Source of the DNA: Ascidia mentula
Lineage: Eukaryota; Chordata; Ascidiacea; Phlebobranchia; Ascidiidae
DNA: 64,000 nucleotides
Assembly: GCA_947561715.1 (NCBI GenBank)
Contig: OX387198.1
Coordinates: 6,076,001 to 6,140,000, forward strand
Direction of reading: 5' to 3'
The translations under genes and the position numbers were made by a program. Shown piece by piece: positions 1-64,000 of the stretch (positions are counted from its first letter, which is position 1; each line of letters starts with the position of its first letter). The notes below the pieces were generated by a model. That model worked only from the letters and a program-made list of their open reading frames with translations. It did no database searches and had not been told where the DNA came from.

Positions 1-142
1 AAAACACTGGAGTATGTTTCAAACCTGTACATACAGATTGTATGATAAGATTGTTTGCAATGTAAGCACGAGCCACGAATATATGTTTTACAGATAACCA
101 AGTTAAAATTGATTTACCAAATGCAGATATTCATAGTTCACA
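1..142 (+). promoter_or_regulatory. 5' flank of receptor R1
   Basis: No gene is visible. The first ~100 bases match almost word for word the stretch just upstream of P2 (about 31706-31805), so R1 and P2 share a recently duplicated promoter-proximal segment although their effector tails differ. No clear TATA box is visible in the part present. Confidence 0.4.
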
Positions 143-3109
143 ATGTTCACCAAGTTTGTGTCTGTTCTGCTCATTATACAAAATGTGGAAGTGTCAATGG
201 CAACAAACGGTAAACCTTTAAAGACATTAAATGTTAATCAAAAGGACCAACAAGACATTGCATTTATCTGTGTTTAGATTGCGGCCTCATATCAAAATCA
301 TTGAATAACACCATATTAACCTTGTCCGATGATCTTGTTGATGCGAACACTGCACAAGAGAAATGTTCGTTGCTTGGTGGAAATCTAGCCATGACCAAAG
401 ACCTATATATTAACGAGTTATTAATTGAAATGACCAAACAATATACAAAAGGTGTGCGAATTTTGTACCTCATAACCAAACAACTTGTCAATAAAGACAT
501 TTTCGGTTTGACACGACTTTGGATTTTCTACGATTTTGTGGGCGGGCATACATTCAGATTTCAAAACTATTCAAGTAACATCAGTTACTGGAAAAGTGCA
601 AAACAACTTGGTGTACTTTGGTACATCGATTTCTTCACAAGGTAATGTAAAGGCAGTCAGTATCATTTAACAATGTTTGGCAAAATTTAAACCTACTTAG
701 AGGTTCATACGATAACTTTATCATTTAGAAGCCATGATGGAAATGAGGAAGAAATATTTTTCTGCGAGGCACTAAATGGGGAAAGAAGAAAGTGGAGATT
801 GACAGTTGGCAAAAACTGTGAACAGGGTGTAAAACACAACTTAACCTGGAATGGTACTAATTGTGTCATTGTTTGCACATAGCAAGAACATTATGTTAAG
901 TGTGTCGCTGGTGAAAATTGAATTTACCAGTTAAACCCCTATAAGTTGACCGGTTATAACATAAGACTGGTTATTTCATTAACTTTCGATTTCACTGCGT
1001 TTTCTATTTCAGGTTGGAATTTACAATTTTCTCTGTTTGCACCAAAAACAGTCAAACCGGGATTCAAGGAAATATACGTGTTCAAAAACAATATCCATTC
1101 TAGCATGGTACGAGAAACCAACCATTCCTACGGAACCTTTAATCAATACGAGCAATACACATTTACTCCAGGTTAAGATAAACTTTGTTATGTCTTTAAC
1201 ATTGTTAAACGACACAACTCTTTTTCTTCGTTTTAAGATATCAATGTTATGATCGGGGCTCGTTAACAATTCCCAACTTGGAGGTTGGTTTTGGAGCGAC
1301 GGATCTCCTGCAAACTATTCTGTTTCCAACGTTACATCCTGTCAGCAGGGGGCGCTCCATTATGGAGATGGTTGGGAGAAATCGAGTGTTAATTGTGTTG
1401 GACAACCAGCTTACTACGCCTGTCAATTTAAATGTTAGTATGTAACAATGTGTGCGAAATAATGTTTTAAGTTTTGTGTTTAAAACGATTTATTATGTAG
1501 CAAAGTGATGTATCATCCACAATTAACTAAACCTAAAATAACGCAGTAATGTTTCATGCAATGGTATGATTGGCAGGATCGCCCCACTGCGCATGTCCTC
1601 ACTTGTCGATCACAGCTAACGTATCGCGATCAGTTTACAGGCTTCGCAGCCCAAATGTTTTTCAGATCTCGCTACCACTTGTCGGTAAAGACTGACTGAC
1701 TCAGCTAGACTGCAATGCCTGGGCTGGTTAGCCCAACTTTTTGTAACTAAGGGTGTTATTTTGTTGCACAAACAAGTTTTTCTAAGATAAATAACGCGTT
1801 CGTAACAAATGTGAAATATTGTGTTTATTATATTGTTTGATAAAAGCACATCTTCCCATTTCAACTCAGCATACAACAATTTTAAAATCCAACGTATGTA
1901 AAGTCAGTTTCACATAAATACTTTGCAGTTGTTACATCCGTGACGAAAGTCGCAGACAATTCCCCTCTTGTTGTTATTAGCTGGAATGGATTGACATCGC
2001 TTGTCAGGAATCATAACCTTTCTGCTGAGGTAACCCTGACATGCATAATTTCCCAGTAATTTACATTTCCCAGACTTGATATATTTTTAGGTAGAAATCA
2101 CTGTGTTGGAATTAATGCACTCTGTTTACGTGCCTTACGAAAACGCCTCATTTCAATTAACAAACCTGAACTACTCAACAAACTACACATTTCGGGTTGG
2201 TATTTTTCGATGTCTAAATGGGAAAATAACACTATCTTGCGTAAAACTAACGAATGTAAAGTCTATCTTATTTCACCTATTATTTCAAACATTGTCTTAG
2301 CATGTAAATTTCGCATTGTTATCAATAGGTGTCAGCGTTGGTTTCAGGTTGCGTGCAAGAAAACGTCACGACATTCCTGGAGGTTACAACATCGGGTATT
2401 CCCCCAACGACTCACTTCAACCAGAGCAGTAAAATAACATTTGATTATATAAGAGTTAGTTAATTAAGAATTAATATTTCTTGCAGTAACAACTTCATCA
2501 GGATTTGCCAACAACAGTAACAATGTCGAAAACTACATTATCGGTTTGATAATTGGAGTGATTTCGGCTCTGCTTGTTCTCGCAGCTATCCTAGTATTTG
2601 GTTTATTGTTCTATAAACGAAGGTGAATGCGACTGAGTGCACATTAACTTACGATGTAACGCGTATTGTAAATAGGTAATCAACTTACAATTAAATAACA
2701 AGTGTCATTTGTCATCGCATTGCGACGTGCTTTTATTGTGTATTAAGTAGAACATTCAGTGCAGTCAACAACCTGAAGCGTGTAGTTTGGTTGGTCTAGT
2801 TTTATTAAAATTTTATATCGAATTTAAATACAACCAGATACGACATGTCCAAATCAACCAATTTTCAACAAACAATAAATCAACCTGGCGCTTCAGAAAA
2901 ATCTGTCCATAACAAGCTTTCACACAACCCAGCATTAAAAGTGGCAGTCTACCTTTTAACAAACGGTAGGTAACTTTTTATTTTAATAACTGCAGCTGTG
3001 TAATCGTATACAATACTTGATAGAGCATCAAACAACTGACCAGATTACGTACGCCAACGTCCAACCTTCCTCTCATCCACCAAACCACGTGTACGAAAGT
3101 ATGAAGTGA
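143..3109 (+). pseudogene. R1: lectin-like/FN3 receptor with ITIM tail, damaged
   Basis: Twelve-exon receptor of about 500 residues. The signal peptide starts [13 protein letters not shown] (exon 143-209). Lectin-like head exons are about 278-451, 506-641, 729-853, 1013-1171 and 1238-1433. FN3 exons are 1929-2029, 2091-2195 and 2329-2428. The transmembrane exon is about 2487-2622 (IIGVISALLVLAAILVFGLL, then FYKRR), and tail exons are 2838-2965 and 3024-3109. The tail ends with ITYANV (ITIM consensus) and YESMK (YxxM). Two defects are visible against paralogs. One extra A in head exon 6 (CGTTAACAA instead of CGTTACAA near 1260-1266) gives an in-frame TAA. The acceptor before exon 3 reads CG at 504-505 instead of AG. 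The 54-base intron there is open and divisible by 3, so retention would not shift frame. Ligand unknown; inhibitory signalling is inferred from the tail. Confidence 0.75.
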
Positions 3110-4224
3110 CGTAACAGCTTTCTTTACAGGATGAATTTTTGTGACCAATTTTAGTTTGTGTTACGTAACTACTTGCAAACATAGAATTCAAGATATAAAA
3201 ACATTGGTCACATAAACAGCCAGATTAGGTCATTATCGTTCAACATCTCTTTTGCATAGGAATGCGCATTTGTTCAACGCCTGTCTTATCAAGAGCACAG
3301 AAAAGATTACTTGTATTCTCACACGATTCGATCTCGTTTCCGATGTGATATTAATTTCCAACCGCTAATAGTAACATTTTCAATGTGTTTTACTTTTTCG
3401 TTTGTAATGTGTTTTTCCATTCTGTTCAGTTTGACGTAGGATTTCTTTAATGTCCTTGTGTTAAGAATTAGGTTGATTTGAACCTCCATGTAACCAAGAT
3501 GATAATGTGCAGGCGGTATAATATAATGTCCTCACTGTCAGGTGTGTTTGGCTCGTGGTGTTTATTCGGACCGGGAACAAAGAAAAGATGTGTCTGTTTT
3601 TTAAGGTTAACTGTAAGATTTCCATGTTTCGAAATCAATGAAAACAATTCCTTTCCTTTCAAAGTATTATCATGCAGCGCATAGTGTTGTGATTTATTGC
3701 AGCAACATACGTACACATTTCAAACCCCACGCTTTGTTGTGGATTAAATACGCATCTTGTAAAACTCCTTTAACCGGCTCAAGCGGCGACTAAACGTTAA
3801 TTTTTAAACAGCTCAAAGGGTTAAGGAACAACAAGACAGCTCTCTTTCTTATTTTGAATATCGTGAAAACCTGATATCAGTCAATAGTGCAAAAATTATC
3901 ATGCTTTTTTAACCCGTGTGTTCATCCCACAACAAGACGTGGGTTATAAAATATTCACGTGAGTCGCTGCATAAAATCACAACGCAATGCTTTGAGATGT
4001 AATGTTTAGCAAACCTTGTGAAATAAGCCTACTACACATTTCGATGCCAAACCATCGCTCCGTTTCGTTGTTTTATTCTCTAAATCAGTTTTTTCCAGAC
4101 AATGAACGTTGTATATTTTGTTGGGATTAACTTGTATACCGAGGTGGTCTGTACATACAAACGTATCGTTGTTATCAAAACCCAGCGCCATTTCAGAAGT
4201 TGTTGATGCAGCCAGTTGCTGGTA
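3110..4224. other. Intergenic block, duplicated downstream of R2 and before P3
   Basis: I see no gene. The block recurs with small changes after R2 (7883-8800) and before P3 (about 54.5-55.8 kb), so it moved with the gene duplications. Short open frames on either strand are not kept open in all copies. Phrases such as the GTGTTTGGCTCGTGGTGTT stretch recur in most intergenic regions of the window. Confidence 0.5.
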
Positions 4225-4438
4225 GGCCTATATTATTTTTGCGCACGCGTAAACGGAACCGCGATTGCCCGACCAGTAAGCACAACTAAAGAAACCTTTA
4301 GATAAGAAAATCTTGCATGGAGCCAGTAGCTAAGCAGTAAGGAAAAAACCTTGAAACACTCGTGTAAATTTTAAAATATCAGTCAATATTTGTTACTCAT
4401 AACAAAGGCAAAAATGCCCTCAGTTTGGATATATAAAG
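4225..4438 (+). promoter_or_regulatory. Conserved upstream module and TATA-like box of R2
   Basis: A module with the core GTAAACGGAACCGCGAT and ending AGCTAAGCAGTA lies about 330-440 bases before the R2 start codon. Close copies sit at the same place before R3 (8801-8912), P1 (14049-14158) and P3 (55826-55938). Degenerate versions lie before P2 and R5. TATATAAAG at 4430-4438 is about 230 bases before the ATG and is repeated before R3 and P3. Promoter function is inferred from position and recurrence; the copies are young, so conservation alone is weak support. Confidence 0.4.
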
Positions 4439-4665
4439 TTTTAAATAAAACAGTTGGATGATTTGAGGTACATAAAGATGTCATTGTATCAAATCCATAA
4501 TTTTAATGCCAGAAATAGTTGTTTTCACACCTCTTATACAGTACGACGTCCAAATTCGTGTGATACGATATTTTTCATCAACGATAGTAAGAACGAATGC
4601 AAGTTTTATGTGAAATAAGTAAATTATGAAATACCAAATGTAGATGCAGTTTTTTCCAACACACA

Positions 4666-7600
4666 ATGTTCATCAAGTTTGTGTCAGTTCTGCTCATTAT
4701 ACAAAATGTGGAAGTGTCAATGGCAACAAACGGTAAGCCTTTAAAGACATTAAATGTTAATCAAAAGGACCAACAAGACATTGCGTTTATCTGTTATTAG
4801 ATTGCGGCCTCATATCAAATTCATTAAATGACACCATATTAACTTTGTCCGATGATCTTGTTGATGCGAACATTGCACAAGAGAAATGTTTGTTGCTTGG
4901 TGGAAATCTAACCATGACCAAAGACCTATATATCAACGAGTTATTAATTCAATTAATGACCAAACAATCTACCAAAGATGTGCAAATTCTGTACATCGTA
5001 ACCTAACAACTTGTCAATAAAGACATTTTAGGTTTGACACGAATTTGGATTTTTTATGATTTTGAGGGCGGGGATACATTTAGATTTCAAAACTATTCAA
5101 CTAATGTCAGTTACTGGAAAAGTGCAAAACAACTTGGTGTACTTTGGTACATCGATTTCTTCACAAGGTAATATAAAGACAGCTAGTATTATTTGACAAC
5201 GTTTGGGAAAATCTGAACCTACCTGAAGGTTCCTGATAACCGATTCCGGGAATTATTCCCCATTCCCAACCCATAGATGTAACGATTTCCATCAGTATGG
5301 AAAATATGTTTTCTGAGTTAATATCTTTCATTTGAGACAAATATATTTCGCTATAAAGCATTTTCAGTGTCTGTAAAAACAACTTAAAAAAATAAAGCAA
5401 AGCACTGAAAGCTCATCGCTGTCTTAAGAACTACGATAACTTTGTCGTTTAGAAGCCATGATAGAAATGAGGAAAAAATATTTTTCTGCGATGCACATAA
5501 TGGGGACAGAAGAAAGTGGAGAGTGGTAGTTGGCAATAACTGTGACGTGACTGGTACACATTTTGCTGTAGATTGCAAATGGCCAAAACATAATGTTTGA
5601 CGTTTCTCTCAATCAAATTGACTTACCAGCTAGCCCCCTTAAATTGGAACATAAGAAACATTTATTTTATTACCTTGAACAAACTTAACACCACGTTAAC
5701 ATTTTCTGATTACAGGATGGAATTTACAATTTTCACTGTTTGCTTCAAAAACACTTCAACCGGGATACAAAGAAATATACGTATACGAAAACAATATCTA
5801 TTCGAGCATGCTACGAAATGTCAACCATCCCTACGGCAACTTTAATCAGTCTCGACAATCCACATTTACTCCAGGTTGAGATAAGCATCGTTAAAATCGT
5901 GAACATTCATTAGAAATAACCATCTTGTTATCTTCGTTTTAAGATATTAATGTCATGATCGGAGCTCGTTACAATTCCCTACTTGGTGGTTGGTTTTGGA
6001 GCAATGGATCTCCTGCAAACTATTCTGTTTCCAACGTTACATCCTGTCAGCAGGGGACGCTCCGTCATGGAGATGGTTGGGAGAAATCGAGTGTTGATTG
6101 TGTTGGACAACCAGCTTACTACGCCTGTCAATTTAAATGTTAGTATGTAACAATGTGTGTAAAAAATGATCTAAATTTTGTGTTATTAAAGATTTTATTA
6201 TGTAGCAAAGTGATGTATCATCCACAATAAAGTAACTAAACCTAAAATAACGCAGTAATGTTTCATGCAATGGCATGATTGGCAGGATCGCCCCACTGCG
6301 CATCTCCTCATCTGTAGATCACAGCTAAAGTATCGCGATCAGTTTACAGGCTTCGCAGCCCAAATTTTTCACATCTCGCTCCGGCTTGTCGAGAAACACT
6401 GGCTGATTCAGCTAGGCTGCAATGCCTGGGCTGCGAATCTGGTTAGCCCAGCGTCGGGAGTTCCAACTTTACCAGGAGCTTGATTTTTCGGATCTCGCTC
6501 CGACTCTTGTTGCTTTGCAAAACTTTTTAAAATTAAGGGTGTTATTTTGCTCCACAAAACATGTTATTCTAAGCTAAACAACACTTTCGTAACAAATGTG
6601 AAATATTGGTTTAATATATTGTTTTCAACTCAGCTTATAACAATTTTAAAATCCGACGTATGTAACGTCAGTTTCATATAAATACTTTGCAGTTGTTGCA
6701 TCAGTGACGAAAGTCGCAGGCAATTCCCCTCTTGTTGTTATTAGCTGGAATGGATTGACATCGCTTGTCAGGAATCATAACCTTTCTGCTAAGGTAACCC
6801 TGACATGCATAATTCCCCAGTAATTTACATTTCCCAGACTTGATATCTTTTTAGGTAGAAATCACTGTGTTGGAATTAATGCACTCTCTTTACGTGCCTT
6901 ACGAAAACGCATCCTTTCAATTAACAAACCTGAACTACTCAACAAACTACACTTTTCGGGTTGGTATTTTTCGATATCTAAATGGGCAAATAACACCATC
7001 TTGCGCAAAAACTAACGAATGTAAAGTTTATCTTGTTTCACCTACTATTTCAAACATTGTCTAAGCATGTAAATTTCGCATTGTTATCAATAGGTGTCAG
7101 CGTTGGTTTCAGGTTGCGTGCAAGAAAACGTCAGGACATTCCTGGAAGTTACAACATCGGGTATTCCCCCAACGACACACTTCAAACAGAGCCGTAAAAT
7201 AACACTTAATTATATAAGAGTTAGTTAATAAAGAATTAACATTTCTTGCAGTAACAACTTCAGCAAGATTTGCCACGTCCAACAGTAACAATGTCGAAAA
7301 CTACATTATCGGTTTACTAATTGGAGTGATTTCGGCTCTGCTTGTTCTCGCAGCCATCCTAGTATTTGGTCTATTGTTCTATAAACAAAGGTGAATGCGA
7401 CTGAGTGCACATTAACTTACGATGTAATGCGTATTGTAAATAGGTAATCAACTTACAATTAAATAACAACTGTCATTTGTCTTGGCATTGCGACGTGCTT
7501 TTATTGTGTATTAAGTAGAGCATTTAGTGCAGTCAACAACCTGAAGCGTGTAGTTTGGTTGGTCTAATTTTAATAAAATATTAAATCTGATTTAAATACA

Positions 7601-7882
7601 ACCAGATACGACATGTCCAAACCAACCAATTTTCAACAAACAATAAATCAATCTGGCGCTTCAGAAAAATCTGTCCATAACAATCTATCACACAACCAAG
7701 CATCAAAAGTAGAAGGCTACCTTTTCCCAATTGGTAGGTAACTTTTTATTATTTTTATTCAACTGTAACTGTGTAATCGTATACAATACTTGACAGAGCA
7801 TCAAACAACTGACCAGATTACGTATCCCAACGTCCAACCTTCCTCTCATCCACCAAACCACGTGTACGAAAGTATGAAGTGA
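4666..7882 (+). CDS. R2: lectin-like/FN3 receptor with ITIM tail, one splice-site defect
   Basis: Same twelve-exon plan as R1, predicted type I membrane protein of about 500 residues. Signal peptide [13 protein letters not shown]; head type I ([16 protein letters not shown] in exon 5); intact exon 6 ending at about 6139; FN3 exons near 6693, 6857 and 7095; transmembrane exon near 7252-7391; tail exons near 7604 and 7799-7882. The tail carries ITYPNV (ITIM consensus) and YESMK. Exons 3 to 12 stay open. The donor after exon 2 reads GATGTG at 4977-4982 where paralogs have GGTGTG, so GT is lost. The next GT would shift frame, and retention meets a TAA at about 5004-5006. The gene is therefore either recently disabled or uses a non-canonical donor. 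Intron 3 holds a ~190-base segment that R1 and R6 lack. Confidence 0.7.
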
Positions 7883-9000
7883 CGTAACAGCTTTCTTTAC
7901 ATGATGAATTTTTGTGACCAATTTTAGTTTATGTTACGTAACTACGTGCAAACATAGAATTCAAGATATAAAATCAATGGTCACAAAAACAGCCAGATTA
8001 GGTCATTATCGTTCAGAATCTCTTTATTACATAGGAATGCGCATTTGTTCAACGCCTGTCATATCAAAGAGCACAGAAACGATTGCTTGTTTTCTCACGC
8101 GTTTCGATCTCGTTTCCGATGTGATATTAATTTCCAACCGCTAATAGTAATATTTTCAATGTGTTTTACTTTTTCGTTTGTAATGTGCTTTTCCATTCTG
8201 TGCAGTTTGACGTAGGATTTCTTCAATGTCCTTGTGTTGCGCATCAAGTAGATTAAAACCTCATGTGCCCATGATGATTATTTACGGGCGGTATAATATA
8301 ATTTCTTCACTGTCAGGTGTGTTTGGCTCGTGGTGTTTATTCGGACAGGAAACAAAGAAAAGATGTGTCTGTGTTTTTAAAGCTTAACTGTAAGATTTCC
8401 ATGTTTCGAAGTCAATGATAACAGTTCTTTTCCTTTCAAATAATTATCATGCCGTGCATAGTGTTGTGATTTGATGCAGCAACCTACGTAAAACGAGTGT
8501 TCATTCCAAAGCGTGGGTGAAAAAATATTCATGAGAGTCACTGCAGCAAATCACAACGCAATACTTGAGTTGTAATGTTAAGCAAACCTTGTGAAATAAA
8601 CCTACTACACATTTCGACGCCAAACCTTTGCTCCGTTTCATTGTTTTATTCTCTAAATTAGTTTTATCCAGACAAGGAACGTTGTATATTTTGTTGGGAT
8701 TAACTTGTATACCGAGGTGGTCTGTACATACAAACGTATCGTTGTTATCAAAACCCAGCGCCATTTCAGAAGATGTTGATGCAGCCAGTTGCTGGTAGGT
8801 TATATTATTTTTGCGCACGCGTAAACGGAACCGCGATTTCCCGACCAGTAAGCACAAATAAAGAGACCTTTAGATAAGAAACTCTTGCATGGAGCTAGTA
8901 GCTAAGCGGTAAGGAAAAAACCTTGAAACACTCGTGTTAGTTTCAAAATATCAGTCAATATTAGTTACTCATAACAAAGGCAAAAATACCTCAGTTTGGA
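7883..9000. other. Intergenic block between R2 and R3
   Basis: Duplicate of the R1-R2 spacer, with the upstream module at 8801-8912. The longest open frame, on the - strand (8501-8857), is broken in the equivalent blocks near 4.1 and 55.7 kb, so I do not call it a gene. Nothing else is visible. Confidence 0.45.
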
Positions 9001-9009
9001 TATATAAAG
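9001..9009 (+). promoter_or_regulatory. TATA-like box of R3
   Basis: TATATAAAG, about 230 bases before the R3 start codon, at the same relative position as in R2 (4430) and P3 (56030). Confidence 0.35.
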
Positions 9010-9235
9010 TTTTAAATAAAACAGTTAGATGATTTGAGGTGCATGAAGAAGTCATTGTATCAAATCCATTATTTTACTGTCAGAAATAGTTGTTTACACA
9101 CCTCTATACAGTACGACGTCCAAATTCGTGTGATACGATATGTTTCATAAACGATAGTAAGAACGAATGCAAGTTTTATGTGAAATAAGTAAATTATGAA
9201 ATACCAAATGTAGATGCAATTGTTTTCAACAAAAA

Positions 9236-12200
9236 ATGTTCAACAAGTTTGTGTCAGTTCTGCTCATTATACAAAATGCGGAAGTGTCAATGGCAACAAA
9301 CGGTAAGCCCTCAACGACATTAAATGTTACTCAAAAGGACCAACAAGACATTGCGTTTATCTGTTTTTAGATTGCGGCCTCATATCAACATCATTGAATG
9401 ACACCATATTAACTTTGTTCGATGATCTTGTTGATGCGAACACTGCACAAGAGAAATGTTCGTTGCTTGGTGGAAACCTAACCATGACCGAAGACCTATA
9501 TATCAACGAGTTATTAATTCAATTAATGACCAAACAACATACCAAAGGTGTGCGAATTCTGTACATCGTAACCTAACAACTTGTCAATAAAGACATTTTA
9601 GGTTTGACACGAATTTGGATTTTCTATGATTCTGAGGGTGGGGATACATTTAGATTTCAAAACCATTCAACTAATGTCAGTTACTGGATAAGTGCAAAAC
9701 AACTTGGTGTACTTTGGTACATAGATTTCTTTACAAGGTAATGTAAGGCAGCTAGTATTATATGACAACGTTTGGCCAAATCTAAACCTACCTGAAGGTT
9801 CCTTATGACCGATTCCGGGAATTATTTTTCCCAACCCATAGTTGTAACGATTTCCTTCCTTATGGAAAAATATGTTTTCTGGGTTAAAATCGTTCATGTG
9901 AGACAAATATATTTCGCTATAATGCTTTTTTAGTGACTGTAGAAACAAGTTAAAAAAATTAAAGCACAAGCACCAAAAAGCTCATCGCTGTGTTAAGAAC
10001 TGCGATAACTTTGTTATTTAGAAGCCATGACAGAAATGAGGAAGAAATATTTTTCTGCGATGCATTTAATGGGAAAAGAAGAAAATGGAGAGTGGTATTT
10101 GGCAATAACTGTGATGGATATGGTACACATTTTGCTGCAGATTGCAAATGGCCAAAACATAATGTTTAACGTTTCTCTCAAGAAAATTGACTTACCAGCT
10201 AGCCGTATTAAGTTGTAACATAAAAACAATTTATTTCATTACTTTGAACAAACTTAACACCACGTCAACATTTTCTGATTACAGGATGGAATTTACAATT
10301 TTCCTTGTTTGCTTCAAAAACACTTCAACCGGGATACAAGGAAATATACGTATACGAAAACAATATCCAATCTAATATGCTACGAAATGTTAACCATCCC
10401 TACGGAATATTTAATAAGTATCGACAATTCACATTTACTCCAGGTTGAGATAAGCTTCGTTAAAATCTTGAACATTCAGGAAAAATAACAATCTTGTATT
10501 CTTCGTTTTCAGACATCAATGTTATGATCGGGGCTCGTTACAATTTCCAACTTGGTGGTTGGTTTTGGAGCGACGGATCTCCTGCAAACTATTCTGTTTC
10601 CAATGTTACATCCTGTCAGCAGGGAGTGCTCCATTATGGAGATGGTTGGGAGAAATCGAGTGTTGATTGTGTTGGGCAACCAGCTTACTACGCCTGTCAA
10701 TTTAAATGTTAGTATGTAACAATGTGTGTCAAAAATGATCTAAATTTTGTGCCTAAAAAGATTTTATTATGTAGCAAAGTGATGTATCACCCGCAATTAA
10801 CTAAACATAAAATAACGCAGTAATATTTCATGCAATGGCATGATTGGCAGGATCGCCCCACTGCGCATCTCCTCACTTGTAGATCACAGCTAACGTATCG
10901 CGATCAGTTTACAGTCTTCGCAGGCTAAAATTTTTTAGATCTCGTTCCGGCTTGTCGAGAAAAACTGGCTGACTCAGCTAAGCTGTAATGCCTGGGCTTC
11001 GATGCTGGTTAGTTCATCGTCGTGAGATCCAACTTTACCAGGAGCTTGATTTCTCAGATCTCGCACCGACTCTTGTTGCTTTGTCAAACGTTTTTTTGTT
11101 AAAGGTGTTATTTTGTTGCAAAAAAACAAGTTTTTCTGAGCTAAATAACGCTTTCGTAACAAATGTGAAATATTGGTTATTATATTGTTTGGTAAAAGCA
11201 CATCTTCCCATTTTAACTGAGCATTTAACAATTTTAAAATCCAACGTATGTAACGTGTAATACTTTGCAGTTGTTGCATCAGTGACGAAAGTTGCAGGCA
11301 ATTCCCCTCTTATTGTTATTAGCTGGAATGGATTGACATCGCTTGTCAGGAATCATACTCCTTTATTCTAAGGTAACGTAACTTTACCAGACATGATTCT
11401 CCAGTAATTTACATTGCCGAGACTTGTTACATTTTAGGTAGAAATAACTGTATTGGAATTAATGCATTCTGTTTACGTGTCTTACGAAAACGCATCAATT
11501 CAATTAACAAACCTGAACTACTCAACAAACTACACTTTTCGGGTTGGTATTTAATGGCATGTAGTATTACCGTGTCTAATAAGAGACAAACGAAAGCAAA
11601 TTCTCTCCCTTTATTGTCAATAGGTGTCAGCGTTGATTTCTGGCTGCGTGCAAAAAAACGTCACGACATTCGTGTCGGTAACAACATCGGGCATTCCCCC
11701 AACGACTCACTTCAACCAGAGCAGTAAAATAACGATTAAATATACAAGCATTTGTTAATGAGGAATTAATATTTATTGCAGTAGCAACATCAACCGGATT
11801 TTCCGAGTCCAACAGTAACAATGTCGAAAACTATAATCCCAGTTTACTAATTGGAGTGATTTCGGCTCTGCTTGCTCTCGCAGCCATCCTAGTGTTTGGT
11901 TTATTGTTCTATAAACGAAGGTGAATGCAACTGATTACACATTTTACCTACGATGTAAAGGGTATTTAGAATTGCATGGCATGTTTCATTTCCTTCGTTG
12001 TGCGATGTGTACGTCCTATTACCTAATTAGAAGTTTTGCTACATCAAATAACGCCACGTTGGTTGTTTGGTTTGTTTAGTTTTAACAAAAACATGTATCC
12101 ACGCACTTGTGAACGTTTTGACGAATTAAAATACAAACAGGTACGACATGTCCAAACTAACCTTTTTGTAACTATCAAAAAATCCATCAGGCGATCCAGG

Positions 12201-12416
12201 AAAATCTGACCTTGCCAATGTATCACATCAGCGAGTAACGGAAGAGGAAGGCAACCTTTCATCAAACAGTTAGTAGCGAGGTTTATTTTAATAACCGTTA
12301 AACTATGTGAATGTGAAATGCACTTGACAGAGCATCAAACAACTGGCCAGATTACGTATGCCAACGTCCCACCTTCCTCTCATCAACCAAATCACGTGTA
12401 CGAAAGTATGAAGTGA
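9236..12416 (+). pseudogene. R3: lectin-like/FN3/ITIM receptor, damaged
   Basis: Same exon order as R1 and R2. Signal peptide [13 protein letters not shown]; head type I; exon 6 about 10514-10708; FN3 exons start near 11271, 11438 and 11625; transmembrane exon near 11782-11922; tail exons near 12139 and 12331-12416, with ITYANV and YESMK. Two lesions are clear against the near-identical R6. FN3 exon 7 has one extra base near 11356-11372, giving TTC TAA. Tail exon 11 reads TTG TAA near 12168 where R6 reads TTG GAA. The last ~2.2 kb (about 10405-12660) is nearly identical to 51727-53985 of R6, so R3 and R6 exchanged or duplicated this part recently and the lesions are young. Confidence 0.75.
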
Positions 12417-14433
12417 CGTATAACAGCTTTATTTACGGGATGGATTTAAATTTTCCGAACCTCAGTCAAGGATATGGTGATAAATTCTAAACAACCATTT
12501 TAGATTTTAAATCTTTTCCAATACGTTTAATATTTGTAATGTTTTCCATTCTGCCCAGTTTTGTGCAGGACTTCTTCAATGTCATTTTGTTTGTAATTAA
12601 AAGATTTGATTTCAACCTTCATATATCCAAGATGATTATTTTCTGGCAGTATAATAAAAAACATTTACTACTGGATGTGATTTTCTTGACGTGTTCATTT
12701 GGGAATGGAAGCAGAGGGAGGATGGCTCAATGTAATTCTTAGGCCTAATTTAGTCACAGTCGCGACTCAACACCGCCCTACCAAGTTAAGCGACAGCAAA
12801 ATATCATCGTTTGGAAATAACATTTCATTGTTTTTCGTGTTTGTGCAAGTTCTGCTTCCATTCGCATTAAAGCATTATAGTTCTGCTCATAGCGTTGTGA
12901 TTTGTTGCAGTAACCAGCCTGAATATTCCAAACCCCACTCTTTGTTATGGATTAAATATGGCCTTTGTCGGATAATAATTTAGATTAGAGGTTACGCACG
13001 GCGTTTGTAAAATATAAAATAATTTTGGAAAAGATCATGAATACCTGATATGAGTCAATGGTGCTAATTCAAATAGTTACGTTTCTTAAACTTTTAACCT
13101 GTGTGTCCATCCCACAACGAAGCGTGGGAAACAAAATATTCACGTGAGTCACTGCGACAAATTACAACAATAAAGCGGTTGCACCTTTTTTGTAAGCACT
13201 TCAGAAAAGAGACAAAAACGCACGCTCACAGATGGTTTTAACCGGCCAAAAATTAATGCATAAAGACACACTGCACGCTTCGGTGCACACAGTTTGTGGC
13301 CCATTCAACGAGTTCGCCACAACAATATGTTTCATGTTGTATTGTTTAGCAAACCTTGGAAAACAAGCCTCATACCACACATTTTGACCTTCGTTTCGGT
13401 GTTGAGCTTGAAGTGCACTTCAGAACTAATCTTGTCTAGACGGTAAACTGTATATTATGCTGAGTTTAACCAATATAACCAGGTTGTCCGTTGATAAAGA
13501 AGTCAGTTGATAGTATGTTATTTTTGCGCAGGCGTAAACGCATCGGCAATTTCCCGTCCATTGAGCAAAGGCGTAAGAAACCTTTAGATCAGAAAGTGCT
13601 GTGAGATGCGTTTGGCTCGTGGTGTTCACTTGGAGAGGGAACAAAGGAAGAATAAGTACCATTTTTGTTTGAACGAGTTGATTGGGACAAAAATGATACC
13701 ACGCTTAATTTAAGCCCAGTAAACGATTCAGTGTCACACCAAATTCACTGACAACAACAAAATCATAATTTATAAATTACTTCCTATTCGACGAATATCT
13801 TTAGTTTCTGTCTTTGCGCAAGTTCTGTAACCTTTCCAATTATTACAAAGCAGCGCATAGTGTTGTGATTTGCTGCAGTAACTTATGTGAATATATTTTA
13901 AATCCCACGCTTATGGAACATGCACCAGATCTTGTAACCCGTTAAGCGTTGCGCTTGAACTTGAACTTCGGAAGGAGAGTTACTGAGTCTTGATGTATGA
14001 GCGTTGTGTCTTTGGTTGCATTAAACCTTAAAGCCGCCAATTGACGGTGTGTTATTTTTGCGCAGGCGTAAACGGAACCGCGATTTCCCGACCATCCGGC
14101 AAAACATATGAAACATTTAGATAAGAAAGTTTTGCATTGAGCTAGTAGCTAAGCAGTATAGCAGTAGTTTTGAAACACTCTTACTAGTTGCAAAGTAGGA
14201 CATGCAGTATTCAAAATCAAACATTTAAATGAATTAAATCTGCATAAAATAAATTTTTCCAAATCCACTGCTCTACTGTAAGTAGTTGTTATTTTTAAAC
14301 CTGCATAGAAAGTACAACGTACAAGTGGATGTGACAATATTGTTTAATTATATCATTTGTAAGAACGAATGCAAGTTTTACAGTACCTTAAATGTAAAGT
14401 CGAACTACCAAATGTAGATATATATTGTACAGA
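12417..14433. other. Intergenic spacer R3 to P1
   Basis: No coding region found in 2 kb. It contains at least two degenerate copies of the upstream module (near 13520-13620 and 14049-14158) and repeats of the GGCTCGTGGTGTT phrase. This suggests the spacer was built from several successive upstream or downstream blocks. The copy at 14049 is the likely promoter-proximal module of P1. Confidence 0.45.
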
Positions 14434-21632
<7,199 letters not shown>

Positions 21633-22783
21633 CGAACTTTCAGTTGTCAATACATTGATATCTTTTGCATTATTATTAATCAATCATTTTTTCGATGTAA
21701 TGTTCTGTTTTTTTATTTATATTATGTGATTATACGCAATTTTGATTTGTTTTGTTCACACGGTAATTTATAATGTGCTTTTATAACTGTTGTTTTGTTT
21801 ATCTTCATGTAAAATTATGTAGAAACTGTAGTTCTTTGTTCCGCTTCCCTTTAAAGAAGTATCAGAAAATTAAATGTCCTCAAACCAAACAAATCTTTTG
21901 TAAAAAGGAATGTCCAAATGATTTTTGGCGTTAAATCTGCTTCTACATAAAAAATATCGAGGTCCTTTAAACTTATCTTCATCTTGGGTATCAACAGATA
22001 ATTACAGTCGTTCAAAACTTATGAATTCAGAGTTAGATCATAATTTGAGCAGGAAACAGGGGAAGTGGTTCATTCAAACATTTTCCCGGGACTTTCTCCT
22101 TTACCTCTCATCCTGAAAATCTCTGCTAGTAACCATAGAAACGTTGGAGTGTCTATATGGATTAATGAAAATATATACTCAGTTTTACAAATAGTGTGTT
22201 TTAGTATTCCTTGTGTAGTTAACTATTTGCACAACACGTGTGTATGCTCCCACAGTCCAGTCGATCTCACAGCCAAGCACTTTCGACTGTGAAGATTCTA
22301 CGTAAATGCAGGTAGAACAGTTTGCAACCACAGCCATACAACAATGAAGAAAAATACAAGTATTGTCGCTTTTTGCCAAAATTATTTTTCAAACTAAAAT
22401 GTAAGTAAGCACTTCAAAGCTATGGGCTGTCATACAGCCTTGTGAGAAACAGCATGCAGTGGCCAAAAACAAGACATACTCAAATAGTTTGTAGCAGTTA
22501 AAAAATTTTGTTCGTGTTTTACTTTCGCAGATGACCGTCTGTAACATATTGTCGCTGACTGTTAAATTGGCGAATGCGTCACACCAGCCCAATGCATGGC
22601 ACAATACAGGCAGAAACAGGGGTTTGTCATTTGCATAACTTTTGCTTACAAATACAATCGTGGAAAGCGTCATTAAAGCGCGACTCAAATACATCTCCAT
22701 TCGCAAGCTATTTGTTTTTTGGTCAGGTCAGTTTTTAGGTTTGGTCTCAAACACTACGCTAAAGGTAATCCTAAATTTCTGAG
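21633..22783. other. Intergenic spacer P1 to R4
   Basis: Contains the 3' flank of P1. Homologous text follows P3 (63165-64000) and, in part, P2 (39514-39900) and the orphan exon region (43150-43400). No convincing gene. The - strand open frame at 22389-22706 has no recognisable domain, and the matching region after P3 is cut by the window end, so I leave it uncalled. Confidence 0.4.
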
Positions 22784-25568
22784 ATGATACATAAAAAGTT
22801 TGTGTGTTTTCTGTTAGTTTTGGGACCTGCATGGCTTGTAAAGGTAAAATCCGGTAAGGCGACTATAGGCATGACATTTGAGAAGGGCGATCAACGAAAG
22901 AAACATTGACAATATTTCAGACTGTGGTTTTACCGCAACATCGTTAAATGACGTCATATTAACTTTGTCCGATGATCTTGTTGATGCGAACACTGCACAA
23001 GAGAAATGTTCGTTGCTTGGTGGAAATCTTGCCATGACCAATGACCAAAACATCAACGAGTTGTTAGTTGAATTAATGACAAATAAATATACAACAGGTA
23101 CGCTCTGCGAGTGACCTTAGACGAAACATCATCACCTAACAGTTAATTGTCAAAAGGTTTAACACGAGTTTGGACTTTCTACGATTTTGTGGACGGGGAA
23201 AGGTTTAGATTTCAAAAAACTCAGGACGAGGTCGATTACTGGAAAAGTGCGAAACAACTTGGAGTTCTTTGGTACCTCGATTTATCTACAAGGTGAATAC
23301 AACAAGCTCAATTCCGAGAAAAATGTTTCGCTCATTAAATATATTGGAGATATAATTACCTAATTGGTTGTCCTTTGTAGTTGATTTAAAAAAGTGTCGT
23401 CAGTGTATTAGCTGTTTTCTTTAGCAAAACAGCAAGGACTCCCAATGAAGTTTTTTTCTGCGAAGCACCTTATTGGCCAAGAAAAAAATGGGGTAGCAGT
23501 GTTGGCAAGAATTGCGTAGAATACACTCCAGAGTGGAATGGTAAAATATCTCAATATGTGGTTCATTTCAGGATAAGTTATGAAGTAATGATACTTTTGT
23601 ACATTGCTTCAGGATGGCGATTGCGATTCTCTCTGTTTGCATCAGAAAAACAAAAAGCCGGATTCAAGCAAATTTTTACATACCGCAGTAAAATCAACGG
23701 ATACAACATCATCACAAACGTTAATAGTTCATACAGAATGTTTGTTACTTTCTATGATTCTACATTTACCCCAGGTAAGGTTTATTTATTTGCAAAAAAA
23801 TGGAATTAGAGATTAAGCGTGTGTTTTTTCAGACATCAATGTTATGATCGGGGCTCGTTACAATTCCCAACTTGGTGGTTGGTTTTGGAGCGACGGATCT
23901 CCTGCAAACTATTCTGTTTCCAACGTTACATCCTGCCAGCAGGGGGCGCTCCATCATGGAGATGGTTGGGAGATATCTAGTGTCGATTGTGTTGGACAAC
24001 CAGCTTACTACGCCTGTCAGACCAAATGTAAGATTAAAATACCCTACAAACATGAAACACTGTTCAATTGAATTGCACACTTCGCAGTTGTTGCCTCAGT
24101 TTCGAATTTTCTAGCAATTCCTCCGGTGTAGTTACCAACTGGGATGGATTGGGATCCTTCATTACCAGTTATAACCTTTCTGTTGAGGTAACTCTTATTT
24201 GCACTTTTATATTTTCCAGAAATAATTTCCAATGCTAAGACTTATATCATTTTAGGTAGAAATCACTGTATTGGAGTTGATGAATTCTGTTTACATTCCG
24301 TACAAAACGCATCGGCTCAAATCACAAACCTGAACCGGTTTAGCAACTACACTTTCCGGGTTAGTAGCCTGCAGTAGATAAATGCAAAGACTAAAATGAT
24401 CTTTTACTGACAAAATAAATTTTACAATTTAGACCTATTTCCCCTACAAATATTTCATAGGTGACCTTATAATAACTGTGCGATCTCTAAGAAAATGTCA
24501 CCACAGTTTTGACAGTTACATCTTCGGGTATTCCCTCAACACGTTGTTTTACACAGGGTAATTGTTGAGTTTTTCTAGCTGAACTTTTGTTGAGTGAACA
24601 AACTTTTACTTTTGCAGGCATATCTTTATCCGGCATTGCTAATTGCCACAAAAGCCTTACTATCATTATTCTAATTGGAGTGATTCCAGGTTTTGTTCTG
24701 GTGCTTACAGCTGCCCTTGTGTGTGTTGTACTCTATAAACGAAGGTACGCTATGCTACACAAACCATTCCTCCTGCAGAAAGCGTTGTTTAAGCATAGAC
24801 ACATAGATGCGTATTTTGGATGGTTACGAGTGGCAATAAAACACCCTTTGCCTGTGAGATGTCATAACGTGATATATATACAACCAGGTGCCACGACTCC
24901 AAATCAGCGGCTTCTGACCAATCAACACAGCCTTGTGAATTGGACGATCCACAGAATAATTCTGCCAATCATTCACATCGCTCAATCACGAACGAGAGAG
25001 GACACGAAGCACCAATCAGTCAGTAGAATATACACCTCTGTTACCTCATCCACACTACACTGTAGTTACTAGTTAGTAGCACATTACATGATTCCCAATC
25101 AGGGTGCCGTGTCGCTCTGAGGTTATATTTTAACCTTCAGGGGTGCCGCGGGACTTTATTTTCACAATGGTAATTTTTCACAATACGGTTTATCGGTTGT
25201 GTAATGCTATATCACGATACCATTGTTTAGTGTTTATAATGATATTAGCCTCCATCAACAATCAGACATGAAGGCTTATTGCTTCATAAGTGGCGGTAGT
25301 CGATTGGTTTGACGCCATTGAGTGCCGCAATATCTTCATAAATTCCATATGGGTGCTGTAAGCAAATAAAAATCAATGTAGTCGCATATACACCTCGGTA
25401 TTTGTACCTTATACTGTGCGTTGTATTTGAGTTAGCGTAAAAGTGCGGATATTTTGGTTTGCAGAAATTCAAACGATACCAGAATATCCAACAGATGGCT
25501 TGGTTACTTATACCAATGTTTCACCTTCGCCCGATGAAACAAACAACATTTACGAAAATGTGCAGTGA
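22784..25568 (+). pseudogene. R4: lectin-like receptor with distinct double-ITIM-like tail; FN3 exons damaged
   Basis: Signal peptide MIHKKFVCFLLVLGPAW; head type II ([15 protein letters not shown]), exons near 22920-23097, 23158-23293, 23425-23541, 23613-23775 and 23834-24028, all open. The three FN3 exons (near 24089, 24256, 24461) each look one base short of their paralogs and lose frame. The transmembrane exon near 24618-24746 is open (LTIIIILIGVIPGFVLVLTA) and the tail differs from other R genes. Its last exon (about 25466-25568) reads VTYTNV (ITIM consensus) and IYENVQ before the stop. Exon 6 ends in phase 1 and the transmembrane exon starts in phase 1. Skipping all three FN3 exons would therefore give an open lectin-TM-ITIM protein. 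Whether the gene is dead or makes this short form cannot be told from DNA alone. Confidence 0.65.
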
Positions 25569-26399
25569 CGTCATTACTTTTCTTCATTTGTTTTTATATC
25601 ATTTATGGTTGCCAAAGATAGCTTATCTTTAAGTGGATTAAAAGACAATGTGGGCATATTTTTTCAATGCAAAAGATTTTTGTCGTTATTTTGCATTGCG
25701 TGCAATTTGTGGTATAATTTTATTCACATAGCGTTCGTTGCAGTCAAACTCAACTTCAATACTGCTGTATTTAAATTGTCGATTGCTAGTGACGTGTTAA
25801 GTTAATCGGAACAAAATAGTTTTTTGAATTTCGACATGGGCAAAACTGAACACTGGATGTCGATAAAGAGACGAACAAAATCTTGTTTTGCTCATAAACT
25901 AATGTTCAATTTCTTTAATGTTTTCCTAATATAAATCCTTTCTAGATGACAAAAATAATTCTGTAACACATTTTTCGTTCCGGGATACACAATTTTTATT
26001 CCTGAAACAGAACTTTTGAGAGCATATTACACCAGTCATTCAACCGTACACGAAATTCTAAACAGTGCAAAAAAAATGAGGTTACGGGCATTTACAATGA
26101 ACAGTAAATAATATATAGTGTGTTTAAACCAGTATGTTCCAATGTTGTCATTGGACAGAGCAGAGGCTATTTACTAAAAAGCATGACGTTTCGACTAAGG
26201 TCGCTCTGGATCCAACTGTTTGTTTTGAACTTTTTCACATGCTGTAACCGGGCTGTAACTTTCACAGCCTTCTATATTCCCACACGAAACTGCGTGACGA
26301 GTGAGTGCGCCGTTGGAGTTTATACAAGGATGCGAAAAGTTTGTGTGGCCAATAGTTGAATACTAATGGCATAGTTTTGCTTGGTTTGTCTTACCACAG
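25569..26399. other. Intergenic spacer after R4
   Basis: AT-rich, no gene recognised. Short open frames show no domain and no paralog support. Confidence 0.4.
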
Positions 26400-26985
26400 G
26401 TTCTAAATATACAAAGCAATGATGTCCAGCAGGCTCATACGGTTTCACAACTTCCCTAGAACGCCACGCGAAACAGATACAAAAATATTTACCGATGTAA
26501 GTGACAAAGAGCGATACATTTATCACAACAACCTTGTTTGTGATAACACTAAAAAAAGCAGTAGCTTTTTGCTACAGGATCAGCCTGTCTTATAATCAGG
26601 AATATATATTTCGCCCCATGGACATCTTGAGTTCCTTGCAGTAAACACAATATATGATTTTAAAACGTCTAAAATACAACATTAGTATAGAAAGGGCTAG
26701 TGATAAAAAACTTCGATCTTGCAAATCTACTGTGCCAAGGCAAAACATTGAGTTACCAACTTTGCATGAAAAGGTAAGAGAATTGGACACACGGTGGAGA
26801 AACCGGATCAGACGCGGGTATGTTTGTAATATACATTACATCAACGCTGCTTATATACCGGGTTACAGCAACGAGAAGAAGTTCATCGCTACCCAAGGCG
26901 ACGATCAATGATTTCTGGCTGATCGTTTGGCAAGAAAACTCAACAATAATTGTGATGCTCACTGGTCTGGTGGAAAAGGGAAAGG
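26400..26985 (+). pseudogene. Fragments of a PTP D1 domain
   Basis: 26400-26496 matches P-gene exon 13 (VSQLP, then ATRNRYKNI in paralogs) but has a TAG where paralogs have GAG. 26836-26985 matches exon 14 ([21 protein letters not shown], then [20 protein letters not shown] in another frame) but lacks its start and has a deletion after ATQG. The stretch between them is not like the P-gene intron. These are leftovers of a further P gene whose head, transmembrane and catalytic exons are gone. They show the array once held, or partly copied, another phosphatase unit. Confidence 0.7.
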
Positions 26986-27334
26986 TTGGTCCGCATTCAC
27001 AAACAGGCTTTGCAAGGTCAATATGCCTTCGAAATCCACAACGTTTTGACAAAAATAGAAACGAAAGCAAAAGATACGTTGAGTGAACTCAATGTTGGAC
27101 CTGAAAGTTCATAGCCTCGTTAATCTTTTGCCATCACAGTATTTTGACCCGATCACGAAAGTTTATGGGGTTTACCGTAACCAGGGCAGGTTCCAGGAAA
27201 TGCGAGACCCGATTACAAAAATGAAAGGAGGCCCTGTGGTTTCACATGAGAAAGATTACTCTTTTATATTTACTTGCAACCAATCACATAATATTACTCT
27301 TTTTTACCTTTATGTTGTAAGAGAAAATCGTCAA
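26986..27334 (+). other. Unassigned fragment downstream of the PTP remnant
   Basis: An open stretch beginning about 26988 reads VRIHKQALQGQYAFEIHNV and continues with a charged, helix-like segment to a TAG near 27112. A second open stretch (about 27143-27240) contains a repeated DPITK phrase. Neither resembles the receptor family, and neither has a start codon or splice context I can defend. It may be a captured exon or pseudogene piece of an unrelated gene. Function unknown. Confidence 0.25.
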
Positions 27335-27385
27335 ATTGCCACAGATTTACAATATTACTACTTTATATTGTAAATCTGTGGCAAT
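27335..27385. repeat. Perfect 21-base inverted repeat (hairpin)
   Basis: The left arm 27335-27355 (starting ATTGCCACAG) and right arm 27365-27385 are perfect reverse complements around a 9-base spacer. It could be a tiny palindromic element, a replication-slippage product or a structured transcript. I see no target-site duplication. Confidence 0.8.
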
Positions 27386-27964
27386 CATGATGTTATTTTA
27401 CGTTTTTTTGACAAGGCAAAATGACACCCATTCAACTATACGCTGCAGTACATAGCAAAAGGTTTTGAGGCATTTAACCTTTGTGTATTGGGAAGGGAAG
27501 TTTTCTAGTATTGACAAATGGTTAATGAGTGTTTTTCTCAGGCGATGACGCAAACGTGATTTCCCAGTTTCGAAGGCAACTGACCTGCGTAGCGCGGTAT
27601 CTTATAGTGTAAGGAAGTGAAGTTAAAGTATAGTGCTTGCGAAACTTGCAGCGTAAGCTATGCGTAGTGTGAAGCGGGAAGCAAAACCTGCGAAAATTCC
27701 TAGAGCAAAACATTGTTATGTCTTGTTTGGAAGTGCTGTAGCGACAAAAGGTTAACAGGCATGCAACGTTTTGCAACTAGGAGTGAAGTTGTTGCTTATT
27801 TATGGTACCAGACAATAAAATTCATATATTACATCAGCAAGCATGTAAAATATGAAATATATGAAATATATGAAATGTAATATATGAAACTTAATATATG
27901 AAAGAGACATTACACTAACGTAATTTTATGTTTTACAGAATGTAATGTAACATTGTGAGCCAAG
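27386..27964. other. Upstream region of R5 with ATATATGAAA simple repeat
   Basis: No gene. A degenerate copy of the upstream module (GCAAACGTGATTTCCCAG, about 27549-27566) lies about 400 bases before the R5 start. Between about 27851 and 27904 ATATGAA-type units are repeated five to six times. Confidence 0.45.
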
Positions 27965-30598
27965 ATGTTTTGTAAATTTGCATTTGCTCTGTTACTTTTT
28001 GGAATAACATTTGTGCCAAAGGTTACAGCTGGTAAGCCTTTATCGAAACGAACAACAGATATAATATTTGAAATCATCACCTAACTGGGAAAAATGGTCA
28101 TAGTATATAAATAACTTTTTTAGATTGTGGTCTCACTTCAACGGTATTAAATGACACTCTATTAACTTTGTCCGATGAACTTATTGATGCGAACACTGCA
28201 CAAGAGAAATGTTCGTTGCTTGGTGGAAATCTAACCATGACCGATGACCAAAATATCAACGAGTCGTTAATTCGGTTAATGACAGATAAATATACATCAG
28301 GTACGCTGTGAGAGCCTATTTAAATGGAAGCCGTATCAATGCATTTGTACAAACTAACAGTGTAAATGTGTAAGGTTTAACACGAGTTTGGACTTTCTAC
28401 GACTTTGTGGACGGGGAAAGGTTTAGATTTCAAACAACTCCGAACGAGGTTAGTTACTGGAAAAGTGCGAAACAGCTTGTACCTCCAGTTCTCTGGTACC
28501 TGGATTTATCTACAAGGAAAATGTCAAAACAATAACAATGTAGGGAATATTTTAACACATTTAATGATCAACAACTTCGTTAGTTCTTCGTGGAGAGGAA
28601 AAGTATCCGTAAAATTCCACCCATGTAATTGTTTGTGTTCTTTAGGAAAACAGCAATGAGTCCAATCGAAGTTTTTTTCTGCGAAGCACCTGACTGGAAA
28701 AGAAAAAAATGCAGAGTGGGTGTGGGCAAGAATTGCGAGGGGGCTGGTGAGTAAACGTTACTACTTCACTAACGTAATGTTCCAATTTAAGGCATGTTGT
28801 TTATATACGTGGTTGTAAAACGTTACTTTTGGTGCATTGTTTCAGGTTTGCGATTGCGCTTTTCTTTGTTTGCATCGCATAAACAACAAGCAGGATTTAA
28901 GCAAATATATTTATATGAAAGTGAAAGCATGGGATATCAAATGATAAGAAGTGTCAACAGCTCATACAGAACGTTCATTGTTTTCCGTACATCTACATTT
29001 ATCCCGGGTAACATTTTAACTCGTTTGAAAAATCACGATAAAGCCTAATTTATAATTCAAAGACATCAATGTTATGATCGGGGCTCGTTACAATTCCCAA
29101 CTTGGTGGTTGGTTTTGGAGCGACGGATCTCCTGCAAACTATTCTGTTCCCAACGCTACATTCTGCCAGCAAGGGGCGCTCCATTATGGCGATGGTTGGG
29201 AGAAATCTAGTGTCGGTTGTGTGGGACAACCAGCTTACTACGCCTGTCAATTGAAATGTTAGTGTGTAACAGAAGATTTTAGTGTATACCAAAATGATGT
29301 ACCATCCCGATAAGCTATAAAGCGTGGAGTAATCGTGTGATTATAAAACAAATTCAACAAACCCAACAAATATGGCAATTTCTTTAACATCCACACTTTG
29401 CAGTTGTTGCATCAGCGACGAAAGTTGCAGGCAATCCCTCTGTAGCTGTTATTAGCTGGAATGGAATGCGATCCCTTATTGAGAATCATAACCTTTCTGC
29501 CAAGGTAATTGTTAACTAACACGTTTCTTCAATGATTTCCTATACCCATATTATTTCAGGTTGAAATCAATTCATTCGAGTTAATGTACTCTGTTTACGT
29601 GCCATACGAAAATGCATCAGTTCAATTAACACACCTTAACTACTCAACAAACTACACTTTTCGGGTTGGTATTTTTCGATATCTAAAACGTCAAATAACA
29701 TTATCGTCCCTAATAGAGACAAACAAAAGTAAAGTCTCTCTTGTCTCACCTAAAATTAAAAACATGTCCAAGCATATAAATATCCGTTGCATTGTTGTCA
29801 ATAGGTGTCAGCGTTGATTTCAGGTTGCGTGCAAGAAAACGTCACGACATTCCTGTCGGTTACAACATCGGGCATTCCCCCAACGACTCACTTCAACCAG
29901 AGCAGTAAAATAACGATTAAATATACAAGCATTTGTTAATTAGGAATTAATATTTCTTGCAGTAACAACATCAACCGGATTTCCCGAGTCCAACAGTAAC
30001 AATGTCGAAAACTATATTCCCGGTTTACTAATTGGAGTGATTTCGGCTCTGCTTGTTCTCGCAGCCATCCTAGTTTTGGGTGTATTGTTCTATAAACGAA
30101 GGTGAATGCGACTGATTACACATTTTACCTACGATATAAAGGGTATTTAGAATTGCATGGCATGTTTCATTTCCTTTCGTTGTGCGATGTGTACGTCCTA
30201 TTTCCTAATTAGAGCTTTTGGTACATCAAAGAACGCCACGTTGTTTGCTTGGTTCGTTTAGTTTTAATAAAAACATTTATCCACGAAATTGTAAACGTTT
30301 TGACGGATTCAAATACAAACAGGTACGACATGTCCAAACTAACCACTTTGGAACAACCAAAAAATCAATCATGCTGTCCAAAAACAGCAGACCTTGCCAA
30401 TGTATCACATCAGCGAGTAACGGAAGAGGAAGGCAACCTTTCATCAAACAGTTAGTAGCGAAGTTTTTTTTAATAACCGTTAAACTATGTGGATGTTAAA
30501 CGTACTTGACAGAGCATCAAACAACTGACCAGATTACGTATGCCAACGTCCCACCTTCCTCTCATCAACCAAATCACGTGTACGAAAGTATGAAGTGA
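27965..30598 (+). CDS. R5: lectin-like/FN3 receptor with ITIM and YxxM tail, readable
   Basis: Predicted 502-residue type I receptor. Exons: 27965-28031 (signal peptide MFCKFAFALLLFGITFV), 28124-28300, 28375-28522, 28646-28746, 28846-29007, 29063-29257 (lectin-like exon 6), 29404-29504, 29560-29664, 29805-29904 (FN3, 102 codons), 29963-30101 (transmembrane), 30323-30450 and 30513-30598. The tail ends ITYANV ... VYESMK, so phosphorylated it should attract tandem-SH2 phosphatases (ITIM rule) and possibly PI3K p85 (YxxM rule). The head is type II, the FN3 is the same type as in R1-R3 and R6. The usual exon 3 donor is GG-A instead of GG-T at 28517. The next GT (28523) extends the exon by 6 bases and keeps frame. 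All other splice sites are GT-AG. Ligand and true signalling are unknown. Confidence 0.8.
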
Positions 30599-31845
30599 CG
30601 TAACAGCTTTCTTTACATGGTGAATATACATTTTCTGAATCTTATACTTCACAATCGAGAACATGGTAAAAAAAATTCCAAACAGCCAATTAAGTTTGGA
30701 AATCTTTTTCAAAATGATTACATTTTGGTTAGTAATGGTTTTATCCTGCAGTTTGGCCTAGGATTTTAATGTCATTTTGATTGTAATAAAAATTGTGATT
30801 TCAATATCCATGTATCGAAGTTGATCATTTTCTGGCTGTATAATAAAAAAAAACATTACTGTTAGGTGTGTTTTTCTTGGGGTGTTTATTTGGACAGGGA
30901 ACAAAGAAAGGATGTTTCAGTATTTTTTAATGCTCAACTGCAAAATTTTCGCCCTTCCAAATTCATGAAAACATTCCGAAAACGTTTTCCAACTCTTCCT
31001 GAACGAGTTTAAAGAGCCGAAACTTCGAAAGGCCTAGTTTAATTCCAGTACGCGACTTATCACCGTCCTACCGAGTTAAGTTACGGCAAAAGATCATCGT
31101 TTGGAAATAACATTCCACATTCCAAAGCTTTGTTTTCAGTGCTTGTGCATGTTCTATAATTTTTCAAAGCATTATAATCCTGTGCTCAGTGTTGTGATTT
31201 GTTGCAGTAACCAACGTCAATATTTCAAACAGCACGTTTTGGTGCGGAATAAAATAATGATTTTGTTGAAAAATAATTTTAGGTAGAGGTTACGCGCGGC
31301 GTTCGAAAAATACATGATATGACTCAATGCTGCTGATTCAAAATGTCATGCCTTTATTAACCCGTGTATTCATCCCACAACAAAGCGTGGGATGTAAACT
31401 ATTTGAATGAGTCGCTCCAACCTAACACAACACAATGCTTTGCGTTGGTATGTTTAGCAAGCCATGGGAAATAAGCCTTAGTACACATTTCCATACCAAC
31501 CTTCGTTTCGATGGGTTGTTTCATTCTCTGCATTAGCCAGACAACGAAAGCTGTCTATATGCAAATATAAACGTATCGTACAGTGCCAGTTCAGAAGTTC
31601 TGCAGCAAGTTGGTAGAAACCGCCATAGAGCAAAGGCGTAAGAAACCTTCAGATAAGATAGTGCTATATTAAGCTGGTAGGTAAGCAGTAAAGAATTAGT
31701 TGTAAAACACTGGAGTATGTTTCAAACCTGTACATACAGATTGTATGATAAGATTGTTTGCAATGTAAGCACGAGCCACGAATATATGTGTTACAGACAA
31801 CCAAGTTAAAATAGATTTACCAAATGTAGATATTCATAGTACACA
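30599..31845. other. Intergenic spacer R5 to P2
   Basis: No gene seen. It resembles the spacers after R3 and R6 in its first half. The last ~140 bases match the start of the window (R1 flank). A shortened upstream module is present around 31615-31700. Confidence 0.45.
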
Positions 31846-34800
31846 ATGTTCATTGAGTTTGTGTCTGTTTTGCTCATTTTAGAAAATGTGGGGATGTCAA
31901 TGATGGCAACAAACGGTAAGCCTTAAAGGCAATAAAAGTCGATGAAAAGGACCAACAAGACATTGCGTTTATCTGTGTTTAGATTGCGGCCTCATATCAT
32001 CATCATTAAATGACACCATATTAACCTTGTCCGATGAACTTGTTGATGCAAATACTGCACAAGAGAAATGTTCGTTACTTGGTGGAAATCTAACCATGAC
32101 CGATGACCAAAATATCAACGAGTTGTTAGTTGAATTAATAACAGATAAATATACAACAGGTATAATCTGCGAGTGATCTTAGACGAAACACCATCACTGT
32201 AACGTGCTTTTTCTGCGGATCGGCGGCGCTACACGCCACACAGCAGTTTTTTGACCTTTAGCCCAAACGCGTCCCATCCAATCTTCTAGGTAGCATTAGT
32301 AATCCAGTAAACTTTTCAATTGTTGCAAAGCAGTCAACAAACTATTTCGCGTTTTGCAACTAAAACCTTATTCAAATAGAATGAGTATTATTATACGTAC
32401 CACAATAACTGGCAACACAACTAGCAATGAAAAACATAACCATGCGGTCTGCACGCGCACGTCTACTGCGCAGCCTTTGTTACATAATAACGAGAGTTGT
32501 GCCTAACATCGAAAACATAACGTGAAAGAATTAACGAAATTGGGTTTGGGAATCTACAATCACCTAACAGTTAATTGTCGAAAGGTTTAACAAGAGTTTG
32601 GACATTCTACGACTTGGTGGACGGGGAAAGGTTTAGATTTCAAAAAACTCAGAACGAGGTTGATTACTGGAAAAGTGCGAAACAACTTGGAGTTCTCTGG
32701 TACCTCGATTTATCTACAAGGTAAATATCATAGTAACACAACTTTGCGCAAAACTTTCTTCCGTGTAATAATTTGTGTTTTTAGCAATACATCAATGAAT
32801 CCAATGGAAGTTTTTTTCTGTGAAGCACCTGAATGGACAAGAAAAAAATGGACAGTTAGATTTGGCAACAATTGCGAGAAAAATATTCCAACGTGGAATG
32901 GTAAGTAAATACGTGAGCTATATCTACTTCCATTTAATAATATTTTTATGTATGAATTATAGTCAGCATACACTTTAAAATGATTTTTGTCGGTATAGGA
33001 TGGCGATTGAGGTTTTCTTTGTTTGCATCCGAAAAACCACAAGCCGGGTTCAAGCAAATACATATATACCGGACTAAATCTCTTGACTACTTCATGATAA
33101 GAAACGTCAAAAGACCATATCGTACATTTGTTGTTTACATTGATTCTGCATATATCCCAGGTAACGATTTGTTTTATTTTTACGAGATATCCAAATTTGT
33201 TTTCAATCATACATTGTTTACTAATCCAAGACATCAATGTTATGATCGGTGTTCGTTTCAATTCTCAACTTGGTGGTTGGTTTTGGAGCAACGGATCTCC
33301 TGCAAACTATTCTGTTTCCAACGTTACATCCTGCCAGCAAGGGGCGCTCCATTATGGAGATGGTTGGGAGAAATCGAGTGTTGATTGTGTTGGACAACCA
33401 GCTTACTACGCCTGTCAAATTAAACGTAAGTATGACGGCGATGCTACTATGTAGAAAGCAACCAATGTCGGTGAAATTTGAAAATATTTTGTTAAGTTTT
33501 TTCGTTGTCTTAAATTTTGGCGTAGTGTTACGTTGATGTATCGTCAATTTATATTGTTTTAATTCATTGCACCTGTGTTTGCAGTTATTGCTACTGTGGA
33601 AAAATATCGGTGCAACTCATCCATTGTTGCTATAAAATGGACTGGACTGGGTGAATTTATTAAGAATCTAAGTCTTTCGGCTCGGGTAAGTTAAATCGTT
33701 AAATGTGTTTTATACAGCCAAGCAAACTATGCATTCGGATTTTATTTCTTCTTTTCTTCCAGGTGGAGGTCAGCTTGGTTGAATCGCAAAAGACTCTTCT
33801 CTTGCCTTATGCGAATCTATCGGTTCAGATTGAAAACTTAAACATGTCAACGAACTACAGTATAAAAGTTAGTATTTTCTCTTATATTCTATGTATTCCC
33901 ATCGGTAAAAGAAGAACAATATGATGAAACTAAGACAGATTTTTGTAGCAGAATCACAAACATCTTAAAAAGTATTATGATAGGGCTTCAACGATGTCAT
34001 TAACAGGTATCAGCGTTTCTTTCTGGTTGCACAAATTCTTATGTTTCTACATCTCTGGCGGTGTCGACTTCCGGGATTCCCCCAGAAAGCTGCTTTCAGC
34101 ACGGTAACAAAATGCTTACGTGATTTAATGTGTTGATTGACCATTAACTGTGCCCGACAGAAAGTAACAACGCTACTATCAACAACAACAACACGGTCCT
34201 GATACTTTGTATCATTATGGTGATTTTTACGGTAGTGCCAGCAATGTGTATCGGATTATGGTATAAACGAAGGTAAAGTCATAAATACTTGAAAAAGGAA
34301 ACTTGTAATCCTTGGGCATCTGAAGCTTTTCGGTTCACCGAAAAAGCGCGTTTAATATTTTGTCAACACAAATGCAAGCCTCTATTATGTTTGCAGAAAA
34401 TCAAACCAAAGCAAACCTGAAGCAAACGAATTTACACCTTCTCCCACAGCGCATTGTGGGGGTGAAGGTAATGTTGGTGTTTTGCCGATTATCTTGAGTT
34501 GATAACATTGATCAGTTGTGCACATTTGTGTGTAGACGTTCCTGCCCTTTTCAGATATACACTTTAGCTTATTGGAAACATAAATATGACGAATGGTGCA
34601 GCTTTTACTAACACCGCAAATTATTACACGCACACAAACGTTAAATAAAAGCAAAAATAACCTAAAATACTTTCTTGCGGCTTAGATGCAGTTCAGCCAA
34701 ATGGAGTTTACCAAAATTTGTCGGTTGACGCACATACACCCAAAAACAACAATCAGAAAAAACTATTCAAAGTTTACGAGACCAACATTGCAGCGGATTT

Positions 34801-37800
34801 TCATTTGTTTAACGAAGAGTTTAGGGTGGGTTATAGTTTTCCAAAACTGTTTTTGTAACAGGAAAATCAATAGGGAACACAAGAAGAATCTAGCGTCTCT
34901 ATCTAATGATATGCCTTAGATAATCTTCAAGCTTTAAATAGTTTTAAGGTTTTTATCTCATAGAGGCTTCTCTACTCGCACAGGAAACTGAGTAATGCGT
35001 GGGTTTCACCAATCAGGCCTTTCATTGCCTTCAATCCTTAGCTGCACAGTTTAAGAATAGGATAAGTTTGTTTTGACAATTACTGGATGCCTCATGCAGT
35101 TCATTCTCCACGGGTTTATGTAAAATCAACAGGTTCTCATTGCAGGTACTTCACAAACAAAGCAAAGAGAGTCAACAACCTTTTGCGGTTTCACAACTTC
35201 CCGAGAACGCCACGCGAAACCGATACAAAAATATTTACCCGTGTAAGACATAAATGACTCAAAACAGCAAATTTCCAGTTTTTATCCATTGCTTTGACAG
35301 ACGACCATGCCCGAGTAATACTGGTGGGAAAAGAGGACAACGATTACATTAACGCTGCTTATATACCGGGTTACAGCAACAAGAAGAAGTTCATCGCTAC
35401 CCAAGGCCCTAAGCAGGAGACGATCAATGATTTCTGGCTGATGGTTTGGCAAGAAAACTCATCAATAATTGTGATGCTCACTGGTCTTATGGAAAAGGGA
35501 AAGGTTGGTCATTTCGTCAGATGTGCGTTGAACTAGATATGCAGAGAAATCTAAATATGCGCATAAAAGTGCACAGCTTGGAATAGGGAATACTAATCGG
35601 GGAAATTGCCAGCAGAATATTTGTAGGTTGCCATCAGTACAACGAAATAATAAATTCTTGCCACAAACACCTGCAAAAAATAAGTGTAATAAGATATTGG
35701 TTTTGACGAGCATTTGTGTACATAAACTAGTTCGTCGACACTAAAACCGACCTACAAATCATATCCATCTCATGCCATGCATAGACGTGTAGTAATATAT
35801 GAAGCGCTCACTATGGGCGTGGGCACGGGTTGCAAAAACAACCACAGTATCACATGTTGTTCCACCAACTGGGTATCGACGTCATAATAACAGCACATCA
35901 CTGTATGTTGACTGGGAAACCGGGACAAACCATTAAACCACGACTTCGGAAAGAACTTAAACACGACAATCAAAAAATGTAAAACCATGCCGTATCTGTG
36001 ATGATGAAAATACATTCCAAAACACCTTAATTATCAACTTAAGAAACTTAATTGTCAACAATATCACTCTAGACCAGTGGTTCCCAACCTTTTGTGGTTG
36101 GTGACCCCCTATATTGAGTTAAACTAAGTTGCGACCCCACCTACCATTTTTTTCCCAAAAGCAATATCAATCAAAGTGCATTTTGCAGTATATCATTTAT
36201 TGGCAATCACTTTGCTCCATAAGACGGCTGACTTGCAACTTCATAGCCAAGTTTGAAATCCGTGGTTGATTATTTGACAACGCTAAAATCTGAAAACTAC
36301 CTCCCAAGTCAAATCTCTGACGTTTCAAACCGGCTTCATGACGTTTGAAGAATTCCTAATCTTTTTTTCACGTGTTGAGGGTGCATGGTGTGTAAATGGC
36401 GGTTTAATTTAGACGGCTTGATTCAGCACTGCACCACGTTGCACAAGACACACGGAGGCTTTTCAGTGCAAGTGCAGATTATGCGGGTAAATCCAAACTT
36501 CAAATATTCTTCAACATATTTACGCTTCTTCTCCATGACCAGAGTTAAAGAAAAACACTGCACCTTGATATCTCACTGGTACTTACAACTGAACGCCCTA
36601 AACTGCTTTTTGATACTTTCATTGTTGATGACAATAATTGCTGTGATGTTTCAAAGGACAATGCCTGTGCACAATGTTAGTGGCACATAGCCTACTGCTT
36701 ATCGTCCCTGACAAGACAAAGCGATAGTAGGCCCAACTAGTTGTAGCCTATGTGTTGTAACAAGTTATAAAAACATCACATATCTCTCGCGACCCACAGA
36801 TAGCCTTCCCGCGACCCCCTTAGGGGTCGCGACCCCCAGGTTGGGAACCACTGCTCTAGACCTACTGAATTTGCCCGACAAACAAACAAATATGCAAAGA
36901 AAGTAAGAAAAGGAAAACAAACAAATATCAAAAATCTTCAATACTAACAAACGATCCATATACTAATTCGGTTTGACCTGCTGATTCATTTCCTTAACCT
37001 ACCATAAATACGTGTTTACAGGCAAAGTGCGAACAATATTGGCCAAGTGTTGGATCACATCTGGAAGTAACAGCTGATTATGGAATTCAAACTGACCAAG
37101 AAGTTCTCTTAGGTGGAATATACATGCGAAAATTTATTTTATGCCAAGGAGAGGTACGGCGCATGTGGATTCATTGTGGGTTTCAGATACATATGGGCTT
37201 GTTTCAGGAAAAACGTATGGTTACCCAACTCCAATACACAACCTGGCCAGACCATGGAGTTCCTGTCACTACAACAAACATGATCTACCTACGTAAGATG
37301 GTGGAAGATTTACACAAGACTTCAGCTCCTATAATTGTTCACTGCAGGTACAGAAAACAGAAGATGAGAATTATCAGTTTTTATCATGACCAGCAAGCGA
37401 ACTGAAAGTCTATTAAATATACATTATAAAAATAAAATAGGTTTTTTTCATTTACCTGTTTGTGTTGTGGATTTTGGCTTTCATACAAAATATGGGTAAA
37501 GTAATGTTGCACCGAACGTGATTCAATCGTCAGGTGTTTTTGTTTTAGTGCTGGTGTTGGTCGGTCTGGAACTTATATTGCCATGGATATTTTGTTCGAT
37601 GAGTTGGACGACAAAGGAACTGTCGACGTCCCGCAGACTGTACTAAGGATGAGGGCAAACAGAACAGATATGATCCAAAACCTGGTACATAACCAATATG
37701 TGATTAAACTTGGGGTGTGATAAATATTTTGCTTTCGATCTACAGAAACAATACATATTCCTGTATAAGTTGTTAGTGGAACGAGAGGGTCTGCAGATGG

Positions 37801-39513
37801 AAACAGACAGAGATGTAATTGAACTTCAGTCAATGACTTCTGATGAAATGTAAGAACCCAAGAAAAATAAATGTTCAACATTTAAGTCGTTAACTCATTG
37901 CACTTTCAGTGCATGCAACTTTTGAGGTAGATGAATCGTATTTTAAGAGCCTTTTTGTTCTTTTTCAGAACAAGAATTCAAGAATCTGAGTACAAAATCT
38001 TGTCCGACTGGCGATACGGAAAGGAGTGGCTTGAAGGAAACCTGAAGTTAACCACTTGTATGATTACGTTTATTTCATGCCTCTGTTCTTCTAGAATTGA
38101 CTACCATTATTCTTACACATAAATATAGATAAAAACACTGCCCTCGGAATTTGGGATAAAGATATTGACGGACTAAGGAGTTTCAATGCATCGTTCATAC
38201 ATGTAATAATATAAGTTGTTGTTTTTGACAAATATTGGCGATAAATATAAAAAATACAAATATGTATGGTCTACTTGCCAGGAAATGGACGCTTCTGAGT
38301 GTTTCATTGCTGCCCAAACCCCACCAAATGACCAGATGGAGTATTTTTGGAAAATGGCTGTACAAAATGGCACGCGTATGTTTGTGGATTTGAACATGGC
38401 AGTGAAGGTATAACCGGTACACAACAAAAAACATTTGGGGATTAAATGACATATTTTGTACTTTTTCTAGGTTTCTCAAGATAAACCTTTACGATATGGC
38501 GACGTTACTCTTACTGTGGAAGAACTTTCGGAAAGTCACTCATATAAATTAGCCACAATTGTGATTACATCTTCATCAAAATCTTTCGTAAGTTTGACAA
38601 AAACAAACTAAAAGGTAGATTGTATTTAATGATGAAGAAAATTTTATGCAATGCCTTTGCAAAATGCCACATTTTTAATGTTTAAAAGTCTTGTCAAAAT
38701 ATGAAGTGAATATCATTGTAAAATATAGTTTAAAACACCTAAAGGTTTTTACCCCTTGCGTTCAGACTGACACTCTGATGACATTCATACAAGTAAAGGG
38801 ATGGAGTGAAGTTAAGAAACCACCAAAAGAAGTGGAGTTTGTTGAAGTTATTGAAGCCGTGCAAGAGATGAAGAGAGATAGGAACTGTCGTTGTGTGTTG
38901 GTCATGTGCAGGTAAACATAAACCTAAATATTTACGAATATATCAATAAAACCTTAGGCCTAAAACAAATAAAAAAAAAGCCTGTAACCGTTATTGTAGC
39001 CATGGGGAAAGACCCATATCCCCTTTCAAAGTTTCAGAAAAACATTCGAACCTCGCCAAAATGTCACGCTGACTGCGCTACTAGCCATAACGCATAACTT
39101 CTTTGTCTCTTTAAATTTGCGGTGTAGTCATTTAAGTATTTTATGTTTTCGTATAGAAATTTGATGGTGCTGCACAAAGTTTTTCAGAGTACAGTAAACA
39201 AATCTTTACACACTATTACATTTATATTGTTGCAGCAATGGCAGAACGAGGACTGGTACTTTTATTGCTCTGACAAGATTACTTGATCGTCTGAAGACTC
39301 AGCAAAGGGTGGACGTTTTCCGAACTGTGAAAGATTTACGAGACATGAGACCAAACATGCTGGATGAGGAAGTAATTACGTTTTAACTACTTCCTCATAT
39401 ACCGCTGTTAAACTTTATTGCATGACTTTTATTTTAAGGTGCTCTACAAGTATTGCTACCCTGTGGTTTTGAAATACTTGGATGATTTCAGCACATACTC
39501 CAACTGCAAATGA
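31846..39513 (+). CDS. P2: lectin-like/FN3 receptor protein tyrosine phosphatase
   Basis: Same 25-exon plan as P1, roughly 1000 residues, with no internal stop in any exon I traced. Signal peptide [16 protein letters not shown]; type II head (exon 5 [18 protein letters not shown]); exon 6 about 33231-33425; FN3 exons near 33585, 33764 and 34008, of the P-gene type; short stalk [10 protein letters not shown] and transmembrane exon 34161-34272. PTP D1 runs from about 34687, with [32 protein letters not shown], and [11 protein letters not shown] across the 37.35/37.55 kb exons. D2 is degenerate and ends YSNCK. Compared with P1 the head is of the other type while FN3 and PTP are nearly identical, so the gene is a mosaic. 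Intron 2 carries an LTR-like insertion and the intron between D1 exons 14 and 15 a hAT element. Neither disturbs the exons. Confidence 0.8.
32198..32558. mobile_element. LTR-like insertion (possible solo LTR) in P2 intron 2
   Basis: A 361-base insertion relative to the matching intron of R4. It starts TGTAAC, ends CTACA and is flanked by a perfect 5-base duplication ATCAC (32193-32197 and 32559-32563). TG...CA ends with 5-base target duplications fit an LTR retrotransposon reduced to a single LTR. No internal genes are present. The intact target duplication suggests a fairly recent insertion, after R4 and P2 diverged. Family not identified; a small DNA element remains possible. Confidence 0.5.
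36075..36853. mobile_element. Non-autonomous hAT element in P2 intron
   Basis: A 779-base insertion with inverted ends CAGTGGTTCCCAACC / GGTTGGGAACCACTG and a perfect 8-base target duplication CTCTAGAC (36067-36074 and 36854-36861). The duplication fits the nTCTAGAn preference of hAT transposons. The matching introns of P1 (about 18980) and P3 (about 60510) are uninterrupted at this site, and P3 still shows one copy of the target. No transposase domain is recognisable inside; the longest open frame (36385-36690) is not convincing. It inserted after the P genes duplicated. Confidence 0.92.
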
Positions 39514-40006
39514 CGAACTTTCAGTTGTCAATACCTTGATATCTTTTGTGTCATTACTAATCAATCATTTTCGATGTAATTTTCTGTTTTTTTATTTTTT
39601 ATTTTGTGATTATGCGCAAATTTGAGTTGTTTTGTTCACGGTAATTTATAACGTTCTCTTTTAACTCTTATTTTGCTCATTTCCATGCAAAATTATACAG
39701 AAACAAATCTTTTGTAAAAAGGGTTGTCCATATGATTTTTGGCGAAAATCTTCATCGAAAAATATCTCAGTCTTTAAAAGTATCTTCATCTTGCGTATTT
39801 ACTTATAAATACAGTCGTTCAAGAGTTAGATTAATATTTGAACCAGAAACAGGGGAAGTGGTTCATTCAAACATTTTTTGATGCAAAATGCGTTGCGTAG
39901 AAGCAGAAAAAATGTCACAGCATTTAGTAGTTATGCTCGGTATGAAGAAACAGGTACAGATGCATGACGCATGAAACAGACAGAAACGTTATAACATTTT
40001 AATACC
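39514..40006. other. Spacer P2 to L1
   Basis: The first part is the P-type 3' flank. The last part (about 39940-40006) matches the region just before L2 (about 44210-44282), probably the L-gene promoter-proximal segment. No other feature is seen. Confidence 0.4.
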
Positions 40007-42010
40007 ATGATAAGTGACGTCAAGACTTTTGTATTTTGTTTGGAAATTGTATGGTTTTTGCAAGCATCAACAGGTACGACTTATGGCAATAAGTGCACAT
40101 ATGTTTGAAAAATGATAATAAACAACAAAGCTAACATTACTTCAGGCTGTAATATTACCTTTGCGTCACTAAATGACAACCTATTAACTTTGTCCGATGA
40201 CCTTGTTAATGCAAACACTGCACACAAAAAAATGTACGTTGCTTGGTGGAAATCTAGCCTTGATAGATGACCAGAATATCAAAGAGTCACTAATCCAAAT
40301 AATGACAAATAAATATATAACAGGTACGATTTGGGGCTTTTAGATTAAACATTATTAATACATGCGAGAAACTAACAATGAAAATGTTCAAGGTTTAACA
40401 CCAGTTTGGATTTTCTATGACTTTGTGAATGGTGAAAGGTTTAGATTTCAAATGAATCAGACAGAAGTCAGTTACTGGAAAAGTGCAAAGCAACTTGGAG
40501 TTCTCTGGTACGTCGATTTCTATACAAGGTAAATGCCACAGCTGCAATTGTGTACAAGTTCCTCCCGTGCAAAAATTTGTGTCCTTCAGCAAACCGCAGC
40601 AATGTTGTTTGCAAATATAAATGAAACATTAATATTTGACTTTTATGCCTTTTTGGCCTACATCTCTATATGTTGACAATGAACCTCATATAATCTGTGG
40701 AAAGGTAAAAATTTACTTGGCAACTTAGGTATCTGCTTTGCTTTCTGGCTGCGTGCAAGCAAACACCACAACCTCGGTGTCTAGTCCTCCACCGACAAAG
40801 AACAGTGAAGGTTAGTTGGTTTTGGTGAATTTTAGTTATTTTAAACCGGTTTGGCATTAAAAGTGTTACCAACAAAACAGTATGTAAATGATTTCAATAT
40901 AATTTGTCGATTTTTGACGTTATTCACTGTTGCAACTTATGAGCTCTCACCAGTGCAGCTGGTAACTGAGGCCTATACGAACCTGATGAGTCGAGGCATT
41001 CATTTGCCTTACAAATACGTTTTAGTTCTGCAAAGTTTAAAATTTGTTCGTCTGTATTCCAATCACCACCGCATTTCATGTTCTATTTTGTCTGGTAGAT
41101 TTGTTGTTCACTAAAATAAAAAGATAAAACGTGTGTTTAGAAATCTACACTTGTTCCACAAAGTTTTCGAACTTAAAGCATGCTATAACCACTCTGCTTT
41201 GTCCTGCGAACTGTTGGAGGCAGAAATCATCATTGTGTGGCAACAGAGTGTATTCGAATGGACCAGTTTGCTTGGCTGCCATACAAGATCAGTGGATCGA
41301 CAGTACGTATATCATGTGACATTTTCTTCAAAATACATTGGCCTGGACAAAGAAATCTTCAATGCCATTTAATCAGGGGTATTTTAATTCAAGTCATGAC
41401 GAATAGAAATGACGACTTTCACCTCATTTGTCATCTTTCGCAGACGGTGGTGGACCCGTGACGGTTCACAGGAGTGATGATAGTGCGGATAATCGATACA
41501 TTGGCGGAAGCAGAAATGGCGTCACCAGCAATACATGCAGAAAAGCGGGGAGCTCGTACTCGTTTGAAAGTAAACATTGCTAATGTTGCATCACATGAAT
41601 TATATACTTATTACGAGGAGCGAATACATTTTGTGTTGCTTAAAGACTATGTTTTGAGCATTAAATCCAATTACACTTTCCAGTGTCGTGTTCAGTGAAA
41701 GGTGATTCGGCCACAGACATAACACAAGTCTTTTGTCCATATGGATGTGGAAAGGAACCTGTTAACGGAACTGGAACCTACAGCATCAAGTCATCGGTGT
41801 GTAGCGCTGCCATACACGCCGGGAAACTAACAGGTTTAACGTAGATAATAATGTCAGTGTTTGTTTGTGAAATGTAGGATCTTTTTTGCAGGAAATGGGG
41901 GTGAAGTGAGATTTTATGCAGCTCCAGGGCAAAAAAACTATGTTGGATCCACAAAAAACGGTGTGAAGAGTCTTGCAAGTGGGTTTGCCACTTCATCGTT
42001 TCAATTTTAG
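40007..42010 (+). pseudogene. L1: secreted lectin-like/FN3/LCCL protein, deleted and frameshifted
   Basis: Truncated duplicate of L2. It has the signal exon (from 40007), head exon 2 (about 40147, with one extra base in an A-run near 40225 that shifts frame) and exon 3. Exons 4 (mostly) to 8 are missing. The last FN3 exon follows (about 40729-40808), then both LCCL domains in four exons near 41140-41304, 41445-41570, 41691-41840 and 41892-42010. The LCCL exons are open and keep CPANCW, VCLAAIQD, FCPYGCGKEP and VCSAAIHAGK. The head is not translatable in one frame, so I call it a pseudogene. The LCCL part is nearly identical to L2, which implies recent duplication or conversion. Confidence 0.8.
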
Positions 42011-42271
42011 GGTTGATGAAATTTTGCGTCGATGTGCCGGGATTGCAGCGGACATGCATAAGTGTTGTTAGCGCCATTAATGTGTATATCGTTGTACGAC
42101 CATGAACCGTGTTCAAATCCCCTCATGGGAGTGTACGTTAACAAGTAATAGTGAACCAAATATATCCTGCACAAAGTAACCGTCGGCTTATATTCTAATA
42201 TTCCACGTTTTTTTCTAAACACTTCATGGCGCCTGGTAATGTAAGGCTCGTCTGGCAAAAAAGAGAAAGTA

Positions 42272-42467
42272 GTTCGGACGACGTTTCGGTCGTTATTCAA
42301 CTGACATTCATCAGGACAAATGAAGTGCAACGCATAACACGGCGATAAATAGTCAGGAGTTAAAAAGCAAAAAAGGGCGAAAGAAGGACGAAAAGGGGGC
42401 TAAAAGAGTTCGGACGACGTTTCGGTCGTTATTCAACTGACCAACACGGCGATAAATAGTCAGGAGA
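42272..42467. repeat. Direct repeats in the Penelope terminal region
   Basis: TTCGGACGACGTTTCGGTCG and following bases occur at about 42273 and 42409. ACACGGCGATAAATAGTCAG occurs at about 42338 and 42445. This is a partial tandem copy of the element's terminal repeat, common in this family. Confidence 0.7.
42283..42314 (-). ncRNA. Hammerhead-like motif in the Penelope terminal repeat
   Basis: On the - strand the stretch reads CTGATGA ... GAAAC with a possible short GUC/GAC stem between the two core boxes. Penelope-like terminal repeats are known to carry hammerhead ribozyme motifs. Stems I and III are not convincing by eye, so activity is doubtful. Confidence 0.35.
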
Positions 42468-42828
42468 GAAAAAGCAAAAAAGGCGAAAGAAGGACGAAAA
42501 AGCTGAAAGAGCGCGAAAAAGCGTGGAGGCGGGCATAAAGAATTGACAACGCGCACCAACAAGGAACGATACCGGGGTCTAACGCACAGCGCCCAGAGTT
42601 GCTAACATCACGTTTAATCAGGGGGCGTGTCGCGCAGACCGTTTATCAAATTTCGATAAACAGGAAGAAAAAAGGTTTTCCTCTTATCATTCAGGGCAGA
42701 TTCATGTGAATTTATATGCAAAGACTCGATAAACATTCTCTTATATCTGTCATTCTCCCTGTCCAGAATTATTGTATTTTTGAAATTAACTGCGTCTGCG
42801 TGTCCTGTTTCTGCCACATGTTGGGACA

Positions 42829-42996
42829 GTGCCGTCCCTGCAACCTTCTTGGGTTTGCCGACATCCCGTTGATGCTCCTTTAACCGTGTTCGTAATGCGC
42901 GACCCGTCTCACCAATGTACACCTTCTCACACTCTTCACAGGGAATGCGGTATCAACTTGATGTCGGCAAACCCAAGAAGGTTGCAGGGACGGCAC
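42829..42996. repeat. 37-base inverted repeat at the truncated end of the Penelope copy
   Basis: Arms 42829-42865 (starting GTGCCGTCCCTGC) and 42960-42996 are perfect reverse complements enclosing 94 bases. The right arm is an inverted copy of part of the GIY-YIG coding region, as expected from twin-primed or template-switched insertion. Confidence 0.8.
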
Positions 42997-43458
42997 GAAA
43001 ATGTTGCTTCCTTGATAAGAGGAAATACTAACGTTGACAAAAACCACCTTGCTTGTTGCTTGATGTTCTGGTGAAGCTAAAAAGGTATGAAATACGACTA
43101 CAATAAGTTTAGCTACACAGTTACTTTTACTTAATGATCGTTATGATATTTAAAGAAGTGTCAGAAAATTAAATGTCCTGAACCCAAATTAATCTTTTGT
43201 AAAAAGGGATGTCGAAATGATTTTTGGCGTTAAATCTACTTCGGAAAATATCAAGAGGTTTCATCTTGCGTATTAACTGATAATTACAGTCGTTTAAAAC
43301 TCATGAAGTCAGAGTTAGATAAAACTTGAACCGGTAACAGGGGAAGTGGTTTATTCAAACATTTTTTCTGGACTTCCTCTTCTACCTCTCGTCTTGCAGG
43401 TCTCTGCTCGCAACTATAGAAAGTTTCGAGTGGCATGAATTACCATCAGATCACCTAA
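42997..43458. other. Spacer, P-gene 3' flank remnant
   Basis: About 43150-43400 matches the region 3' of P1 (from about 21860) and P3 (from about 63385). A P-type gene therefore once ended just before this place, or the flank was copied. No gene seen. Confidence 0.45.
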
Positions 43459-43647
43459 GTGCGAAAAAATCCTTACAATTTATTTCTGGAAACCCAACAA
43501 AGTGAAAAAAACGCCTACAAATGCCGGTCGGAGGAAAACAAACAGAGCGATGCCGTCAGAACCGAGAAAAATCCTTACGAAGAAATCAACGAGAAAGTGG
43601 TGGTGGACAATGTGTTGTATAGGCCATTCGAGAAAACATCAACCTGA
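43459..43647 (+). CDS. Orphan multi-tyrosine tail-like exon
   Basis: An open stretch of about 62 codons ending in TGA, preceded by an AG (43458-43459) that could act as an acceptor and by an in-frame stop just upstream. It contains three KN[P/A]Y phrases (KNPYNLF, KNAYKC, KNPYEEI) and VLYRPF. NPYEEI resembles the preferred Src-family SH2 target (pYEEI). Composition and repeated tyrosines look like a receptor cytoplasmic tail, but no transmembrane or head exons lie next to it. Upstream is P-gene-type 3' flank, downstream L2. It may be a relic of a fourth tail class or a distal alternative exon. Function is inferred only. Confidence 0.35.
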   Translation: MRKNPYNLFLETQQSEKNAYKCRSEENKQSDAVRTEKNPYEEINEKVVVDNVLYRPFEKTST

Positions 43648-44282
43648 CAATTTCCGAGGAAAGACGCCTCTTCACTTTATATTCATAGTAAAAGGGTTTG
43701 GTGACTCTATGTTCCCTAATGCAAGGGGCCAGCTCGATTCATGACTTCGTGACAAAACGCATTAATACAAAGTACGCTTTATTTGTCATGGACCACTGCA
43801 GTTTCCCGGAAAAGGGTATTAACTTTGGGTCATGACTGACAACACTAATTGCGTCTGTAGCGGAACTGCCTTAACGTAACTTAATATTCCGATACTGACT
43901 GATATTATTCGTTTTTTTTAAGGGTTTTAAGACAAGTATCATTTGCCAAAAAGCAAAAACACCAAGCCATATTGTTTGAAAAGTGTATGATATAAATACT
44001 ATCTAATTTATTGTTACTTTCGCGATGTCCATTAACACACATGATATCGTGGCGTTACACGTGGTGTATGTAGTGGCGATTATAAAACAGAACGTGAAGT
44101 TTCTCACAACCGAAAATGGAAACCCAATGATGGAGCCAAGCTCTGTTTCACAAAGTGAAAATGCGTTTTGTACAAGCATAAAAAACCTCACAGCATTCTA
44201 TAGTTATTTTTGGTGTGAAGAAAACAAACGCAAGAAATTGAAGCGTGAAACAGACAGAGGAGTCAGAACATTTTAATCGACC
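43648..44282. other. Upstream region of L2
   Basis: No gene recognised. The last ~70 bases match the upstream region of L1. An open frame at 44025-44276 has no domain and overlaps the putative promoter, so it is left out. Confidence 0.4.
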
Positions 44283-47200
44283 ATGATCACTGGCTTCATG
44301 TATTATGTATTTTTTTGGGAAATTGTATTGTTTTTGCAAGCATCAACAGGTATGACTTATGCTTATGGCAATACGTACACATATGTTTGAAAAATGATAA
44401 TAAACAACAAAGCTAACATTACTTCAGGTTGTGTCATTTCCTTTACTTCACTCAATGACACCATATTAACCTTATCCGATGATCTTGTTGATGCGAACTC
44501 TGCACAAGAGAAATGTTCGTTGCTTGGGGGAAATCTACCCTTGACTGATGACCAGAATATCAAAGAGTCACTAATCCAAATAATGACAAATAAATATACA
44601 GCAGGTACGCTTTGGTGCTTTTAGATTAAACATTATCATTATATGCGAGAAACTAACAATGAAAATGTTCAAGGTTTAACACGAGTTTGGATTTTCTATG
44701 ATTTTGTGGACGGGGAAAGGTTTAGATTTCAAAGGAATCAGACAGAAGTCAGTTACTGGAAAAGTGCGAAGCAACTTGGAGTTCTCTGGTACGTCGATTT
44801 CTATACAAGGTAAATGCCACAGCTACAATTGCGTTAAAGTTCCTCCAGTGTAATAATTTACGTCCTTCAGCAAAACATCAATGAGTCCAATGCAAGTTTA
44901 TTTCTGTGATGCACCTGATTCGTCAAGAAAAAAATGGGCGGTTAGTTTTGGATTCAATTGTGAGAGAAATATTCCAAGGTGGAATGGTAAGTAAATACGT
45001 GCATTATATCTACTTCAATGAAATAATATTTTTATGTATGAATTGTTGTCAGCAAACACTTTACAATGATGGTTTTAATAATTTTTTTGTCGGTATAGGA
45101 TGGCGATTGAGGTTTTCTTTGTTTGCAACCGACAAACCACAAGTCGGGTTCAAGCAAATACATATATACTTTACTCGATTTTTGCATTACTTCATGATAA
45201 GAAACGTCGAAGTACCATATCGTACATTTGTTGATTACATTAATTCTGCATACATCCCAGGTAACGCTTTGTTTTATTCTTACGAGAAATCCTAATTTAC
45301 TCTTTTAATCATACCTTGTTAACTGACCCAAGACATCAATGTTATGATCGGGGCTCGTTACAATTCTCAACTTGGTGGTTGGTTTTGGAGCGACGGATCT
45401 CCTGCAAACTATTCAGTTTCCAACGTTACATCCTGTCAGCAGGGGGCGCTCCATTATGGAGATGGTTGGGAGAAATCGAGTGTTGATTGTGTTGGACAAC
45501 CAGCTTACTACGCCTGTCAAATTAAATGTTAGTGCACAGTTGAATATAAAGTATACAAAAGCATTTCTTACACTACAGTTTTGGTTGCAATACGTTATAG
45601 GCCTACACATCAGGCCCCTTTACAAAATAAGTTCCTATGTCTCTATCGACAAAAAGGACCTGTAACTCGTTGTACTAATTTCATTTTTACATTGTGGTGG
45701 AGAAACGTGAAAAGAAGTCAGTTCAACATAGTGTAAAACATTCACGTTTATAAATCCAACACTTTTCCAGTAAAATAATCATGTTTTTAAGTTACTGCTT
45801 CCAGCATTCGGCTCTATGATTCCGTGATAGTGGTGAGTTGGACTGGACTGGATCGCTTCATTGCAAAACACAACCTTTCAGTCGAGGTAACTTTATCTTA
45901 AGTACAGATTCTTTTCCTCTTGTTTGCGATTGATAATAAGACTAAATTGACGAAATTATTTAAAAAACAAATTTGCCAGGAAATTCTATTGTACGAACTG
46001 TATGCATTATTCCGCTCGAAAAATGTCTGTGCATTATGTAGGTGGAGATCGTTTCAGTGGGATTGAGTAAAAAGATATACGTACCCTACACGAAATTATC
46101 GACACAGATCGAAAACATAACTTGTTCCACAAACTGCACTCTAAGAGTAAGTGTCCACGCAAATTGATACCAAGACATAGATAAACTTCCACTGAGAATA
46201 TCTCAACAGTTATATCTCTATGTTGACAATGAACCTCATATAATCTGTAGAAAGGTAAACAAATACTTGTCAACTTAGGTATCTGCATTAATTTCTGGCT
46301 GCATGCAAGCAAACATCACAACCTCAGTGTCAAGTCTACCGAAAAAGAACAGTGAAGGTTGGTTTGTTTTGGTGAATTTTAGTTATTTTAAACCGGATCG
46401 GTATTAAAAGTGTTATCTTAGTGTTACCAAGAAAATGTTGAATTTCAATAATATGTCGATTTTTTACTTTACTCACTGTTGCGACTTGTGAGCTCTCATC
46501 AGTGCAGCTGGTAACTGAGGTCTATACGAACCTGATAAGCCGAGGCATTCATTTGCCTTACAAATACGTTTTAGTTCTGCAAAGTTTAAAATTTGTTCGT
46601 CTGTATTCCAATCACCACCGCATTTCATGTTCGATTTTGTCTGGGAGATTTGTTGTGCACTAAAATATCTAAATAAAACGTGTGTTTAGAAATCTACACT
46701 TGTTCCACAAAGTTTTCGGAATTAAAGCATGCTATAACCACTCTGCTTTGTCCTGCGAACTGTTGGAGGCAGAAATCAACGTTGTGTGGCAACAGAGTGT
46801 ATTCGGATGGATCAGTTTGCTTGGCTGCTATGCAAGATCAGTGGATCGACAGTACGTATATCATGTGACATTTTCTTGAAATCTTCAATGCCATTTTATC
46901 AGGAGTAGTTTAATTCATGTCATAACGAATAGAAATAAAGACTTCTTCTCCTTATTTGTCATCTTTCGCAGATGGTGGTGGACCCGTGACGGTTTACAAG
47001 AGTGATGGTAATGCGGATAATCGATACATTGGCGGAAGCAGAAATGGCGTCATCAGCAACTCATGCAGAAAAGCGGGGAGCTCGTACTCGTTTGAAAGTA
47101 AACATTGCTAATGTTGCATCACTGAATTATATACTCATTACGAGGAGCGAATACATTTTGTATTGCTTAAAGACTATGTTTTAAGCATTAAACCCAATTA

Positions 47201-47536
47201 CATTTTCCAGTGTCGTGTTCAGTGAAAGGTGATTCGGCCACAGACATAACACAAGTCTTTTGTCCATATGGATGCGGAAAGGAACCTGTTTATGGAACTG
47301 GAATCTACAGCATCAAGTCATCGGTGTGTAGCGCTGCCATACACGCCGGGAAACTAACAGGTTTGACGTAGATAATAATGTCAGTGTTTGTTTGTGAAAT
47401 GTGGGATTTTTTTGCAGGAAATGGAGGTGAAGTGAGATTTTATGCAGCCCTAGGGCAAAAAAACTATGTTGGATCCACAAAAAACGGTGTGACGAGTCTT
47501 GCAAGTGGGTTTGCCACTTCATCGTTTCAATTTTAG
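44283..47536 (+). CDS. L2: secreted lectin-like/FN3 protein with two LCCL domains, intact
   Basis: Thirteen exons give an uninterrupted 562-residue protein: 44283-44349 (signal peptide), 44428-44604, 44674-44809, 44871-44986, 45099-45260, 45333-45527 (exon 6), 45792-45886, 46042-46146, 46279-46357 (FN3), 46690-46851, 46972-47097, 47211-47360, 47418-47536. The last four encode two LCCL domains. The first shows LLCPANCW, VCLAAMQD and NRYIGGSRNGV. The second shows VFCPYGCGKEP, SSVCSAAIHAGK and YVGSTKNGV, then a stop. There is no transmembrane segment, so it should be secreted. LCCL domains occur in cochlin and Limulus factor C, where they are tied to innate recognition. The head is type II like R5 and P2. 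L2 may be a soluble partner or competitor of the R and P receptors; that is inference. Confidence 0.85.
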
Positions 47537-47784
47537 GGTTGATGAAATTTTGCGTCGATGTGCCGGGTTAGGTGTTGTTAGCGCCATTAATGTGATGTAT
47601 ATCGTTGTACGACCATGAACCGTGTTCTGTGCAAATCCCCTCATGGGAGTGTACGTTAACAAGTAATAGTGAACCAAATATATCCTGTACAAAGTAACCG
47701 TTGGCTTATATTCTGTATTCCACGTTTTTTTCTAAACACTTTATGGCGCCTGGTAATGTAAGGCTCGTCTGGCAAAAAAAGAAA

Positions 47785-48178
47785 AACTGGTTCGGACGAC
47801 GTTTCGGTCGTTATTCAAATGACGTTCATCAGGACAGATGAAGTACAGCTCATTACACGGCGATAAATAGTCAGGAGTGAAAAAGCAAAAAAGGGCGAAA
47901 AAACGTGGAGGCGGTCATAAAAAATTGACAACGCGCCCCAACAAGGAACGATACCGGGGTCTAACGCACAGCGCCCTGAGGTGCTAACATTACGTTTAAT
48001 CAGGAGGCGTGTCGCGCAGACCGTTTATCAAATTACGATAAACAGGAGGAAAAAAGGTCTTCCTCTTCTCATTCAGGACAGATTCATGTGAATTTATATG
48101 CAAAGACTCGATAAACATTCTCTTATATCTATCATTCTCCCTGTCCAGAATTATTGTATTTTTGAAATTAAATTGTTT
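47785..48178 (-). mobile_element. Second Penelope-like fossil, shorter
   Basis: Copy of the fossil after L1, same orientation and same position behind the LCCL exons. It keeps the terminal motif (GACGACGTTTCGGTCG near 47797) and the last part of the GIY-YIG coding region (to RDTPPD), then breaks off near 48172. It is broken, more truncated than the other copy, and of the same insertion event. Confidence 0.75.
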
Positions 48179-48329
48179 CAAAGTTAGCATTTTATGAAAA
48201 CGAATATATTTAAAGACTGGAATTGAACAAATCCAACAGAATGGAAACTAACATAATGCCAGTGCTCGGTATAACAAGTTAGACAAACGAATTTTACTAA
48301 GAGATCAAATTTATAAGCGTCACTAATGA

Positions 48330-49343
48330 TTAATGACATGTTTATCACCTCACCTTGGTTTGAGGCACCAGCACAGTCCCACTACAATAAGCGCCACAGC
48401 CACAAGAACAGTCGAAAAACGACCAGAGATAGTTGTCAGGAAACAACCAAAAGTTTAAACATCGCAGAAAATTATACCTGGACGGTTTGCTATCGTGTCG
48501 TAAGCAGATTTCGCGTTGAATACCGAAAGTCGACACCATCACAGCCGGAAAGTGACGCTGTGACTTGAGCAACATGAAAGCATGTCCCCCAAAAAATTAA
48601 ACTTATTATGAAAATTTATTTTCAAATAGGTCACAACGCCTATCTGTTTTAAATATGTAAAGTTTTTCCACTTGTTTCTTTGTTGGATGTAACAGGTTTC
48701 GACAGTTACTAACCATGATACTGTAGTTTGTAAAAATATTTAAGTTTTCAATCTCAACCGACAGATTTTCATAAGGAACGTGAACACTCCGCAGCCATCC
48801 AACCACGCTGATCTCCATCTGAAAACAAAATTCTAAAAATCGCAAATTCTCTTCAATTTAAATTTAAATTAACATAAAACACACAATAGAAAGAACAAAA
48901 AGTGTGGTCTTTTGACCGAATACCTTTTTAAAAGTTTTAAAATATAAAAAAAATTACCTCAGCCTAGAGATTTTGATTCGCAATCAATTGATCCAGTTCA
49001 GTCCATCTAATAGCAACAATGGATAAGTTACACGGATATTTATCCACAGAAGCGATAAATGACGTGGCCGATCAAGATACAAAGGAAACAAAACAAAAAC
49101 GTATCATATTGTCAAACTTGCAAAGCTCAGTAAAACCCGAGGAGAAATTCCAGAATTTATTGAAAAAAACTCCACTCGATTTGACGCTCGAATGCTTTCA
49201 ACCATCTCCATAATGGAGCGCTCCCTTGCTGGCAGGATGTAACATTGGAAACAGAATAGTTTGCAGGAGATCCATCGCTCCAAAACCAACCACCAAGTTG
49301 GGAATTGTAACGAGCCCCGATCATAACATTGATGTCTTAAAAT
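48330..49343 (-). pseudogene. Inverted receptor fragment: exon 6, FN3 and transmembrane
   Basis: The only family member on the - strand. Reading from 49343 down: exon 6 (49342 to about 49180, with [16 protein letters not shown] but one extra base after CQQG), FN3 exon 7 (about 49025-48962, [15 protein letters not shown], with a TAG near its end), exon 8 (about 48822-48716, SVHVPYENLSVEIENLN), exon 9 (about 48563-48490, TASLSGC) and a transmembrane exon (about 48455-48348, STVLVAVALIVVGLCWC, LKP). Head exons 2-5 and the tail are absent. FN3 is closest to the P-gene type. Its inversion shows that the array has rearranged by more than simple tandem duplication. Confidence 0.75.
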
Positions 49344-50730
49344 CAAAGGACGTTGTATGGAAAATGTTGATGCTTCTTATCATGGTGGAATAAATTCTGT
49401 TTTTGTACAAATATAGTTTTTGTTCCTGACATCAGGCATTTTTGCGGCAAACGCCAACCTGAAAGGTAAATGTCAATTATGCATTCATGTTAATGAGCTC
49501 TTCATTTTCCATGCTTTTGTAATCACCGTGACGATTTCCAGCTTATATACTTAAGCATTGAAAGGTTTGATTGCAGATTTAAACCTGTCAGCTTTCTTAT
49601 TTAAAACAAGTGTCTTTAAAAACATTGTCAGTGTCCATAAGCACAACACAAAAGGAATTACAGAAAGGACTTCCATTAATACTTACGAATGGAAACGTAT
49701 TTGTGTCGCGCGTCGATGACGCTTTCCACGATTCTATTTGTAAGCAAACGATATGCAGGTCCAAAACCAACGCCGTTCCTATGGGCGTAAAGTGATTTAT
49801 TTTGGAAACAATGACGCATTCGTCACTTCCTGCAGTTTGAGACAAGGTTGATGATGGTCATCTATAGCGACAGTGTTCTTCGATAGTGTTTGTCTTCGTA
49901 AAACAACGACGAAAATTAATAACACAACATGGATTTACACGAGGTGAAGTCAAACTTACTCTACGCTACCTTAAAGTTATTGTAATGAAGGGAGTAATAA
50001 CTGACGTATGTACAGCGTCACTGTAATGGGAATATCGTCACGTAGGCACGATTGAAAGTGATTGGAGAAAAGGTTAAATTACGAATACACTTCATAAATG
50101 TTTATTGGTAACTTCGACTATGCTTATTATGCATCACCTTTTGAATCTTAGTATGCAAATGCAATCAAAACAATGCACTGTGAATATCCCACAGCAATGC
50201 GTGGTATCGCGTAAGCCCACAGTAGGATGAGAATGTGCGTAATAGACAATGTATTTCCACGGGCAGTTTTTAGGTGTTTCAATACGTTACTATTCTGTGA
50301 CATAGGTAAAGGAGGAAACTGTTTAACTTGAAAAGTTGTTCCAGAAGTTGTAACGGTTCAGGCGTACACACAAACGCGATGCCTGACTTGGTAAAAAAGT
50401 TTGCAGGTAAGGTAAAACTTCTAAGGAGTAAGAAAATGCTGCTTTTTTGGCAACTCTTGCCTGTATTACATACAAAAGCTAAACATAGTAAGGCAAGCTA
50501 AAGCAACATGACAAGGTTGCAGCATTAAGTTGCACAGAAGAAAACTTAATATAACGATTTCCTACTTTTATGTGCGTGTAGCACATTCATATGATAAGAT
50601 CATTTGTTACAGCCGTGATGAAACCAGTGAATATATGTAGAACATTTGTAAACATTTACTAATAGCTTAATGTACATAGGTTAACACAACAATGTATTTT
50701 TGAAAATACTTCTGAATATTATTGCCCACA
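49344..50730. other. Spacer before R6 with an unassigned open frame
   Basis: A + strand frame 49610-49795 (about 61 codons, ending PMGVK then stop) is preceded by AG and could be a last exon, but no domain is recognisable and no paralog exists in the window. The rest (49.8-50.7 kb) holds no gene I can support and does not contain the usual upstream module. R6 therefore has a different promoter region from R2, R3, P1 and P3. Confidence 0.3.
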
Positions 50731-53700
50731 ATGTTTAATCAGATAATATCGTCTCTTGTCATTCTCGAAAGTGTTTGGTTGTCAAATGCAACATCAGGTA
50801 AGCTCTGATAAAAACCATTAGCAAAAGAGATAAGAAGCTTTAAGATTCATCTATGTTTAGATTGCGACTTCACATTAACATCATTGAACGATGCCATATT
50901 AACTTTGTCTAATGATCTTGTTGATGCAAATACTGCACAAGAAAAGTGTTCGTTCCTTGGTGGAAATCTAGCCATTACCAAAGACCAGAATATAAATGCG
51001 ACTTTAATTCAACTAATGACCAAACAATATACAAAAGGTGTGCACTCGGTAAAAATTGTGGATGATTAATAAAACAATTCAACAGTAAATATATTTTAGG
51101 TTTAATGCGACTTTGGATTTTCTATGATTTTGTGGGCGGGCATACATTTAGATTTCAAAACTATTCAAGTGACGTCAGCTATTGGAAAAGTGCAAAACAA
51201 CTTGGTGTTCTCTGGTACATCGATTTCTTCACAAGGTAGCTTGTGAAGGCAGCCAGTATAATTTACAACGTTTGGCATATTTTGAACCTACTAGGAGGTT
51301 CATCACGAGAACTTTATCATTTAGAAGCCATGATAGAAATGAGGAAGAAATATTTTTCTGCGAGGCACTAAATGAGGATAGAAAAAAGTGGAGAGTGGGA
51401 GTTGGCAATAACTGTGAACAGCGCAAACCTAAATGGAATGGTACAAATATTGCTGTAGTTTGCACATAATCAAAACATTTTGTTAATTTTTTTTCTAAAG
51501 AAAATTGACTTATCAGCTTACCGAATAAGTTGTAACATAAGAAATATTTATTTCATTACCTTGAACAAACTTAACACCACGTTAACATTTTCTAATTACA
51601 GGATGGAATTTACAATTTTCCTTGTTTGCTTCGAAAACACTTAAACCGGGATACAAAGAAATATACATGTTCGAAACCAATATCTTATCTAGCATGCTAC
51701 GCAATATTAACCATTCGTACGGAATCTTTAATAAGTATCGACAATTCACATTTACTCCAGGTTGAGATAAGCTTCGTTAAAATCTTGAACATTCAGGAAA
51801 AATAACAATCTTGTATTCTTCGTTTTCAGACATCAATGTTATGATCGGGGCTCGTTACAATTTCCAACTTGGTGGTTGGTTTTGGAGCGACGGATCTCCT
51901 GCAAACTATTCTGTTTCCAATGTTACATCCTGTCAGCAGGGAGTGCTCCATTATGGAGATGGTTGGGAGAAATCGAGTGTTGATTGTGTTGGGCAACCAG
52001 CTTACTACGCCTGTCAATTTAAATGTTAGTATGTAACAATGTGTGTCAAAAATGATCTAAATTTTGTGCCTAAAAAGATTTTATTATGTAGCAAAGTGAT
52101 GTATCATCCACAATTAGGTAACTAAACATAAAATAACGCAGTAATGTTTCATGCAATGGCATGATTGGCAGGATCGCCCCACTGCGCATCTCCTCACTTG
52201 TAGATCACAGCTAACGTATCGCGATCAGTTTACAGTCTTCGCAGGCTAAAATTTTTTAGATCTCGCTCCGGCTTGTCGAGAAAAACTGGCTGACTCAGCT
52301 AAGCTGTAATGCCTGGGCTTCGATGCTGGTTAGTTCATCGTCGTGAGATCCAACTTTACGAGGAGCTTGATTTCTCAGATCTCGCACCGACTCTTGTTGC
52401 TTTGTCAAACGTTTTTTTGTTAAAGGTGTTATTTTGTTGCAAAAAAACAAGTTTTTCTGAGCTAAATAACGCTTTCGTAACAAATGTGAAATATTGGTTA
52501 TTATATTGTTTGGTAAAAGCACATCTTCCCATTTTAACTGAGCATTTAACAATTTTAAAATCCAACGTATGTAACGTGTAATACTTTGCAGTTGTTGCAT
52601 CAGTGACGAAAGTTGCAGGCAATTCCCCTCTTGTTGTTATTAGCTGGAATGGATTGACATCGCTTGTCAGGAATCATAACCTTTCTTCTAAGGTAACGTA
52701 ACTTTACCAGACATGATTCTCCTGTAATTTACATTGCCGAGACTTGTTACATTTTAGGTAGAAATAACTGTATTGGAATTAATGCATTCTGTTTACGTGT
52801 CTTACGAAAACGCATCAATTCAATTAACAAACCTGAACTACTCAACAAACTACACTTTTCGGGTTGGTATTTAATGGCATGTAGTATTACCGTGTCTAAT
52901 AAGAGACAAACGAAAGCAAATTCTCTCCCTTTATTGTCAATAGGTGTCAGCGTTGATTTCTGGCTGCGTGCAAAAAAACGTCACGACATTCGTGTCGGTA
53001 ACAACATCGGGCATTCCCCCAACGACTCACTTCAACCAGAGCAGTAAAATAACGATTAAATATACAAGCATTTGTTAATGAGGAATTAATATTTATTGCA
53101 GTAGCAACATCAACCGGATTTTCCGAGTCCAACAGTAACAATGTCGAAAACTATAATCCCAGTTTACTAATTGGAGTGATTTCGGCTCTGCTTGCTCTCG
53201 CAGCCATCCTAGTGTTTGGTTTATTGTTCTATAAACGAAGGTGAATGCAACTGATTACACATTTTACCTACGATGTAAATGTATTTAGAATTGCATGGCA
53301 TGTTTCATTTCCTTCGTTGTGCGATGTGTACGTCCTATTACCTAATTAGAAGTTTTGCTACATCAAATAACGCCACGTTGGTTGTTTGGTTTGTTTAGTT
53401 TTAACAAAAACATGTATCCACGCACTTGTGAACGTTTTGACGAATTAAAATACAAACAGGTACGACATGTCCAAACTAACCTTTTTGGAACGATCAAAAA
53501 ATCCATTAGGCGATCCAGGAAAATCTGACCTTGCCAATGTATCACATCAGCGAGTAACGGGAGAGGAAGGCTACCTTTCATCAAACAGTTAATAGCGAAG
53601 TTTGTTTTTTAATTACCGTTAAACTATGTGAATGTAAAATGCACTTGACAGAGCATCAAACAACTGACCAGATTACGTATGACAACGTCCCACCTTCCTC

Positions 53701-53737
53701 TCATCAACCAAATCACGCGTACGAAAGTATGAAGTGA
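50731..53737 (+). CDS. R6: lectin-like/FN3 receptor with ITIM tail, readable
   Basis: All twelve exons are open. Signal peptide MFNQIISSLVILESVW (from 50731); head exons near 50862-51031, 51101-51235, 51327-51440, 51602-51760 and 51834-52025; FN3 exons near 52592, 52759 and 52945; transmembrane exon near 53103-53241; tail exons near 53461-53588 and 53652-53737. The tail reads ITYDNV (ITIM consensus) and AYESMK; a further tyrosine lies in EEGYLSS. The first half (to about 51.73 kb) is distinct from other R genes, including the signal peptide. The second half is almost identical to R3 but without R3's stops. A second tail pair follows at 54263-54534 and could serve as an alternative 3' end. About 500 residues, type I membrane protein. 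Confidence 0.78.
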
Positions 53738-53985
53738 CGTAACAGCTTTCTTTACGGGATGGATTTAAATTTTTCGAACATCAGTCAAGGATATGGTGAT
53801 AAATTCTAAACAACCATTTTAGATTTTAAATATTTTCCAATACGTTTAATATTTGTAATGTTTTCCATTCTGCGCAGTTTTGAGCAGAATTTCTTCAATG
53901 TCATTTTGTTTGTAATTAAAAAATTTGATTTCAACCTTCATATATCCAAGATGATCATTTTCTGGCTGTACAATAAAAAACATTG
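51727..53985 (+). repeat. Recent ~2.2 kb duplication shared with R3
   Basis: From the end of head exon 5 to the 3' flank this stretch is nearly identical, introns included, to about 10405-12660 in R3. Flanking parts are much less alike. This is the youngest exchange in the window. Confidence 0.85.
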
Positions 53986-54262
53986 ACTGTTAGTTGTGTT
54001 TGACTCGAGGTGTTTATTCGGACTGGGAGCAGAACTAGGATGAGTCAATGTAATTTCTAGGCCTAATTTAGTCCCAGTACACGACTCAACGCCAAGTCCG
54101 GCGACAGCAAAATATCATCGTTTGGAAATAACATTTTATTGGCACAAAGCTTTGTTTTTCGTGTTTGTTTAAATTCTGCTTCCAGTCGCATTAAAGTATT
54201 ATAGTTCTGCTCATGGCGTTGTGATTTTTTTAAAATGTTATGTCGGACTTAAATACAACCAG

Positions 54263-54534
54263 ACACGACATGTCCAAACCAATTAATTTTCAACAAACAA
54301 TAAATCAATCTGGCTCTTTAGAAAAATCTTTCCATAACAATATATCACACAACCCAGCATCAAAAGTGGAAGGCCAGCTTTCGCCAAACGGTAGGTAGAT
54401 TTTTATTTTAATAGCTGTAACTGTGTAATCATATACAATACTTGACAGAACATCAAACAACTGGCCAGATTACGTATGACAACGTCCAACCTTCCTCTTG
54501 CCATCAAAATCACGTGAATGAAAGTATGAAGTGA
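54263..54534 (+). pseudogene. Orphan R-type cytoplasmic tail exons behind R6
   Basis: Two exons, 54263-54390 and 54449-54534, match tail exons 11 and 12 of R2 and have their acceptor and donor sites. No head or transmembrane exon precedes them. They read HDMSKPINFQQTINQSG at the start, keep ITYDNV, and have VNESMK in place of VYESMK, so the YxxM tyrosine is lost. At about 54225-54240 R3/R6-type spacer changes to R2-type intron 10, a clear recombination joint. They could be dead, or spliced to the R6 transmembrane exon as an alternative tail, since frame and phase match. Confidence 0.7.
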
Positions 54535-56029
54535 CGTAACAGCTTTCTTCAAAGGATGGATTTTTGTGACCAATTTTAGTTTACGTCCAAACATGAATTC
54601 AGGATATAAGAACATTGGTCACAAAAACGGTCAGATTAGGTCATTATCGTTCTCTTTATCCCATTGAAATAAGGCATTACATAGGTATGCGCATTTGTTC
54701 AATGCGTCTCGTTTCAAAGTGCAAAGAAACGATTACTTTTTTTCTCACGCGATTCGATCTCGTTTCCAATGTGATATTAAATTGTTTTTTTTTTTTAAAT
54801 TGTTTTGTTTTTTACGGTGTGCCAACTGTTTACTGACCGCTAGTCTTTGGACAACCCTTCATTTCACTAAAAATAAATCGCTTCGTCTCTCTTCAGTTAA
54901 TATAAGATGTATGATTTATCGTGTAACTCATTCTGTTCTAGTCTACTTCGTTTTCAATAAGCTTTGCGTTTTGACTCTGTATACTCATGTGCGTTGGAAG
55001 TGTATATATCATCATCTGACTAATCTTGATATAATAAATAGTGGCGTAGTTTTTGCATCAGGTAGGAAACATAACAAATGTACTGGTCGAAAAGGAACTG
55101 TTCGTCAATTTCTAAGTATCACTAAGACCCAACTTTAGGTTGTCACCCGACACACAGGTGGCAACAGTTTGGAAATCTTCTCCAATGTGTTTTACTTTTT
55201 CGTTTGTAAAGTTTTTTTCCATTCTGTGCAGTTTGACGTAGAATTTCTTCAATGTCCTTGTGTTAAGCATAAAGTAAATTGAAACCTCATGTACCCAAGA
55301 TGATTATTTACGTGCGGTTTAATATAATGTCTTCACTGTCAGGTGTGTTTGGCTCGTGGTGTTTATTCGGACAGGAAACAAAGAAAACATGTGTCTGTGT
55401 TTTTAAAGCTTTACTGTAAGATTTCCATGTTTCGAAATCTATGATAACAATTCCTTTCCTTTCAAATTATTAACATGCAGTGCATAGTGTTGTGATTTGA
55501 TGTAGCAACCTACGTAAAACGAGTGTTCATCCCAAAGCGTGGGTGAAAAAATATTCATGTGAGTCGATGCAGCAAATCACAACGCAATGCTTAAGTTGTA
55601 ATGTTTAGCAACCCTTGTGAAATAAACCTACTACACATTTTTACACCAAACCTTCGCTCCGTTTCGTTGTTTTATATTCTAAATTAGTCTTGTCCAGACA
55701 TTGAACGTTATATATTTTGTTGGATGTAACTTGTATACCGAGGTGGTCTGTACATACAAACCTATCGTTGTTATCAAAACCCAGCGCCATTTCAGAAATT
55801 GTTGATACAGTCAGTTGCTGGTAGGCCTATATTATTTTTGCGCAGGCGTAAACGGAACTGCGATTTCCCGACCAGTAAGCACAACTAAAGAAACATTTAG
55901 ATAAGAAAGTCTTGCATGGAGCTAGTAGCTAAGCAGTAGGGAAAAAACTTTGAAACACTCGTGTTAGTTTTAAAATATCAGTCAACATTAGTTACTCATA
56001 ACAAAGGCAAAAAATGCTCTCAGTTTGGA
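54535..56029. other. Spacer to P3 with an extra ~380-base segment
   Basis: R2-type spacer with the upstream module at 55826-55938. Between about 54783 and 55165 there is a segment absent from the equivalent spacers after R1 and R2. It begins in a T-run and ends near a GTCACCCGACACACAGGTGG stretch. No inverted ends or target duplication are clear, and the open frame over it is not supported. Confidence 0.4.
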
Positions 56030-56038
56030 TATATAAAA
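56030..56038 (+). promoter_or_regulatory. TATA-like box of P3
   Basis: TATATAAAA about 230 bases before the P3 start codon, matching the R2 and R3 positions. Confidence 0.35.
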
Positions 56039-56265
56039 CTTTAAATGAAAAATTTAGATGATTTGAGGTACATATAGATGTCATTGTATCAAATCCATAA
56101 TTTTACTGTCAGAAATAGTTGTTTTCACACCTCTAATACAGTACGAAGTACAAATTCGTGTTATACGATATTTTTCATAAATGCTAGTAAAAACGAATGC
56201 AAGTTTTATGTCAAATAAGTAAATTATGAAATACCAAATGTAGATGAAATTGTTTCCAATACGCA

Positions 56266-59200
56266 ATGTTCACTAAGTTTGTGTCAGTTCTGCTCATTGT
56301 ACAAAATGTGGAAGTGTCAATGGCAACAAACGGTAAGCCTTTAAAGACATTAAATGTTAATCAAAAGGACCAACAAGACATTGCGTTTACCGGTGTTTAG
56401 ATTGCGGCCTCATATCAAAATCATTCAATGACACCATATTAACTTTGTCCGATGATCTTGTTGATGCGAACACTGCACAAGAGAAATGTTCGTTGCTTGG
56501 TGGAAATCTAACCATGACCTATGACCTATATATCATCGAGTTATTAATTCAATTAATGAACAAACAATATACCAAAGGTGTACGAATTTTGTACCTCATA
56601 AACAAACAACTTGTCAATAAAGACATTTCAGGTTCAACACGACTTTGGATATTCTATGATTTTGTGGGCGGGGAGACATTCAGATTTCAAAACTCTTCAA
56701 CTTCAACTAACGTCAGTTACTGGAAAAGTGCAAAACAACTTGGTGTACTTTGGTACATAGATTTCTTCACAAGGTAATGCAAAGGCAGCTAGTATTATAT
56801 GACAACGTTTGGCCAAATCTGAACCTACCTGAAGGTTCCTGATAACCGATTTCGGGAATTATTCCCCATTCCCAACCCATAGTTGTAACGATTTCCATCC
56901 TTATGGGAAAATATGTTTTCTGGGTTAATATCTTCCATGTGAGACAAATATATTTCGCTATGAAGCATTTTCAGTGTCTGTAAAAACAACGTAAAAAATA
57001 AAGCACAAACACTAAAAGCTCATCGCTGTCTTAAGAACTGCGATAACTTTGTCATTTAGAAGCCATGATGGAAATGAGGAAGAAATATTTTTCTGCGACG
57101 CACCTAAGGGGGACAGAAGAAAATGGAGAGTGGTAGTTGGCATTAACTGTGACGGGCATGGTACACATTTTGCTGTAGTTTGCACATAATCCGAACATTT
57201 GTTAAATCTTTTTCTAAAGAAAATTGACTTACCAGTTAGCCGTATTAAGTTGTAACACAAGAAACATTTATTTCATTACCTTGAACAAACTTAACACCAC
57301 GTTAACATTTTCTGATTACAGGATGGCATTTACAATTTTCCTTGTTTGCTTCAAAAACACTTCAACCGGGATACAAAGAAATATACGTATACGAAAACAA
57401 CATCTATTCTACAATGCTACGAAATGTTAACCATCCCTACGGCACCTTCAATCAGTCTCGACAATCCACATTTACTCTAGGTTGAGATAAGCTTCGTTAA
57501 AGTCGTAACCATTCATTAGAAATAACAATCTTGTTATCTTCGTTTTCAGACATCAATGTTATGATCGGTGCTCGTTACAATTTCCAACTTGGTGGTTGGT
57601 TTTGGATCGATGGATCTCCTGCAAACTATTCTGTTTCCAACGCTACATCCTGCCAACAGGGGGCGCTCCATTATGGAGATGGTTGGGAGAAATCGAGTGT
57701 TGATTGTGTTGGACAACCAGCTTACTACGCCTGCCAATTTAAACGTATGTATCACGGTAATGCTACTATGTAAAAAGCAAGTAATGTTAGTGACATTTGA
57801 AAATATTTTTTTTGAGTTGTTCCAGTTTGTCTCAAATTTTGGCGTAGTTTTACGTCTATGTATCTACAGTTTATATTGTTTTAATTCATTGCACGTGTGC
57901 TTTCAGTTATTGCTAAAGTGAAAAATATCCATGCAACTCATCCATTGTTGCTATAAGATGGACTGGACTGGATCAATTTATTGAGAATCAAAATCTTTCG
58001 GCTCAGGTAAATTGGTTCGTGACAGTTAAGTAACCGGCATAACGGGTTTTGATAAAGTGTGAATGTTGGTGGATCATCAGTTGATGTAATTGCAAGAGAG
58101 TGATTTATTTTAATGATTTTATTCAACCAAACACACTCTGCATTCGGATTTTCTTTTTCGTCTCTTTTTCCAGGTTGAAGTCAGCTTGGTCGAACCGAAA
58201 CAGACGTTTCTCCTGCCTTATGCGAATCTATCGGTTCAGACTGAAAACTTGAACATATCAACGAACTACGGGATTAAAGTTAGTATTTTGTTTTTTATAT
58301 TCTGTTTATTGTAAATAAAGAAAAATAATATAGTAAAACTGAAAGATTTATGCTGCAGAATCCCAAACATATTAATAAAGCTTTGAAAGTATCAACAAAG
58401 TCATTAAACGATGTCATTAACAGGTATCAGCGTTTCTTTCTGGTTGCGTAAATGCTAATGTTTCTACATCTCTGGCGGTGTCGACTTTAGGCAATCCCCC
58501 AGAAAGCTGCTTTCAGAACGGTAACCAAATGCTTATGTGATTTAATGCGTTGATTGATGGTTAACTGTACCCGACAGGAAGTAACAACGCTACTGGCAGC
58601 AACAGCAACACGATCCTGATACTTTGTGTTATTTTGGTGATTATTGCGGTTTTGGCAGCTATTTGTATCGGATTATGGTACAAACGAAGGTAAAGTTATG
58701 AACACTTGTAAATGAAACTTGTAATAGTTACGCATCGTAAGCATTTGCAGTATTGGTGCTTTGCACGTAATTATTTGATGCGTTTTAATCATCATTGTTC
58801 GTTTCCGCATAAAGGGCTTTAAATATTTTGGAAACCCCGATGAAAGCTACTATTATGTTTGCAGAAAATCAAACCAGAGCGAACCTCAAGCAAACGAATT
58901 GACACCTTCTCCCACAGCATTTGCTGGGAATAAAGGTAATGTTGATCGTTAACGGATTATATTGAGTTGATATAAACGGCCCTGTCCATTTCAGAAATAC
59001 ATTTTATCTTATTGGTATTATAAATATGACTAATGGTGCAGCTATTAACAAAATCGCAAATATTGCAGGCACACAAACATTACATAAAAGCAAAAATAGT
59101 TAACATACGATTTAAATACTTACTTGCGGCTTAGATGCAGTTCAGCCAAATGGAGTTTATCAAAGTTTGTCGGTTGACGCAGACACGTCAAAAAACAACA

Positions 59201-62200
59201 ATCATAAAGAGCTATTCAAAGTTTACGAGACCAACATTGCAGCGGATTTTCATTTGTTTAACGAAGAGTTTAGGGTGGGTTATAGTTTTCAAAAACTGTT
59301 GTTTAAGCGATAGAACAATTGGAAAATATACAAAGGAGAACCCAACGTCTTCATCAAACGATATGCCTAGATAATCTTGGAACTTTAATTTCCTAAAGGT
59401 TACGTTACTTCATACAGCCTTCTCTATTCGCACAGGAAACAGTATAATGCGTGGGTTTCACTGATTCGGCCTTTCACTGGCTTCATTCCACAGCTGTACA
59501 GTTTAAGAATGGGATAAGTTTGTTTGGACAGTAGCTGGATGCCTAAGGCAGTTCATTCTACGTGGGTTGATGCAAAATCAACACACGTTCTTTCGTGCAG
59601 GTTCTTCACAAACAAAGCAAAGAGAGTCAACAACCCTATGGGGTTTCACAACTTCCAGAGAACGCCACGCGAAACCGATACAAGAATATTTACCCGTGTA
59701 AGACATAAATGACTCAAAACAGCAAATTTCCAGTTTGCAAAAAAAAAAATTTTGACAGACGACCATGCCCGAGTAATACTGATGGAAAAGGAAGACAACG
59801 ATTACATAAACGCGGCTTATATGCCGGGTTACAGCAACGAGAAAAAGTTCATCGCTACCCAAGGCCCTAAGCAGGAAACAATCAATGATTTCTGGCTGAT
59901 GGTTTGGCAAGAAAACTCAACAATAATTGTGATGCTCACTGGTCTGATAGAAAAGGGAAAGGTTGGTCATTTCGCCAGAATTGCGTTGAACTAGATATGC
60001 AGAGAAATCTAAATATACGCATAAAAGTGCACTGCGTGGAATAGGGAATTGCTAATCGGGGAAATTGCCAGCAGAATATTTGTAAGTTGCCATTAGTACA
60101 ACGAAACAACAAATTCTTGCCACAAACACCTACAAAAAATAAGTGTAATAAGATATTGGTTTTGCCGGGCATTTGTGCACATAAACTAGTTCGTCGACAC
60201 TAAAATCGACCTACAAATCATATCCATCTCATGCCATGCATAGATGTGTAGTAATATATGAAGCGCTCGGTCTGGGCGTGGGCACGGGTTGCAAAACAAC
60301 GACAGTATCACATGTTGTTCCACCAACTGGGTATCGACGTCATAATAACAGCACATCACTGTATGTTGACTGGGAAACCGGGACAAACCATTAAACCACG
60401 ACTTCGGAAACAACTTAAACACGAAAAATGTAAAACCAGATCTATGATGATGAAAATACATTCCACAACACCTTATTTATCAACATAAGAAACCTAATTG
60501 TCAACAATATCACTCTAGACCGACTGAGTTTGCCCGACAAACAAACGAATATGCAAGAAAGTAAGAAAAGGAAAACAAACAAATATCAAAAATCTCCAAT
60601 ACTAACAAACGATCCATATACTAATTCGGTTTGTCCTGATGATTCCTTTCCTTAACCTACTATAAATACGTGTTTACAGGCAAAGTGCGAACAATATTGG
60701 CCAAGTGTGGGATCACATCTGGAAGTAACGGCTGATTATGGAATTCAAACAGACCAAGAAGTTCTCTTAGGTGGAATATACATGCGAAAATTTGTTTTAT
60801 GCCAAGGAGAGGTACGGCACATGTGGATTCATTGTGGGTTTCAGATACATATGGGCTTGTTTCAGGAAAAACGTATGGTTACCCAACTCCAATACACAAC
60901 CTGGCCAGACCATGGAGTTCCTGTCACAACAACAAACATGATCTACCTACGTAAGATGGTGGAAGATTTACACAAGATTTCAGCTCCTATAATTGTTCAC
61001 TGCAGGTACAGAAAACAGAGGATAAGAATTATCAGTTTTTATCATGACCAGCAAGCGAACTGAAAGTCTATTAAATATACTGCACAAAAATAAAATAGGT
61101 TTTTTCATTTACCTGTTTGTGTTGTGGATTTTGGCTTTCACACAAAATTTGGGTAAAGTAATGTTGCAACGAACGTGACTCAATCGTCACGTGTTTTGTT
61201 TAAGTGCTGGTGTTGGTCGGTCTGGAACTTATATTGCCATGGATATTTTGTTCGATGAGTTGGACGACAAAGGAACTGTCGACGTCCCGCAGACTGTACT
61301 AAGGATGAGGGCAAACAGAACAGACATGATCCAAAACTTGGTAAATAACCAATGTGTGATTAAACTTGAGGTGTGATAAATATTTTGCTTTTGATCTGCA
61401 GAAACAATACATATTCCTGTATAAGTTGTTAGTGGAACGAGAGGGTCTACAGATGGAAACAGACAGAGATGCAATTGAACTTCAGTCAATGAGTTCTGAT
61501 GAAATGTAAGAACCCTACAAAAAATGTTCAACAATTAACGTCGTTAACTCATTGTACTTTTAGTGCATGCAACTTTCAAGGTAGATTAATCGTATTTAAA
61601 GAGCCTTTTTGTTCTTTTTCAGAACAAGAATTCAAGAATCTGAGTACAAAATCTTGTCCGACTGGCGATACGGAAAGGAGTGGCTTGAAGGAAACCTGAA
61701 GTTAACCACTTGTATGATTACGTTTATTTCATGCCTCTGTTCTTCTAGAATTGACTACCATTATTCTTACACAAATATAGATAAAAACACTGCCCTCGGA
61801 ATTTGGGATAAAGATATTGAAGGACTAAGGAGTTTCAATGCATCGTTCATACATGTAATAATATAAGTTGTTGTTTTTGACAAATATTGGCGATAAATAT
61901 AAAAAATACAAATATGCATGGTCTACTTGCCAGGAAATGGACGCTTCTGAGTGTTTCATTGCTGCCCAAACCCCACCAAATGACCAGATGGAGTATTTTT
62001 GGAAAATGGCTGTACAAAATGGCACGCGTATGTTTGTGGATTTGAACATGGCAGTGAAGGTACAACCGTTGCAAAACAAATAACATTTGGGGATTAAATG
62101 ACATATTTTGTACTTTTTCTAGGTTTCTCAAGATAAACCTTTACGATATGGCGACGTTACTCTTACTGTGGAAGAACTTTCGGAAAGTCACTCATATAAA

Positions 62201-63164
62201 TTAGCCACAATTGTGATTACATCTTCATCAAAATCTTTCGTAAGTTTGACAAAAACAAACTAAAAGGTAGATTGTATTTAATGATGAAGAAAGTTTTGTA
62301 AAATGCGTTTGCAAAATGCCACTTTTTTAATGTTTAAAAGTCATGTCAAAATTTTAAGTGAATATCATTGTAAAATATAGTTTAAAACACCTAAAGGTTT
62401 TTACCACTTGCGTTCAGACTGACACTCTGATGACATTCGTACAAGTAAAGGGATGGAGTGAAGTTAAGAAACCTCTAAAGGAAGTGGAGTTTGTTGAAGT
62501 GATTGAAGCCATGCAAGGGATGAAGAGAGATAGGAACTGTCGTTGTGTGTTGGTCATGTGCAGGTAAACAAATACCTAAATATTTACGAATATATCAATA
62601 AAACCTTAAGCCTAAAAGAAATAAGAAAAGCCTGTAACCATTAACGTAGCCATGTAGAAAGAGCCATTTCCCCTTCCAAAGTTTTAGAAAAACATTCGAA
62701 CCTCGCCAAAACGTCACGCTGACTGCGATACTAGCCATAACGCATAACTTCTTTGTCTCTTTAAATTTGCGGTGTAGTCATATCAGTATTTTATGTTTTC
62801 GTATAGAAATTTGATGGTACTGCACAAAGTTTTTCAGAGTACAGTAAACAAAGCTTTACACACTATTACATTTGATATTGATGCAGCAATGGCAGAACGA
62901 GGACTGGTACTTTTATTGCTCTGACAAGAATACTTGAACGTCTGAAGACTCAGCAAAGGGTGGACGTTTTCCGAACTGTGAAAGATTTACGAGACATGAG
63001 ACCAAACATGCTGGATGACGAAGTAATTACGTTTTAACTACTTCCTCATATACCGCTGTTAAACTTTATTGCATGACTTTTATTTTAAGGTGCTCTACAA
63101 GTATTGCTACTCCGTGGTTTTGAAATACTTGGATGATTTCAGCACATACTCCAACTGCAAATGA
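56266..63164 (+). CDS. P3: lectin-like/FN3 receptor protein tyrosine phosphatase, one frameshift in FN3
   Basis: Same 25-exon plan as P1. Signal peptide [16 protein letters not shown]; head type I; exon 6 about 57551-57745; stalk [10 protein letters not shown] with transmembrane exon about 58579-58690. PTP D1 includes [19 protein letters not shown] (near 59797), WPDHGVP (near 60902) and [11 protein letters not shown] (60.99/61.21 kb). D2 has [10 protein letters not shown] and ends YSNCK at 63164. FN3 exon 7 (from about 57907) has one A fewer than P1 in the run after GTG, which shifts frame to an early stop. All other exons traced are open. Skipping FN3 exons 7-9 (phase 1 to phase 1) would restore the frame. 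The loss sits in a homopolymer, so sequencing error or polymorphism is possible. Intron 2 (56578-56631, 54 bases) is open in frame. Confidence 0.75.
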
Positions 63165-64000
63165 CGAACTTTTAGTTGTCAAAACATTGATATCTTTTGC
63201 ATTATTACTAATCAATCATTTCCGATGTAATGTTCTGTTTTTTTATTTATATAATGTGATTATACGCAATTTTGATTTGTTTTGTTCACACGGTAATTTA
63301 TAATGTGCTCTTTTAACTGTTGTTTTGCATATCTTCATGTAAAATTATGTAGAAACTGTAGTTCTTTATTCCGCTTTCCTTTAAGATGTATCAGAAAATT
63401 AAATGTCCTGAAACCAAACAAATCTTTTGAAAAAAAGGGATGTCCAAATGATTTTTGGCGTTAAATCTACTTCTACTTAAAAAATACCGAGGTCCTTAAA
63501 CTTATCTTCATCTTGGGTATCAACTTATAATTACAGTCGTTCAAAACTTATTAATTCAGAGTTAGATCATAATTTGAGCAGGAAACTGGGAAAGTGGTTC
63601 ATTCAAACATTTTCCCGGGACTTTCTCCTTTACCTCTCATCCTGTAAATCTCTGCTAGTAACCATAGAAACGTTGGAGTGTCTATATGGATTAATGAAAA
63701 TATATTCTCAGTTTTACAAATAGTGTGTTTTAGTATTCCTTGTGTAGTTAACTATTTGCACAACACGTGTGTATGCTCCCACAGTCCAGTCGATCTCACA
63801 GCCAAGCACTTTCGACTGTGAAGATTCTACGTAAATGCAGGTATAACAGTTTGCAACCACAGTCATACAACAATGAAGAAAAATACAAGTATGTAAGTAA
63901 GCACTTCAAAGCTATGTGCTGTCATACAGCCTTGTGAGAAACAGCATGCAGTAGCCAAAAACAAGACATACTCAAATAGTTTGTAGCAGTTAAAAAATTT
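63165..64000. other. 3' flank of P3
   Basis: Nearly identical to the region after P1 (21633-22490), so the two P units were duplicated together with at least 0.8 kb of flank. By analogy with P1, an R4-like gene may start a few hundred bases beyond the window. No gene seen here. Confidence 0.5.

Follow-up and report, generated by a model that had tools for sequence, protein, structure and literature searches.

A Tandem Array of Genes with a Shared Head and Three Endings

The window, a 64-kb stretch of Ascidia mentula DNA, contains a tandem row of 11 head-bearing genes, all encoded on the + strand, that extends from an ATG at position 143 to a TGA at position 63164 (table 1). The mitochondrial code of the animal points to a tunicate. 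Common to these genes are a signal peptide, five head exons, and FN3, and they are distinguished by their endings, which consist of a TM and an ITIM tail in six genes, a TM and a tandem PTP in three, and two LCCL domains without a TM in two. Pfam matches in three spliced models and homology between exons bear out the initial annotation, according to which about ten genes in a single tandem array have a head in common and end in three ways. Using an in-house splice model that rewards homology, which in some cases forces splices or merges neighboring units or modules (units 10, 12, 26, 31, and 38), we modeled 41 units over 264 kb, comprising 23 ITIM units, 12 PTP units, five LCCL units, and one fragment. 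These 41 units are homologous exon by exon, which excludes chance. Six of the 11 window genes look intact, and 13 of the 41 units passed a strict integrity test, which five further PTP units failed solely because their stalks differ in length by multiples of three. Neither Rfam nor a tRNA scan produced any match.

Table 1. Positions of the array units and associated features in the 64-kb window.
Feature	Position	Strand	Remarks
Unit 1: head, FN3, TM, ITIM/YxxM tail	143..3109	+	Frameshift in exon 6 and altered exon-3 acceptor; probable pseudogene
Unit 2: ITIM-type	4666..7882	+	Fits only with irregular splicing
Unit 3: ITIM-type	9236..12416	+	Regular frame and phases
Unit 4: PTP-type, tandem PTP	14434..21632	+	Poly-Asn stalk precedes TM
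Unit 5: ITIM subtype b, VTYTNV	22422..27373	+	Doubtful gene (22.8 kb); signal exon uncertain
Unit 6: ITIM-type	27965..30598	+	Regular
Unit 7: PTP-type	31846..39513	+	Regular; D1 signature and WPD; Pfam Y_phosphatase twice
Unit 8: LCCL-type	40007..42010	+	Without head exons 4–6 and FN3 exons 1–2
Unit 9: full head, FN3, two LCCL domains, no TM	44283..47536	+	
Exon 6 of unit 9	45333..45527	+	Example of the near-invariant 195-bp exon between phase-1 introns
Inverted fragment: exon 6 and first FN3 exon	48951..49342	-	
Unit 10: ITIM-type	50731..54534	+	Two copies of tail exons joined by model
Unit 11: PTP-type	56266..63164	+	One-base shift in first FN3 exon; looks broken

Domain Content of the Head and of the LCCL Ending

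Three spliced models were searched against Pfam. Unit 7 matched Y_phosphatase (E = 6e-114) and unit 9 matched LCCL (E = 3e-31), each in two stretches; fn3 was found in the ITIM model only (E = 0.017) and Lectin_C in the two non-ITIM models (E = 0.12 and 0.013), all three under the Pfam cut-off. No sushi or Ig ectodomain was matched by Pfam in the three full models or in ten heads. Signal peptides, which were judged by hydropathy alone, scored 1.1–1.8 in seven of eight models, the one with an extended start falling short. A clear TM is present in 34 of the 35 ITIM and PTP models, and the later hydrophobic maximum is 1.01 in the LCCL model compared with 2.79–3.64 in seven ITIM/PTP models.

When matches with E values up to 10 were accepted, Lectin_C was matched in all ten heads, with a best value of 8.7e-4; the first member scored 16.9 bits against a cut-off of 22.6. 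In hhalign comparisons with the animal's own CTLDs, the half of the head encoded by exons 2–3 reached 91% (best of 20 shuffles 1.1%) and the half encoded by exon 6 reached 12–16% (shuffles up to 2.1%). Matches of the head to PDB were weak, and an NCBIfam search with the head of unit 7 gave no match. The term "lectin-like" in the initial annotation is weakly supported by the profile and hhalign evidence for the head domain as a whole.

LCCL proteins are secreted and linked to innate defense. Unit 9 has two LCCL domains above the cut-off and no TM by hydropathy, and its product would be secreted. The LCCL ending is related to a neighboring gene cluster, one member of which encodes a pentraxin-like domain, and we read this third ending, common to that cluster, as captured. 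Of the genes modeled, one has this proposed third output in intact form; five of the seven LCCL units found in the array have no head exons 4–6.

Motifs and Relics in the ITIM and PTP Endings

ITIMs recruit SH2 phosphatases, and receptor PTPs carry their own phosphatase. Across the 264-kb array, each of the 23 ITIM-class models, six of them in the window, contains the motif [I/V]TY[A/D/P/T]NV, YxxM is also present in 18 of the 19 ITIMa models, and all 12 PTP units have the D1 Cys/Arg signature HC(X)5R and WPD; these counts are partly built in, as the ITIM class was assigned by similarity to exons carrying its motif and the PTP class required a match to the exons bearing the D1 signature and WPD. 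The model of U39 leaves an extra stretch between HC and AGVGRSG, and the PTP unit U28 is without most of the head and without a TM. For three PTP exons of 12 units the dN/dS is 0.13–0.20; a fourth PTP exon, for which three relics were included, has a value of 0.27. Together, the kept motifs and these PTP-exon ratios indicate constraint.

Relic PTP exons lie downstream of all six ITIMb modules and of none of the 18 ITIMa units examined (of 19). Unit 5, of ITIM subtype b, has an in-frame stop at 25566–25568, and behind its tail lie relic PTP-D1 exons that the model takes in as well. The relics behind ITIMb tails suggest a route from receptor phosphatase to ITIM receptor in immune-receptor evolution.

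A scan for activating features covered the 264-kb array, one of two arrays. In none of its 34 models with a TM does the most hydrophobic 19-residue stretch include a charged residue, and the 23 non-PTP tails yielded one loose ITAM-like match (U25) and no hemITAM. We thus see no clear candidate for an activating partner in the 264-kb array. A search for an SH2-phosphatase partner revealed SH2 domains, with no SH2-PTP gene among the best candidates scored.

Heads and Tails Have Separate Histories That Meet at Exon 6

A tree of the heads of 31 units revealed two deep clades, defined on exons 3–5, with support of 100/100, and ITIM and PTP tails both occur in each. The claim that there is "one head" consequently holds in that a head is common to the three endings but not in the sense of a single lineage. 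On the head tree, tail labels require 10 changes, compared with a minimum of 3 and a shuffled mean of 12.2, and 14 of 200 shuffles were as low; because the units are related by descent, permutation p values serve as guides only. The composite unit U31 was dropped from the exon-6 linkage, 30-unit tree, and breakpoint analyses, leaving 30 of the 31 full heads, and in three of these the modeled exon 6 is short. For these 30 units, the head tree requires 10 tail changes and 1 head change, whereas the FN3 tree requires 3 tail changes, which is the minimum, and 4 head changes. Hence, history tracks the head 5' of exon 6 and the tail 3' of it.

Exon 6 (195 bp) is itself ~92% identical whatever the head or tail. 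In the 20 bp directly upstream of it, units with the same head are more alike by 0.229 in identity and units with the same tail by 0.060, and in the 20 bp directly downstream the corresponding values are 0.082 and 0.262. Within the exon, which was divided into 60-bp pieces, head and tail effects both differ from zero by less than 0.005 in the 5' piece and in the middle one, and in the 3' piece they are +0.020 for the same head and +0.061 for the same tail. A scan of the 27 rows with a full exon 6 (192 columns) revealed no clean breakpoint inside the exon; of 18 informative sites, two lean toward the head and one toward the tail, with no gradient. This switch of linkage from head to tail across a near-identical exon implies that heads and effectors were recombined at, or homogenized through, exon 6.

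Divergence at synonymous sites was compared in both directions. Heads that differ by a dS of 0.015–0.12 carry different tails, the closest different-tail pair involving U31. In 25 PTP pairs across head clades, which draw on 10 of the 12 PTP units, the heads are at or close to saturation in dS, with a mean of 2.88 when saturated pairs are set to 3, and PTP-exon dS is 0.171. Synonymous constraint on exon 6 is not favored, as its dN/dS of 0.27 is about that of exons 2 and 3 (0.30 and 0.29) and both rates are low. Positive selection on the heads was not found in 13 disjoint nearest pairs (pN/pS of 0.44 in exons 2–5 and 0.70 in exons 4 and 5); single head pairs above 1 are U21/U31 (3.64) and U07/U32 (1.40).

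Comparison with Known Receptor Systems

Paired receptors are known mainly in vertebrates, where inhibitory tails are set against activating ones. The array likewise has closely related ectodomains on different signaling tails in a cluster and, in the 23 ITIM-class models, members of putatively inhibitory type; its PTP units combine a TM with a PTP that has HC(X)5R and WPD in D1, as receptor-type PTPs do. In the mammalian CEACAM paired receptors, a common ectodomain is placed on different tails and one homogenized exon has sharp borders (PMC2832619). CEACAM thus resembles the array in its shared ectodomain, homogenized exon, ITIM tails, and clustered genes, but has Ig heads, ITAM or ITAM-like partners, and, in the passages covered, no intrinsic phosphatase ending (PMC2832619); the built-in phosphatase and the LCCL ending, if captured, take the Ascidia array beyond it. 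In CD300A/C, conversion keeps the ectodomain alike while tails diverge, whereas the domain is Ig, the activating partner signals through an adaptor, and no PTP ending is described in the text covered (PMC12447643). The Xenopus FcR-like family shares intergenic exon recombination, tyrosine-motif tails, and cDNAs for putative secreted forms, and differs in its Ig heads and in that "tyrosine phosphatase" is absent from the main text of the paper (PMC2413239). Botryllus fester, the fester co-receptors, and fuhc-sec are tunicate multigene receptors with ITIM tails and with neighboring secreted and TM proteins, and CD45-like receptor PTPs are noted as expressed in ampullae; unlike in the array, the co-receptors have Ig and sushi heads, the passages covered place no phosphatase on the same head, and the text of the paper nowhere uses the word "lectin" (PMC12065747).

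A PDB sequence search showed that receptor PTPs alpha, epsilon, S, and LAR share with the array a TM with tandem PTP, an active-site D1, and an altered D2; unlike them, the array combines a lectin-like and FN3 ectodomain with a multigene organization and with ITIM and LCCL relatives. Related heads on an ITIM tail and on an intrinsic receptor phosphatase would provide phosphatase-type outputs in trans and in cis. No published system that combines the three outputs appeared among the matches listed in a survey of open-licence papers.

Interpretation of the Array

On balance, we favor the view that the array is a germline multigene family of putative surface or secreted recognition proteins that is paired-receptor-like and has exon 6 as its point of exchange or homogenization. 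Recombination at this point would have repeatedly brought together head cassettes, which run from the signal to exon 5, and effector cassettes, which start with FN3, so that related heads could feed different outputs: the ITIM tail would recruit SH2 phosphatases, the PTP-type receptor would bring a phosphatase on the same protein, and a soluble LCCL protein could opsonize or serve as a decoy. We infer surface display, ligand sharing, inhibitory signaling, and a role in defense or self-recognition, and with them an immune or allorecognition function, as originally suggested. More tentatively, at somewhat short of even chances, exon 6 may be a germline adaptor whose flanking phase-1 introns allow head and effector cassettes to be exchanged without breaking up the fold that contacts the ligand. 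A single animal lineage would in this way assemble receptors combinatorially, some docking a phosphatase, some bearing their own, and others circulating.

A less probable reading, though one to be taken seriously, is that exon 6 is a shared ligand contact kept alike by gene conversion and selection rather than a crossover hinge as such, and that heads and tails were exchanged mostly in a few older events. Ligands of C-type lectins usually bind the second half of the fold, which we take exon 6 to resemble on the basis of weak matches. Ectodomain conversion in CD300A/C (PMC12447643, in the parts covered) also favors this reading, which by itself leaves the passage from head to tail linkage across exon 6 unexplained; moreover, the FN3 tree needs at least three more head changes than the one that would be expected had no exchange taken place. 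The ligand-contact and hinge readings are compatible.

Gamete recognition and developmental adhesion likewise draw on large receptor families and on receptor PTPs, and receptor PTPs alpha, epsilon, S, and LAR, the nearest solved structures, act widely outside immunity. A non-immune role of this kind is nevertheless unlikely in our estimate, as defense would be a better fit for the ITIM tails and for an LCCL ending whose relatives are neighboring genes, one of them encoding a pentraxin-like domain. Slightly less probable still is plain tandem duplication and decay, with certain members of a receptor-phosphatase family losing the PTP, others acquiring odd ends, and no coordinated multi-output function. 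The relic PTP exons behind ITIMb tails, the many units failing the integrity test, and the short LCCL units speak for decay, whereas the motifs kept in ITIM and PTP units, the low PTP-exon dN/dS, and the separate histories of heads and tails speak against it. Finally, read-through or trans-splicing via the phase-1 sites around exon 6 could join one head to several tails at the transcript level, for which clustered protocadherins offer a comparison and which the tandem order on one strand and the nearly uniform intron phases would permit, but this is improbable given that most units own both a head and a tail and that germline exchange alone accounts for the patterns.

The Array and Its Three Endings

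The genome is intron-containing (196 Mb), and self-comparison revealed the same exon set repeated as tandem units, often with similar introns. A splice-aware gene finder trained on the evident exons placed 11 genes in the window, and the window plus the next 200 kb hold 41 units (23 ITIM, 12 PTP, 5 LCCL, and 1 fragment). A strict integrity test was passed by 13 of the 41, including units 3, 6, 7, 9, and 10 in the window; unit 4 fails solely because of an in-frame poly-Asn stalk, and five PTP units have TM exons whose lengths differ by multiples of three. With exon 6 as the query, the whole genome yielded 95 matches, counting fragments, 9 of them outside the two arrays. The mitochondrial COX1 frame contains 18 AGA/AGG codons, 16 of them inside COX1 proper and many on glycine positions of familiar COX1 motifs; together with TGA as tryptophan, this usage corresponds to the ascidian code and indicates a tunicate.

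Locations of arrays, units, and related exon clusters (C1 to C72, contigs; C2 is OX387198.1)
Feature	Sequence	Position	Strand	Content
Window	C2	6076001-6140000	+	
Modelled genes	window	143-63164	+	
Unit 4	window	14434-21632	+	
Unit 4 TM exon	window	16773-17172	+	long poly-Asn coding repeat in extracellular stalk
Unit 6	window	27965-30598	+	
Unit 7	window	31846-39513	+	
Unit 9	window	44283-47536	+	
First array	C2	5.96-6.32 Mb		55 exon-6 matches
Second array	C2	4.17-4.35 Mb		31 exon-6 matches
LCCL x2 genes	C2	6823001-6833000	-	10 kb fetched
Lone unit	C52	16.805-16.807 Mb		exon 3, exon 6, ITIM tail; separate contig
PTP-exon arrays	C72	16.9-17.4, 5.3-5.5, 0.65-0.74 Mb		large; no exon-6 matches
PTP-exon array	C67	4.8-5.0 Mb		large; no exon-6 matches
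LCCL exon array	C72	5.12-5.18 Mb		dense, tandem
LCCL exon array	C69	1.89-1.91 Mb		dense, tandem
C-type lectin exons	C1	22.4-27.6 Mb		numerous, clustered

The initial annotation had proposed one lectin-like head joined to three effector endings in one tandem array. Spliced models bear out the endings: unit 6 encodes an ITIM-type receptor of 515 aa, and unit 7 a protein of 1018 aa with two PTP domains (Pfam, E = 6e-114). The 562-aa protein of unit 9 carries a pair of LCCL domains (Pfam, E = 3e-31) and, by hydropathy of the model, no later hydrophobic stretch. The single head holds as a layout common to the endings but is not uniform, for the tree of exons 3-5 (31 units) splits into two deep clades (support 100/100), each holding ITIM and PTP tails.

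Each of the 10 aligned heads matches Lectin_C within an E limit of 10; the best value is 8.7e-4, and the first member falls below the cut-off. In profile comparison with four C-type lectin domains of the same genome, the exon 2-3 half scored 91% (best of 20 column shuffles, 1.1%) and the exon 6 half 12-16% (best of 20, 2.1%); the head could be either one interrupted or two lectin-like domains.

Predicted Signaling

The tandem PTP is closest to receptor PTPs alpha, epsilon, S, and LAR in a PDB sequence search. The D1 signature and WPD are retained, and CSNGRTRTG is present in D2, in 12/12 modelled PTP units, while [I/V]TY[A/D/P/T]NV is kept in 23/23 ITIM-class units and YxxM in 18 of the 19 ITIMa units; these counts are partly built in, because both classes were assigned through similarity to motif-bearing exons. 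Because Met replaces the usual His in D2 of the models read, this domain may be weak. The ITIM tyrosine also matches the Grb2-type YxN motif, so inhibitory signaling by these tails, though likely, is one reading among others. Within the stretches of the second array that were covered, one unit joins the identical head layout to a tandem PTP with VTYENL in its juxtamembrane part, and YMNV occurs in two further open frames behind heads.

The domains point to a putative recognition receptor. Substitution rates over 13 disjoint nearest pairs of heads gave no overall positive selection, and no clear activating partner was seen among 34 TM models and 23 non-PTP tails of the first array. In the open-licence literature, covered by titles and the starts of abstracts and with most subscription papers outside that scope, we recognised no description of the three endings on this head.

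Recombination between Heads and Tails

On the sequence evidence, head and tail parts are recombined. On the tree of exons 3-5, tail labels require 10 changes where 3 would be the minimum; shuffled labels averaged 12.2 changes, and 14 of 200 shuffles gave 10 or fewer. On the FN3 tree (30 units) tail labels change 3 times, the minimum, and head labels 4 times. Among PTP pairs across head clades (25 pairs, 10 units), mean dS is 2.88 in the head, at or near saturation, and 0.171 in the PTP exons.

Identity tracks the head until the bases preceding exon 6 and the tail immediately after it. Exon 6 itself is 92% identical between head clades, in a comparison that omits pairs with an exon length difference above 30 bp, and its flanks reach 43-46% versus 30% for random 60-mers. 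It measures 195 bp in 25 of 30 units and is flanked by phase-1 introns (35/35 exon-6 starts and 33/35 next-exon starts). Its 5' and middle pieces are indifferent to head and tail, and the 3' piece has a slight tail lean (0.061); the 18 informative sites, with sites 33 and 189 head-leaning and site 168 tail-leaning, form no head-to-tail gradient. Crossover or conversion might pass through exon 6 as an island of homology, or selection might hold it as a common contact surface; both mechanisms are compatible with the pattern. Mammalian CEACAM genes have a homogenised exon, with homogenisation scarcely reaching into the introns, according to PMC2832619.

Probable Origins of the ITIMb and LCCL Endings

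Relics of PTP-D1 exons lie downstream of 6/6 ITIMb modules, and none was found downstream of ITIMa in the 18 units examined (of 19). These relics suggest that ITIMb endings, at least, derive from a receptor phosphatase by loss of its catalytic part.

The first array contains seven LCCL units, two of them with a full head, one of which carries an early stop in the last exon; four modelled units lack exons 4-6 and a fifth has no exon-6 match nearby. About 0.5 Mb past the array, on the opposite strand, the same LCCL exon has four matches (82-92% identity). In the 10 kb covered there, two models encode LCCL x2: the scanned one includes a pentraxin/laminin-G-like domain as well, and a signal-like peptide opens the other. 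These minus-strand genes of C2 are probably the source of this ending.
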